Source of the DNA: Unio delphinus
Lineage: Eukaryota; Mollusca; Bivalvia; Unionida; Unionidae
Length of the DNA: 64,000 nucleotides
Reading direction: 5' to 3'
Assembly: GCA_029339505.1 (NCBI GenBank)
Contig: JAQISU010000345.1
Location: 188,501 to 252,500 of the forward strand
A model generated the notes under the pieces. That model saw only the letters and a list, made by a program, of their open reading frames with translations, was not told where the DNA came from and did no database searches. Each line of letters starts with the position of its first letter. Positions within the stretch are counted from its first letter, which is position 1. This document shows positions 1 to 64,000 of the stretch, piece after piece. The translations under genes were made by a program, and so were the position numbers.

Positions 1-40
1 GAAAAGGAGCAAGTCATCAGCTTATTAAGAGCAATCAAAG
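1..40 (+). CDS. Penultimate exon (3' part) of a host PPR-like gene
   Basis: The window opens inside an exon that reads in frame as EKEQVISLLRAIK and ends at a GT donor (AAG|GTTAGA) at 41. It leaves one base that joins the phase of the exon starting at 1396, and together they read as a helical-repeat C-terminus. The reading frame, the donor, the matching phase and a downstream stop plus polyadenylation signal support a real host gene. The upstream exons lie outside the window. Confidence 0.55.
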
Positions 41-163
41 GTTAGAACTGCCTTTCTCAGCGTATCATGCGAAACAAGATGTTAACAGCATAGACAAAGA
101 TCAGCCATAGGATTATATGCTGGCAGAACAGAGTCTATTCTATTTACCACAAATCATATTTAC

Positions 164-230
164 ATGAATCATGTTTCCCATGAATCATGTTTCCCACGAA
201 TCATATTTCCCACGAATCATGTTTCCCGCC
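164..230. repeat. Short tandem repeat, ~18-bp unit
   Basis: Four imperfect copies of a unit containing GAATCATGTTTCCCAC follow each other inside the intron. Confidence 0.8.
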
Positions 231-650
231 ATTCATGAGTAGATGAATTGTATTGACCCTGCTGAGCAGTCACATTATGCTATGACACATCTGGGTAACC
301 ACTGATTCCGGTTGTCAGCACAGTATGCATGAATGTATGCCATTATAAATGACAAAACCATTTACACAGCTGTCTAAAATACTCTGAAATTAAAATATAC
401 ATGTACTGTAATAGCGACAATGTTGTGCCTTTGCTATGATGTTCACAAGTTCATGAATCGAAACCATAAAGGTATTTAATCAATCCGACATACTATGAAA
501 TATAAACCTGCACATCTGATTGGGTGGTGATGGGGGGGGGGGGGTAGACTAGATAGAACTGTACAGTAATATTTATATTTTATTCTTCACTGTATTATTA
601 GATAACTTCAGTGTTATAGTGTATCCTAAAAGGCTTTTTTTTTTGCAGTT

Positions 651-799
651 TCATTCATAATCAGTTTGGCTTGTGACCACATTCTGTAGTCCGATAAAAT
701 CATAATCTGTTACCACATCCCATTTTGTTGTCTGATTTGTAGTTTTAAGTCATCATTCATAATCAGTTTGGCTTGTGACCATTTTGTAGACCGATAAAA
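651..799. repeat. Direct duplication of ~48 bp
   Basis: The segment beginning TCATTCATAATCAGTTTGG occurs at 651-699 and again at 753-799 with a few differences. It is a local duplication inside the intron. Confidence 0.8.
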
Positions 800-1395
800 A
801 AAACCCCCATCACAATAGGGTATGAGCTCAACTATTCATTAAATCGTGCAATTGATGTAGACAAATATGGCTGTATCACATCAGTTTACATTTTTGACAG
901 TGATTGGCATTTCATGAAACTCTTGAGTTCTGGGGCTTTAGGAGATTTTAACAGAATATTTCGGATTTAAATCCTGTGTTTGACAACTTGTAAAACCACA
1001 GAGAATGACATAACCCTAGCTTTCATAGACATTCTGAATTTTGTGGGGTGGGGGTGGGTTATTTACTGCTGTTCTATTAGATACAGCAACCAATCAGATG
1101 CATCTTAACTGCATTTGCATATTTCAAAGCGTTGCTTGACTAATTAGAGTCACATGATTTTAGCAACGGACACATGACTAATAAACATTATGGCATAGTA
1201 AATTTAATGAATGAATATTTGATTGAATGAAATTATATTTTGTTATATTAAATGTCTTTTATCGAGATGAAAATGTGACTCAAATCACAAGAAATTAAAT
1301 TCCATTATGTGTTATTTCCCTTTGAATAGCCAGTATCGGTATACTTCTCTCCTATTCTGTTACATGAATACTTATTACAAACATCTTCATTTTAG

Positions 1396-1502
1396 GTGAC
1401 CTTGACCTTGCAGAACAGGCGCTCAAAATGATCCAGTTAAAAGGACTGAAAGAGAATGTTCTTGATAGAAGAATATGCATCGATATCTTCATTACATTCT
1501 AA
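1396..1502 (+). CDS. Terminal exon, PPR-repeat-like C-terminus
   Basis: After a TTTTAG acceptor the frame left by the exon at 1-40 continues as GDLDLAEQALKMIQLKG, then about 20 more residues to a TAA at 1500-1502. The pattern of two short amphipathic helices (xDLxxAxxALxxMxxxG) is that of a pentatricopeptide repeat, as in LRPPRC-type RNA-binding proteins of mitochondria. Family membership beyond a PPR/TPR-like solenoid cannot be fixed from about 48 residues. The exon is followed by an AATAAA signal at 1611, consistent with a last exon. Confidence 0.55.
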
Positions 1503-1640
1503 AATTACCGATTTCAAAGTGTTATGGATGCCTCGTAAAAAAATTAATGTCAGCGGTGGATTTGCATGAACAGTCTAAGAAAAATGTTTACCTATACCTA
1601 ATGTATAAAAAATAAAGTAAAGTTACCATTATGTTTAATA
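1503..1640 (+). terminator. 3' UTR with polyadenylation signal
   Basis: AT-rich sequence after the stop codon carries AATAAA at 1611-1616, about 110 bp downstream of the stop, as expected for a last exon. Confidence 0.5.
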
Positions 1641-2098
1641 TATATATTATATATGTTTTGTGATAATTATATGAATTTAACTAATTTGTTTGGAGTAAAT
1701 TTGTATTAGGTCATAGTGAAGGTGTGTGCATTTAGGCCTCAATAATGCAGACTACATTTATGAGAATGTCTTGTGAAGCATACGACATTATATGGAATAT
1801 AGTTCCTGTTTAACTGTTGAAAGGGATCACTGTGTCTTTGTGTCTAATTTCAATGGGCAATTCGTATTTGTTGTTTATGAAGTAATACAAGGTGTGCTAT
1901 GGAATAGTGACTTAACTAGGCAAATCTTTACTGATCTTATCATCCATAAATGACATTAACGCTATCAAATCAAGCATAAAACTTAAGTTTCCGTATCAAG
2001 CTGGCTTGAATCGATCCCGATACGTAAATTTGCTTAAAGGTAAATTGTGTATGTAGACGAAATATAGCCAACGCCTCCACCGTTTGTAAATGTTAGAC
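1641..2098. other. Intergenic, no feature seen
   Basis: AT-rich DNA without a convincing reading frame, RNA gene or repeat. Confidence 0.6.

Positions 2099-2181
<83 letters not shown>
2099..2181. repeat. (TA)n microsatellite
   Basis: About 40 uninterrupted TA units. Confidence 0.95.
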
Positions 2182-2185
<4 letters not shown>

Positions 2186-2380
2186 ACATTATTATGTATT
2201 TGTTTATTATTATAGTTTTGTAGTTTTGTTTCCCATCCACTCCTTCAGCCCAGTTAGAAAGAAAGAAAAATTCTCAAGTACCTGAAAGATCGAGACAATA
2301 AATTATTAATATTAAAATGTAAATTTTCAGACATTAAAAAAATACAATCTGGGGTTTAGTCCTTCCTATTCAAGAAAAAT

Positions 2381-2715
2381 AGTAGGGTAGTTGTATAGTT
2401 TTTACGCATTAAAATACTGATGGTATAGTAGGGTAGTTGTATAGTTTTTACAGCATAAAATACTGATGGTATAGTAGGGTAGTTGTATAGTTTTTACGGC
2501 ATAAAATACTGATGGTATAGTAGGGGAGTTGTATAGTTTTTACAGCATAAAATACTGAAGGTATAGTAGGAGAGTTGTATAGTTTTTACAGCATAAAATA
2601 CTGATGGTATTGTAGGGGAGTTGTATAGTTTTTACGGCATAAAATACTGATGGTACATTAAGAAAAATAGTAGGGGAGTTGTATAGTTTTTACAGCATAA
2701 AATACTGATGGTATG
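2381..2715. repeat. 46-bp minisatellite, about 7 copies
   Basis: Units start near 2381, 2427, 2473, 2519, 2565, 2611 and 2669, each with AGTAGGGTAGTTGTATAG followed by TTTTTAC and AAAATACTGATGG. The last unit is offset by a short insertion. Confidence 0.9.
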
Positions 2716-3708
2716 TTAAGGAAAGTTAATGAAGAGAGACCATGTACATGTGCGGTTGATAGACAGCTGGGAAGTTGTGAGATCTGTAGTCTTGTATTAG
2801 AGTAAAATTATTACAGAATGGACACGTTGGGCTTTCCAATTTTCAACAGTATATGCATGGGAGTCTTTGGAACAATCTAACTGTAACAATCTAATTAAAC
2901 CATTTAGACGATTGGATATCGACTGTCAGAATTAGAAGGTCCCCACTGACTTCTTTTCACCCGCATCGAAGGAGAAAACATATCACTGTAAAATTTGAAA
3001 AAACTTATCATAATCAATTTTTTATTGCCACAAGCAGCTTGTCGGAGGAACATGCAGTCGAAAGTATTGCTTGAATGTGTGTCTAATTTAAGCTCGCTGA
3101 TTTGGTAATTGATCAGCGTGATTGACAGGTAGCGATAGGTCACTTGGGCACAAAACATTAGAATCCTTCACCCTGAAATGCATACCTGTTGGTACTATTC
3201 TGACGAGTTCAGTAATAACGAAGTAATGTGTCCGTCTTTAATAAATAATCGCAATATTTGTAGCTTAATATTCTCACACCATACCGTTTGTTTGTACGAC
3301 TGACCCACCCACCTTTGCCATAATATAAAAACAGAAAGACATGAAAAAAGGCTTAGTCATTTCATTCACTGATATACAGATTGTCGCCAGAGAGTCCCAA
3401 ATAATGTCAACGTTTGGGGCAACCCAAACGCGAGTTTATTTAGCAAGCTCTCCATATTAACTTGGGCCAGCCAGTGTATGCAAGCCAAAATTTTAATATA
3501 GTTCACCGTCTTTGAAAATATTGATAATTTTGTAACGTGTGGATTTACATCTCTTCGAACACATGTATACAAACATTCCTCGTATTTATTTGTTCAATTT
3601 CTATTAGAAATATAGCTAGACGATGCAAATACTGGACGCAGACGACAGTTTGAACGGAAACAATTTTATAAATGGACAGTCTGACGTTACATCAGAAACT
3701 TCTGTTTG
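2716..3708. other. Intergenic, no feature seen
   Basis: Two short open frames on the minus strand (2904-3158 and 3366-3572) have no recognisable domain, splice context or neighbours, and are judged chance. Confidence 0.55.
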
Positions 3709-3857
3709 CGTTGAAACGCTAATAGGTCAACAGTGTTAGTGACCCATAGGCGACTTTCGTTGAAACGCTAACAGGTTGACAGTGTTGGTGTTAGTGACCA
3801 AGGCAACTTTCATTGAAAAGCTAATAGGTCGACAGTATTAGTTACACTTAGGCGACA
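3709..3857. repeat. Imperfect tandem repeat, 3 copies
   Basis: Units of the form TTGAAACGCTAATAGGTC, AACAGTGTTAGTGACC, AGGCGACTTT follow each other with length variation. Confidence 0.75.
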
Positions 3858-4338
3858 AAATCAGGTTAGAAATTATTATAAATCAGTGAATGAAAGGACC
3901 AAGTTTTCTTTAGTTTTATATCTTCTATTGTTTTAATAAAAAAAATACGTAGTTTAGTACAAACTCAAAAAGTAGGTTCCTTTTATTATAGTAATTGTTT
4001 CATTGCAACTATAAACAAAGATTGTCAACAATGTTTCCTTTTCTGGAAATTACCATGAGAAAAATAAAACAGTTAATTTCACCAAGATAACCTTTCTCTT
4101 TAAGAGCCCTGTGTATACATCTTTCATGTGGTTGGTCATCGTGCATGTACAAATCCCAGTTAAGGACATTTCTGCATAGTAATGATTACATTTTGCTTTC
4201 TGGCTGCTATTGGCAACACAAATTGTGAAATGCTTCCAAAATTAAGATCATTTTGCAATGCTTAATTTCAGCAATTTTTATAAGACCGGGATACAAAGTT
4301 ACGCATTTTTTTTCATTCGAACGGAAGGCAGGTTTAGT
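3858..4338. other. Intergenic, no feature seen
   Basis: AT-rich non-coding sequence between two minisatellites. Confidence 0.5.
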
Positions 4339-4527
4339 AAACGTTTACTGAGTTAACACAAAACGGCATCATTTGCAAGTGTAAACGTGATACCCTTAGC
4401 AAACGTTTACTGAGCTAACACAAAACGGTCTCATTTGCAAGCGTAAACATGATACCATTAGCAAATTTTCACTGAGCTAACACAAAACGGTATCATTTGC
4501 AAGTGTAAACGTGATACAATTAGCAAA
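4339..4527. repeat. 62-bp minisatellite, 3 copies
   Basis: Copies start at 4339, 4401 and 4463 with AAACGTTTACTGAGCTAACA and end with GTGATACCNTTAGC. Confidence 0.9.
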
Positions 4528-5897
4528 TAGTGGCGACTGATAAGAGAAGAATACGCTAAATATATTATTGCCATTATAAATGATCTTCTATGAAAATTTT
4601 ATAAATTTTGCTCGAAAAAGAATTATTTACCATTGGTAACAATTTAGAATATCACTGTTGGTTTTGCTTCCTACAATCGGCACAGTGTGTGTGTGAATTG
4701 GAATGTTAACGTAGCTTTAACAATTTAACAGTTATACCGCTACGATGTCTGCAGTATGGCAGTTTATAATGATGTATAGCAATTGGGAATCATGCCATAG
4801 ACATGTAGCGAGATAATCGGCACAGACTGATTGGCATAAATTAGTGTCATATATTGATTGAAATATATACATAGTAGCTTGCCTATTAAGCGAGAAAAAA
4901 ATGTTTCGGTATTCGGTATACCTTGGCTATTTCATCAAAATAATGAAGTTCCAATATACGTGTTACGATTGAATTTTCTAGGAATTTTCATAAAAGGAAA
5001 TTCTTACTGTTTTTATTTAAAATTTATATATTTTCAATAAAACCTGAAATTGTAGTACCTAAATACTTATACATATATATAGCGGCCAAGTGCCTGGGCT
5101 AATGTTTGCTTTAGAACATGGGACTATTGAGATCCTCTTGCAGAGCTAATTCTCTATTTAAAAAATGTGTTTGTGTGGTTTTTGTCTATCCTATAATATT
5201 AATTATGAACTGTTTTATGGATTGCTTGAACTTTATTAGAAATTTATATGTATTGTATTAGTAGTCTTGGATTATTTTTAAAACGACTTGTTGCCAATTC
5301 CATGCTTCATAATTGTTTGAAAAAGTAAAATACCTTTACGCTACAAAGCATGATATTTCGGTATTTAAGTTCCAATATTTAATAATTTATCCTGATGACA
5401 AAATGATTTATGTATTTGTTAGAAACATTGACTTCTTACCATAATTTTAGTCTATTTCGACTTTCATTGTTTTATTATATATTTAATTATTTATTTCATA
5501 ATTTTAAAAGTCTGAAATTTGAGAATGGTATGAAAATGGAAAGCTTTATATAAATATAATTTCATGCGTGATTTTTTATTTAAAATGTATGACATCACAT
5601 GTATCACAGTGTATTTTTGCTTTAATAAAACAAAATCCTACTCCCAAGAACATCAGAATTCTTACTTCCTCTTGCAGTGCCATTTTGGTACCTCTTCATG
5701 CACCAGCGATGTAAAAAATAAATAAAGGAAACCATTACAAATACAAAACAAAGCATCACTACTAGGAGTGGCACCTTCGCAAATGGTCAAAATTCTCTTT
5801 CTGTGTGAGAGTGCCAATCAAATAATTGAAAAAGGAAGGGAACTATTATAGCAACTGTTGAAAAAAGTATATTATATTACCTTGCGAGAAATTAATG
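4528..5897. other. Intergenic, no feature seen
   Basis: Strongly AT-rich. A 60-codon open frame at 4858-5040 has no recognisable feature and is not called. Confidence 0.55.
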
Positions 5898-6800
5898 TCA
5901 TAATATACGCATTATATTAGCTATTGAATGAAATTAATAAAGCTATAATGTAGTTCACTGTCGAATGACAATAACTTGTACAGCTGCAATAATAGCAGAA
6001 ATAACGTGTGGTTATAGTGTGTTAATGTGTGTTTAAAGTGTGCGCACTTGCAATTGTTCTTTATGTGCAAGTGGAAAACATTTTGTCTGACATCTTTATG
6101 CTAAACTTCAGATATAAAATTGTTCAAAGAAAAAAAATGTCTAACCCAAAATACTTTGAAAACAATAATGTGTTGGGGTTAGGGTTAAGGTTCGTTTAGT
6201 TCTAAACATATACAAGAAAATCGCAGTATACTTTTACACATGTATCATAGTATTGAGCCGCATTCAACACACCGAACAGCATAGGCAATGCTGTTTCATC
6301 ACATATTCCTTGTCATCGTGTTAGAATACAACACAGACTTAGTTATATCTGATTGGGGGCCCAAACATTACCCTTCGGGGTTATTCGGGAAATCAAAGTG
6401 GTACATAATTTTAACATGTAAATGGGTCTATAGGGCCAAACGTACGAGGGAGGGTGGTGGGATGACAGTAACAATGTTGCAGTTGACCTCAATAGGCATA
6501 AGTAATTAAAACCCTATGTTAAATTTGTCAATATAATTTTGAGGCAAAGGGGTTTTTGGGGCAAAAGGATTTATGTGGCTAAAAGGGTTAGGCGAAGAAA
6601 GATTATGGAGCTAAAAGGGTTTGTGGAACAAAATGATTTATGGGGCTAAAATGGTTTATGGGACGGAAGGATTATGAAGCTATAAGGGTTTGTGGGGCAA
6701 AGGCGATTATTGACAGAAGGGTTACTGAAACGAGGTTTTATAAGGTCAAAGATGAGCATTATAGATTCTTATTTATACCGAGAGAAATAAAAAAAAAAAT
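5898..6800. repeat. Dispersed repeat copy 1 with GGGGC-AAAGGGTTTATGG array
   Basis: 5898-6075 is similar to 7020-7180 (shared ATGAAATTAATAAAGCT and GCTGCAATAATAGCA). 6090-6260 resembles 8906-9080, and 6484-6800 resembles 9772-9930 (GACCTCAATAGGC, then a degenerate ~20-bp array around GGGGCAAAAGGGTTTATGG at 6541-6745). The parts recur in the same relative order, so this is probably one diverged transposon or segmental repeat. No coding capacity was seen. Confidence 0.6.
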
Positions 6801-7019
6801 AGTGAAAAAGAAAAGGGAAACGTATTCATCTAGGAAAAAAAGTATATTCATCATTTTAATACAACTACATTAATAAAATAATAATACTAACAAGTACTAC
6901 TACTAATAATAATAGTAAAATAATTTAATAGAAAAATATTTTTTTTTTTTGGGAAGGAACAATTAAATAAATAACTGGTGTGGAAAAGTACTTTAATTTC
7001 ATTAAAATTAAAATTTAAT

Positions 7020-7180
7020 TTCATAATATACGTATGACGTTAGCTAATAAATGAAATTAATAAAGCTTTAGTGTAGTTAAACTGTCAAATGACAAATTGT
7101 ACCGCTGCAATAATAGCATAAATAAAGTGTGTTAAAGTGTGTACTGTTCTTTATAATTGTTTTTGATGTGCATGTGTAAT
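7020..7180. repeat. Dispersed repeat, partial copy 2
   Basis: Diverged copy of 5898-6075, sharing the TAATATACG, GAAATTAATAAAGCT and GTGTGTTAAAGTGTG blocks. Confidence 0.6.
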
Positions 7181-7289
7181 ACATATGCTCTTTGCGAGGA
7201 TAGAACAGAATAGACTTCAATGGATGCTTGCATCTAATGACGACACAACACAATGTAATGAAAAAGGTTAATTTATGGAATTGATTAAT

Positions 7290-7770
7290 AACAATCTATC
7301 TTTTACATATACCAATTTTTTCACGCTCTATACAAACATCTCATTCAATGGATTAGTAAAAATCTATATTCTACATATACCGATTTTTTCACGCTCTATA
7401 CATACATCTCATTCAATTGATTAATAACAATCTTTATTCTAAATATTCCGATTCCTTCACGCTCTATACATACATCTCATTCAATTGATTAATAAAATAT
7501 ATATATTCTACATATACCGATTCTTTCACGCTCTATACATACATCTCATTCAATTGATTAATAAAAAATATATATTCTACATATACCGATTCTTTAACGC
7601 TCTATACATACATCTCATTCAATTGATTAATAAAAAATATATATTCTACATATACCGATTCTTTCACGCTCTATACATACATCTCATTCAATTGATTAAT
7701 AAAAATCTATATTATACATATACCGATTCTTTCACGCTCTATGCATACATCTCATTCAATTATGCTGATC
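7290..7770. repeat. 68-bp minisatellite, 7 copies
   Basis: The core CACGCTCTATACATACATC recurs near 7324, 7392, 7460, 7529, 7598, 7667 and 7735. The open frame at 7485-7787 translates only this array and is not a gene. Confidence 0.9.
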
Positions 7771-8905
7771 TACACATTGGCAAATAGGAAAACGAAACAA
7801 AATAATATATTGAAATGTATGACGGTAAGATTCATGTAAATCTCGCATAATTAGAGTAAGATACAAATAAGCAAGTTATGCATAGTATAATGAACTTAAA
7901 AGAATCTCATGATATGAAAATAAGATTCAAATAATCAAATGGAATGAAACATTCAAATCTCATGGAATCGAAAGGACATCCAATTGTACTCAATTGAAAG
8001 AATCAGTTGGAACAATCATATGACCCATATATACAGCCGTGCGATTCATAAATATTTGTAACAACTTTCAAATGTGTCCACTGACAAACCGCAGTTATCC
8101 CGAATTCTTGGGATGGCCAACATATGTATCGGCTGCTAACACCCTTCATGGATCCACTGGATCCACCACGTGCACAAGTTTGCAAAGTAGCGGTTTCGTC
8201 TTTGTATGAACTTTATGGTTACATCGTCTCCCATATCCATATAGACGCACAGACTGCAGACAGACATGTTATACCCACACACAAATGCGTACATACAGCA
8301 CACCATTCTCCTTAATTGGGTTAGCCCACTTGCAGAGAACACGCCCACCCTTCATGGATCCACATGCGCACAGACTTCCGTATAGACAGCTACAATAAAA
8401 CCAAAATGTGTCATAAACAGGTACAAAATTAAAATCTATAGATACATGCTACTAAATTAAACCCTTAATAACAGCATGCAACAATTCAAAAACGCACAAC
8501 GTTTCAAGTCTGCGTAGTAATAAAGGCTTCATTTCACGATATATTAAAAACAGAATATACTTGACATATAAAATAAAATACACATGTAGCACTTACCTCT
8601 AATGATGGAGAACAAAAATGAAGAACTTTCACTCCTTGACAAGATACAAAGACCAGTGTGTCAGTTTTAAAAACAGAGAGACTTGCCTTAAATCCAGAGG
8701 AGAGTGAGTATAAGGGTTAAATTCCGTGCATACCGTGCTTTTAGTGTCTCTTGCAGCAAGCGATCTATGACAAGATACATGCTACTTCAGTTGCTTAACT
8801 AGAAAAACAATTATTCACCATTTGTATCTTTGTACACATGTACAATGAAAAGCAGTAAAATCGTTCTAAGGCGAAACCGAGTTATTTCTTGCTTTATTAT
8901 GTGAT
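7771..8905. other. Intergenic, no feature seen
   Basis: Three overlapping short frames on both strands at 8003-8348 have no domain and mutually exclusive reading. The segment CACCCTTCATGGATCCAC occurs twice (near 8141 and 8347). Confidence 0.5.
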
Positions 8906-9930
8906 ACACATCTTTCTGCTAAACTTCAAATATCAGAAAATTGTTCGAACATGAAAAATCACACTGACTGGCCTAATTTAAAATACGTCAGTTCGTTAAT
9001 GGTTTTGGGTTAGATCGAGGGTTCGTATACATCTACACATGTAAAAGAAAATCACATTATACTCCAACAGATGTATTAGAAAATCGATAAGAAAATCACA
9101 CTATAATTGTACAAATGTAAAAGAAAATTACAGTATACTTCTATACACATTAAAAACCAAAGTATAGTCCTATTCATGTATAAGAAAATCACACTATAAT
9201 TGTACAAATATATTACAAAATCACAGTATACTCCTATACATGTATTAGAAAATCACACTGAAATCGTACAAATGTATTACGAAATCACAAGTATACTCCT
9301 ATACATGTATTAGAAAATCACACTGAAATCGTACAAATGTATTACAAAATCACAGTATACTCCTATACATGTATAAGAAAATCACAATAAAATCGACTTT
9401 TTAATTCTCAAGAAACTATATTTAAGCTTGCAATTCTAATGTTTTGCCACGCCTTGCTCAATTCCGATTGGATGCTGGATCATATAATGATCAGACACAG
9501 CCCGTCTTCCAACAGTCTGTCAAGGATTATTTACGACCCTCTTTGATGCTTCCCTTGTTCCGAACAAAGAATTCCCCCACTTACCTGTGAACAATGTTAC
9601 GTCACTGGCTTTGGCAAAAATAAAACGCGCGTCACTAGTTTATGGTTATGTCAATTAACTGAATGGATACCTTCATACATTCTGATGGCGTGAAATTATA
9701 GCCTAAGGGTCTAACATACAAATGTTGAAATCTGGTTAATTCTACAAAGATACAGTGATATAGTAACAGTCGACCTCAATAAGCGTATGTAATGAAATCC
9801 CTGTGTTAAATTTGTCTGTATGGTTATGGGACAAAAGTTTATAGGAAAGAAGGGTTTATTGACAGAAGACTTTATGAGACAAAAGGGTTTATAGGGTCAA
9901 AGGAGAAGGATAACGGTAAGAGGTTTTAAA
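8906..9930. repeat. Dispersed repeat copy 3 including ~60-bp tandem array
   Basis: Its ends match the repeat at 6090-6260 and 6484-6800. Between them, 9040-9390 is a tandem array built around TACATGTATTAGAAAATCACA and GTACAAATGTATTACAAAAT, about 58-62 bp per unit, apparently expanded from the repeat's own ATACAAGAAAATCACAGTATA motif. 9391-9760 is unremarkable non-coding DNA. Confidence 0.6.
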
Positions 9931-9995
9931 TTTGTATTGTCAACATAAAAATGATCTTGTATTATCCTGAATTTTATTAATCGGATGTAAGCTCT

Positions 9996-10091
9996 GACAC
10001 ACACACACACATACACATATACATGTATGCATACATACATACATACATACATACATACATACATACATACATACATACATACATACATACA

Positions 10092-10125
<34 letters not shown>

Positions 10126-10140
10126 CATACATACATACAT
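9996..10140. repeat. (CA)n followed by (CATA)n microsatellite
   Basis: A short CA run at 9996-10011 is followed by about 28 CATA units from 10027. The Tyr-Val-Cys-Met and His-Thr-Tyr-Ile reading frames across it are artefacts. Confidence 0.95.
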
Positions 10141-10268
10141 AGAACTACATCAAAAGCAAGAGATAAAAAGAATGAGAAAGAAAAAAAAAAGATTATTCAT
10201 TTTTGTGAAAAGGATGTTCAAGTCATTTTACAACAACTACTACTACAACTACATATACTACAACTACC

Positions 10269-10309
<41 letters not shown>
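10269..10309. repeat. (AAT)n microsatellite
   Basis: About 13 AAT units. Confidence 0.95.
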
Positions 10310-10311
<2 letters not shown>

Positions 10312-10461
10312 TCGATACATATATACATCGCCATTTTCGTTCATATTTGATGTTTGTATTTTTTTTAAAGGGTTAGGGGGCGGTTTCTCCATAATTCAGC
10401 TTCTGTTGCACAAGTACAGTGCATTTGTTGCACACAAGCAACATAAAAGTTCTTTGTATGG

Positions 10462-10646
10462 TGTTACGTGTATTTGATTTGGGTCATTTATTTTTTTATT
10501 TTAATTGTTTGTTTGTCAGATTCAATTGTAACATTTTAAGTTTAAGATTCATTCATTGGGAGATATGATGTTTAGAAAGTGGGATGACATGTACTCTAAG
10601 AATAAACACCAGGTGTTGACCTCATTTTTGACCTGGATTCAGAGTT
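10462..10646 (+). mobile_element. Truncated LTR fragment, plus orientation
   Basis: It begins TGTTACGTGTATTTGAT and carries TTGTTTGTTTGTCAGATTC, then the block CACCAGGTGTTGACCTCATT. The same blocks appear inverted in the LTRs at 11880-12625 and 16314-16560. It abuts the LINE remnant directly, so it is a broken solo LTR of the same retrotransposon family. Confidence 0.8.
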
Positions 10647-10647
10647 G

Positions 10648-11607
10648 GGGCAGGTGGATAGAAGCCTTGATAGCTGAATCCAACCTGACCCTCCTTAATG
10701 ATGGCACCAAAACCAGAGTAAATCCGGCAGATGGCACCATGACTGCACTCGACCTCACCATTTGTACACCCCAACTGGCACAGGTGAACAGGTGACAGAC
10801 TGGAAAGTGGACCAAACCGACTCAACAGGTAGCGAGTAGCGACCACTTCCCCATTATCACCCTGCAGGTGGCGGTGCAATTTAACTCAAATAACAGAATC
10901 CCCAGATGAAATTACAAAAAGGCCAACTGTGAGAAATTTAGAAATGATCTAGAACATATCAGTAACAATGCTCTAGAAAATATTAACATAGATGTATACT
11001 ATAAAAATAGTATTAAGATCATAACACAAGCGGCCACCACCAGTATAGCCAAAACAAATGGTAACCCAAATAAACTAACAGTGCCATGGTGGAGCACGCA
11101 AATTAAACAAACTCACTAACCCTAACCCTAACCCTTAATCTATGCCCTAGGTCACAAAGATTCGTATCTAAACAAAATCATTACTAAATATGAATGGGAC
11201 CAGGCACTCAAAACTAAAAAAGAAACCTCTGCTGGGAAAGATCAAATAGGATACAAAATATACCAAAAACAGCCACTAAACATCATAAATTCCATTGTTA
11301 AGCTCCTAAATGTAATATGGGAAACAAGGAAAGCTACCCAATTAATGGAAAACTGTGATAGCCATACCCATACTAAAACCAAACAAAGACCCAAATTACA
11401 TCAGTTGTTACAGGCCCATATCACTAACAAACAACATCTGTAAGATAATGGAAACCATCATTTCCAACCGGCTAAAACACGACATAGAACACAAAACCAA
11501 TGCGGCTTTAGAAACAAAAGATCCACTACGGATCAACTCATAAGATTAGAAACCGCTATAAAATTGGCATTCAACTCAAAAAGACCAGCAGATAGAAATA
11601 TTGTCAT
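10648..11607 (+). pseudogene. LINE remnant: endonuclease C-terminus and reverse transcriptase N-terminus
   Basis: This is a non-LTR retrotransposon of Jockey-like type. 10660-10880 encodes the end of an APE-type endonuclease (LLNDGTKTR, then SALDLT-type and SSDHFPI motifs). From about 11215 reverse transcriptase motifs appear in changing frames: SAGKDQIGYKIYQ, IPILKPNKDP, YRPISLTNNICKIME and CGFRNKRSTTDQLI. The catalytic palm is missing. Several stops and frameshifts, and a short telomere-like insertion at 11116-11138, show that it is dead. It runs straight into the 27-bp array. Confidence 0.85.
11116..11138. repeat. Interstitial telomeric repeat, three CCCTAA units
   Basis: Three consecutive CCCTAA units, the metazoan telomere motif, lie inside the LINE remnant. 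Confidence 0.75.
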
Positions 11608-11879
11608 CTACATAGGGTAAGTGAACATTGTCATCTGCATAGGGTGAGTGAATATTGCCATCTGCATAGGGTGAGTGTATATTGCCATCTGCATAGGGTG
11701 AGTGAATAATGTCATCTACATAGGCTAAGTGAATATTGCCATCTGCATAGGGTGAGTGAATAATGTCATCTACATAGGGTAAGTGAATATTGCCATCTGC
11801 ATAGGGTGAGTGAATATTGCCATCTGCATAGGGTGAGTGAATAATGTCATCTACATAGGGAAAGTGAACAATGTCATCT
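11608..11879. repeat. 27-bp minisatellite, about 10 copies
   Basis: The unit is roughly AGGGTGAGTGAATATTGCC followed by ATCTGCAT. Units start at 11641, 11668, 11695 and 11722, with GTCATCTACAT and GCCATCTGCAT variants. The first unit is continuous with the LINE reading frame (residues NIVIYIG), so the array appears to have grown out of reverse transcriptase sequence. Confidence 0.9.
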
Positions 11880-12625
11880 TGTTACGTGCTTAGGCTCGAA
11901 TAAACAGTAACATAGAAAGAGTGAGAATAACAAGCTTGTAAAAGCTTATAAACAATTTATTGAGCACAAATATTTTCCAGAAGAAAAATAAACTTACAGT
12001 TTTAAGAATCAATTCCAAAATTAAACAAAAAATAATTCCAAGTTTGAATCTTAGTGAAGTATCCAAGATGGAAGACTATGTCACGTGATGAAGTCAGTTC
12101 TTGATAATGGAATTCAATGAGCACAATTACTTTCCAGATAAATAACAAAATAAATCCTCTTGATCCAAATGGATTGAAATAATCTCCTATACAAGGTAAT
12201 TTAAAATAACTCAAAACGACACAACTTAATATTCTAACAGCCCAAGTTCTAAATAGTTTGCTCCAAAATATAATTTATATACCTGTTTTTACGTAAACAA
12301 GGAAGGGGTCACATGATCTTCTAGAATCTTTTAGAAAAAATTTACGTTCAAAAAATCACGTACACACCGTATGACCCAACTAAAAATAGAAAGATGTTTA
12401 TAACAAAGCTCCAAAATGTCCTTGGAATCAACCAATCATTTTGAAAGCTTGTTTACAACTCTGAAGCCAGGTCAGAAATGAGGTCAACACCTGGTGTTTA
12501 ATGGTCATCCCCATTTTTTAAAAACCTATCTCCCAATGAATGAATATTAAACTTAAAATGTCAAATTTGAATTTGACAAACAAACAATTAAAACAAAAAA
12601 AAAATTACCCAATTACAACGTAAGA
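11880..12625 (-). repeat. 3' LTR of the gypsy element
   Basis: About 746 bp from TGTTACGTGC to CGTAAGA. Its part at 12370-12600 is closely similar to 16315-16530 and, inverted, to 10462-10646. An ORF at 12002-12214 is within the LTR and is not a gene. Confidence 0.75.
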
Positions 12626-12640
12626 CCTTCCCCCATAAAA
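12626..12640 (-). other. Polypurine tract
   Basis: On the minus strand ATGGGGGAAGG lies immediately upstream of the 3' LTR, as expected for plus-strand priming. Confidence 0.6.
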
Positions 12641-12689
12641 TAAAAAGAAAGGTTTACATGATAAAACTTTCTTTTTTATCACAAACCAA

Positions 12690-13075
12690 TTTACACTCGA
12701 AATTAAAAGAACTCATATAAATTACAGTGTATATGATATAATATATTGTTATACACAGGGAAAGAGCGTCTGCTATTAAATTATCTTTTCCCTTGATGTG
12801 CTGGGTGTCAAGATTATATTCATGCAATAACAAACTCCACCTTAGTAATCTCTGATTTTTATTTTTCATCTCGCCGATGAAAGTAAGGGGATTGTGGTCA
12901 CTAAAAATTATAATCGAAGAAGAGCTGAACTAAGATATACTTCAAAATGTTGTAAAGCCAAAATCAATGCCAAACATTCCTTCTCGATAGTTGAATAATT
13001 TCTCTGCTGTTTATTTAATTTCATTGAAAAATAGCACACTGGATAATCAATACTATTTTTGTTTTCTTGAATTAA
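12690..13075 (-). pseudogene. Gypsy RNase H domain, broken
   Basis: Two pieces in different frames carry YSTIEKECLAL, then DHNPLTFI, then QRLLRWSLLL and HIKGKDNLIADALS, the usual signature of gypsy RNase H. The frame changes near 12870 and the domain ends at a stop soon after DALS. It would degrade the RNA strand after reverse transcription. Confidence 0.85.
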
Positions 13076-13968
13076 ACTGCACCAACACCAACATCACTTG
13101 CATCGACAGATAATTTGAAAGACTGACTGAAATTTGGAGCTGCAAGAACTGGTGCTGTTTCAAGTATGGCTTTTAACTTGTCAAAAGCCTCCTGAAATTT
13201 TTCAGTCCAAAAGAACTTGTTCTCCTTTAATAACTTTGCAATTATAGAAAAATTGGAACAAAATCTCCGATAGTATCTGGCCATACCTAAAAACCGCATT
13301 AGTTCCTTTCTATTTTCAGGCACAGGGAACTTAGAAATAGCTTCAACCTTAGCATCTATTAGTTTAACTTGTCCATGTCCCACAATATGTCCTAAGAAAG
13401 TCAGACTAGTACGGCAGAACTCACTTTTAGATAAATTAACTGTCAAAAATGCATCAGTGAGTCTGTCAAAGAATTTTTGAATTGTTGCTAGATGTTCTAT
13501 CCAGGTGTCATTGTAGATGATGATGTCATCTATATAGGCATCACAATTTTCTAGACCAGAGGTGATCATATTCATGAAATGTTGAAATGTACTTGGTGAC
13601 CTTTTCATCCCGAATGGCAATACTTTATATTGGTAAAGTCCATCTGTAGTCACAAATGCAGAGATTTCCTTTGCTCATTCCGTTAGTGGAATCTGCCAAA
13701 ATCCTTTCAGAAGGTCAAATTTTGTGACATACTTGGCATTCTTGATTTTATCAATACAATCGTCAATTCTTGGTAATGGGAATGAATCTGTTTTTGTCAT
13801 ACTGTTCACCTTCCGATAATCAGTGCACATACTTAAAGTTTTATCTGGTTTTGGAACAAGTATGCATGGTGAACTCCAATCACTTTTACTGGGCTCGATA
13901 AAATCATTCTCCAGCAAATATTGAATTTCTTTTTTTAAGTATTCCTGTTTGAGTGAATACATCCTTTA
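13072..13968 (-). pseudogene. Gypsy reverse transcriptase, one in-frame TGA
   Basis: The N-terminal half (13675-13962) has SPCILVPKPDKTL, the TDYRKVN motif, FPLPRID and KFDLLKGFWQIPL. The second half (13072-13653) has LPFGMKRSPSTFQ and the active-site YIDD at 13525-13536, then FLGHIV and the connection segment. A TGA at 13672-13674 separates the halves, where an arginine is usual (CGA to TGA). The enzyme would copy the element RNA into DNA. Confidence 0.9.
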
Positions 13969-14062
13969 TGAATGTTGTTTGACAGGTTTGGAATTTACAA
14001 TTTCAGCGTCTTGAAAAATTTTGTTTGTCCTGGTAGGAAGATCTGGAAAAAAGTGCTCATAT

Positions 14063-15170
14063 TCAAATAATAACTGTTTTCAGTTCGTTTCTTTCTTGCA
14101 CTTGCAAATGTGAAAGTTTCTGGTCTAGATCTTTCATAATTTCTGAATTACAAAGATTCGTCATTTCAATATCAGTAGAATCTGATGATATTCCTTCACT
14201 GAGTGGTACAGGTACAACTAAATTAATTACATGTTTAACATGGCCATCTCTTTCAATATAATCTTTTAGCATGTTTATATGGCAGAGTTGTTTTTGTTTG
14301 CTCCTCCCAGGAGTATTTATGATGTAATTTAAGTCATTAACTTTCCTGTCAACTGTGTAGGGACCATAATATTTGGCCTGAAGAGGATTTAGTGGCATTG
14401 GTAAGAGAGCCAGGACTCTATCACCAGCTGAAAACTCCTTTCCTTCGATTTTTTATCATATTTTGATTTCATTTTAGATTGAGCAGAGTGCAGATTTGCT
14501 CTTGCGACCTCACAAGCCTTTGACAACTTGTATCTAAAATCGGAAACATAATCAAGAAGATTGATCTCACTATCTTCATTAGAGAGAAGTTTCTCTTTTA
14601 ATAACTTCAATGGTCCACGCACAGTGTGTCCAAAAACCAGTTCAAAAGGACTGAAGCCTAAAGATTCTTGAACTGATTCTCTAACAACAAACAATAGTAA
14701 ATGAATGCCTTCATCCCAATCTTTATCCGTATGAAAACAATATGATCAGATCATATTTTTCAAAGTCTGATGTAATCTTTCTAATGCCCCTTGGCTCTCA
14801 GGGTGATAGGCAGAAGATTTGAATTACTGAATGCCCAATTCATACATAACTTGTTGGAAAATTCCAGACATGGAAACCTTGTTGACGCACACATTGTATT
14901 GGTTACCTGACTTGGTCTTGGGTAGGGGACCTACACAATCTACCATAATTCTACTAAATGGTTCGTCAAAGGCAGGAATAGGTTGTAGATGAGCCTTAAG
15001 GTATCTTCTGATTGGGTTTTCCTACCATTTGACAAGTATGACAAGATCTACAGTATTTGGCAACATCACTTTTGATTTTTGACCAATCGAAGTGAGTCAA
15101 GATCTTGTGATAAGTTTTATTAATCCCTAAATGACCAGCCAAATGAGTTGCATGGGACAGATTAAGTATT
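14063..15170 (-). pseudogene. Gypsy integrase, frameshifted
   Basis: It starts in the C-terminal part of the long frame with the HHCC zinc domain (HATHLAGH and CRSCHTC near 15010-15160). It continues in other frames with a core fragment (IPAFDEPFSRIMVDCVGPL near 14890-14990), then LGFSPFELVFGHTVRGPL (14389-14694) and a C-terminal domain ending near 14063 (YYGPYTV, LCHINMLK). Part of the catalytic core is disrupted between 14700 and 14880. The domain lies upstream of RT. Confidence 0.85.
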
Positions 15171-16313
15171 TCCTGTCTATAAGGTTTTGGAACTACTATT
15201 TGATAGTTCACCGACCACTCATTACCAGCAGGTACCTCGGGAGGTCTCCATTTTCTCATAAGAATTCCATTTTTAATGCAACAACAGACAGGAACTTCAG
15301 TCTCACTTATGGTTCTTTGAAACAAACAGGAGATCTCAGGATCTTTTTCCTTTTCAACGACAAGTGACTGTCGTTTATCACCCTGATTGGAATAAAGAGA
15401 ACGAGTTGTTAAAAGAGGATCACTATGATCAATACCTTCTGATTGATCCAAACAAGGAGTAAAAGTGACCTCATCAAAAGCCTGACCTATACACGTATCA
15501 GCTAAAGGAATACTGGCTTCATCAACATCATTCTCAAGAGCTTTCTTTGCCATAGCTCTGGTAACTGCACAAGATTGAACTATATCAGGGAATTCTTCTT
15601 CAATTGGATCAACTTTCTGATCCAAATCATGCTTGTCCGTTACAAGTGGATTAACCAGAACCTTATCTCCAGCTAAGTCGTTGCCTAGCAATAAATGAAA
15701 GCCCTCAACAGGTAAAACCGATACTGTTCCGACTGTCACAGGTCCTGATACTAGGTCTGATGACAAATTTACACAATGGAGAGGAACATTAACAAAGCCG
15801 CACTCTACTCCCTGAATAAGAACACTTTCATTGGAAGAAGACTTCTCAGAAAAAGGCAAAGTACCTGACAATAAAAGACTCTGAGAAGCTCCTGTGTCCC
15901 TTAAAATTTTAATAGGGATGGAATTGGCTGAATCACCCAAGAGTGATATAGAACCCTTCGATATGAATGGTTCATAATTCTCTATAATAAAATCAGACTG
16001 GGATTTATTAGACCCAACAAATGTATTGCTTTCAATACATGACCGTGACCTTGACATCTTAGAAATAAGAAAATTTGGAACAGGTCTGTCTTGATTCTGA
16101 TGCTTACTTTTCAATTTGCAGCAATCAGAAATAACGTATCCTTTTTTCTTGCAATAGGTACACGTCGGAAGAGACAAGGATCTAGAATCAAGCTTCTCTG
16201 AAGTTTGATTTTTTAAAGTTGTGCTAGTTTGAGTTTTAAAAGGGCTGGTATTAGGCTGAAATACTTTTCTGCCAGAAGACTGTTGAGTAGAAGTCTTGTT
16301 AACAAAATTAAAA
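15170..16313 (-). pseudogene. Gypsy late gag zinc knuckle and aspartic protease
   Basis: This is the 5' coding part of a 517-codon frame that itself begins inside the LTR (16549). A CCHC knuckle near 16120-16170 reads CTYCKKKGYVISDC with its His replaced by Tyr. The aspartic protease active site is DTGAS near 15885-15900. A long linker of roughly 150 residues then leads to the integrase zinc domain. Most of gag is deleted, so LTR sequence (to 16314) is fused directly to the knuckle region. Confidence 0.8.
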
Positions 16314-16560
16314 TTGACCCAACTAAAAATAGAAAGATGTTTATACAAAGCTCTATAATGTCCTTGGAACCAACCAATCATTTTAAAAGCTTGTTTACAA
16401 CTCTGAAGCCAGGTCAGAAATGAGGTCAACACCTGGTGTTTATTTTGTAAAGTACAGGTCATCTCCCAATGAATAAATCTTAATCTTAAAATGTTAAATT
16501 TGAATCTGACAAACAAACAATAAAAATAAATATAAATAACTTGTATCAAATATACGTAAC
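16314..16560 (-). repeat. 5' LTR of the gypsy element, truncated
   Basis: It is similar to 12370-12625 and ends with TACGTAACA at 16560. Its 3' part and the primer-binding region are lost in the deletion that joins it to gag. Confidence 0.8.
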
Positions 16561-16652
16561 AATTTTCATATATTTTATTTAATTAATAGGGTGTAAAATG
16601 AATCATTAAAATTAGTATGAATCCTGCATTTAATGTCATCATTATGTTTCAG

Positions 16653-16912
16653 ATCCAATCATTCCATTAGAGGTCTTAAATATGGATCCAAGATCCACTG
16701 AAATGTTCAAAGAGGCTCTGAGAAATGGAAAAGAGAAGTTTTTCAATATCAGACTAATGGTTGTTGGTCCATATGATGTTGGGAAAACAACATTAATAAG
16801 GCGCCTATTGGGAAAAGATGTGAATATATGTGACAGACAGAGCACAGAGGGGATAGATATTCAGATAGAATGCTGCAAAGTTTCCTTGGCAACTGGAGAA
16901 TGGACCAAATCC
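16653..16912 (+). CDS. Host exon: Roc/Ras-like GTPase P-loop, interrupted
   Basis: After a TTTCAG acceptor (16647-16652) the frame is open and encodes DPIIPLEVLNMDPRST, a P-loop GPYDVGKTTLIRRLLGK (G1) and STEGIDI, which fits the switch/G2 region. This is the start of a Roc-like GTPase domain as found in large multidomain receptors of molluscs and other invertebrates. The exon runs into foreign sequence just after TGEW, where a fragment of the virus-like element begins. G3 to G5 motifs are absent here. The gene is either broken or continues elsewhere. Confidence 0.65.
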
Positions 16913-17797
16913 ATATCCGAATTTTCCTTTAGTTGTACCAGTTGCACTCTTTTCAGAATCAGCTTCTGATATTTCCTGAAGGGGTTGGGATACAAAAGGC
17001 GCAACTTGTGTCGGTGGGTTTTCTATTTGATGTATCAACTTTTTTAAGTTTCTCGAATTCTTTATCATTGTGTGGTAGTGAGGACTTACCGATTCTTGCC
17101 AAATATAGTTTTTTTTCTCCAATCATTCTTATTAGTTATAGCGTCTTCATATCCTTCATTCATATATTGTTCTCGCAGACCCGTTGGAAATGAATCAACA
17201 ATAAATTGAGCAAATTCTTTATCAGTCTTATTTTCAATATCATTTATCATATCACTTTTAAATATATTTTCAGGGGTAAGTTTTCTTCGTTCTGTTTTAC
17301 CCTCTTCTTCTTCTCTTGCAACAGCGCCTTGTTGTTCTTCTGGTTCAGGTGGTGTGACAAGTGGTGGTCTACTAGCAAATTCTTCTTCAATTTCTTCAAG
17401 AAGTTCTCGTTCTTGTTGTTCTAGTTGTTGTTGAAGTTGTCGTTCTTGTCGTTTTGCAGTAGTTATATCACCAGGAATTGTTTTAAAGATTTTTGTGTTT
17501 GTTCAGTTCCTGCTGCTATCTTTTCGAGTACAGGAAGAAGGGGTGTTTTTTTCTTGTTTTCTTCTTCAGGAATATCTCCATAAACAGCTCGCTCAGTGGC
17601 TGATATTACCCCCTTTGCTGCTTCCTTCGTTACCTTGGTAATCGGTTGAAATAACTGTTCAGATCCTACGGAAAAGTCAGTCTGAAGACTCTGCCGATTC
17701 TGTAGTTTACCCCTGACAGAATCACGGACGGGTATATATTTTTTGATAGTTACCAGTCTCTCTCTCGCTAATCGAGTGGTTAATGCTTCATTTACCA
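16913..17797 (-). pseudogene. Virus-like element fragment E: gene Y (unknown structural protein)
   Basis: The minus strand starts with MVNEALTTRLARERL at 17797, the same start as gene Y of copy A (26575). It continues through SVGSEQLFQPITKVTKEAAKG (17463-17797). In other frames it goes on through a Glu/Gln-rich coiled coil (QLQQQLEQQERELLEEIEEE) to SEKSATGTTKGKFGYG near 16915. At least two frame changes are needed. The function is unknown. Its position next to structural genes in copy A suggests a virion or assembly protein. This isolated piece abuts the GTPase exon. Confidence 0.7.
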
Positions 17798-18129
17798 TTA
17801 TTGAAATCGTAAACAATCTTCCAATTTGAATCTCGAAGAGATTTTCATGTGGTGATTTTGTCATCATACATGAAAATGCAAAGAATTTCAAATGGAAAGA
17901 ATCTAATTGATTCATTTAAAAAGAATTGACTATTTAACCCGACAAGCATCAATGAAAAATAACACAAAAAACACTCGATAAAATGTTTTTCACCATGGCA
18001 ATTTACTCCCGTGTTGTTTAATCAAGCCGGTATTGATTATACAGTTGAGCGTACATACCTTTCCATTGCAACATCTGTTCCATTGTATTGCAGTCCATGG
18101 AGTATTTATAGTACAAATTTTACCTTGCA
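17798..18129. other. Upstream region of gene Y in fragment E
   Basis: Non-coding. Part of it (around 18045-18105, ACATACCTTTCCATTG and CCATTGTATTG) resembles the region upstream of gene Y in copy A near 26700-26760, so the fragment includes viral flank. Confidence 0.5.
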
Positions 18130-18310
18130 GTTGTACAATGAATGGTAGATGTATTGCAGTGAGTATTTTTTATGATATTTACAATGAATGATAGATGGTT
18201 ATATACAGTGAGTTTATGGTATATACAGTGAGTATTTTTTATGATATTTACAATGAATGGTAAATGGTTATATACAGTGAGTTTATGATATTTACAATGA
18301 ACGGTAGATG
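18130..18310. repeat. Tandem repeat around TTTACAATGAATGGTAGATGG
   Basis: Several imperfect units contain TATGATATTTACAATGAATG and GGTTATATACAGTGAGT. Confidence 0.8.
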
Positions 18311-18540
18311 GTTTTTTCTCTTTGAAATGGGACCCTAAGACAGTTTCTTTGGCCGATAATTACCCAAATGTGATGGAAAGCTAAATCCACGTTACTGTTT
18401 ATTCCGACGCCCATAATCATATACCACAAAGAACATTCCCCCCATAAGGGATCTAACCAGTTATTTGACGAGTTAGAAACCAAGGAAGATATGCTTAGGG
18501 GAATGGGCGTCTGAGAATAGATTATATTACTGTATATACA

Positions 18541-18690
18541 CAATAATGACGTCAATGGTGTGGTATTTACAATGAATTGATGGATGTATATACAGTAATA
18601 TAATGAATAATGTCAATAATGTGGTATTTACAATGAATGATGGGATGGGATGGGATGGGATGGGATGGGATGGGATGAAATGAATGATGG
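18541..18690. repeat. GGTATTTACAATGAAT repeat and (GGGAT)n microsatellite
   Basis: The motif of the preceding array recurs at 18558-18645 and is followed by GGGAT units at 18639-18676. Non-coding DNA surrounds it (18311-18540 and 18691-18929). Confidence 0.8.
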
Positions 18691-18929
18691 GATGGATGAT
18701 GGGCAGGTCTACATTCATACGGACCTAATTCATACAACCAGACAAAATCCAGGGTTGGATGAATACAAAAAGTACCCATACACCGCGAACAGTGTATGGT
18801 TGTATGAATTAGTCATGTATGATTTTCGACGCTAAAGCCCAATAACAACACAGACGATATAGTATATAAGCTGGTTATAGATGAAAGTTGAACACAAAGG
18901 TGTGTGATCGCTATATCTTTGTTGTTTTT

Positions 18930-19150
18930 AATGATGATTAGTAACAGCATTTAAGCAAGACTGAATACTTAAAAAAAACACTAAAAAAAAGAATATAGTT
19001 GTTTGTAAACAGTACGTATTTGATTCGTTTTCCTACAAAAACAGATAATTGATCATCTCCGTTGAGAATAGTGACAATTATACAGCCAATCAGAAGATAG
19101 CCCATCAAAATTGGTGACACAATCTAAGGGAGATAACTCTTTCATAGGCC
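18930..19150 (+). repeat. Flank repeat shared with 27745-27990 and 63866-64000
   Basis: Blocks GAATACTT, AAAAAAAGAATA, GTTTGTAA, GATTCGTTTTC and GTTGAGAATAGTGACA recur at 27745-27990. The reverse complement, with TTTTTTAGTGTTTAAG and GTTATCTCCCTTAG, is at 63866-64000. The copies lie just outside copies A, B and D2, so this may be an outer terminal segment of the element or a dispersed mollusc repeat. Confidence 0.55.
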
Positions 19151-19180
19151 GTAAACACACCTAAACAATTGTTAACCCAT

Positions 19181-19848
19181 AGCAGCAGAGGGGGTGAATT
19201 CCAACGACGTTGGCGTCTTTTTTTTTGCCAAATGGCCATAAACCACAATTTATTTTACTATATGTTCTTTACATATATTTCTCAGCACTGACCTTTCCAC
19301 AGTGTGACAATCAATACAAATCATATGAAAATCTAAAATACCCCGAAAGATGACTTCACGGTGAAATTCTTGTCAAGGGTTGACCGGCATTTTTTTGAGT
19401 GGCTGCACTGTAAACAGAGCAGCATGTACACAGAACACTGATTTCACTTCCGGATCATCACTAAGGCCTAATTACACAGTGTGCACTGTCGCCAAAATAC
19501 ATACAGACAGCCACTCTCAGAGCTCCTATTCTCAAGAATAAAAAATTAACTTTAAATCCATACCAAAGATGCATCAATATAACTCTTCTATCACCACCAA
19601 AAGGAGAGAGGAAAAAATGTTCTAAAAATAGACTAGAACTACATTCGTGGGTACTGAACTGGAAGTATTAATTGTGCTGTGATTCCAAATAGACCCTTAC
19701 AAGGAAGCCTTAATTTACCAAATAGACCCTTCTATTATATATTTATTAGGAAGCCTCAATTTGTCAAATAGACCTTTCTAATAAATATATAATAAAAGGA
19801 AGTCTTGTTGACGCCTAAAAAGTTGGTCTGTTCACCCCCTCTGCTGCT
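19181..19848. repeat. Inverted-repeat module A (668 bp)
   Basis: It starts AGCAGCAGAGGGGGTGAA and ends TTCACCCCCTCTGCTGCT, an 18-bp perfect inverted repeat, with GTTAACCCAT just outside on the left. It holds three degenerate copies of AGGAAGCCTTAATTTACCAAA near 19696-19810 and no gene. It truncates the 3' end of the vertex-like gene. Confidence 0.8.
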
Positions 19849-21110
19849 TCCTCAATGATTAGAAACCCTAGAGAAGCTGTTGGTGCAAATGAATATAGAA
19901 TATATCCCTGCTGAGCTTGATTTGATCGTTCAAGATTTATTTGATAGCTGCCTTCGATAACATCACATACTAAATTCAATGCAATCACCGATGATCTATT
20001 GACGTTTTGAGGAGCGATATGTCTACCACCGCCGTCTGGGTCATTATTATACTTGAGGATTGTTGTTTGTTGTTTACATTTGGCGAGTATCATAGAAAAG
20101 TTTTCTTCAATAAGATCATTAACAGATTTTTTTAGTTCAATTGCGTTGTACCCAGGAAACTTGAAATCGGGTACATCAGCTTCTGTTATTTTGTAACCAG
20201 TTAGGAATTTTTGTCTATCTCCGTTCTTATCATTAATTATTACTTGAATTATTCATTTGTTGATATATTCCAAGCTGATTTAATATCCTAATGTGTTTTA
20301 TGATCTCATCACGTGGGCTTGTTATATAAGAGAGATGCTCTTAGAAGCTCCGTCGTAGTTGTTCTAGTTGTGTTCTATGTAACTGATTATCTCTTTCAAA
20401 TAATCAATGATGTTAGTTAAAGTAAATGTAATTGTAATGGTTGAATCAGGAGTTTTCTCAAAAACAAAATACCATTGTATGGTATTGTTATCGATAAATG
20501 TAAATCTATCGGTTAATTTTGTATTTTTTATATCAAGTAAATATTCTCGATATGATGGGTTGATTTCATATGATTGTATATCCGTGACATAATAAGATTT
20601 TTTTGGTTCGGGTATTTGATAAGATGCCTCAGGTGGTATTTCAGGCCATCCTAGTATTGTTCTTATTGAACTCTGATAGATATCTACGACATAACTAGAC
20701 GAGTTTATCTCAATCGCGGATGATAACGTCGGCTCATGAACTGTTATAGCGATCTTTGATTATGATGTTCCAGTAATTGATTTTATTCTACGTTGAAATT
20801 CGTTATTGATTTGTTCAATTTGGTATGACCCAGATGGTATCGAAACAACGTTCCAGTCTGGAGTTCCGTCTTCGCGATTCTTATTCGCAAACACCAAGGA
20901 ATTATTCGATTGTTGACCGCCAAATGATTTTGATCTGATATTAGGCCAACTATGGTAAACTCGTAATTTTGCTAACGCTATCTTCTTCACGGGAATCGGA
21001 GTAGGTAAATTCACGCTGAATTCAGGATTTGTTGATGTTATTGAGATCTGCTTGTTTTCACCGGGTTGGTATCTTCCGCTATTTGTTGAAGTAGTTCTTG
21101 CGACGACATT
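19849..21110 (-). pseudogene. Copy A vertex-like structural protein, broken
   Basis: Conserved N-terminal region (LRVYHSWPNIRSKSF, GSYQIEQINNEF, SSIRTILGWPE) and C-terminal region (RHIAPQNVN, ALNLVCDVIEG, NQAQQGYILYSFAPTA). The pattern of short beta strands suggests a jelly-roll vertex or penton protein (inference). An in-frame TAA near 20760, frameshifts near 20330-20360 and loss of the last ~40 codons at the module inactivate it. The middle part resembles copy B and not copy D. Its 5' end is fused in frame to the membrane protein by a one-base deletion relative to copy D. Confidence 0.65.
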
Positions 21111-21565
21111 GTTATTGTTATTATACTCATGTTGTCGCTCTAATTTTGACATCGCAGCATCGTAAACACGTACCATCGCGCTGAATTCACTATCGAATAT
21201 TAATGTGTCATCGAGTGACGACGATATCATCGAGGATAATTGCGAGCACGCGGTTGACACAACATGGAATTTAACTATGTAGTCTTGTAGTTTGTGCTGA
21301 CTGCATGATATTTTTTTTGTTATTATTGAAATAATTCCCGCGATTGTTGTTGCCGCTGCTATACAAATTGGAACAGCTATCGGAGCAATCATTGTCACCG
21401 AAGAGAGTATAATACCAGCTCCGGTGATTACATCACTCACCGAGTACACGGTAACATCAACTGCGGTGTTTCTTCGTCGGTATTTTTTTTTTATTTGAAA
21501 ACCCTCACTGAGTGTTTTGAGTTTAGTTTGAAATTCTCTGACCTGATCATAGCGATATTGCTGTG
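21110..21565 (-). pseudogene. Copy A two-helix membrane protein
   Basis: The frame is open from about 21565 through KYRRR, then two hydrophobic Gly/Ala/Ile-rich segments (VITGAGIILSSVTMIAPIAVP and CIAAATTIAGIISII), then a helical tail with SKLERQHEY. Small hydrophobic proteins of this shape are common in Polinton-like elements of invertebrates. The role is unknown, perhaps membrane association or entry. The start ATG is missing and the C-terminus reads into the vertex-like gene. Confidence 0.6.
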
Positions 21566-21620
21566 ATTTTATTTATTACAACAGATTTCAATTGAAACCG
21601 CCAGTAAAAATCGAAGATTT

Positions 21621-22840
21621 TCAGTTTAATTGTTTACGTAAATCCGCTACGAATTCCACATACCATGTTACTGAAACCCTAGTCAAATTATTATCAGTCG
21701 TTGTTATCACGAATATTTCAATTGTTCCTTTGTCGATGATCGATGATATTATATTGATGACCCCAGATGAACTCGTTGATGAAATATTAAATTGAGTCGG
21801 TGTCACTAGTGTTAATTGATAAATACCCTTGACGGTTGCAGTGATACTTAGTATGTTGTTTGTAGGAGTCCACGCAAATGATCCGTATTGAATCGTGTAT
21901 ACTACGTTGTTGGTTTTCTCATAAGGGATTTTTGTTTTTTCAATGATTTCTATCATCCTCGTTGCATCATCTTTGATTGCCTTGATAAAGATTTTCATAT
22001 CATCGATGGAATTTTTAATATCAGGGAGTTTTATGTCAATTTTATCCAACGTGGTTGCAAAAAATTTATCAATGATATTTTTACGAAAGGATGTAAACGT
22101 TTCAACGTGATCTGGATTGAAGTGTTGCAAACTCTAACATAGAAGTTTTATCTCTGTGAGCTTCGGTGTGGTCACTGGAGGATTATCAAAAACTTATAAT
22201 ACGGGTTTAATAATATTGTCTATGATGGATTTTTGTAAACTAGTAAATTCATTAAATGCATTTAAATGATCTTCATACTCTTTAACATGATCCGCGTATT
22301 CATTTTTAAACGTTACAAACTCTGATATAGAAGTTTTATCTCTGCAAGATTTGGTGCGGTCACTGCAGGATTATCAAAAAATTCTAATACGGGCTTATTA
22401 ATATTGTCCATGATGGATTTTTGTAAATCAGTAAATTTATTAAATGTATTTATATGATCGTCATACTTATCATTGAGCGATTTCAATGAATTCGCCGAGG
22501 ATATATAATTGTTATCGAGTGATAATATTTTATCTGTGATTGTTGAAACAAGTGCGCCTGGTTTGAGTTTACCCTGATTGGTAAACAACGCGATAGTATC
22601 TTTTACTGCGTTGCGTTGTTTAACTAAAATATCATCCAGAGAAACATTATTCGTTTTCAATTTACCCTGACAATCTTGAAAAACAACTATTTCATTGGAA
22701 TCAACATTTCCTAAGTTCAACATCTCAGCTATTTCATCTTCGATTATTTTTTTGACATCGCCGATTGCAGATATTTCCGCAGTGCCATCGGCATCGGGTT
22801 TTTCGAACATTGATAAAGATCTCCCCCAAGTATCAACCAT
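21621..22840 (-). pseudogene. Copy A fibre-like protein, split
   Basis: The N-terminal part (22313-22840) begins MVDTWGRSL and has the QGKLKTNNVSLDDILVKQ repeat once. The C-terminal part (21621-22130) ends with a beta-rich domain (VYTIQYGSFAWTPTNN and YQLTLVTPTQFNIS) of C1q/TNF-like look. A tandem duplication of about 180 bp (22131-22310 against 22311-22465) and a stop separate them. The stalk-plus-globular layout suggests an attachment fibre (inference). Confidence 0.6.
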
Positions 22841-22866
22841 TGTTATTGTAAAAATCTTTTGATTTT

Positions 22867-23323
22867 CTAATTACTTCGTTGACGACTTCGTCGTTGCCAG
22901 CGACTACTTGTATATTCATTTACGACTTGATGAGGTGGTTTTCTCGATGATGAAATAGCGTCAAGGACATTCAATACTTCTATGCAGCATTTTGGTGGGT
23001 CATTCATTTGTTGTGTTGGTAGCGTAGAATGCCAAGTCTTCATTTTTAGAAAATCTTTGATTTTGGAAAAGTATTTAATTGTTGTATATAATGCATACAT
23101 TCTTTAGGCGGCGATAACCCATATGAATCAAAATAAACGATTGCACGCGGATCAATCACGTACGCAACCCAGTAGATTCCAGGTCCTGTGCTGTTATCGA
23201 GATTAATGATACCGGTTTCAACGTTTTTTGGTTGCGTCGGCAACTGATCTTTCATAAAGACACCTCTGAAGTTTTTAATCGCTAGTTTTTTTAGCGGCAT
23301 CGAGTAAATCAAAATTTGACATG
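22867..23323 (-). pseudogene. Copy A adenain-like protease, active-site His lost
   Basis: Starts MSNFDLLDAAKK near 23323, frameshifts near 23290, then NFRGVFMKDQLP and TGPGIYWVAYVIDP, then FDSYGLSPPKE, a further frameshift near 23050, and PPKCCIEVLNVL. In copies B and D the His of the GTHWVAY motif is present. Here the codon at 23172-23174 gives Tyr. With two frameshifts as well, this copy cannot be an active maturation protease. Confidence 0.75.
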
Positions 23324-23329
23324 GGAATC

Positions 23330-23812
23330 GAAGATTCCACAATCGAAGGTTCCCGAGTTAGTAAACCGTTCATGGTATTCTCAGGCCGCTTCCTTTGTAC
23401 CATGAATACGGAGTTTCTGGTAGTATTAGACGCTTTCCCTTTTTTGTATCCTTGTTCAGTTACTTTCTTTAGTGCCATCCCTGCCGCGGTAACAACGGCT
23501 CCTAACGCTGCTGCTTTAGCTACCGCTGGGGCTGCTGCTGCAATTAGCGCTGGTAACGCAGCTAACAACAAAAATATGCCACCTGCTTTATCATGTTTTT
23601 GATCGAAGCTGCAGAGAGAGTGATCTGAACACCTTTTTTATCTTTGAAAGTATCATTGAAATGTTTTATTTGACGAGTTGTCAATGATAATTTATTCTGA
23701 CCACCAGACACCTGATTGTGTATCGTGGTTCCACATTTTTTTTAGCTGATTCCGATTGCAATTTTTTAATCTGACCGGGATTCAATGTAACACTAATATG
23801 ACTATATGACAT
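23330..23812 (-). pseudogene. Copy A pVI-like minor capsid protein, frameshifted
   Basis: N-terminus SHISVTLNPGQIKKLQSESAKK near 23812, a frameshift near 23735, then the Ala-rich segment LPALIAAAAPAVAKAAALGAV and a basic tail. It matches copy D 55860-56369. The Ala-rich amphipathic segment recalls adenovirus pVI/pX-type membrane-active or core proteins (inference). Confidence 0.65.
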
Positions 23813-23880
23813 TATTAAAACTACTAGTAGTTTAAATAACAGATTGATCTAATTGTTACATTACATATTTTTGGAAAGCG

Positions 23881-25296
23881 CTACATGTTTTCTACTGGTG
23901 CATCGATTACTCTCATTCGTCCACCAACACCTTCAAGTAACATTGATTTGTCTCTGAGAATGACAGCAACCGCTCTGTAATTAGCAATACCACCAGGACT
24001 GGCTACACGAGCTCTAAAGTGTATATCAACAACGGATTGTCTTGTTAAATCAAGATCTTCCAGTGAAAAGTAATAAATCGGATATAAACTTTTAAAATCC
24101 AACTGTGATATTTGGAGACCAGTATCGACATTTTGATCGCGTCCCATATATGACAACAAACGATGATACACGCGTGCAATATGGTTAGTAGTGTAAATAA
24201 GTTGTATGTCCTCGGATGGTTCCTGCTGCCCGTTTATTCTCAGCGAGACTTTATTAACACCTATCTGATCAAATATCACATGACTTCGTTCTTGATTACC
24301 AACTCGCGCGTTATTCTGTAGCGCAATAAATATATGACGTGGAGCTGAAACACCTAGTGTTGATGCCAGGTGCCATGTAAAAGTATCATCAACATCATCC
24401 TGTTTAGTATCCGTGGTCACTGTTAGCCAACTTAGCATTGATTTTTCTCCATGATCCATAAATAATAGTAATCGCTCTTCTGTTGTGATTGATGGAGTCA
24501 TTACTGGCATCCACAGTGATAGTTTTGTTAAAATGACTTTACCCTCGGGAGCACCAGCATCACGCCAGATTGCATCATTATCATTACCTTTTCGCACGAG
24601 TGCTACTGTATGCTTCGCTCCATAGATAACTTTTCGGACATTTCTACAGAATCCAAATATATGATGCAGTGGAATTGCGCATGAAAATCGTCGATGTTGT
24701 CCCTCTAATAATGCTACGCGTGTTGCAAATCCTAGGTTGTAATTAGTGATATTATTTATGACATCAAAATCAGCAGCTGGTCTTACATATCCCAGTGGCA
24801 CTGGATTAACTGCACCAGCATTTGCTGCCTTTACTCTAGAATACTGGACGTGTTCAGCGTTATTAGTAGTATCCTTAGAAACCATCATAGATGGACCCGC
24901 TGATATTGTATAATCATCACAATATTTTGCTAACCCTATTATTGTTGTAGCAATATCAACCTCACGTTCAATAGATTCAATTTCTCTTCCATCAATCATA
25001 TATCTAGCACTTTCAAATAGCGCCATGATACCATTATTAACAGAACCAATTCGGATAGTTGGGCTATTGTCATATGGTGTATTAGCTTCAACATTTGTTA
25101 CAAGTTCTCCTTCTACTTCGATAAACGCTTCAGCGGGTAGAAAATATTTACTGGTATCATGAACTTGAAGTTCGATTCTTGATCGAAGATCGTGTTGTAT
25201 TGCGTGATAAGAATAAAATTGATAATCGCGTACAGAGTCATCTTTACGCACTGGGGCGTCCATATCAAACGCTGGATCAAGTGTCTGTTCGAACAT
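23881..25296 (-). CDS. Putative major capsid protein, copy A, intact
   Basis: 471 residues, uninterrupted, starting MFEQTLDPAFDMDAPVRKDD. It is the largest and most conserved structural protein in the window, present in copies A, B and D next to the protease and pVI-like genes, where Polinton and adenovirus-type elements keep their capsid genes. Recognisable conserved stretches are IPLHHIFGFCRNVRKVIYG, KLSLWMPVMTPSITTEERL and DFKSLYPIYYFSLEDLDL. A double jelly-roll fold is expected for such elements but cannot be read from the sequence. Being intact inside an otherwise decayed block is notable. Confidence 0.65.
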   Translation of the reverse strand: MFEQTLDPAFDMDAPVRKDDSVRDYQFYSYHAIQHDLRSRIELQVHDTSKYFLPAEAFIEVEGELVTNVEANTPYDNSPTIRIGSVNNGIMALFESARYMIDGREIESIEREVDIATTIIGLAKYCDDYTISAGPSMMVSKDTTNNAEHVQYSRVKAANAGAVNPVPLGYVRPAADFDVINNITNYNLGFATRVALLEGQHRRFSCAIPLHHIFGFCRNVRKVIYGAKHTVALVRKGNDNDAIWRDAGAPEGKVILTKLSLWMPVMTPSITTEERLLLFMDHGEKSMLSWLTVTTDTKQDDVDDTFTWHLASTLGVSAPRHIFIALQNNARVGNQERSHVIFDQIGVNKVSLRINGQQEPSEDIQLIYTTNHIARVYHRLLSYMGRDQNVDTGLQISQLDFKSLYPIYYFSLEDLDLTRQSVVDIHFRARVASPGGIANYRAVAVILRDKSMLLEGVGGRMRVIDAPVENM

Positions 25297-25339
25297 TTTA
25301 TTATATATTCCTCGATCTAAATCATGATTTTTATCATCG

Positions 25340-25715
25340 TCGTCGTGGTTTTAAGCTACTTCCCTTTATCATGGTTGCAATATTATTTCTCTGTGCCTCA
25401 TATACATCCGAAGTCGTCAACGATGCTAATTTTTGATCTACTGCGTTATTTATTATTTTACTAACATTTGTAGGCATCACTTGTGTAGATGGTAAGGGCA
25501 TTGTTGGTTTTCTTCGCCGTCGAATAACGACATTAGTTTATCCTTTGCAGAGGAAAATGCTTTCGAGGCAATATCTCCAACAGCGCTAATACCCTTATCA
25601 CGAATAACATCAATAGCTTTCATTGATAATTGTTTTGCTAATGGTGCTATTTTTGGAGCCACCTTGAAATAACCGCATGCAGATATTAGCTGCTTCATTA
25701 ATTATTTCCGGTGAG
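25340..25715 (-). pseudogene. Copy A gene X (unknown), one frameshift
   Basis: Encodes VAPKIAPLAKQLSMKAIDVI and GISAVGDIASKAFSSAKDK, then after a frameshift near 25505 the tail MPTNVSKIINNAVDQKLASL. The intact homologue is at 33983-34384. It is a small helical, Ala/Lys-rich protein of unknown function located just upstream of the capsid gene. Confidence 0.6.
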
Positions 25716-26575
25716 TTATTTCCAGCTCGTTTTCCTCCTATGAGAACCTCTAATCGTGCTATATCACTGAGAATATTACTAGGGCAACGAACAAGACCCC
25801 TACCTGAAATCCCACTTGGACTACTCTGAGAAAATCCTTCTCCACTTGATTCTTTAGTGATACCAGTTGCACCCGCAGAATCAGCTTCTTCTTTCATTAT
25901 TTGTATTTCCTTGGCTGGGTATGTATACCCACTCTTTACTGCAGATATAAATTTCGGAAAATCACTGAATCTTTGTGTTATTCTATCTCCGCCGTGTTTT
26001 GCCAAATATACCTTCCTTGCCCAGGTATCAATGCTTTTTACAAAATATCTAGACTTGTCATCTTTTAAATAAGTATTTCTTATATCCTTTCTAAAATTTT
26101 CTATAGTAAAATTAGCTAATCCGGAGTCTTTTCTGATTTCTCTAATTATATTTAACGCATCAACTGTAAATATTTTTTCAGGTGAATAGTCCTTTCTTTC
26201 ACTTTCTTTTTCTTTAAATTTCTTCAAGTGGTTCAACTTCTCCTTGAGTTAATATATTACCATAGATTTTTTCTAAAGACTTTTGTCTTTTTTTCAGTTT
26301 CTTCTGCTATTTTTTCAAGTACAGGAAGAAGAGGTGTTTCTTTTCTTGTTCCTTCCTTGGGGATATCTCCGTATATTGCTCGCTCAGTGGCTGATATTAG
26401 CCCCTTCGTTGCCGTGGTTATTGGTTTAAACAGGTCTTCAGTCCCTGCAGTAAACCAGTCTGAAGACTCTGTCTAGCTTGTAGTTTTTCTCTAACAGAAT
26501 CACGGATTGGTATGAATTTCTTAATCGAAGCTAATCGTTCGCGTGCTAATCTAGTCGTTAGTGCTTCGTTTACCA
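25681..26575 (-). pseudogene. Copy A gene Y (unknown), frameshifted
   Basis: Starts MVNEALTTRLARERLASIKK at 26575, like fragment E. The long C-terminal piece (25610-26236) includes KYFVKS-like and RKVYLAKHGGDRITQRFSDF segments and ends with SGRGLVRCPSNILSDIARLE and VLIGGKRAGNN. Frameshifts occur near 26460 and 26240. The GGKRAGNN tail is shared with copy B. The function is unknown; it lies within the structural block. Confidence 0.6.
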
Positions 26576-26754
26576 TTATATAGAACGACAGATTGTCTTG
26601 TTAAATGTACGATAGAGCTACATACTGTCTTGTTAAATGTAGTGAAAAATGCAACAAAATGATCAAAAATCAAAAAAAAAAATCTGCAAATTCATTCACG
26701 GTGAAGAACACACGCATACTTGTTAGGTGAGTAAGAGTTCTACCTGTCCATTGT

Positions 26755-27153
26755 ATTGTATAGAACTTATTCTGTTGAGGTAACCAAAGTGGGGTTTTCA
26801 GTTTGGCGGATAATATCTCTTATTGTTTTAACCCTCAAATTAATTGTGCGTTTGATTACATATTGCTGCCCCAATTCTTTTCTGATTTTTTCGATAATAG
26901 TGAATAACGGGACAAACTTTCTGGCGAAAGTGTCGCGAATAGCATTCTGGATTTTCTTTATAAAAACGTACCCTTTTGGGTTCTTTTTCTTTGAGATTTT
27001 CTCTCTTCTTTTCTCTTTGACCCTATGACCGTTTCATTCTTTCTGAAAATCAGAAAGAATTTGATCACAATTTAATCGATCTGATAATTGAATTCCTTGA
27101 TTTTTCAAATTTGAAATCTCAGTTATGATCTCATTGATATTTTCAGAATTCAT
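26755..27153 (-). pseudogene. Copy A gene Z (unknown), one in-frame stop
   Basis: Starts MNSENINEIITEISNLKNQG and is open but for one TGA near 27034. It is Lys/Arg-rich in the middle (KEKREKISKKKNPKGYVF) and helical after that (IQNAIRDTFARKF). No domain is recognised. It is the most 5' gene of copy A. Part of its sequence (26976-27044) is duplicated at 27290-27352. Confidence 0.5.
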
Positions 27154-27744
27154 TTATATATAATAATACATATCTCTAATTTGAAAAATTGATATATTGA
27201 TATTGATATATTTATCAAAATTAAATAATAGCCATGGTGAGCGATTAGCATTCACACTGGGTCCCTTATTTGGCCTTTGTGTCTTTCATAGGGTTCTTTT
27301 TCTTTGAGATTTTCTCTCTTTTTTCTCTCTTTGACCCTATGACCGTTTCATTCTGAACTATCCTGTGGGGTTACCCTAGTGTGTGACGTAGTGTGTGACG
27401 TGTGTGGCGGGTGCAGGCCATGCTATTATTTATTTTGGGGGCGCCCATAGACATATTTCCAGTGAATTTTCTAAGCGAAACGAAATGTTAGAATATTCTG
27501 AAGACTGTCTATGTATTTTTTGTACACCTTCCCCCAAGAATTAATTTCCCGGGGGTGTATAAAAATCACACCGTCACGTATTTGACGTGACGGGAGGTGT
27601 ACACGAGGTACCTTTTGGGCTGGCGCCACCAATCATATAGAAAAAAACCTCTAAATCGGTACCTCCGACAGTGTCTGTTGCGAGAATCTAATTATGGGCC
27701 TCGGGACGGTACCGCAATGTGTTACGAATAGGCTAAATTCGATA
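27154..27744. other. Non-coding flank of copy A with duplication and palindrome
   Basis: 27290-27352 repeats 26976-27044 (GGGTTCTTTTTCTTTGAGAT and ACCCTATGACCGTTTCATTC). 27573-27593 is a near-perfect palindrome CGTCACGT-ATTTG-ACGTGACG, 15 bp after a TATAAAAA at 27556. No coding frame was seen. Confidence 0.55.
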
Positions 27745-27990
27745 TCTACAAGTAAATGCTTTTGAATATAAGACATCTCTATCAAACGGAATACTTGAAG
27801 AAAAAAAGAATACAACTGTTTGTAACTGTTGTATATACAACTGTTGATTCGTTTTCTTACAGATATATCTCCATTGAGAATCATGACAGTTTAAACAGTA
27901 AAATATGGTTAAACTGTCTTCCTTTCCTAAACTCTATTTGTTCTAAATGGACAATTATTATAGTGAATAAAGACACAGTCTGACGGAAGG
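27745..27990 (+). repeat. Flank repeat shared with 18930-19150 and 63866-64000
   Basis: Same block order as at 18930-19150 (GGAATACTT, AAAAAAAGAATA, GTTTGTAA, GATTCGTTTTC, ATTGAGAATCATGACAG). It lies left of copy B, separated from its module by about 430 bp of non-coding DNA (27991-28420) in which nothing else was seen. Confidence 0.55.
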
Positions 27991-28420
27991 AGACAAACAG
28001 ATAGACAGTCATAATCCATTAACTGTGGTCATAACGTTTATATCACGGGTCAACATTAGTTTGTTACAAGCAATACTTAAATAGTGTAGACGATATATGG
28101 AAGCTACAAAATGACTAGGATATATAAGTCTGTTGAATGCTGTAGGATTGCAGTTATATTGATCCCCCGCTGACTAACAGACATAGTATTAACGTCTGTG
28201 GGAGTGCAAATCTATAAAAGTCACGGCCGTAGTTATGGTTTTACTGGGACAAAAGCCTTATCGATTGTTTTAGAACAGGCGCAAGGGCGCGGTCAGTAAC
28301 AGAGTTATTTAAAAAAAAACACGGAAATCATGAAAAATACTTGCTATTATTTGATTTGGAAACGCTAGCGTTTCTACTACAAGTTCAAAGTACTATCGTT
28401 AAAAAAATTGTTAAACCCAT

Positions 28421-28607
28421 AGCAGCAGCAGGGAGGGGGGAGGGACAATAATTGTGGCGTCTTATTTTTTTTGCCCATGAGCCTCTATAAAGCATTTACT
28501 AAGAAGTCTTAGTTTGCCAAATTGACGCTTTTTTACGATTTCAAAAAGGCATTGGTTTGCCATTTTGACGCCTCTAAAAAGTTGTCGGATTCGCCCCTGC
28601 TGCTGCT
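28421..28607. repeat. Inverted-repeat module B (187 bp)
   Basis: Starts AGCAGCAGCAGGGAGG and ends CCCCTGCTGCTGCT, with TTAAACCCAT outside on the left. The interior repeats AGTTTGCCAAATTGACGC and GGTTTGCCATTTTGACGCC, related to module A. Confidence 0.7.
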
Positions 28608-29840
28608 ATTCTAGTTAATGAATCATTATGACATCGCATATAGACCGGATTTGTTAGATCTTCAATTATTAAAAATCCGGGTGGAGCCGTTGGTGCAAAC
28701 GAATATAAAACATATCCCTGCTGGGCTTGATTTGATCTTTCGAGATTTATTTGGTAACTTCCATCGATATCGTCACATACTAGATTTACTGCAATCACCG
28801 AGGATATATTTACATTTTGAGGAGCAATATGCCGCCTGCCGCAATCTGGGTCATTATTCTGTTTGAGGATGGTTGTTTGTGGTTGTGTTATTTTTTTTCC
28901 ATGTTTCGAATATCAGAGAAAAGTTTTCCGAGATAAGATCATTAACAGATATTTTTAGTTCATTTGTGTTATATCCAGGAAACTTTAAATTAAGTAAATA
29001 AGTTTCTGTATATAGTTAGGAATTTTTGTTTATCTCCATTCTTGTCATTAATTATTACTTGAACTATTTGTTTGTTGATATATTCCATGCCGGATACAAG
29101 CTGATTTTATGTCCTAATATGTTTAATGATCTCGCTGCGTGAACTCGCTATATCAAAAAGATGTTCTTGGAAACTCTGTCGTAGTCTCTCTAGTTGTGTT
29201 TTATGTAATTGATTAATCTCACTAAAATAATCAATTATATTATTTATAGTAAATGCAATGGTAATAAATGAATCATTTTTTTTCTCAAAAACAAGATCCC
29301 ATTGCATGTTATTCCTATCGAGAAATGTAAACCTATCGGTTAATTTTGCATTTTTTATATCAGACAAATCATTTCGATATGATGGAGCAATTTCGTGGTA
29401 TGATTGTACATCTGTGACATAATCAGATTTTTTAGGTTCGGGTATTTGATAAGATGTCCGAGGTGGGACTTCAGGCCATCCCAGTATAGTTCTTATCGAA
29501 CTCTGATAAATGTCTACAGCATACCCAGATGAGTTTATCTCAGTCGCGGATGATAGTGTTGGTTCATTAACTGTTATAGCGATTTTTGATTCTTTTTCCG
29601 TAATGGATTTCATTATACGCTGTAATTTGTTATTTATCTGTTCGATTTGGTAAGACCCAGATGGTAAGGAAACAACGTTCCAGTTTGCAGTACCGTCTGG
29701 TTTATTTTTACTTGCAAATACCAGGGAATTATTTGGTTGCTGACCACCAAATGGGTTTGATCTAATATTTGGCCAACTGTGGTATACTCGTAATTATGGC
29801 AGCGCTATGTCTTTAATGAAAATCGCAGTAGGGAAATCGA
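28608..29840 (-). pseudogene. Copy B vertex-like structural protein, broken
   Basis: C-terminal piece at 28574-28798 (NLVCDDIDGSYQINLERSNQ), middle piece at 29107-29613 (SSIRTILGWPEVPPRTSYQ, RFTFLDRNNMQWDLVFEKK, LRQSFQEHLFD), and an N-terminal piece near 29640-29840. There are frameshifts between the pieces, and the 3' end is cut by the module 40 bp further than in copy A. The middle region is of the same type as in copy A. Confidence 0.65.
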
Positions 29841-29848
29841 TACTGAAT

Positions 29849-30340
29849 TCAGGGGTGGGTGAGGTTATTGAGATCATGGTGGTTTTCACCGGGGTGGTAT
29901 TTTCCACTATTCGTTGAAGTACTTTTTGCGATGTTGCCATTATATTCATGTTGTTTTTCTAATTTTGACATCGCGGAATTGTAAACACGGACCATCGCGG
30001 AAAACTCACTATCGGATATTAATGTGTCATCGAGAGAGGACGATATCATCATATATGAAATTTGATTATGTAGACTTGTAGTTTACGCTGGCTACATGAC
30101 GATATTTTTTGTTTTTATTGAAATTATTACCGCGATTGTTGTTGCCGCTGATATACAAATTGGAACAGCTATCGGGCCAACCATTGTTACCAAAGATAGT
30201 ATTATACCAGCTGCGGTAATTACACCTGATACCTAGTGCACGGTAACATCAACGGCAGTAATCCTTCGCCGATATTTATATTTTTATTTGGTATTCTTCT
30301 GTGAGTGTTTTGAGTTTAGTTTGAAATTCTGACTTGATCA
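29849..30340 (-). pseudogene. Copy B membrane protein, broken
   Basis: Contains ISSSLDDTLISDSEFSAMVR and SAMSKLEKQHEYN and, in another frame, the hydrophobic segments corresponding to copy D 53815-54354. Several frameshifts are present. Confidence 0.6.
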
Positions 30341-30400
30341 TTGTGATACTGCTGCGATGTTGCCATCGATGTCAGTGTTGTTTATTAACAATAACAGATT

Positions 30401-31502
30401 TTAATTAAGTTGTTTACTTAAATCCGCTACAAATTCCACATAACATGTTATTGATACTCTAGCTAGTCTATCATCGGTGGCTGTTTTTGTGAATCGCATA
30501 GTTGTTCCCTTGTCGATGATCGTTGATATGTTATTGTTGACCCCGGTTGAACTCGTCGATGAAATATTAAATTGAGTCGGTGACACTAGTGTTAATCGAT
30601 AAATACCTTTGACGGTCGCGGCAATATCTAATATGTTAGTTTGTGGTGTCCACGCAAATGATCCGTGTTGAATCATATATACTAAGTTTACATTTTTCTC
30701 ATGAAGAATTTTGATTTTATCTAATCGGGTTATCATCGCAGGAAAATCGTTTTTGATGGCCTCACAAGTCTTTATGATATCATCGATGGATTTTCTAATA
30801 TCTGAAAATTTTATGTCGAGTTTACCTAATGAGACCCCACTACCAAAAAAATTTCTCAATGAGATTTTTACGAATTTCTCGACATGATCTTCATACCTAG
30901 ATTGTAGTGCTACTAATTCTATAATTTTTTATCTCTGTGAGTTTTGGTATGGTCACCGGTGGATTTCCAAAGAAATTTAATATCGGTGCGTCAACTTTAT
31001 CAATTATATTTTTTTGTTATTCGTTAAAATGATCAAATTTAGTTGTATCGTCGCTATAGTTTGATTAAATTGTTGTCAACTTATTGATTGTGGTTTTTAC
31101 GTCTGAGATTCTCAATGTGGTTTGAATACATAGAACCCCAAAGAAATTATTTATCTGAGTTTGTAATTGCTCAAATTTTGTTATATTATCATCTAGTTTT
31201 TGTTGGGAGTCCACGATAGTTAAACAAGTACACCCGGTTTGAGTTTACCCTGATCGGAAAACAACGCGATAGTATTTTCTGCTGCGTCGCGTCGTCTTGT
31301 CAAAATATCATCAAAGGAAACATTTCTCGTTTTCAGTTTACCCTGACGATCTTGAAATATGACTATTTAATTTTATCCACACTTGCGAGGTTTAATATCT
31401 CGGATATTTCATCTTCGATTATATTTTTTACATCCTTGGTTGCAGATATTTCCGTGGTGGGTTTTACCAGACCAGAGAGAGATTTTCCCCAAATATAAAT
31501 CA
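30401..31502 (-). pseudogene. Copy B fibre-like protein, broken
   Basis: The C-terminal beta-rich domain is well kept (30401-30859: VYMIQHGSFAWTPQTN, YRLTLVSPTQFNIS, VSITCYVEFVADLSK). The N-terminal part to the start near 31502 (MIYIWGKSL-like) is frameshifted and keeps GKLK and LDDIL-type repeat remnants. Confidence 0.6.
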
Positions 31503-31509
31503 TTATATT

Positions 31510-31917
31510 CTAAGATCTCTCTAAAAAGCGATTACTCGTATATTCGTGTACGGTTTTATGGGGTGGTTTAGTTGATGATGAAATAGCGTCGAGAACATTT
31601 AATACTACTAGGCCGCATATTGGTGGGTTGGTCATTTTCTGTGTTGGTAGCGTGGAGAACCAACAAGGAATTTTTAATTGATGTGTATAGCGCATAAATT
31701 ATTTAGCCTGCGCTAACCCATATGAATCGAAATAAACAATTACATGCGGATCAATCGCGTAAGCAACCCAGTGAGTTCCAGGTCCGGTGTTGTTATCGAG
31801 ATTAATGATACCGGTTTCAGGGTTGTTTGGTTGTTGTGGTAATTGATCTCTCATAACAACACCTCTAAAGTTTTTTATCGCTAGTTTTTTTAGCAGCATC
31901 AAGTAAATCAAAATTTG
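31510..31917 (-). pseudogene. Copy B adenain-like protease, broken
   Basis: The frame at 31699-31911 keeps NFRGVVMRDQLPQQP and the catalytic His in TGPGTHWVAYAIDP, with FDSYGLA. After an internal gap the frame at 31510-31695 has NPPICGLVVLNVLDAI with the candidate catalytic Cys. The parts are out of frame. Confidence 0.7.
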
Positions 31918-31919
31918 AC

Positions 31920-32397
31920 ATATGCGATATTGGGTTTCAATTATTCATGGTATTCTCAGACCATTTCCGCTGTACCATGAATGCGGAGTTCCTGGTAGTC
32001 TTAGACCCTTTCCCTATTTTTTATATCCTCGCCCAGTTGCTTTCTTTAGTGCCATCCCTGCTGATGTGCCAACAGCTCCTAACGCGGCAGCTTTCGCAAC
32101 CGCTGGGGCGGCTGTCGCAATTAGTGCTGGTAGCACAGCGAGAAGTGGAAATATACCACCTGATTTTATAATGTCCTTAATTGCAGCTGCAGAGAGTGTG
32201 ACCTGAACACCCCTTTTATCCTTGAAAGCATCATTGAAATATTTAATCTGATGAGCTGTCAATGACAGTTTATTCTGACCACCAGACATCTGATTGTGTT
32301 TTAGCGATATTGTAGTTCCACATTTTTTAGCTGAATCCGATTGCAATTTTTTAATCTGACCAGGAGTCAGAGTGACATTAACACGACTATATGACAT
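31920..32397 (-). pseudogene. Copy B pVI-like minor capsid protein
   Basis: Open for 127 codons from MSYSRVNVTLTPGQIKKLQS through the repeated LTxxQIK motifs and LPALIATAAPAVAKAAALGA to GRGYKK, then a premature stop. The C-terminal GKGLRLPGTP-type tail follows in the same region once, against two and a half copies in copy D. Confidence 0.65.
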
Positions 32398-32449
32398 TTT
32401 ATTTCATGACAGCTTTATCTAATTTTCTACATATTTTTGGAAAATATTT

Positions 32450-33898
32450 ACATATTTTCTACTGGCGCATCAACTACTCTCATCCGTCCACCAACACCTT
32501 CAAGTAGCATTGATTTGTCACTGAGAATGACAGCAACTACTCTGTAATCAGTAGCACCAGGAGGGTTTACACGAGCTCAGAAATGTATGTCAACGGCGGA
32601 CTGTCTGGTTAAGTCAAGATGTTCCAGCGAAAAGTAGTAGATGGGATATAGTTTTCTAAAATCGAATTGTGATATTAGCAGACCAGTAGCTACATTATCA
32701 TCGCGTCCCATAAATGTCAGCAAACGATGATACGCGCGTGCTATTTGGTTTTGATCGTAATGAAGTAAAATATCCTCGGATGGTTCCTGTTGGCCATTTA
32801 TCCTTAACGGTACTTGAGAAATACCCAATTGATCAAATATCACATGGCTGCGTGTTTGGTCATATAATCATGCCCTATTCTGTAACGCAACAAATATATG
32901 CCGCGGCGCAGAACACCCTGTTTTGATGCCATGTGCCATGTACATACGCCATTAACATTATCCTCCTTAGTATCCGTCGTTGTTGTTAGCCATGATAGCA
33001 ATGATTTTCCTCCATGATCCATAAATGATAGTAATGTTTCTTCTGCGGTGATTGATGGAGTCATTACTGGCATCCACAATGATAGTTTTTTTATATTTAT
33101 TTTACCAGAAGCGAGTAGAGCTGCAGCAGGGCCTGCTTCGTGCCAGATTGCTTCAATGTCAGTACCCTTTCACACGAGTACTACTGTGTGTTTTGCTCCA
33201 TAGATAACTTTTCTAACATTTCTGCAAAATCCGAAAATATGAGATAGTGGAATCGCGCATGAAAATAATCTACGCCGTCCTTCCAACATTGATACACGTG
33301 TTGCAAACCCTAGGTTGTAACGAGTACTATCGCCTTTTATAATATAAAAAGCAGTTCCTGGTCTAGCTTCATGTTCAACAGAGGCATCAGCTGCTGGTTG
33401 TGGATCAGATGCAGTATCTCTTGGTGTCAGTAATTTAAGATACTTATTGTGATCAGCGTATTCAGTAATATCCTTAGCGAACATCATAGATGGGCCTGCT
33501 GATCTTGTAAAATCATCGGAATATCTTGCTAAGCCCACTATTGTTGTGGCAACATCAATATCATGCTCTATAGATTCAATATCTCTTCCATCAATCATAT
33601 ATCTAGCGCTCTCAAATAATGCCATGATACCACTATTGACAGAGCCGACTTTGGTACCAACTGCATATGGTGCTGGTACAGCAGAAGTATCAGCAGCTGT
33701 TACTAGTTTTCCTTCTACTTCAATAAATGCTTCATCGGGTAGAAAGTATTTGCTGGTATCCTGGATCTGATGTTCGATTCTAGATCGACTATTTGGTTGT
33801 ATTGCATTATAGGAATAATATTGATAATCGCGTACAGAATCATCCTTGCGCACTGGGGCATCCATATCAAACGCTGTATCAGGGGGCGATTTGAACAT
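32450..33898 (-). pseudogene. Copy B putative major capsid protein, broken
   Basis: The N-terminal 242 codons (33170-33898) start MFKSPPDTAFDMDAPVRKDD and match copy A, ending at a TGA at the KVIYGAKHTVVLV region. Two further pieces (32840-33079 and 32577-32843) keep LWMPVMTPSITAEE and KLYPIYYFSLEHLDL in other frames. It is clearly inactivated. Confidence 0.7.
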
Positions 33899-33982
33899 TT
33901 TTTATTATATATTTCTTGATCTAAATCGCAATCTCGATGACTTTGTCAGGCCACCTACCGCCATCATATTTGCAGTAATATT

Positions 33983-34384
33983 TCACTGATCATTGCGCAG
34001 CGATGCTATTTTTTGATCCACTGCGTTGTTTATTATTTTACTAATACTCGCGGACATAATTTCTGTAGATGGTAGTTTCCCCACTGATGACTTTGTCATT
34101 AGCGGGTTATTTCGTCTTCGAACTAACGATAATAGTTTTTCTTTGGCCGCGGAAAATGCTTTCCCGGCAACATCACCAACAGCGCTAATACCCTTATCAC
34201 CAATAACATCAATAGCTTTCAACGATAACTGTTTTGCGATTGGTGCTATTTTTGGATCCATTCTTGCGAATAACCCTTCAACGACATTACCGAGACTATC
34301 TCCATAATATGCCCTATAAAGAGGCAATCGTGAATTTACTACGTAGGTCATGGTTGGTTTGTTGTGATTGTAGTGTATGATCAT
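33983..34384 (-). CDS. Gene X, copy B, open, unknown function
   Basis: 133 codons, or 122 if translation starts at MTYVVNSRLPLYRAYYGD. An N-terminal YRAYYGDSLG segment is followed by helical IAPIAKQLSLKAIDVIGDKG and VAGKAFSAAKEKLLSLVRRR. The C-terminus SKIINNAVDQKIASLRNDQ is shared with copy A. No domain is recognised. Being upstream of the capsid gene and rich in Lys/Ala suggests a small virion or core protein (inference). Confidence 0.5.
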   Translation of the reverse strand: MIIHYNHNKPTMTYVVNSRLPLYRAYYGDSLGNVVEGLFARMDPKIAPIAKQLSLKAIDVIGDKGISAVGDVAGKAFSAAKEKLLSLVRRRNNPLMTKSSVGKLPSTEIMSASISKIINNAVDQKIASLRNDQ

Positions 34385-34529
34385 CTTATTTAAATGCTAT
34401 TTATCTAACTGAATGACGAAGTCATCCATGACAATTAGTCACATTGGTAATCATCAACAAGCTGATCAATAAACTCTCAATATACACCAATATCCATGAT
34501 ACCACCCTCAAATAATCATTTGCAGATAT

Positions 34530-35177
34530 CAGCTGCCTCATTAATTAGTTATTTCCGGCTCGTTTCCCTCCAACGAGGACTTCTAATTGTGATATGTCTC
34601 CAAGAATATTATTAGGACAACGAACAAGACCACTACCTGAGGCTCCGCTTGGGGTTACACTCTGAGAAAATCCACTTGCGAATTTTTCACCAGTTGCACC
34701 CTGTGCATCATCATCTTCATCTTCTTCTCGATCAGATGGCATATGCAATGATTGCGCATTATAAGACTCCAATAATCTCAAATCTGCTAAATCATCATCA
34801 GGTGGTGCTTGTCGTTGAGATGTAAAAGATATTTTCTTTGAAGGTTGTTCTCTTTTTCTTTGTAATCTTTGCGGTTTTTATTTTTGTTTTAGTTCTTCAT
34901 ATTGATTATACACTTCACCCACCGCTTTGTGGTGTATGAATTATTTGTTGTATCAATTCGACTTCTGTTATTTTTGATTTTATAAAATACATCAGCCCAT
35001 TGTTCTATATTTTTAATATATCTGATGTGTTCTGGTTTCAACATTTTTCTCCTATTTTTATAAGTCATAACAACAAGCGCAGGAAGTTCTCCTTGATAAT
35101 TCTTATCGATTTCTGTTCACCCCTCCTCATTAAATCTATCACGTAATTCGTCTATTATTTTTTCACTGTTTTTTTTT
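34530..35177 (-). pseudogene. Copy B gene Y-like, broken
   Basis: The C-terminal piece (34545-34781) has an acidic stretch (DREEDEDDDAQGA) and the shared end GLVRCPNNILGDISQLEVL then GGKRAGNN. Upstream pieces include MLKPEHIRYIKNIEQWADVF and IIDELRDRFNEEG in other frames. It stops at 35177, where polymerase sequence begins on the other strand. Confidence 0.55.
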
Positions 35178-38122
35178 GAGCTTATCCCGTCACCGCGGTT
35201 GTTTATGGAATCTATCCGTTAAATGGCAAACGGAGTATTGAGAAATTAAAAACAATAAAACATTCGTCGTTGAATTGTGTAGCAGAACAAATAATAGAGC
35301 ATTTTACAAATGCGTTGCGTGGAAACAAATTGACAGATCTAAGACGCAAAAACATAAATTAATAGGGGTTAACAGCCCGTGAGAGCGGTGCAACAATTCA
35401 AAATGTGGCCGAATCAGAAATATCATTAAGATTCCCAATAACCATAATGACGATAACAGGAGAAGTATTATATGAATCGAAATATAAATCAAAGGGAGCT
35501 CCAATCAAAAGTATTGACCATAATGCACACGCGTGACCTCCATGGTAACAATATTTCCGTGGGATAGAACCATAAAATATCTACCCGTGGAGTTCTCCCC
35601 AGAGAATTCTGGTGGGGGGGGGGAGGATAAATTATTTTATTTTATTTATCAGTTAAGTAAAAACGATCCTGTGATAGTGTGGTTATTTCAGAGTTTTGGA
35701 AACGAAGAATGTAAATTCGATCAATTTGTAAGACCCAAAGGTGAAATATACCGTACTGAATCTCTTCACGTTGAGATAAGAAAACTAGCTCGTGATTTTT
35801 CAACAGATAACGACGAACAATTACTAACAAACTGTTTTACAATCCTGTCAGTTGCAGCTCATTTCGAGAGAAAGAGAAATCTATGGAAACCAACACGAGC
35901 TGAATTTTTATCAGATGTCGAAGCAAGCTGTGTGGAGTCTGGCCATGATGGATTATGGAATACCAAATATGGCCCCGAAAGTGTTTTTTCGGTTGATATG
36001 GTCGCGTGTTATCCATGGAGTTTTCTCGGGTACAGAGAATGCTCTGAGTATTTTAAATGATTTTGATCTAACCGGATTCGCTCGCGTGGTATCATTTGAA
36101 TTCGCTAAAGGACTTCATCCGTGTTGTTATGTTTGGTTTGGTAGACACATATCTGAAAAACACTGGATGCCAACAGTGTTATTACGGTATATGATTGATT
36201 GTAGCATGCTGATATCGCTGATTGTCGGTGAAGCAATTATATCATATCGGGTGCAGACTGAAGTTTGGTTACTACAACCCGATAGTCTAGATAGTATAAT
36301 CAGCGAAATCTCGATGAAGAATATATCTTTAGGTGGCCAAGGGAGATCTTTGAAGTTAGAAATAAACACGCAAAAGATCTCGGTAGTGGAAAATATGACC
36401 ACAAGCGATATTCTTCACGATTAATTATAGATGATGCTGAATAAGATTTTTTAAACGCAGATGCAACATCTAGAGGTATATATGTCGATCGTAAAGATGC
36501 TTTCTTGTCCGATGGAACAAAATTTGGAACAATTGTTACTTACAACGATGGAGATAATCCCTAATACACATACTTAAGGGCGTCTATGCTTGCTTATGCT
36601 TCTATCAATTTTCTTTCGATGATAAATAGATTTCCTGACACCGCGGTTAGAATCGCCATTGATTCATTTTATATAGATATCAAACATAAAGAAACAGTAG
36701 CTGAATTTACAAATTTCGATGAGAGTTTGGGATCATGGAGAATTAAAAAGGAAATATTGCGTGATTATTCTAAATCAGCAGATGTTACGATTGAAAACAA
36801 TTACTTGAAAAATAATCAGATATCAGAACTATTTAGTGAGCCTTCGATATCTGATCCAATATGTAGATATAAACTAGTTACTTAAGCGGTTGTTGTGGGT
36901 CAGAGAAGACGACTCGTGTGATCGAATTATTTCGAGGAAAATCAAACACGATCGTGCTGACATCAACACACAGACTTGCAAGAGAGATGAAACAGCGAGG
37001 AGTTAATGCTTGCACTTTTCACAGTTTCTTTCGATGGAAAGGTGACGCATGGACTCCTGAACAAATGGGCGAGAAATATATTCCTGAAATCATCATTTGG
37101 GATGAGATATGCACAGTGTCGTTAGATGTATTAAAATGTTTCTTAATTGGCTATTGCTAGCAAATACAACTATAATAATGTGTGGCGGTCATGGCCAACC
37201 ACCACCATTTGTCGGTTTATCTCCATGTGATTGGCTGAAGAATTTTGTAGATTATTATGAAGAAATTAATACCAATCATAGATCACTTGAAAAACAATTA
37301 TGTGAATTTAAGAAACTAATTAGATTACAACCGGATAAAATCCAGTGTGAAATAGCGCGTGAAATAATTTCAGAAACCCCATTAAATGACTTTTGGCAAG
37401 CTTGGAGACCAAACGATTTGATAGTGGCAAGTAGAAAGATAGTCAGAGATACACTTCAGATGAAGTTGTTTAGCGCGCATAAAGAAACATTCGCAACGCT
37501 TCTAGTGCCATTGTGTTATAGGCTTACAGATACATGAAGACAGAATATTGAAATTGATATTCCTGGACAAACTGAAAAACAGATTCTCGTGTTAAATGAT
37601 AGTGTGTTGGATGTTATCAACGCCGGCGAAGATGCATTGCGCGCTAATAAATCCCCATGGACGCTAGGATACACAGAGACGATACATTCTTTGCAGGGAT
37701 TGACTATATCTGATACAGTTGTTTGGATTGTAGATGATCGCATCGAATGGTCAAATCTAGTTTACTTGGCAGTTTCCAGAGTATGAAGAATAAATCAACT
37801 TCGAAGCATTGTTTTAGATGGTAATGACACCACAATCAGTGATATTGTGAGCGATGACATAATCAGAAAAAAAAACTCGCTGGTTATAAACAACAAGATA
37901 AAAAATAACAGAAAATTTAATATTGATGCTGAATTTATAATTACACTAAAACAACAACAGAATAATCACTGCGCCAGTTGTAATTGTATAATGCGTTGGT
38001 GTTGGTCGGATAAAGATCCTCACCAATTTACCGCAGACAGAAAAGATAGCAGTGTTGGTCATACCAGAGATAATCTGATGTTGACTTGTCTTGAGCGTAA
38101 CAGACGCAGAGGTGCTAATTAA
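35178..38122 (+). pseudogene. Copy C PolB-helicase-HNH protein, broken
   Basis: Matches residues ~140 to the end of the intact protein at 59985-63458. Recognisable pieces are the polymerase motif A region VDMVACYPWSFLGYR (near 35990), motif C AIDSFYID (near 36655), helicase Walker B IIIWDEICTVS (near 37095), MCGGHGQPPPF (near 37180) and HSLQGLTISDTVVW (near 37690). The terminal HNH-like domain with HCASCNC and LTCLERNRRRG is at 37970-38110. The Walker A region is degraded (SGCCGSEKTT-like near 36890). About eight stops or frameshifts are needed. The first ~140 codons are deleted. Confidence 0.85.
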
Positions 38123-39063
38123 GACCACGCTGTGGTAATTGAGTATCCTCGGGTATCACTTGTAATTGTTCTCCTGTAAATCCGCGCTGAGGAGCAGTTG
38201 AATCTAATCTATAGATTGTTCGTCTACCAGTGGATCCTGCTATGCTAGATATTGTATGTGCGGTGACACTCCAAATAGGATCAGTAGCTCTTTTTGTACC
38301 ACCTTGAAGTTCTCCTGGTTCATATAAATATCTCACAGTGACATTGCCGAGTATTCGTTGTTTTGAAAAATCATTTTGTGGTTTTTGTTCACGAATTGAC
38401 TTTTTTTTGATGGCGTTAATAGGTTTCATATTAATTGTTCGAGTAATTTCATTATTTAGCGCGGTAATTACACCCGGTAATCTCTTGACCCATTCACGAG
38501 ATCGTTTATCCTGAATAAATTCCTTCGCGTATTGATATCCAAATAACCGATCAGCAAGTGTCCGATTAAATCGTTCAACAATTGCCTGATCGCGATGTAG
38601 TTCAGTATGTCCGAGTCTGATGGTGACATTATGATGCTTCATTGTTGATAACACTGCACCCTGAAATTCCTTGCCAGGATCAACTTGTAGTAGATTTTGC
38701 CACATCGTAGATAAATTCTTTCAAACGCAGAAGCTACTTCAGTTGATGACTTTTTCTTTAGCGGCTCTGCTTGTTTGTATCTACTTGCAACATCAAATAT
38801 GTTTAGCGCATACTTGTATGTTTGTTTATTAACAGTATGATGCGGCAGAAATAATATATCAGCTTGATGAACCTCATTAGGGACGCTGACATCAAAATGC
38901 AAGAAGTTAATTTGTTTAGGCGGTGGTAGATAAATCTGCCATATTGCCTGTTTGGATAACTAATCAGCCGTGGTGGTATTTTTCACCTTTGCGGTGTTAG
39001 TGAGTTTATCGATTGCTAATTTACCCCTCCAGTATCCTCTTGGGGAATGATAAATAGATTCCA
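38115..39063 (-). pseudogene. Copy C integrase, broken
   Basis: Starts MESIYHSPRGYWRG near 39063. It has a stop near 38960 and a frameshift near 38700, then an open 196-codon part (VDPGKEFQGAVLSTM, DQAIVERFNRTLADRLFGY, RTINMKPINAIKKKS, YEPGELQGGTKRATDPIW). It ends in an 8-bp convergent overlap with the polymerase gene, as in copy D. Confidence 0.85.
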
Positions 39064-39071
39064 TGTTGTTA

Positions 39072-39574
39072 TTAATTACCAGCACCCAACATTAATTTAC
39101 TTTTCATCGCTGATTTTATCAACCATGAAGCTAATTTTTCCTTGAAGGATTTATCAGGGATAGAATTTAACGCATGAATCAATTTCATATCTGCGATATG
39201 TCTGTGTTGCAGATTGCTACTTTTATAAACAACATCATGAACATGACACGCCTTATCAATAGCGTTTATTGGATATTCACCGGGTCGGGGTTGGTTTTGA
39301 TCATCAAGCCGGATATCGAGTCTGGTTCCAGGTCCACAATAACTATACCCTAGAAGGTGTTTTTCTCCTGGATATTTTGCCCATGGTGTTCCTGGCAATT
39401 TTACTAACTTGACTGCGATGTCACCTCCCTTTTTTTTAAAAACAAATCTAATTTTTTTTTATACCAAATCGTTCACACTTGCCAGTGATAGCTTCTCTGT
39501 TATTTTTTGGCATAGTAGTCGTTGGGTCAATTGTTGGTGTACGCGTGCTACATTTCACACAATATTAATCCTTA
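39072..39574 (-). pseudogene. Copy C Zn-ribbon/PLA2 protein, broken N-terminus
   Basis: The PLA2 domain is open (39072-39398) with Ca-loop YCGPGTRLD and catalytic VHDVVY. The N-terminal ribbon (39420-39574) has a lost start codon, a stop and frameshifts. Confidence 0.8.
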
Positions 39575-39595
39575 ATATATTTATGTTATATGGAC

Positions 39596-40235
39596 ATGAA
39601 TGTAATTGATTATTCATCAACGCGAGAACCAGAATGCGTAAAACATCATCCGATGCTACAAATTATATTCGAATGATTATCATTGGACCTTCAGGGAGAG
39701 GTGAAACAGAGTTGTTAATTGATATGATAATGAGATGGATGAGATGGGACAAGTTATATTTGGTGGCACCAACCGTAGATGATCAACCGTGTTATCAAGT
39801 GTTAAAGGATTATAACGAAAAAGCAGCAGAGATCACCGGAAAGGACATCATTGAGTTTATCACAGATATCAACGAGGCTCCATCCATGGGAGACCTAGAT
39901 AGGAATATTAATAACTTGGTCGTATACGACGATGTAATGTTAGAACGACAAAAAAATCCAGCTAAGATATTTTCCAAGAGGCGACACAAAAACGCTGATA
40001 TGATATATGTCACTCAATGATACACGCAAGTACCTAAAGTGATCCGAGATAACTGCAGCATGTTAGCAGTGTTTAATGGGACTGACACTCATACTCTTAG
40101 AAACATTTGGCAAACTTGGTGTGACGATGACATGGACTATAATCAATTTTGAAATTTCTTTATTTTCGCGCAAACAAACCCACATGGATTTATAACGATA
40201 AAATAGATCCTAGAACAAGATATTGAATCGGTTGA
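39596..40235 (+). pseudogene. Copy C packaging ATPase, broken
   Basis: MNVIDYSST start near 39596, then a frame at 39634-40020 with MIIIGPSGRGETELL, where the Walker A Ser-Gly-Lys-Thr is replaced by Arg-Gly-Glu-Thr. Walker B is NNLVVYDDVML. TGA codons at 40018 and near 40150 precede a degraded end RTRY-IG. Confidence 0.8.
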
Positions 40236-40301
40236 AACCATAACAATTTTAATTTTTCTCCGTAGAGGTCTATTTACTCTCTCTGGATACTCTGTCTCCG
40301 T

Positions 40302-40498
40302 AGCAGTGTGAAATAGTTTAGGTCAAAATCCTATAGGATTTTACTGAAATAGTTTCGGTTTGTCGACCCTACTGAAAAACCTAATTTGACAAATAGAGCT
40401 CTAAAATTGTTAAGGCTCCATTTGGCAAAAGGAGACTTAAAATTATTTGCTTAAAATCTAACTCAATTAGAGATGTCCGATTCACACCCTTTGCTGCT
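40302..40498. repeat. Inverted-repeat module C (197 bp)
   Basis: Right end TTCACACCCTTTGCTGCT is clear. The left end AGCAGTGTGAA at 40302 is degenerate. The interior has AATTTGACAAATAGAG and CCATTTGGCAAAAGGAG, like modules A and B. It lies between the ATPase end and an interrupted LINE. Confidence 0.6.
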
Positions 40499-40726
40499 TG
40501 GTTTATTGTAGCCTTGACAGTGAAATTGATTATCATTGTGGTTGGCATTTAACTTAGTTTTAGTGAGTCCTAAAATATGTATATTATTTTCCTTAGAAAA
40601 CAACATTAACTTAATCTGGTCTATTTTTCCCACTATACCTTGTACATTTAAGTAATCTATTTTTAAACCTTTTGAAGTTAGTTTCATATTGATTATATGT
40701 ATATATGTCATCATGCAGTGGGGCAC
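40499..40726 (-). pseudogene. LINE ORF2 endonuclease N-terminus, cut by the element end
   Basis: LKIDYLNVQGIVGKIDQIKL and NNIHILGLTKTKLN match the first strand-helix of APE-type LINE endonucleases, with the usual Asn and Glu replaced by Asn and Lys. Coding sequence ends abruptly at 40498 at the edge of module C. Confidence 0.7.
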
Positions 40727-40979
40727 TCAATGAGATTGTCTCCGTACTACTTTTATCATTCTGACATCCTATTTCTATATTTAAATGGTCATATATATTA
40801 GCATTTTCAAAGTCATATGCAGACCCTGAAAATCTGTTAGCTTTTGCATTTACAGTAATGTCCAGCGAATAGTTAGAGACAATATTATTAAGAGTGTCAC
40901 TAGGTACATTTAGATTTGTTGTTGTTGAAGCATTGGCATTCTCCTCTTTGCCAGCTTCCTAGTATGTATAATACAATGA

Positions 40980-42285
40980 TGAACAGAGACTTTGTTTGTG
41001 TCAATATTTATGGCATCTGAAGCACTCAATCTGTTTGCCATGACGGCATACTTGTGTCATATGCCCAGTTTCTCCACAGTAGAGACAGTACTCTTCATTA
41101 TAGTGTCTGAAAATGGGGGTACACATGTTAATATTTCTCAGTAGAAGAGAGGTTCCTTTACTGCTTATAGATGAATTTTGTCTCTGTCATAGAGTCTTGG
41201 GTTGACGTCTTGGTTCTGAAGAAAGAAAGATGTGTATTGTGGAATGTACCGTATGTTGAAGTCTTCACATAGATCAGTTATGAGATCATTGATTACTTTC
41301 ACCCTGGTGTCCAGACAAGGAGGTAGTCCTGATATCATTATTTTACATGTATCTGGACTGCAATACCTAGCAGTATAGATTAAACTTTCAAAATCTGCTC
41401 TGATTTGATTTAGTGACCTTACCTCACTGGCATCATTTCCACCTACTAAAAAATAATTTGGCTATATTTGGTTAGGTCAGAATTCGTTATTTTGTCTGTG
41501 ATGTTGTTGATTTTTGCACCTCTTAGAGTCTGTACATCTGTTTTAAAAAGTCTACTTGGAATTATAGTTTTCAGTATTGAGGAGCCAATTCGTAGAGTCC
41601 TTTCTTTCTTGGCTTGTGATTTCATCTGTTGGACTCTGGTGGCTTGTATATCAGACACATCTCTTGGATGAAGGGGTGCTGAAATTGGTGTTGCAGTTGT
41701 GTGAACTGATCGAGCTGATGTTGATGTTGACACATTTGTCTGAATACTTGGAAATACAGTTGTTGGTGCAGGTAACATACTTGTCTGAGTTGAGGGCCAT
41801 GGGTGGAAACTTTCTGCTGTTACAGGTGTGACGCGTGACTTGGAGGAGGGTACTATTGTTTGCAATGCAGGTTTACTTAGTGTCTCAGTTTTTAAATGCA
41901 TTTTACATTTTCTCTTGGCTGGTATTGGGATTGGGATTGTCTGCGTCTGAGCATCTGACATTGTTGCTATTTGCGAGTCTGTCTGAAATGCTATTTCACA
42001 TGAGTTTACTTGTTCATCAATCCTTCCCTGTGCTGACTTAACAGCATGTAACTGTAGTTTTAATTCTTCAATTTGGGCCTCCAAGTTCCTGATTGTTGTT
42101 TGATGTCCACACATGGAGAAATCATTACGGTTTAAACCATCACTGCTGTGGTCATGATTTATAGAGCATGTTTCCTGACACTCTCCAGGGGTGTTAATTT
42201 TATTGCCTGAGTCATCTATGTCAAAGACTTTAGGAGCTGTTTCATGTTTGGTACTACATCTAATTACTGGTGCAGATGTCAGCAT
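40980..42285 (-). pseudogene. LINE ORF1: coiled coil, SGNH esterase-like domain, zinc knuckle
   Basis: An open 279-codon part (41446-42285) carries a short coiled coil (TTIRNLEAQIEELKLQL), a Ser/Thr/Pro-rich linker and the start of an SGNH-hydrolase-like domain (RTLRIGSSILKTIIPSRLF). In following frames VGGNDASEV and DTCKIMISGLPP continue that domain, and near 41010-41100 a CCHC knuckle reads CLYCGETGHMTQVC. Esterase-type ORF1 proteins with zinc knuckles are known in CR1/L2-like LINEs. ORF1 lies directly upstream of the endonuclease fragment, so both belong to one insertion. Confidence 0.7.
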
Positions 42286-44117
42286 ATAATTGCCTTTAGC
42301 ATGGGTATTTACATCCTGTCTACATTTACAGATAATATAATCTTACCATGTGAAACTGTTCAGCCCCTGTATGTGCAAAACACATGTTGTTTTATACAAT
42401 GTAGCTATCACAGTGTTTTTCTCTTGTGGCATGACCATGTCATCCGAAGTACATAATTTTTATGTGTAAAATAAAAAATTAAACGTTTCATAGTACTGAG
42501 GTATTGTCACATTTAATATATGGATGTTATATGAAATTTACAATAAATAGTTTATATTTATTACATGAAAATGTTTCATTTTCATCACTTCCAATTTAGA
42601 AAATTATATTGTAAACAATGAACAATGACCATATATATTAGCTACAGTAACTATTATAACAAAATGTTACATGTAGCATGAGTGTCCATGTTAGGCTTAT
42701 TCACTGTTAATTAGAGATCCGTGTCACAATGGTATATAACTCTCCTTCTCTTAGGAAGTGGTGAAACTGTGACATACTTGTGTTGTAATTAATATTGATT
42801 GTAAAATTACCACCCTTTATGAAAGACCCTTCAAATACAGACCCTAGCTGATAACCAGGTGATGAAGTTTCAAGTTCACAATTTCTTGGAAAATTGATAT
42901 TTTCTGTCTTGGAAATATGGCAGTGTTGCCATTAGTAGCTGAATGATCTAATACTGGGAAATTTGTTTGCGGAATAATGTGTGGACAGATAAATGATTCC
43001 GTCTGGCTGGTAAGTATATTATTTGTCATTGCATGCACATGTTTGATTCAAATGAGGCACAATGGGGATGTTTGACAAAATTAGAAGAAAGAAGGCTTGA
43101 TATAACACATTTCTGGTTGTTACTAAGTTTTCTGTAGTTGTTGAGCAAGTTAGGATTTTTGTGGCCAGTGATGCATATACCCTGAGTGTCTGGAACATTG
43201 CTTTCTATTCGTTTCTGATATATTTTCTCACACTAGAATTTGTAATGCGTGTACAAGCCAAATCGGGCAAGTTTGCTTTCATATGAATGAATAGTTGGAT
43301 TTAAAGTGAAACTGGCCACTAGGGTCATATGTTCACTATTTTGCACTGCCATTTATTTACATGGCAGTGATTTAATTTATCCAGGAAGATGGAATGGTGC
43401 CACATCTTCCTGGCGTGTATGCGCACAGAGTGCGCTATTTAATTCGGTCGTCATATCATACCCCTAAAACGGGGCTAATTATATGAATGTTAGACCTGGG
43501 TGAGTGGGAATAGACCCATCACGCACTCAACCTATCAACCAAATTTGTATTTTTCATTAGCAAGTTAAGCTTTCGGGCACCAACTGGTGCACGTAAAACC
43601 CATTGCTCATTTGGCCATAGTGCATAGATGTGATTTACAGGAGCAAGGTAAAATGGATGGTCTTGGTTACAAAAATCACTTGGACGTTTGTTTACAAAAC
43701 ATTTGCAGATAGTTATCAGACATCTATCTGGAAATAGAGGGCTAGCAAACATCCTTGGTTTTTCATTTCTTGTAGGTTTTTTTTAAAAGTCCTCCTCTGT
43801 CTTGTCTTCATCTGTCTCTCGTTAAACTCAAAATGTTCATGCTTAAGTTTTTTTTCTGTTTTGCCTTAACATTTTCTTCTAAATCTTCTGTTTGTATGTT
43901 ATTTTTTTCTCTCCCGCATAAATTATTTTGTTCAATGTTCCACAGTGTTAGTATTTGTTTCATCCAAAAATAATTCGATCAGGCCAAGCATAAAACAATA
44001 ACTGTTGCGCCCCTTGAATAAGTAGTCTGTTGCACGTGGGCACCATTTCCGAGACAACTGGTATGAGGTGACTAAACTGAGAAAAGAAATTATAGTTAGC
44101 AAAACAGCTAGATTTCT
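42286..44117. other. Intergenic, no feature seen
   Basis: Short frames at 42844-43038 and 43519-43752 lack recognisable domains. A small palindrome GCACCAACTGGTGC lies at 43578-43591. Confidence 0.5.
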
Positions 44118-44384
44118 CTGTCACATGGGAGGGTGGCAGAGTGGTCTAAATCACTCACCATTACGGATCCTTGTCATCTCACCTCTGTCTGCGTGGGTTC
44201 GAGTCTAAGATTCGGCTAATTTAGTTATGTGAGAAAGCTTGCCAGGAGCTTCCCTTGGGTCGGTGGTTCTTTCTGGGGGTTTTCCCGGGTTCTTCCTCCA
44301 TCAGTAATACTGGCCGCCATGTATAGCCTATCGTGTGCTGAAAAATAGCATTAAACCCTACAACAACAACAACTGTCACATGGG
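44118..44384 (+). mobile_element. tRNA-derived SINE with 12-bp target duplication
   Basis: The body (44130-44372) opens with a tRNA-like head carrying an A box (TGGCAGAGTGGTC) and a B box (GGTTCGAGTCT). A central conserved part follows (CCCTTGGGTCGGTGG, TTTCCCGGGTTCTTCCTCC, CTGGCCGCCATGTATAG) and a CAACAACAACAA tail. CTGTCACATGGG flanks it at 44118-44129 and 44373-44384, a perfect target-site duplication. The perfect duplication points to a fairly recent insertion. Transcription would be by RNA polymerase III. Confidence 0.9.
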
Positions 44385-44389
44385 TGTGA

Positions 44390-44392
<3 letters not shown>

Positions 44393-44425
<33 letters not shown>
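44393..44425. repeat. (TA)n microsatellite
   Basis: About 16 TA units next to the SINE. The nearby 44221-44451 minus frame is an artefact of SINE plus TA sequence. Confidence 0.9.
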
Positions 44426-44428
<3 letters not shown>

Positions 44429-44825
44429 TGTGTAACTGTGTGTTTGTACACATAAATTTCCTGGAAAAAATCTGAATAACTTTACTTCTAAGTTCACCAA
44501 TTGATTCCAAAATTTAAAAAAAGACATCTGACAATAATATATATATATACATTTATTAGAAAATGAAAATAATGCTAACCATAATCTTACTTGACTTTAC
44601 TGGAATAGTGGTAAATATCAGAACAGAAAAAAAACCATCAGCATTTCTTATTAAATGGTATGTATCTTGGATGTCCAAGTACTGGGCCAGTTGAATAAAC
44701 TTGTTGTGAAGGTTTCCACATTTTGTGCCAAAATCAATTTTGAGATAGCTTTTTTTATAGCTGGTGATGGTTCCATAACAAGATGTTGATAATGTTAACT
44801 TCTTCCTAAAGGTTATTATTTTCAG
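44426..44825. other. Intergenic, no feature seen
   Basis: AT-rich non-coding DNA. Confidence 0.5.
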
Positions 44826-45225
44826 CCCAATGCTTTATAGAGTTTGGCATGAATCCCTTTTGTTTTATATAGAACTTAGCCTAAATCCCTTATGTTTTAT
44901 AGAGCTTGGCACAAATTCCTCATGTTTTATAGAGCCTGGCATGAATCCCTAATGTTTTTATAGAGCTTGGCATGATTCCCTAATGTTTATTCAACTTGGC
45001 ATGATTCCCTAATGTTTATAGAACTTGGCACGAATCCCTATTATTTATAGAGCATGGCATGAATCCCTAATGTTTTATAGAGATTGGCATGAATTCCTAT
45101 TGCTTACAGAGCATGGCATGAATCCCTAATTTTTTATATTTGGCATGAATCCCTAATGTTTTATAGAGCTTGGCATATAGAGCTTGGTATGATTCCCTAA
45201 CGTTTTATAGAGCTTGGCATGAATC
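44826..45225. repeat. ~30-bp minisatellite, degenerate
   Basis: About 13 units of the type TAGAGCTTGGCATGAATCCC then TAATGTTTTA. Confidence 0.85.
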
Positions 45226-45299
45226 TTTAATCTAGCAACCCAAGTTTACACAATAACCCATAATTAGATTTTACATCATAAGCAAAGCTTAGAGATTCC

Positions 45300-45565
45300 A
45301 CAGTACTCAAAGTGTAAAGCGTTCACAGTAAACTAAGTGCAGTTTCCACTGTAACCTGACTGTAGAGTATCCATAGTAATCCACGTGTATAGTTTTTACA
45401 GTAATGCAGTGTGGATATTGTCCAGCAGAAAAACAACTATAGAGTTTCCACAAGTAACCCAAGTGTATGCTTTCCACAGTAATCCACAGTAACCCAAGTG
45501 TATGCTTTCCACAGTAACCCAAATGTACATTTTCCACACTAATCCGAGTGAAGAGTATACAAAAC
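45300..45565. repeat. ~30-bp minisatellite
   Basis: Units around TTTCCACAGTAACCCAAGTG. The 86-codon minus frame across it is repeat translation. Confidence 0.85.
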
Positions 45566-46170
45566 AACTAGGACTATATGAAATGTATAGACTACACTTT
45601 TTATTCTCAAATTAAGCATTTTTGCTACTTATAATAGAGGTGGTTGTTGGTTGGCATGGTCTTTTCATCAGTTTTCATCAGAAACAAATTGATTTCAAAC
45701 ATACTACCTCTTAGTTGTTAATGATTTTAATTGAATCTTTTGATCAGAGGCTGAACTCCTCTTGGTCATCATGCTCTTTTTTTGAAACTGGAAACTTTCT
45801 TTAGAATATCTTGCTGTATTTCATGTCTTTACATAAATTTGGAAGGTAATTTGATCTTGTCTTCAAAGCAGTGGAGAGAGTGCAGTTTTCTCATATATGG
45901 AAAATCTTAAGTAGACCAAAAAACAAATCCATCACAATACTGCAGATGCAAAACCAACTGCCGCAGCTACAGGCACTTGTTTCTGACATTGAGAAAGGTA
46001 ATTGTTGACAACACAAACTTCTCTTCTAGTAATTCAAAAGATGAATAGAACTCATGCGATTTGGAATCTACTCCCTTGCCAAGACTGTGATAACGTTTAG
46101 GGTTTGTTTTTATTCTTGTCAACAGTCATTCATTGATTAATTATATCAGCATGAAAGGTGACATAATTAT
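45566..46170. other. Intergenic, no feature seen
   Basis: Non-coding sequence without recognisable features. Confidence 0.5.
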
Positions 46171-46470
46171 TTCTGATTGGTGTATCACTCAGTCAATAAG
46201 CTATAATTAGCTCTGTTTGGTGTATCACTCAGTCAATAAGCGATAATTTTTTCTGATTGGTGTATCACTCAGTCAATAAGCTATAATTACCAGGTAGCAC
46301 TGTTTGGTGTATCACTCAGTCAATAAGCTGTCATTAGTTCTGTTTGGTGTATCACTCAGTCAATAAGCTACAATTAGTTCTGATTAGTATATGACTCAGT
46401 CAATAAGCTACAATTTGCTCTGAATGGTGCATCACTCAGTGAAAAAAGCTACAATTAGTTCTGATTGGCA
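46171..46470. repeat. ~42-bp minisatellite, about 7 copies
   Basis: Units contain CTGATTGGTGTATCACTCAG and TCAATAAGCTATAATTAG. Confidence 0.85.
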
Positions 46471-48809
46471 GTTATTATTTTTTACCTTGGATCTGCAAAA
46501 ACAATAACCATGAACCATTACTGAACATAACATATTTTACTGGATGTGTAGCATTCAAATTCATAACAAACAATCAAGATACAAAGCAACAAAGAAGCTT
46601 CTCTTAAACGGTTATTAAATAATCAGTCAAGTAGTTTGGTCATAAATGAAGAACATGTCTGGCATGTCTCCTTTACGTTGTTAGTGACTCAAGATGCTGA
46701 TTAGTGAGATGAAAAAGTTAGAATGGCATTGCCAGGGAATAGATTTCCAATAATCTAAGTTAGTCACCTTGCACTGATTTGTAGAGGGCGAGTGAATGTT
46801 GTAAAAAAAATTTTCAATCTGACAGAAATATGTGACTATGTCTATGACAGCTGTTTTAGATTAATTCTTGGCTTGCAAAATTAACGCCAAATAGCTAATA
46901 AATATTCACGCTTGCTGAAGATTAAAATATTAATTCTTCACAACTTGCATCAAAACAGAGATTGTATGGAAACAAGTAATGATGCATTGATTTATCAATC
47001 AGTCACTTCACTCATATGTAATGCATTCCAATCTCTGTTGGAAATCCACCTCCTGCCTTGTTCTGATGCCCTTCATTAGTTAATGTGCTTGAAAAGATTG
47101 AAAATACCCTATTGGACATACGCTGAAGGCTGGTAACCAGACTGGGAAAATCTTGCATGAACAAGGTTTTACCATTATGGGAACTGTTCACACACAAAAA
47201 TGAATTTAAAAGAATGAATCTTTTATTTCAACATTTTTCCAAGACATTCCTAAAACCAAATATAATTATTTGGAAAGAATTAATTTTTTGTCAATAATTG
47301 TCAAGGGTTATATTTCCTCACATTATCTCAAAATGCAGTTATATGAAAAAAATAAAGACTCTGATATAATAAGTATTCTCGTCCCATTTTAAGATGCTAT
47401 CTGAACAAAGGAAAATTACCCAGATCTCCATGACAACAAGAAGCATATTTTGCTACTCATGGAACATCTTAACATCATTGCCAGGCCAAGATGTTTCAGT
47501 GATGATGGGTCTGAAATCAAGGTTAGTTGACTCTAATGTCAGGATTTTATCTTTTCTTCTCCTATTATATGTCCTTTCATCACAGAACATTGCATTGGAA
47601 ACAATTACTCTGCCTTCTCCATTATAACTTTAAATTATGGACAACCCCTGAAACTACTAAAAAATTATTCCACTAAAAGAAAATGTTACCCAAAACATTT
47701 ATGAGTAACAACCAATTTTGGGAACAAAGCTGCACCAGGAGACAAACCCTTAAACTCAGAAATAGGTATGTTTCAGTTTATATTTAAGTACAAGTACATC
47801 CAAAATGGTCTTTGTTTTTAAAAACTCCCAAAAATAGCAAGAAATCCATAGCTTGCTTAATTACAATATGCTGTGGCTAATGGATTGATGATGTCAGTTC
47901 ATCTGTCGATCCATCAAATACTACAGGTGTCATTGAAAAGTACTTACATTAAGTTGTGTTCTTTTTGTGACAGTTTACATTTAGGTAATTTATCTGACAT
48001 TGATGCTTGGGTGAAACAATATTTTGATATTTTTGCCAAATAGGTGTGTCCAATATAAGATTTTCCTACACAAGGGAATGACACAATTTCATATATTGTT
48101 AAGATAATGCTGTAATGTGTTACAATTTTAAATGAAGACCTAAAAATGTAGTAATACATTTATAAACCGTTCATGCAATGTAAAACAATTTTCATGGTGA
48201 CCAAATGATTCCAGTATCTAATCAAATGGAGCAGTTTAGACAGAAAAGGTTGAATTAGAACTACTGATGATGTGATCTACCTATACAATTTTAGATCTCA
48301 ATTGGGTGAGCTTGCATCATACATTGTTTGCAAAGATATGTATTAACATCACCAAGGTGAAGAAATAAAAAATCTAATTAACATAAAATAAATGCATATA
48401 TTTACATCATACTCTTTATTTCCCTAAATTATAATATGATCTAATTCCAAAACACATTAGTCTTTGATCTTGAATAAACTGATGCTATCCAAGTCATTCC
48501 AAATGTTAAAACCAAAAAAGTAGTTTTAAGTTCATCTGTAGCAGGTATGTAGACTGTGGAAATTGATGACTGAGGTTCTTTGCTTTAATCTGCAATTATG
48601 ACTAATACAAGATTGACACCATAATATAGTAGAGTTTTATCTTAAATTGATGATGTAATACATTCCAGTTGCAATCTAGTTGTCAATTGCTAGATAAATA
48701 CTTCAAATCTAAACAAAAGTGGAACTCATTGTGTTTTAAAAAGTATCTTTCAACAACAACAAAAAAAGTGAAGATAAACATCATTACTCCTGTTTTTGCT
48801 TGGACAGAG
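46471..48809. other. Intergenic, no feature seen
   Basis: AT-rich, with only short chance frames (47012-47197, 47394-47627, 47944-48159). Confidence 0.5.
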
Positions 48810-49235
48810 ACAGGTGAAACTCTTAAGATAGACAGATGAGTGAAATTCTTAAGATAGACAGTGAAATTCTTAATATAGAAAAGTGAAATTCTCTCGATCG
48901 ATATAAAAGTGAAATTCTTAAAATAGACAAGTGAAACTCTTAAGATAGACAAGTGAAACTCTTAAGATAGACAGATGAGTGAAATTTTTAAAATAGACAG
49001 GTGACATTTTTATGAAAGACAGACATTTGAATTTATGAACATATACAAGAGAAATTCTCTAGATAGACAAGTAAAATTCTTAAGATAGACAAGTGAAATT
49101 CTTTAGATAGCCAGACATTTGAAATTCTTAAGATAGACAGACATTTGAAATTCTTAAGATAGCCAAGAGAAATTTTAAGATTGACAAGTGAAATTCTTAA
49201 GATAGATAAGTGCAATTCTCTGCATAGACATTTGA
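48810..49235. repeat. ~22-bp minisatellite
   Basis: Degenerate units GTGAAATTCTTAAGATAGAC with insertions. Reading frames on the minus strand translate only the repeat. Confidence 0.85.
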
Positions 49236-49247
49236 AATTACATGTAT

Positions 49248-49511
49248 AGCAGCAGAGAGGGTGAATCCTACAACGTTTTCAGACAAACTTTTGATTGAAA
49301 TCTTAAAACGAGCCTTCCTACGATCTCATTTTAACCAAAAAAAATGTCGCAGGGTCAAACCCTACAACGTTTTTAGACAAAAAATTTATTGAAATCTTAA
49401 TGAGCCTTCCCTACGAAATCTCATTTTAACTAAAAAAATGAAAACGGAGATTTTACGATTTTTTAATTAATTTTGGTCGCAACGTCGTTGTCACTCACCC
49501 TCTCTGCTGCT
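49248..49511. repeat. Inverted-repeat module D1 (264 bp)
   Basis: Starts AGCAGCAGAGAGGGTGAA and ends TCACCCTCTCTGCTGCT. Inside, a ~110-bp segment (CCTACAACGTTTTCAGAC to CATTTTAACC) is duplicated. ATGGGTTAAC follows on the right. Confidence 0.85.
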
Positions 49512-49539
49512 ATGGGTTAACAAAAAATAATAAATGATT

Positions 49540-50199
49540 TTAACCGAATATTTGATCAAGTCCGATACGATATCGTGTCCGAGGATCATGCAAATTTATT
49601 GTTGCGAATCCGTGTGGTTTTGACTGAGCATGACTAAAGAAGTTTTTAAATTGATTGAAGTCCATATCAGAACACCATGTCTGCCAAATATTTCTAAGAG
49701 TATGAGTATTAACTCCGTTGAATACACACAATAAATTGCAGTTATCTCTGATCACTTTTGGAATCTGTGTGTAGCGTTGAGTGACATATATCACGTCCGT
49801 GTTTTTATGCCTGCCTCGGGAAAATATTCTAGCTGGGTTTGTTTGTTTATCTAACATCACATCGTCGTATACGACTAAATTGTTAATGCTTCCATCAAGA
49901 TCTACAACTGATGGTGCCTCGTCAATATCGGTAATAAAATCAACGACGTTTTCATCTTTAATTTCTGAAGCGTTTTCATTAAAATCTTTTAACACTTCAT
50001 AGCATCGTTGATCATCTACGCTAGGAGCAATTAAATACAACTTATCCCACTTCATCCATCTCATTATTAAATTTAGTAACAATTGCGTTTTACCGGATCC
50101 AGATGGCCCGATTATAATCATCCGGATAGAGTTTGGTAGCGCTGCATGATGCTTAACTGGTTCTCTTGTTTTAGTCGCTGAAAATCAATTATATCCATA
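49540..50199 (-). CDS. Packaging ATPase (A32/FtsK-HerA type), D1
   Basis: Expected to power DNA packaging into the capsid. The main frame (193 codons from 50121) has Walker A GPSGSGKTQLL at residues 5-15, Walker B NNLVVYDDVML, the conserved VIYVTQRYTQIPKVIRDN and ends RTRYRIGLDQIFG. The native N-terminus (MDIIDF, then SATKTREPVKHHAALPNSIR) lies upstream to about 50199 but is offset by one missing T in a short T-run near 50180 compared with D2. That is a sequencing-type or very recent lesion. It diverges from the PLA2 gene with a gap of about 16 bp. Confidence 0.85.
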
Positions 50200-50215
50200 T
50201 CTCTATGCATAAATT

Positions 50216-50755
50216 ATGGATCTATATTGTATGAAGTGTAAAACGCGTACTGGCACAGATGACGTGACGACGATTACAACTAGGAATAACAGATCAGCAC
50301 TAACTGGTAGATGTGCAACATGTGGTATTAAAAAGTTCAGATTTGTTTCTACAAAATCAAAGATTTTACAATCCGGAGATGTTTTTAAAAAAAAACGAGG
50401 AGGTGATATCGCAGCCAAATTGGCAAAGCTCCCTGGAACCCCATGGGCAAAGTACCCCGGAGAAAAGCACCTTCCAGGATATAGCTACTGTGGACCGGGA
50501 ACCAGACTTGATATCAGACTCAATGATCAAAATCAGTCCCGACCCGGTGAAGAACCGATAAACGCCATTGATAAGGCCTGTCACCTTCATGATGTTGCTT
50601 ATAAAAGCAGCAATTTGCAACACAGGCATCTAGCAGATGTGAAATTAATTCATGCGTTAAATGCTATTCCTGATAAATCCTTCAAAGAAAAATTGGCTTC
50701 ATTTTTGATAAAATCGGCTATGAAAAGTAAATTGATGTTAGGTGCCGGTAATTAA
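50216..50755 (+). CDS. Zn-ribbon plus phospholipase A2 protein, D1, intact
   Basis: 179 residues. A zinc ribbon has Cys pairs at 5/8 and 33/36. A basic linker leads to a PLA2 domain of parvovirus VP1 type: PGTPWAKYPGEKHLPG, the Ca-binding loop YCGPG at 91-95 and the catalytic His-Asp at 125-126 in LHDVAYK. The C-terminus is a basic helix. In parvoviruses such domains breach endosomal membranes during entry. The same role is inferred here, with the ribbon possibly binding nucleic acid or capsid. The stop lies 4 bp before the integrase start. Confidence 0.9.
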   Translation: MDLYCMKCKTRTGTDDVTTITTRNNRSALTGRCATCGIKKFRFVSTKSKILQSGDVFKKKRGGDIAAKLAKLPGTPWAKYPGEKHLPGYSYCGPGTRLDIRLNDQNQSRPGEEPINAIDKACHLHDVAYKSSNLQHRHLADVKLIHALNAIPDKSFKEKLASFLIKSAMKSKLMLGAGN

Positions 50756-50759
50756 TAAT

Positions 50760-51704
50760 ATGGAATCAATTTATTATTCCCCAAGAGGATACTGGAGGGG
50801 TAAATCAGCAGTCCATAAACTCGCTAGTGCTGCAAAAGTGAAAAAAACCACTGCGGCTAATTGGTTATCCAAACAGGCTATATGGCAAATTTATCTACCA
50901 CCGCCTAAACAAATTCAATTCTCGCATTTTGATGTGACCGCTCCTAATGAAGTTCATCAGGCTGATATATTATTTCTGCCACATGATCGTGGTTACAAAT
51001 ACGCGCTAACCGTAGTTGATATTGCAAGTCGATACAAAGAAGCAGAACCATTGAAAACAAAATCAGCCACTGAAGTCGCTTCTGCATTTGAGAGGATTTA
51101 TCGAAGGGGTCCTCTGCACTGGCCAAATCTATTGCAGGTTGATCCTGGCAAGGAATTTCAGGGTGCAGTGTTATCTACAATGAAACATCATAATGTCACC
51201 ATACGACGAGGGCATACTGCGCTACATCGTGATCAGGTCATTGTAGAACGATTTAATCGGACGATTGCTGAGCGGTTATTTGGATATCAATACGCAAAAG
51301 AATTCATCCAAGAAAAAAGATCCCGTGAATGGGTTAAAAGATTACCAGCTGTGATTACTGCACTGAATAACGAGATTACTAGAACAATCAACATGAAACC
51401 TATCAATGCGATTAAAAAAAAGTCAATACCCGTACAACCACAAAAAGATTTCAAAGAACCAATTCTTCATAGTAATGTCACTGTTAGGTATTTATACGAA
51501 CCAGGAGAGCTGGAAGGTGGCACAAAAAGAGCTACTGATCCTATTTGGAGTGTTACTGCACACAAGATATCTACTATAACACGATCAACTGGTAGACCTC
51601 CAATCTATAAACTGGATTCAACTGCCCCTCAACGGGGTTTTACACGCGAACAACTCCAAGTGATTCCTGACGATACTCAATTACCACCACAGGGTCTTAA
51701 CTAG
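50760..51704 (+). CDS. Retroviral-type integrase, D1, intact
   Basis: 314 residues from MESIYYSPRGYWRG, the first Met after the PLA2 stop. An N-terminal helical region (HKLASAAKVKKTTAANWL) is followed by the rve core with Asp in HQADILFL, Asp in LLQVDPGKEF and Glu in DQVIVERFNRT, with 34 residues between the last two. The C-terminal part has VTVRYLYEPGELEGG, then KRATDPIWSVTAH and a PIYKLDS beta domain. It would join element ends to host DNA. It ends in an 8-bp convergent overlap with the polymerase gene. Confidence 0.92.
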   Translation: MESIYYSPRGYWRGKSAVHKLASAAKVKKTTAANWLSKQAIWQIYLPPPKQIQFSHFDVTAPNEVHQADILFLPHDRGYKYALTVVDIASRYKEAEPLKTKSATEVASAFERIYRRGPLHWPNLLQVDPGKEFQGAVLSTMKHHNVTIRRGHTALHRDQVIVERFNRTIAERLFGYQYAKEFIQEKRSREWVKRLPAVITALNNEITRTINMKPINAIKKKSIPVQPQKDFKEPILHSNVTVRYLYEPGELEGGTKRATDPIWSVTAHKISTITRSTGRPPIYKLDSTAPQRGFTREQLQVIPDDTQLPPQGLN

Positions 51705-52053
51705 CGCCGTTGCGTCTATTGCACTCAAGACAAGTCAACATCACATTGTTTCTGATATGACCGAGACTGTTATTCTTTCTGTCTACGGTAAATTGGCGAG
51801 GATCCTTATCCGAATACTGCCAACGCATTATACAATTGCAACTTGCGCAGTGATTATTCTGTTGTTGTTTCAGCGTGATTATTAATCCAGCATCAATGTT
51901 AAATTCTCGTTGTTTTTTTTTGTCTTGTTGTTTGTAACCGGATAATTTTTTATCAATAATTTTAACATCAATATCATCCATTGTTGAGTCATTATCGTCA
52001 TCATTGACTTCGTCAACAACAATTCTTCGAAGTTGATTTATTTTTCGTACTCT
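51697..52053 (-). pseudogene. PolB-helicase-HNH C-terminal fragment, D1
   Basis: Only the last ~118 codons remain, starting at VRKINQLRRIV just after helicase motif VI and ending with the HNH-like domain (HCASCNCIMRW, QFTVDRKNNSLGHIRNN, LTCLECNRRNG). The zinc Cys pairs are complete here. The gene is cut by the module at 52054. Confidence 0.88.
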
Positions 52054-52280
52054 AGCAGCAGAGAGGGTGAACAGACCACGATTTCAAGCAAAAATAAGGC
52101 TTCCAGATCACGTTTTCGAACAAAATATGGCCTATAGATAACGTTTTCGAACAAAATATCAGGTTTCCAACAAATCTCATTTAACCAAAAAAAAGTCTCC
52201 ATTTTTGCAAAAACGGAGATTTTACGATTTTTTAATCATTTTTGCTCGCAACGATGTGGTCATCCACCCTCTCTGCTGCT
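52054..52280. repeat. Inverted-repeat module D3 (227 bp)
   Basis: Starts AGCAGCAGAGAGGGTGAA and ends CACCCTCTCTGCTGCT. The inner part shares AAACGGAGATTTTACGATTT and TTAACCAAAAAAA with module D1. The right flank reads TTTCAGTTCTGGGTTAA. Confidence 0.85.
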
Positions 52281-52321
52281 AAAGTTTTCAGTTCTGGGTT
52301 AATAATTCTTTTACGATTTCA

Positions 52322-52341
52322 ACCGAATATTTGATCCAGTC
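52322..52341 (-). other. Last codons of the ATPase, or terminal-repeat sequence, at the D3 end
   Basis: AACCGAATATTTGATCCAGT is the ATPase 3' end seen in D1 and D2, yet here it is followed at once by the structural block. Either the ATPase was deleted, or this piece belongs to a terminal repeat present at both ends of the element so that the ATPase stop is encoded inside it. Confidence 0.5.
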
Positions 52342-52374
52342 TTTATGATGAAAGTCCTTAGGACGAAAATCCTT

Positions 52375-53743
52375 TCAGGATTTCACAAACAGACTAATCG
52401 CTAACACCTCATCTTGTAGATCAATTAGATTATTGGACTGGTCGGTGAGTTTGAAATTAATTCTGGTTAATGAATTATTATGGCATCGCATATAGACTGG
52501 ATTAACCGGAGACTCAATTATTAAAAATCCTGGAGGAGCTGTTGGTGAAAACGAATAAAGAATATATCCTTGCTGAGCTTGATTTGATCGTTCGAGATTA
52601 ATTTGATAGCTTCCTTCGATAACATCACATACTAAATTGAGCGCAATCACCGATGAAATATTCACGTTGAACGGAGCGATATGCCTACCGCCACCGTCTG
52701 GGTCATTATTATGTTTGAGGATTTTTATTTCCGGTGATGCTGTTTTTTTCCATGCATCATGAATTATTTTAAAACCAATATCGATGGTGTCACTGAGAAG
52801 TTTTTTTTAGTTCCGGTACGTTATATCCTGGTAGTTTAAATGTTGGGATATCTTCAACGCGGATTTTATATTGATTTGCAAATCTTGTTCTCGATGTGGG
52901 ATTTTTATCATCGAGTATTACTTGAATAATTTGTGAATTAAATTTTTCCATATCGTCGATAATTTTATTGCATGTTTCTACGACGCTGATAAATTCATCT
53001 CGGCTGAGAGAGCCGGATTTAAGGGATATTAACAACAGCGATAAATCATTATTCATTGTTGTGAAATTTTTAACGATTTCAGGTTCGTTAACAAAATTAT
53101 ATCCCTGCAATGGTCCACCCTCCGCCCTATGTTCGTATGCTAACCCAAAAAACTCTATAAATATGTTGTATTTTTTATAACTCCTTATTGGATTTTTAGG
53201 TTTTATTCTGTCGGTGATATAATCAGTTTTTTGAGGTTCTGGTAAATCAACGGTTTCTCCCCGGGGTGGTAATTCAGGCCATCCTAGTACGGTTCTAATA
53301 GAACTCTGATAGATATCTACGACGTATCCTTCTGTGCTTATTTCAATTGCGGATGATAGCGTCGGTTCATGAACTGTTATAGCGATTTTTGACTCTACTC
53401 CAGTAATCGATTTTATTCTACGCGCGAATTCATTATTGATTTGTTCGATTTGGTATGACCCTGTTGGTATCGAAACGACGTTCCAGTCTGGGGTACCGTC
53501 TGGTTTATTCTTATTTGCAAATACCAGTGAATTATTCGGTTGTTGACCACCAAATGATTTTGATCTGATATTAGGCCAACTGTGATACACTCGTAGTTTT
53601 GCTAGCGCTATCTCCTTCACGGGGACTGGGCTAGGAAAATTTACACTAAACTCGGGTTTCGTAGATGTTATTGATATCATACTTGTTTGTACTGGGTTTG
53701 TGTTTTCTACTATTTGTTGAAGTAATTCTATCGGTGTTGTCAT
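52375..53743 (-). CDS. Vertex-like structural protein, D3, one homopolymer frameshift
   Basis: About 455 codons. The first 317 (52790-53743, from MTTPIELLQQIVENTNP) have ALAKLRVYHSWPNIRSKSF, VVSIPTGSYQIEQINNEF and SSIRTVLGWPELPP. The rest (to 52375) has RHIAPFNVN, NLVCDVIEGSYQINLERSNQ and YILYSFSPTAPPG, and ends LAISLFVKS. The two parts are offset at a run of eight A (52801-52808 on the opposite strand), where copy A has seven. The middle (about residues 175-330) is unlike copies A and B. A jelly-roll vertex or penton-type role is inferred. Confidence 0.65.
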
Positions 53744-53750
53744 CGTTGCT

Positions 53751-53950
53751 ATACTGTTGTTGTCGCTCTAATTTTGACATCGTGGAATCAAAAATACTGA
53801 CCATCACTGAGAACTCAGGATCCGATATCGTTGATGTTATTGATATCATTCTGGTTTTTGGGTTCGTGTTTTCTAATTCCATCGTTGCTATATTGTTGTT
53901 GTCGCTCTAATTTTGATATCGCGGAATCAAAAATACTGAGACTCGCTGAG
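53751..53950. repeat. Tandem duplication of ~130 bp in the membrane protein gene
   Basis: TTGTTGTCGCTCTAATTTTGA and the following sequence to CTGAGAACTCA occur at 53757 and again at 53897. It shortens the reading frame of the membrane protein and leaves a second copy of its tail. Confidence 0.75.
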
Positions 53951-54354
53951 AACTCACTATCTGATATATTTGTATTATCGAGTGACGACGATATCATCGA
54001 GGATAATTGCGAGTACGCGGTTGATACAATATGAAATTGAATTAAGTAATCTTGCAGTTTACTCTGGCTGCATGATGATATCTTTTTTGTTATCCCGGTT
54101 GATATACCCGCGATTGTAGCCACCGCAGAAATGCAAATTGGAACTACGACCGGGGCAATCATTGTAACAGATGCTAGTATTATTCCGGCACCAGTGATAA
54201 CGCTTGACACCGAGTACATAGTAATATCAATTGCGGTGATTCTTCGTCGGTATTTTTTTATGTTTATTTGATACTCCTCGGCGAGGGTTTTGAGTCTATT
54301 TTGAAATTCTCTGACCTGATCATAGCGACATTGAGTTGATGAAATCATTTTCAT
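53815..54354 (-). CDS. Two-helix membrane protein, D3
   Basis: 179 residues starting MKMISSTQCRYDQVREF. A helical N-terminus, KKYRRRITAID, then two hydrophobic segments (near residues 55-75 and 78-95: ITGAGIILASVTMIAPVVVP and CISAVATIAGISTGI), then a helical tail SKLERQQQY. It is probably inserted in or associated with membrane. The natural C-terminus overlapped the start of the vertex-like gene in another frame, and a 130-bp duplication now ends it early. Confidence 0.6.
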   Translation of the reverse strand: MKMISSTQCRYDQVREFQNRLKTLAEEYQINIKKYRRRITAIDITMYSVSSVITGAGIILASVTMIAPVVVPICISAVATIAGISTGITKKISSCSQSKLQDYLIQFHIVSTAYSQLSSMISSSLDNTNISDSEFSASLSIFDSAISKLERQQQYSNDGIRKHEPKNQNDINNINDIGS

Positions 54355-54411
54355 TGTAAAAACACTAGCGTTTTCAATTGTGAAATCCGAACGATTTTCC
54401 TTTCAATTTAG

Positions 54412-55359
54412 TTATTTACTTAAATCCGCTACGAATTCCACATACCAGGTTGCTGAAACCCCAATCAAATTTTTATCAGTAGCTGTTATAGTGAACCTTT
54501 CAGTTGTATCCTTGTCGATGATCGTTGAAATCGTATTATTGACCCCGGATGAACTCGACGATGATATATTAAATTGAGTCAATGGTGTTACTAGTGTTAA
54601 TCGATAAATACCTTTAACGGTTGCAGTGATATCTAATTTGTTGTTTGTAGGTGTCCACTCAAATGATCCGTGTTGGATTGTGTACACGACGTTGTTGGTT
54701 TTCTCATGAGGAATTTTTGTTTTTTCAATGATTGTTATCATCCTCGAAAAATCACCTTTGATGGCTTCGATGAAGGTTTTCGTCTCATCGATGGATTTTT
54801 TAATATCCGGGAGTTTTATTTCTATTTTATCCAACGGGGTTCCAATAAATTTATCAATGATATTTCTACGAAATGATATAAACTGTTTTCCGTTTTCTTC
54901 AATTCTAGATTCAAGTGTTGTTAGTACAAACACAGAATTGTTTAACTCATCGTTGAGAGTTTTTAATCGATCTGTAATCGTCGAAACGAGTACACCCGGT
55001 TTGAGTTTACCCTGATCGGAAAATAGCGCTATAGTATTCTCGATTGCGTTTTGTTGTTTAACCAAAATATCATCCAACGACATATTACTAGTTTTCAATT
55101 TACCCTGATCGGAAAATAGCGCGATAGTATTCTCGATTGCGTTTTGTTGTTTAACCAAAATATCATCCAACGACACATCACTAGTTTTCAATTTACCCTG
55201 TTTGTCTTGAAATACAACTATTTCATTAGGATCAACATTTGTTAAGTTCAACGTCTCAGCGATTTCATCTTCAATTATTTTTTTTGTATCCTTGACAGAA
55301 TCAGGTGGTGCAGTGCCATCGGGTTTGGGTTTCAAAGATCTCCCCCAAATATCAATCAT
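54412..55359 (-). CDS. Fibre-like structural protein, D3, intact
   Basis: 315 residues from MIDIWGRSLKPKPDGTAP. After an acidic helix (KKIIEDEIAETLNL), a 39-residue unit (QGKLKTSDVSLDDILVKQQ, then NAIENTIALFSD) occurs twice, where copy A has one. A helical stalk follows and then a C-terminal beta-rich domain of about 110 residues (VYTIQHGSFEWTPTNN, YRLTLVTPLTQFNIS, ATWYVEFVADLSK) with a C1q/TNF-like pattern. Stalk length variation plus a globular end suggests an attachment fibre (inference). Confidence 0.6.
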   Translation of the reverse strand: MIDIWGRSLKPKPDGTAPPDSVKDTKKIIEDEIAETLNLTNVDPNEIVVFQDKQGKLKTSDVSLDDILVKQQNAIENTIALFSDQGKLKTSNMSLDDILVKQQNAIENTIALFSDQGKLKPGVLVSTITDRLKTLNDELNNSVFVLTTLESRIEENGKQFISFRRNIIDKFIGTPLDKIEIKLPDIKKSIDETKTFIEAIKGDFSRMITIIEKTKIPHEKTNNVVYTIQHGSFEWTPTNNKLDITATVKGIYRLTLVTPLTQFNISSSSSSGVNNTISTIIDKDTTERFTITATDKNLIGVSATWYVEFVADLSK

Positions 55360-55383
55360 GTTGTTGTAAAACTCTTTCTCTCT

Positions 55384-55839
55384 CTAAAATCGTTTTTGAC
55401 GACTTCGTTGAAAAATCTTCGATTTTCTCCAGCGATTACTAGTGTATTCATTCACAACAACATGTGGTGGTTTTCCGCTTGGGTTACTCAAGGAGTTAGA
55501 AATAGCGTTAAGGACATTTAATACTTCGCTGCCACATATTGGTGGGTCAATCATCGTTTGTGTTGGTAGCGTAGAATACCAAGTCTTCATTTGAAGGGTT
55601 TTTATATACCGCATAAACTCTTTTGGTGGGGCTAATCCATATGAATCGAAATAAACAATCCCACGTGGATCAATAGCGTATGCAACCCAGTGAGTTCCAG
55701 GTCCGGTGCTGTTATCTAAATTAATGATTCCGGTTTCAACGCTGTTTGGTTGATGTGGTAATTGATCTTTCATAAAGACACCTCTGAAGTTTTTAATCGC
55801 TAGTTTTTTAGCAGCATCCATTAAATCAAAATTGGACAT
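55384..55839 (-). CDS. Adenain-like cysteine protease, D3, intact
   Basis: 151 residues from MSNFDLMDAAKKLAIKNF. This start is chosen because copies A and B begin the same way, although the frame is open to 55950 through the neighbouring gene's tail repeats. The catalytic set fits adenovirus-type maturation proteases: His50 in GPGTHWVAY, Asp65 in FDSYGLAPP, Gln94 and Cys102 in DPPICGSEVL. It would cleave capsid precursors such as the pVI-like protein. Confidence 0.82.
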   Translation of the reverse strand: MSNFDLMDAAKKLAIKNFRGVFMKDQLPHQPNSVETGIINLDNSTGPGTHWVAYAIDPRGIVYFDSYGLAPPKEFMRYIKTLQMKTWYSTLPTQTMIDPPICGSEVLNVLNAISNSLSNPSGKPPHVVVNEYTSNRWRKSKIFQRSRQKRF

Positions 55840-55859
55840 GGGAATCTTCGATTCCTCAA

Positions 55860-56369
55860 TTAATAAATCGTTCCTGGTAGTCTTAGACCCTTTCCGCTGT
55901 ACCACGAATACGGGGTTCCTGGTAGTCTTAGACCCTTTCCGCTGTACCACGAATACGGGGTTCCTGGTAGTCTTAGACCCTTTCCCTTTTTTTTATATCC
56001 TTTCCCAGCTGCTTTCTTTAGTGCCATTCCTGCTGCAGTACCAACGGCTCCTAACGCAGCCGCCTTAGCCACCGCTGGGGCTGCTGCTGCAATCAATGCT
56101 GGAATCGCAGCTAACAACGGGAATATATCGCCTGTTTTAATCATATTTTTGATAGCAGCCGCAGAGAGAGTAATCTGAACACCTTTTTTGGCTGCAAGTG
56201 CATCATTGAAATGTTTTATTTGACGAGTTGTCAGTGATAATTTATTTGCACCACCAGTCATTTGGTTGGGTTTCAACGTGATTGTGGTTCCACATTTTTT
56301 AGCTGATTCCGATTGGAATTTTTTGATTTGACCAGGAGTTAACGCAACACTAATAACACTATATGACAT
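55860..56369 (-). CDS. pVI-like minor capsid protein, D3
   Basis: 169 residues. Two repeats of an LTPGQIKKFQSESAKKCG-like motif (residues 9-35 and 45-72) are followed by an Ala/Gly-rich hydrophobic segment (LPLLAAIPALIAAAAPAVAKA region, 85-125) and a basic stretch GKGYKKKGKG. The C-terminus repeats GKGLRLPGTPYSWYS two and a half times. Adenovirus pVI and pX share the membrane-active Ala-rich helix and a protease-cleaved tail. The GKGL motifs could be cleavage or binding sites (inference). The end overlaps the open frame upstream of the protease. Confidence 0.65.
   Translation of the reverse strand: MSYSVISVALTPGQIKKFQSESAKKCGTTITLKPNQMTGGANKLSLTTRQIKHFNDALAAKKGVQITLSAAAIKNMIKTGDIFPLLAAIPALIAAAAPAVAKAAALGAVGTAAGMALKKAAGKGYKKKGKGLRLPGTPYSWYSGKGLRLPGTPYSWYSGKGLRLPGTIY
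55875..55990. repeat. 45-bp coding tandem repeat, 2.5 copies
   Basis: Each unit carries CGGGGTTCCTGGTAGTCTTA then GACCCTTTCCGCTGTACCAC. It encodes the repeated tail of the pVI-like protein and, in another frame, VQRKGSKTTRNPVF upstream of the protease start. Confidence 0.9.
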
Positions 56370-56417
56370 TATACATTATTGATTGATTCTAATTCAATGA
56401 AAAATCGAGAAAATCAA

Positions 56418-57636
56418 TCAAAGATTTTCTACTGGTGCATCTACCACTCTCATTCTTCCACCAACACCTTCAAGTAGCGTTGATTTATCACTGAGAATGA
56501 CAGCAACCGCTCTATAATTAGCAATAGCACCACGAGTCACATTAGCTCTAAAGTGTATATCAACAACAGATTGTCTCATCAAATCGAGATGTTCCAGTGA
56601 GAAGTAATAGATCGGATACAGATTTTTAAAATCATATTGTGATATTTGCAAACCAGTATCGACATTTTGATCGCGTGCCATAAATGACAACAGACGATGA
56701 TAAACTCGTGCAATATGATTTTCGGTGTAATTAAGTTGTATATCCTTGGATGGTTCCTGCTGGCCGTTTATTCTCAGTGAGACGTCTTTCACACCTAACT
56801 GATCAAATATCATATGGCTGGAGAGTTGATTGCCAACTCGTGTGTTATCCTGTAACGCAATAAATATATGACGTGGCGCAGCAACACCTTGTTTTGATGC
56901 TAGATTCCACGTGAATAACCCGTTGATATTTGATTGTTTAACATCTGTACTCACGGTTAGCCAACTCAACAACGACTTTCCTCATTGGTCCATAAATGAT
57001 AGTAATCGTTCTTCTGCGGTGATTGCTGGAGTCAACACTGGCATCCACAATGATATTTTTGTTAAATTGACTTTACCGGCATCAGCATTGGGATTTGCAG
57101 CATCTGCTAAAATCCTCCAGATTGCGTCATTATCATCACTCTTTCGTACAAGCGATACTGTATGCTTCACCCCGTAGATAACTTTTCTGACGTTTCTACA
57201 GAATCCAAATATGTGATGCAGTGGAATCGCGCATGAAAATGATTTACGCGCTCCTTGCAACATTGAAATACGTGTTGCGGCTCCTAGATTGAAATTAACG
57301 TCGTTGTTTATAATCATATTCTCGACATCAGCATCACTATTATCACGTTTTTTTGGTCGTCCTACAACAAATGGATTTCCTCCAGCGGTATTCTTACCAT
57401 CTTTTGCAAACATCATAGAGGGTCCTGCTGATCTTGTATAATCATCAGAATATCTCGCTAACCCGATTATTGTTGTAGCCACATCAACATCGCGATCTAT
57501 GGACTCAATTTCTTTTCCATCAATGAGATATCTAGCACTCTCAAATAACGCCATAATACCATTATTGACAAAACCGACTTGAGTACCATCTGGATACGGT
57601 GCTAGTACAGCAGGAGTATTATCAGCTGTTACAAGT
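56418..57636 (-). pseudogene. Putative major capsid protein, D3, truncated with one TGA
   Basis: Matches copy A residues from about 70 to the end. The 5' ~70 codons are lost at module D2 (57637). A single TGA at 56979-56981 falls where copy A has glycine in FMDHGEKSMLSWL. The two remaining frames (56418-56972 and 56982-57636) are otherwise well kept (IPLHHIFGFCRNVRKVIYG, SLWMPVLTPAITAEER, YPIYYFSLEHLDL). Confidence 0.7.
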
Positions 57637-57803
57637 AGCAGCAGAGAGGGTGAATCATACAACATTTTTTGTTTTTATTTTTGATTATACCCCCTCCAAA
57701 TAACACTAGACCCTTCTAGCGAAAAAATGACAGTGAACATGGGATGTTGTATTCGCGAATCATAAATGTCGCAACGTCGTTGTCACTCACCCTCTCTGCT
57801 GCT
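57637..57803. repeat. Inverted-repeat module D2 (167 bp)
   Basis: Starts AGCAGCAGAGAGGGTGAATC and ends GTCACTCACCCTCTCTGCTGCT. The ends are paired for 17 bp. The right flank CTTTCAGTTGGGGTTAACC merges into the ATPase stop codon. It interrupts the D3 capsid gene. Confidence 0.85.
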
Positions 57804-57819
57804 GAACTTTCAGTTGGGG

Positions 57820-58485
57820 TTAACCGAATATTTGATCCAGTCCGATACGATATCGTGTCCTAGGGTCTGCTAAATTTATTGTCACAAATCCGTGTGGTTT
57901 TGACTGAGCGTGACTAAAGAAATTTCTAAATTGATTATGATTCATATCACCGCTGCACCAAGTCTGATGAATATTTCGTAGCGTATGAGTATCAACACCG
58001 TTAAATACACACAACACATTGCAATTATCTCTGATCACTTTTGGTATTTGTGTGTACCGTTGAGTGACATAGATCACATCAGTGTTTTTATGCCTGCCTC
58101 GGGAAAATATTCTAGCAGGATTTTTTTGATTATCTAACATGATATCATCGTATACCACTAAATTGTTAATACTTCCATCGATGTCTTCCACGGAAGGGGC
58201 TTCCTCTATATCAGTAATAAACTCAATAAAATCTTCATCGATTTGAAATTCTTTTGCTTTCTCGTTAAAATCCTTTAGCACTTCATAGCATCACTGATCG
58301 TCTACACTCGGGGCTATTAAATACAATTTGTTCCATTTCATCCATCTCGTTATCAAATTAAGTAGCAGTTGTGTCTTTCCGCTTCCAGATGGTCCGATTA
58401 TAATCATTCTAATTGAATTCGGCAAAATTTCATGATGTTTAATAGGTTCCCGTCGTCGGGTAGCTGAAAAATCAATTATATTCAT
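57820..58485 (-). CDS. Packaging ATPase, D2, one in-frame TGA
   Basis: About 221 codons from MNIIDFSATRRREPIKHHEI. Walker A GPSGSGKTQLL, Walker B NNLVVYDDIML, then DVIYVTQRYTQIPKVIRDN and end RTRYRIGLDQIFG, as in D1. The only defect is TGA near 58289, where D1 has CGA (Arg in VDDQRCYEVL). The stop TAA is part of GGTTAACC next to module D2. It diverges from the PLA2 gene with a 17-bp gap that contains TATATATAA. Confidence 0.8.
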
Positions 58486-58502
58486 GCCGTTATATATAAA
58501 TT
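58486..58502. promoter_or_regulatory. 17-bp divergent start region between ATPase and PLA2 genes
   Basis: The start codons face away from each other across a gap containing TATATATAAATT. The D1 copy has a 16-bp gap. Any shared promoter must lie inside the coding starts or be this AT tract (inference). Confidence 0.4.
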
Positions 58503-59031
58503 ATGGATCTATATTGTGTGAAGTGTAAAAAACGTACTGGCACAGATGACTTGACGACGATTATAACTAAAAATAACCGATCAGCGCTTTCTGGTAAATG
58601 CGTACAATGTAGTACAAAGAAATTTAGATTTGTTTCTAAACCCAAGGAACCCAAGGAACCTTTAAAAAAAACGAGGAGGTGATATCGCAGCCAAGCTAAC
58701 TAAACTCCCTGGAACCCCATGGGCAAAATACCCTGGAGAAAAGCACCTTCCAGGATATAGCTACTGTGGACCGGGAACAAGACTTGATATCAGACTCAAT
58801 GATCAAAATCAGCCCCGACCCGGTGAGGAACCAATAAACGCTATTGATAAGGCCTGTCACCTTCATGATGTATCTTATAAAAGCAGTAATCTGCAGCACA
58901 GGCATCTAGCAGATGTGAAATTAATTCATGCGTTAAATGCTATTTCTGATAAATCTTTCAAAGAAAAATTGGCTTCCTTTTTGATAAAATCGGCTATGAA
59001 AAGTAAATTGATGTTAGGTGCTGGTAATTAA
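58503..59031 (+). pseudogene. Zn-ribbon plus PLA2 protein, D2, frameshifted at an A-run
   Basis: The N-terminus has CVKCKKRTGT and CVQC ribbon pairs. The PLA2 domain has YCGPGTRLD and LHDVSYK. The two parts are out of frame at a run of eight A (near 58663-58671), where D1 has nine. Apart from this it is about as well preserved as D1. Confidence 0.82.
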
Positions 59032-59038
59032 TAACAAC

Positions 59039-59992
59039 ATGGAATCTATTTATTATTCCCCAAGAGGATACTGGAGAGGCAAGGCAGCAATTCATAAACT
59101 CGCTAGCGCTGCAAAAGTGAAAAAGGCCACTGCGGCTAATTGGTTATCCAAACAGGCCCTATGGCAAATTTATCTACCACCACCTAAACAAATTCAATTT
59201 TCGCATTTTGATGTGACCGGACCCAATGAAGTTCATCAGGCTGATCTATTATTTTTGACACATGATCGTGGTTACAAATACGCGCTAACCGTAGTTGATA
59301 TTGCAAGTCGATACAAAGAAGCAGAACCGTTAAAAACAAAATCAGCCACTGAAGTGGCTTCTGCATTTGAAAGGATTTATCGAAGGAGTCCTCTGCACTG
59401 GCCAAATCTATTACAAATTGATCCTGGCAAGGAATTTCAGGGTGCAGTGTTATCAATAATGAAAAATCATAAAGTCACTATCAGACGAGGACATACTGCG
59501 CTACATCGTGATCAGGCAATTGTAGAACGGTTTAATAAAACCCTTGCTGAGCGGTTATTTGGATATCAATACGCAAAAGAATTCATCCAAGAAAAAAGAT
59601 CCCGTGAATGGGTTAAAAGGTTACCAGCTGTGATTACTGCACTGAATAACGAGATTACTAGAACCATCAACATGAAACCTATCAATGCGATTAAAAAGAA
59701 GTCAATACCTGAAATGGAAATTCAAAAAGATTTTAGCGTTTCCCAACCAATTCTTGGTAGTAATGTCATTGTGAGGTACTTATACGAACCAGGAGAGCTT
59801 GAGGGTGGCACAAAAAGGGCTACTGATCCTATTTGGAGTGTTACTGCACACAAGATATCTAGTATAACACGATCTACGGGTAGACTTCCAATCTATAAAC
59901 TGGATTCAACTGCCCCTCAACGGGGTTTTACTAGACAACAATTACAAGTGATACCTGAGGATACTCAATTACCACCGCATGGGCTTAACTAG
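59039..59992 (+). CDS. Retroviral-type integrase, D2, intact
   Basis: 317 residues from MESIYYSPRGYWRG, 8 bp after the PLA2 stop. Catalytic Asp69 (HQADLLFL), Asp128 (LQIDPGKEF) and Glu163 (DQAIVERFNKT) lie in the rve core, with 34 residues between the last two, where retroviral integrases usually have 35. The C-terminus has NVIVRYLYEPGELEGG, TDPIWSVTAHK and a PIYKLDS domain. Close similarity to D1 and full preservation point to recent activity. Confidence 0.92.
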   Translation: MESIYYSPRGYWRGKAAIHKLASAAKVKKATAANWLSKQALWQIYLPPPKQIQFSHFDVTGPNEVHQADLLFLTHDRGYKYALTVVDIASRYKEAEPLKTKSATEVASAFERIYRRSPLHWPNLLQIDPGKEFQGAVLSIMKNHKVTIRRGHTALHRDQAIVERFNKTLAERLFGYQYAKEFIQEKRSREWVKRLPAVITALNNEITRTINMKPINAIKKKSIPEMEIQKDFSVSQPILGSNVIVRYLYEPGELEGGTKRATDPIWSVTAHKISSITRSTGRLPIYKLDSTAPQRGFTRQQLQVIPEDTQLPPHGLN

Positions 59993-62900
59993 CACCCTTG
60001 CGTCTATTGCACTCAAGACAAGTCAACATCACATTATTTCTGACATGACCGAGATTGTTATTTTTTCTGTCAACGGTGAATTGGCGAGGATCCTTATCCG
60101 AATACTGCCAACGCATTATACAATTGGAACTTGCGCAGTGATTATTCTGTTGCTGCTTTAACGCAATTATTAATTCAGCATCAATATCAAATTCTCGTTG
60201 TTTTTTTTTGTCTTGTTGTTTGTAACCGGAGAGTTTTTTATTAATGATGCTAACATCAATATCACTTATTGTTGTGTCATTATCATCGCCTGACTCTGTC
60301 AGGACAATTCTTCGAAGCTGATTTATTTTTCGTACTCTGGATACTGAAAGATAGACTAAATTCGACCATTCGATGTGATTATCTACCATCCAAACAATTG
60401 TATCCGATATAGTCAATCCCTGTGAAGAATGTATCGTCGCTGCGTATCCTAGCGTCCATGGGGATTTATTAGCACGCAATGCATCTTCAACGACATTGAT
60501 ATCAACCAGCACAATATCGTTTAATACGAGAATCTGCTTTTCACTTCCTGACTCTGTCAGGCCTGGAATATCAACTTCGATGTTCTGTTTTCGTGTATCC
60601 GATGGCCTATAACAGAGGGGCACTGGAAGTGTTGCAAATTTTTGTTTATGCAATTCAAATAACTTCATCTGAAGTGTGTCCCTGACTATTTTTCTACTTG
60701 CAATAATTAAATCATTTGGTCTCCACGCTTCCCAAAACTCATTCATGGGAGTTTCCGAAATTATTTCACGGGCTATTTCACACTGGATTTTATCCGGTTG
60801 TAATCTAATTAGTTTCTTAAATTCTTTTAATTCATTATCAAGTGATCTATGATCGGTATCAATTTCTTCATAATAGTCTACAAAACCCTTTAGCCATTCA
60901 TGGGGGGATGCACCGACAAATGGTGGTGGTTGGCCGTGATCACCGCACATAACGACTTTTGTATTCTTCAATAACAACCACTCAAGAAATATTTTTAAGA
61001 CATCTTCGGACACTGTGTCTATTTCATCCCAAATGATAATTTCAGGAATAAATTTTTCTCCCATGCGCTCAGGAGTCCATTTATCTCCCTTCCATCTAAA
61101 GAAACTATGATAAGTGCAAGCATTTACCCCTCTCTGTATCATTTCTCTTGCAAGTCTGTGAGTCGGTGTTAGCACAATCATGTTTGATTTGGAAACACGA
61201 AATAACTCAATTACCCGGGTTGTTTTCCCTGACCCACCACAACCGTTTAAATAAACTGTTTTATATCTACAGATTGGATCAGAAATCGGTGGTGCACTAG
61301 AAAATTCTGAACACTGATTGCTTTCTAAGTAATTATTTTCAATGGTAACATCTGCTGATGGAATATAATCATGAAGCATTTCCTTCTTAATTCTCCATGA
61401 CCCCCAATTCTCGTTGCCAGTAGCCTTAAAATCGGCCATTTTGCTATTTATGTAAAATGAGTCAGTAGCAACTCTAACTGCGGTGGTAGGAAATCTATTG
61501 ATCATTGAAAATAAATTAATAGAAGCATAACCAAGCATAGAAGCTCTCAAATGTGTGTACTGTAGATTGTATCCATCAGTGTAAGTAACAATTGTACCCA
61601 ATTTGGTTCCATCGGACATAAATGCGTCCTTACGATTGACATATAGGCCCCTATTCGTTAAATCCGTGATTACAAAATCGTATTCAGCATTGTCTATAAT
61701 CAATCGTGAAGAATATCTCGTATTATCATCTTTACCACCTTGGGTAAATTTACCGATTATTCTTCGTCCAAGGTCTTTTGCTTCATTGTTTCTGATTTCA
61801 TATAACTGTTGGGACCAATCCATGATTTGTTGTTCACTGAAATTTGGAAACAGTTTTCGCTCTTCGCTAATTATTTTTTCTAGATCAGGTTGTGGTAACC
61901 AGACTGATTTCTGTGCTCGATAGGATATAATTGCTTCACTGACAATTAATGATTTTAACATCTTACAATCAAGCATATACCGTAATAACACTATTGGCAT
62001 CCAGTGTTTTTCAGACATGTGTTTACCAATCCAAAGATAACTACACGGATGAAGTCCTTCAGCCATTTCAAATGATACTACACAAGCGAATCCGGTTAAA
62101 TCGAAATGTGGCAGTGGTCCATCAATAGCAACACGGGTCATTTCGTGTGTAGGGTGTCCAAATCGTTTGAAATATTTCTTACACTCTCCATACCCAAGAA
62201 AACTTCCTGGATAACATGCAATCATATCAACGGAAATAACGGTATCAGCGGTGTATTTTGTGTTCCATAATCCTCCATGGCTGTATTCAAGACAGGACAA
62301 TTTGACATCTGATAAGAACTCACTTCGTGTTGGTTTCCACGCGTTTTTCTTTCTAGCAAAATGTGCTGCAATGGATGGTACTGTAAAACAGTTTGCTAAT
62401 AATTGATCGTTGTCTTCCCCCAGAGAACTCTGGGGAGAAAACTCACTAGCTAGTTGTTTCATTTGATTATGCAGCTCTTCAGTACGGTATAATTCTCCGT
62501 TGGGCCTTACAAACTGATCAAATCTACATTCTTCGTCTGAATTACTATGAAATAGCCACACTGACACAGGATCGTTTTTACTCAAATGGTAAATAGCATC
62601 AAATAATTTCTTCTCTGAAAAAAACTCTTCGGTTTCAAACAGATATTTTACGGTTCTATCCCGTGGGAATATTGTTACTGCAGATGACCACGCGTGTGCG
62701 TTATGATCAATAATTTCAATGGGAGCTCCCTGTGATTTATATTTCGATTCGTATAATACTTCTCCGGTGATTGTCCTTACCGATATTGGAAATCTCAATG
62801 ATGTTTCTAATTTGGCTATATCTTGAATTGTTGCCCCATGCTGTTTCACTGTCAGTTCCCACTCGGTTATTTTTTTTCGTCTTAGATCAGTTAGTTTATT

Positions 62901-63458
62901 TCCCCGGGACGCATTTGTGAAGTGTTCTATTATTCGTGTTGCTACACAATTGAGCCCTGTCGAATATTTCATGGGTGCTAGTTTTGAAATATCAGGTTTT
63001 TCATTGAGCGGATATATCCCGTAAACAACTACTGTGACAGGATAAGATCTTTCGTAGTAGGGTTTATCAAGTCCAGTCAAAATTCCTGGTTTTGAATCCT
63101 GAGTCACAGTGACAGTTTTTTTGTCCTTAAGAATAGGCTCGTATTTGTCCCTAATGATCCATTTTCCATTATCACGGATAAGGAATTTTATTCGAAAAAA
63201 ATTTCTTTCTTCCCCAAGACGTGAGATTATCACTGCTGCTTTTTCATCATTCATGGTAGCGTCAACAACACCATCAATTCGAAATGTTGACCAACAATGA
63301 GCTGCCCCATCACGCTTGAATTCATTAAAACAGTCTCTGATTTTACTAATCAAGGTTCTATCAAGAATTTTATTCTTTGGTGTATCAGAAACTCTATCAA
63401 GATTGAATTGAACACTTTTCCAAGGCTTAATTTTCGATAATCTCTCGAACTCCTCCAT
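59985..63458 (-). CDS. Family B DNA polymerase fused to SF1 helicase and HNH-like domain, D2, intact
   Basis: 1157 residues. The N-terminal ~390 residues include no clear exonuclease motif that I can name. Polymerase motif A is VDMIACYPGSFLG (Asp411), a motif B-like segment is DLGRRIIGKFTQGG (562-575) and motif C is VATDSFYI (Asp666). An SF1 helicase follows: Walker A NGCGGSGKTT (738-747), LTPTHRLA (763-770), Walker B IIIWDEI (807-813), MCGDHGQPPPF (837-847), IHSSQGLTI (1009-1017) and VYLSVSRV (1035-1042). The last ~60 residues form a zinc HNH-like domain (VDRKNNNLGHVRNN, CLECNRRKG), with one Cys of the first pair changed to Ser (HCASSNC). It would replicate the element. It converges on the integrase with an 8-bp overlap. 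Confidence 0.92.
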   Translation of the reverse strand: MEEFERLSKIKPWKSVQFNLDRVSDTPKNKILDRTLISKIRDCFNEFKRDGAAHCWSTFRIDGVVDATMNDEKAAVIISRLGEERNFFRIKFLIRDNGKWIIRDKYEPILKDKKTVTVTQDSKPGILTGLDKPYYERSYPVTVVVYGIYPLNEKPDISKLAPMKYSTGLNCVATRIIEHFTNASRGNKLTDLRRKKITEWELTVKQHGATIQDIAKLETSLRFPISVRTITGEVLYESKYKSQGAPIEIIDHNAHAWSSAVTIFPRDRTVKYLFETEEFFSEKKLFDAIYHLSKNDPVSVWLFHSNSDEECRFDQFVRPNGELYRTEELHNQMKQLASEFSPQSSLGEDNDQLLANCFTVPSIAAHFARKKNAWKPTRSEFLSDVKLSCLEYSHGGLWNTKYTADTVISVDMIACYPGSFLGYGECKKYFKRFGHPTHEMTRVAIDGPLPHFDLTGFACVVSFEMAEGLHPCSYLWIGKHMSEKHWMPIVLLRYMLDCKMLKSLIVSEAIISYRAQKSVWLPQPDLEKIISEERKLFPNFSEQQIMDWSQQLYEIRNNEAKDLGRRIIGKFTQGGKDDNTRYSSRLIIDNAEYDFVITDLTNRGLYVNRKDAFMSDGTKLGTIVTYTDGYNLQYTHLRASMLGYASINLFSMINRFPTTAVRVATDSFYINSKMADFKATGNENWGSWRIKKEMLHDYIPSADVTIENNYLESNQCSEFSSAPPISDPICRYKTVYLNGCGGSGKTTRVIELFRVSKSNMIVLTPTHRLAREMIQRGVNACTYHSFFRWKGDKWTPERMGEKFIPEIIIWDEIDTVSEDVLKIFLEWLLLKNTKVVMCGDHGQPPPFVGASPHEWLKGFVDYYEEIDTDHRSLDNELKEFKKLIRLQPDKIQCEIAREIISETPMNEFWEAWRPNDLIIASRKIVRDTLQMKLFELHKQKFATLPVPLCYRPSDTRKQNIEVDIPGLTESGSEKQILVLNDIVLVDINVVEDALRANKSPWTLGYAATIHSSQGLTISDTIVWMVDNHIEWSNLVYLSVSRVRKINQLRRIVLTESGDDNDTTISDIDVSIINKKLSGYKQQDKKKQREFDIDAELIIALKQQQNNHCASSNCIMRWQYSDKDPRQFTVDRKNNNLGHVRNNVMLTCLECNRRKGAS

Positions 63459-63482
63459 ACTATAATTAAAACAAGCATTTAA
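63459..63482. promoter_or_regulatory. 24-bp divergent start region between polymerase and Cys-rich genes
   Basis: AT-rich ACTATAATTAAAACAAGC separates two divergent start codons. A compact bidirectional promoter is possible (inference). Confidence 0.35.
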
Positions 63483-63851
63483 ATGAAAGATTTAAGTATA
63501 ATGAATCATTGCAAATGGCTTATGATTGGATCAGTGACACCGTGTAACAAATCATGCAGAAATGAATTCTGTTGGTATCATATGCAAAGCTTTCGTCGTG
63601 GAAGCCTTGGTCCGTTACCCTGTATTCGATGTGGGGTTGGGGTCAGGGGAAAATCGCAATTATGTTTTAGGTGTGGCGGCAAGCGATACAGGGAACTAAA
63701 ACGCTATTATGACAATCGAATAAAAAATGGACAATCAATCAGAAATTATGAACCTGACACTGACAAAGTCAGCGACAAAATCATAAGATCCCCTCAAGAC
63801 TACATTGAAAGATTCTCCAGTGATGTTATTAATGACTTAGACAAACAATAG
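63483..63851 (+). CDS. Cys-rich zinc-binding protein, unknown
   Basis: 122 residues, or 116 from the second Met (MNHCKWLM). Cys/His clusters are HCKWLM, PCNKSC, EFCWYH, PCIRCG and LCFRCGGKRY, then a basic helix and an acidic tail (NYEPDTDKVSDK). A treble-clef or ribbon type DNA-binding protein is likely. Divergent from the polymerase gene by 24 bp, it may be an early regulator (inference). No homologue is seen in the other copies. Confidence 0.65.
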   Translation: MKDLSIMNHCKWLMIGSVTPCNKSCRNEFCWYHMQSFRRGSLGPLPCIRCGVGVRGKSQLCFRCGGKRYRELKRYYDNRIKNGQSIRNYEPDTDKVSDKIIRSPQDYIERFSSDVINDLDKQ

Positions 63852-63865
63852 TTAGTATACAAATG

Positions 63866-64000
63866 AACCAAGGGAGTTATCTCCCTTAGCGGCTGGGTAT
63901 TGTTTTATAAGAAAAGAAATATTTTCTTTGTTTTTTAGTGTTTAAGTCAAATATTCTGTCTCCTTTAAATACCGTGAAACACCATTAATAAGTAATTTAA
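63866..64000 (-). repeat. Flank repeat shared with 18930-19150 and 27745-27990
   Basis: Inverted relative to the other two copies. It shares GAGTTATCTCCCTTAG (itself a small palindrome AAGGGAG-TTAT-CTCCCTT) and TTTTTTAGTGTTTAAG, then TTTAAATACCGTG. It runs to the window end. Confidence 0.5.

What the first reader, a model, noticed from the sequence alone, without database searches (positions are those of the whole stretch)
19181..63865. At least three copies of a Polinton/adintovirus-like element with a full virion gene set
Seen: integrase, packaging ATPase, PLA2 protein, PolB-helicase, adenain-like protease, pVI-like protein and a conserved 471-residue putative capsid protein recur together in copies A, B/C and D, plus fragment E at 16913-17797. 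Known: Polintons/Mavericks and adintoviruses combine PolB, integrase, ATPase, protease and capsid genes. Inference: this is an integrated or endogenised virus lineage with recent activity, because D2 polymerase (1157 aa), both D integrases, D1 PLA2, the D3 protease and the copy A capsid are uninterrupted.
Basis: partly seen in the sequence, partly recalled or inferred. Interest (0 to 1): 0.88.

Follow-up and report, generated by a model that had tools for sequence, protein, structure and literature searches.

The report
Mussel genome full of capsid-bearing virus elements
This stretch of a freshwater-mussel-like genome holds six copies or fragments of a roughly 16-kb DNA virus that carries its own integrase, polymerase and capsid genes, and the ends of the same virus occur many thousands of times in that genome, with many copies recent and many genes uninterrupted.

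The parts
16927..19848 (-). Copy E1 (fragment): pieces of core-like gene X (17086-17915) and terminal region 19181-19848; ends inside copy A's mCP gene
   Evidence: X homologous to 26253-26600; inverted terminal motif pair; rest of E1 not recognised
19849..28607 (-). Copy A: mCP-like gene (19849 to about 21062, broken, 3' end cut off), p195, p323 (broken), protease pieces 22870-23357, pX-like 23278-23848, uninterrupted capsid, gene X 25337-26600, then 26.6-28.4 kb without recognised genes, terminal region 28424-28607; Z, pol, INT, PLA2, ATPase absent
   Evidence: 26.6-28.4 kb no more like the matching part of E1 than 8 shuffles (44% vs 41-46%)
23881..25350 (-). Major capsid protein of copy A, uninterrupted (471 aa from first Met)
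28608..40498 (.). Copy BC: mCP to X on - (28608-35116), pol + (35180-38119, several frames), INT - (38118-38959), PLA2 - (39075-39458), ATPase + (39610-40231), terminal region about 40302-40498; X-to-pol region and first 148 pol residues missing
   Evidence: self-BLAST/tblastn; order agrees with 3 of 3 R-side stretches elsewhere in the genome
49248..52053 (.). Copy D1 (part): terminal region 49248-49511, ATPase 49540-50184 (-), DUF5679+PLA2 50213-50755 (+), INT 50742-51704 (+), last ~120 aa of pol 51697-52053 (-), cut at 52053
50213..50755 (+). DUF5679 domain + parvovirus-type phospholipase A2
   Evidence: PF08398 7.2e-12, PF18930 2.4e-11
50742..51704 (+). Retrovirus/IS481-type DDE integrase, uninterrupted (second copy 59018-59992)
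   Evidence: PF00665 5.7e-9; IS481 model 1.2e-14, below its cut-off; dN/dS 0.17 between the two
52054..57636 (-). Copy D2 (M-side part): terminal region 52054-52280, mCP-like gene 52375-53767 (two frames), p195 53815-54402, p323 54412-55383, protease 55384-55992, pX-like 55860-56375, capsid 56418-57636 (two frames) cut at 57636; its left end interrupts D1's pol
   Evidence: capsid continues beyond D3 at C361:261762
57637..64000 (.). [not shown]
59985..63491 (-). pPolB palm - SF1 helicase - HNH nuclease fusion, uninterrupted (1157 aa from first Met)
   Evidence: AAA_19 1.7e-11, AAA_30 9.1e-9; endonuclease VII/HNH PHROG 1.7e-8; palm motifs A/B/C in register with phage pPolBs, score 29.3 vs at most 21.5 in 20 shuffles
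49248..49264 (+). Outer terminal motif AGCAGCAGAGAGGGTGA (others: 19181+, 19832-, 28424+, 40482-, 49495-, 52054+, 52264-, 57637+, 57787-)
   Evidence: 14 hits with at most 3 mismatches vs 0.03 expected, of which 3 are one coding site in three copies and one (17606) is unexplained; 27,898 exact hits genome-wide vs 0 in the reversed control

Best explanation
A recently active, self-replicating integrating DNA virus (polinton-like virus with a Tlr1-type replicase) that has expanded to thousands of copies in a unionid-like mussel genome. Shown, piece by piece on different copies: the unit [TIR] ATPase(-) PLA2(+) INT(+) POL(-) Z(+) ... X(+) MCP(+) pX PRO p323 p195 mCP(+) [TIR], 15.6-16.9 kb, with 5-bp target duplications. 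Inferred: the genome is copied as linear DNA by protein priming with the PolB-helicase fusion; the integrase joins the AGCAGC ends to host DNA with a 5-bp stagger; ATPase, protease, DJR capsid and minor proteins make and fill an icosahedral particle; PLA2 breaches a membrane at entry. New copies can land in older ones, which breaks genes and gives the nested arrays of this window.
For: Gene identities. DJR fold. Palm homology. Gene order in 3 of 3 R-side and 3 of 3 M-side stretches from six other copies chosen for open capsid frames (pol in L017 and mCP in L022 incomplete). Both ends found in 4 of 7 further copies tried, all 4 with perfect 5-bp TSD and TIR identity 97.8-99.4%; D3 is a fifth. 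27,898 exact terminal 17-mers, control 0. 36 of 40 scored polymerases uninterrupted over the full length; 111 of 126 scored capsid matches without stop, 59 of them in frames of 460 aa or more. Purifying selection in 14 of 14 piecewise comparisons. Eight homologues elsewhere, 41-72% identical over 76-99% of the polymerase.
Against: No virion, transcript or free genome seen; no relative with the virion genes in IMG/VR in five scans. mCP, pX-like, p195, p323 and X have no convincing family hit. PolB palm support is statistically modest (hhalign probability 1.8-3.9%, E 0.011-0.027) and the AlphaFold model of the polymerase failed (pLDDT 43). The protease hit is below the curated cut-off. Three of the seven copies tried did not show their R-side end. 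D2's far end did not show D1's missing pol, so that nesting is supported at one end only.
Confidence: 0.82

Rival explanations
1. A bona fide Polinton/adintovirus (Polintoviricetes, Adintoviridae).
For: RVE integrase, A32-type ATPase, DJR capsid, adenain-like protease, TIRs, ~16 kb; PLA2 lipases are reported for some Polintons (PMC4642659 passage).
Against: No PolB family hit in any of 9 homologues; no exonuclease detected and fusion to SF1 helicase + HNH, the Tlr1-type signature (PMC11071308 passages); TSD 5 bp rather than the 6 bp used for vertebrate Mavericks.
Confidence: 0.12
2. A purely intracellular transposon: virion genes are kept but particles no longer leave the cell; spread is by replicative transposition.
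For: Very high copy number, nested insertion, no viral-contig relative.
Against: Capsid under purifying selection between copies (dN/dS 0.21-0.29) and many long open capsid frames; PLA2, an entry function in parvoviruses, strongly conserved (0.05, 0.07). Genome-only data cannot exclude it.
Confidence: 0.3
3. Old duplicated insertion, inactive for a long time.
For: Several window copies (A, BC, E1) are decayed; BC vs D dS 0.65-0.91 (99).
Against: TIR pairs differ by 7 mismatches in 767 aligned columns over four copies and the TSDs are perfect; 36 of the 40 best polymerases are open.
Confidence: 0.03
4. Contamination or a virus of a symbiont assembled with the host.
For: None direct.
Against: Copies lie on many contigs, those whose length was shown being 0.58-43.6 Mb; named relatives lie on 2-165-Mb contigs of Sinanodonta woodiana and Potamilus streckersoni.
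Confidence: 0.01

Closest known systems
Tlr1 element of Tetrahymena and Tlr1-type polinton-like viruses (pPolB-S1H; PMC11071308, passages seen)
   Same: pPolB palm without exonuclease fused to SF1 helicase and a C-terminal nuclease (HNH or GIY-YIG); first Asp of motif C replaced; RVE integrase (Tlr1), DJR capsid, packaging ATPase
   Different: Found in an animal genome; carries adenain-like protease and parvovirus-type PLA2; thousands of copies; no tree made
Vertebrate Mavericks/Polintons (PMC8097293, passages seen; gene set also from PMC11071308 passages)
   Same: RVE integrase, packaging ATPase, protease, DJR capsid, TIRs, ~17 kb
   Different: 6-bp TSD and true pPolB there; intact copies at most 38 per genome there, thousands of element ends here
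Adintoviruses (Starrett 2021; paper not held, recalled)
   Same: Animal-associated linear dsDNA with integrase and adenovirus-like virion genes
   Different: PolB architecture, as far as recalled; no sequence compared
OmPLV of Oxyrrhis marina (PMC12721341, passages seen)
   Same: SF1 helicase-pPolB fusion in an endogenised, fragmented PLV
   Different: There the helicase is N-terminal, the exonuclease is kept and no RVE integrase was found
Hard-clam paper's Mavericks (PMC8905726, one table passage seen)
   Same: Abundant Maverick-class DNA in bivalve assemblies: 1.69% and 1.93%, 7,091 and 6,453 pieces in the two columns seen
   Different: Repeat-masking counts; type of polymerase not given in the passages seen

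Membership tests
Tlr1-type polinton-like virus | pPolB palm fused to C-terminal SF1 helicase in one protein | tested here: met
   helicase; palm motifs in register, 0 of 20 shuffles reach the score; statistically modest
Tlr1-type polinton-like virus | C-terminal HNH or GIY-YIG nuclease | tested here: met
   PHROG endonuclease VII/HNH 1.7e-8 at 1091-1167 (80)
Tlr1-type polinton-like virus | exonuclease domain absent | tested here: inconclusive
   pPolB alignment begins after the exonuclease part and no Pfam hit; a fold was not obtained
Tlr1-type polinton-like virus | N-terminal terminal-protein and vOTU domains | not testable with these tools
   polymerase model pLDDT 43 (76)
Tlr1-type polinton-like virus | phylogenetic grouping with Tlr1/PLV proteins | not tested
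   no reference sequences at hand
Polinton/Maverick | bona fide pPolB (PF03175 type) | tested here: not met
   0 of 9 homologues hit a PolB family in Pfam at E up to 1 (81)
Polinton/Maverick | RVE integrase | tested here: met
   PF00665 5.7e-9 (6)
Polinton/Maverick | TIRs with 6-bp TSD | tested here: not met
   TIRs yes; TSD 5 bp in 5 of 5 copies with both ends found
Polinton/Maverick | adenain/Ulp1-type protease | tested here: inconclusive
   C5 E=0.004, Ulp1 0.057, both below cut-off
Polinton/Maverick | DJR major capsid protein | tested here: met
[quoted passage not shown]
   mCP-like gene has homologues in two named unionids; no family hit, no fold predicted; the name mCP rests on recall and position
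Adintovirus | alpha/beta adintovirus PolB and virion proteins | tested here: inconclusive
   PolB architecture differs; no adintovirus sequences compared

The most novel reading that the evidence does not exclude
A living animal virus lineage with a Tlr1-type replicase, in the passages I read reported from PLVs of protists and from giant-virus plasmids, uses the mussel genome as a reservoir of thousands of proviruses, forms PLA2-armed particles and still moves between unionid individuals or species.
Probability: 0.3. Interest if true: 0.88.

Novelty: new variant of a known kind. Interest (0 to 1): 0.72.

Why it matters
Intact Mavericks are scarce in vertebrates (at most 38 per genome; PMC8097293 passage). 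Here one genome carries many thousands of element ends, many open frames, near-identical TIRs and perfect TSDs, so the old question whether such elements make particles becomes testable in living animals. It also puts a Tlr1-type polymerase-helicase fusion together with a retroviral integrase, an adenain-like protease and a parvovirus-type PLA2 in an animal genome, which bears on how polintons, PLVs and adenovirus-like viruses exchanged modules.

Tried and rejected
Tried without use: AlphaFold of the polymerase (pLDDT 43.4), not searched further. Five IMG/VR scans gave one distant helicase locus (L001, 26%) and no virion set; genome contigs and metagenome contigs were not scanned. E1 and A share a core-like gene but their 1.4-1.8-kb right parts are no more alike than 8 shuffles. 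Rejected: that the short stretches between inverted motif pairs (167-668 bp in the window) are independent MITEs; they are the outer part of the element's own TIR, since the same arrangement bounds units of 15.6-16.9 kb with TSDs. Rejected: that D shows the native gene order; six stretches from other copies give another order. Not shown: D2 inserted in D1 with a TSD. Beyond the window D2's pol runs straight into another copy's mCP gene, and the next R-side end found (C361:280559) belongs to that copy and is not followed by D1's pol. Seven copies were tried for TSDs; for three (C14, C9, C138) the R-side end was not found in the stretch fetched. Copy number: the C1 sample (27 spans of 14-18.5 kb between exact ends in 5.85 Mb; 200 random controls mean 1.7, maximum 6) is denser in motifs than the genome average, so 11,556 by area and about 7,850 by motif ratio (my arithmetic) are both rough. 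The dN/dS counts keep only columns with at least 40% identity in a 15-codon window; the mCP comparison has 53 codons. Whether true Polintons (PF03175) also occur in this genome stayed open: nine such requests met a busy machine. A feature missing from a fold list is not taken as absence.
Full report
OBSERVATION. Stop-to-stop frames, self-BLAST and Pfam scans confirm the recurring gene set in 16.9-64 kb. Uninterrupted frames: capsid 23881-25350 (PF21738, 1.5e-18), integrases 50742-51704 and 59018-59992, PLA2 50213-50755, ATPase 49540-50184, polymerase-helicase 59985-63491. The longer DNA matches between copies are 71-87% identical, and nonsynonymous change is held down: dN/dS 0.05-0.37 in 14 of 14 piecewise comparisons: PLA2 0.05 and 0.07, ATPase 0.10, integrase 0.09-0.17, protease 0.16, capsid 0.21-0.29, polymerase 0.22-0.26, mCP 0.37 (53 codons).

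POLYMERASE. The 1168-residue frame has an SF1 helicase in its second half (RecD2/Pif1 type) and an HNH/endonuclease VII domain at its end. None of 9 homologues hits a PolB family in Pfam. Profile comparison of residues 300-740 with seven phage protein-primed PolBs fetched for this purpose aligns 237 columns with motifs A, B and C in register: SVDMIACYP with FDVNSLYP, IIGKF with LYGKF, ATDSF with CDTDS. Score is 29.3 against at most 21.5 in 20 column shuffles; E is 0.011 and the probability low (3.9%; whole profile 1.8%, E 0.027), as both profiles are shallow. The first Asp of motif C is missing and the alignment starts after the exonuclease. PMC11071308 (passages) describes this architecture: Tlr1-like helicases keep the pPolB palm, lack the exonuclease, gain an SF1 helicase, end in HNH or GIY-YIG, lack that Asp, and occur in PLVs and transpovirons; Tlr1 itself carries a retroviral integrase. 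So the element works like a Polinton but its replicase is of Tlr1 type.

ENDS. A 17-base motif occurs 14 times in the window with at most 3 mismatches, 0.03 expected. Three (23607, 32185, 56157) are one coding site in three copies and one (17606) is unexplained. Eight form four inverted pairs; 28424 pairs with a more diverged copy ending at 28607 and 40482 with a decayed one, both read by eye. The five pairs span 167-668 bp. In four of five, element body lies on one side and on the other a gene cut at the edge of the motif: D1's pol at 52053, D2's capsid at 57636, and the mCP genes of A (19849) and BC (28608), while homologues in other copies run through these points. The fifth (49248) has tandem-repeat DNA outside. 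Folded as single strands the pairs at 49248, 52054 and 57637 give z of -6.4, -6.4 and -6.1, and the one at 28424 -3.1; the 668-bp one was not folded.

UNIT IN THE GENOME. The window is G000:C361:188501-252500 of a 2.505-Gb assembly. Three R-side stretches (L017-L019) read POL(-) Z(+) ... X(+) MCP(+) in 3 of 3, L017 with half of pol; three M-side stretches (L020-L022) read MCP pX PRO p323 p195 mCP, L022 with its mCP cut short and no motif. For seven copies I sought both ends and found both in four: 5-bp TSDs AATCA, AGAAG, AGAGC, ATATT, all perfect; lengths from their positions 16,487, 16,378, 16,871 and 16,870 bp; TIR alignments of 161-213 columns at 97.8-99.4% identity. D3 is a fifth: predicted from its left end, its right end was found 15,624 bp on, followed by CAAGT and the missing part of D2's capsid; the 161 bp of its second TIR held show 2 mismatches. 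The same prediction for D2 in D1 failed at the far end, because D2 is itself broken there.

COPY NUMBER AND STATE. The exact 17-mer occurs 13,926 + 13,972 times, reversed control 0 + 0. In the first 5.85 Mb of contig C1, 96 of them form 27 spans of 14-18.5 kb with inward-facing ends, random control mean 1.7. Scaling by motif number gives about 7,850 copies, by area 11,556; at ~16 kb that is about 5-7% of the genome, a rough figure. Polymerase: 40 scored of 72,602 candidates, all 40 full length, 36 without stop, identity 96-97% apart from the window's own copy. Capsid: 126 scored of 25,216 candidates, 111 without stop in the match, 59 of these in frames of 460 aa or more; 0 of 14 control genomes had a match (101). 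These are the best-scoring copies, not a random sample. Which single copies have all genes open was not assessed.

HOST. Named relatives are Sinanodonta woodiana (Unionidae; capsid P0021, mCP P0048 and P0049) and Potamilus streckersoni (P0057, P0059; Unionida according to PMC10294476).

AGE. Seven mismatches in 767 aligned TIR columns over four copies, i.e. K about 0.9%; with an assumed 1-4e-9 substitutions per site and year this means insertions of roughly 1-5 million years (inference).

PRINT. Ten paper searches were made. Among the titles and abstract starts listed I saw none about a Tlr1-type fusion in a mollusc or other animal. Limits: lists were capped, Krupovic 2016 and Starrett 2021 were not held, PMC3671162 (passages) says that some sequences of its helicase tree came from Repbase, so earlier Repbase entries cannot be excluded, and PMC10120064 (passages) notes cnidarian capsid genes outside the main Maverick-Polinton cluster while its own genome survey left animals out. 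Maverick-class DNA is known in bivalves (PMC8905726, PMC10294476, passages), and PLA2 in Polintons is known (PMC4642659 passage). PMC11071296 (passages) describes other mixed 'meldviruses'.

MECHANISM. Shown: gene set, capsid fold, order, ends, TSDs, abundance, constraint. Inferred: protein-primed copying, integrase-driven insertion with a 5-bp stagger, particle assembly, PLA2 at entry. Whether particles leave cells is the open question.

Noticed in passing
window 12372-16582: Retroelement remains (RVT_1, RNase H, Integrase_H2C2) left of the array; 14996-16582 is a 528-aa frame with only an H2C2-type domain at its end.
   Followed up: no
L017:3072-3629, L018:3786-4298, L019:3876-4265: In other copies the region between Z and X carries a further gene that by eye resembles a NUMOD4/HNH homing nuclease (name recalled, not tested by family search), plus ~119-aa and ~93-aa frames.
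   Followed up: partly
window 49228-49247 and C361:280560-280567 (L038): Flank left of D1's R-side end and flank right of a further copy's R-side end share CATGTA offset by one base, as if a composite with two R-ends had inserted; unexplained.
   Followed up: no
window 19849 and 28608: Two insertions lie about 53 bp apart in the same 3' part of the mCP gene of two copies; target preference or coincidence.
   Followed up: no
window 55870-55985 and 55006-55200: Tandem repeats inside D2's pX-like/protease overlap (45 bp x 2.6, identical) and p323 (93 bp x 2.1).
   Followed up: no
proteins P0006-P0009 (P0006 on a 15,132-bp contig): A second group of polymerase homologues at 41-42% identity to the window's, one on a contig about as long as the unit; possibly free genomes, contig not readable here.
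   Followed up: no
window 17606-17622: A terminal-motif match with 3 mismatches inside E1's gene-X region that fits no end.
   Followed up: no
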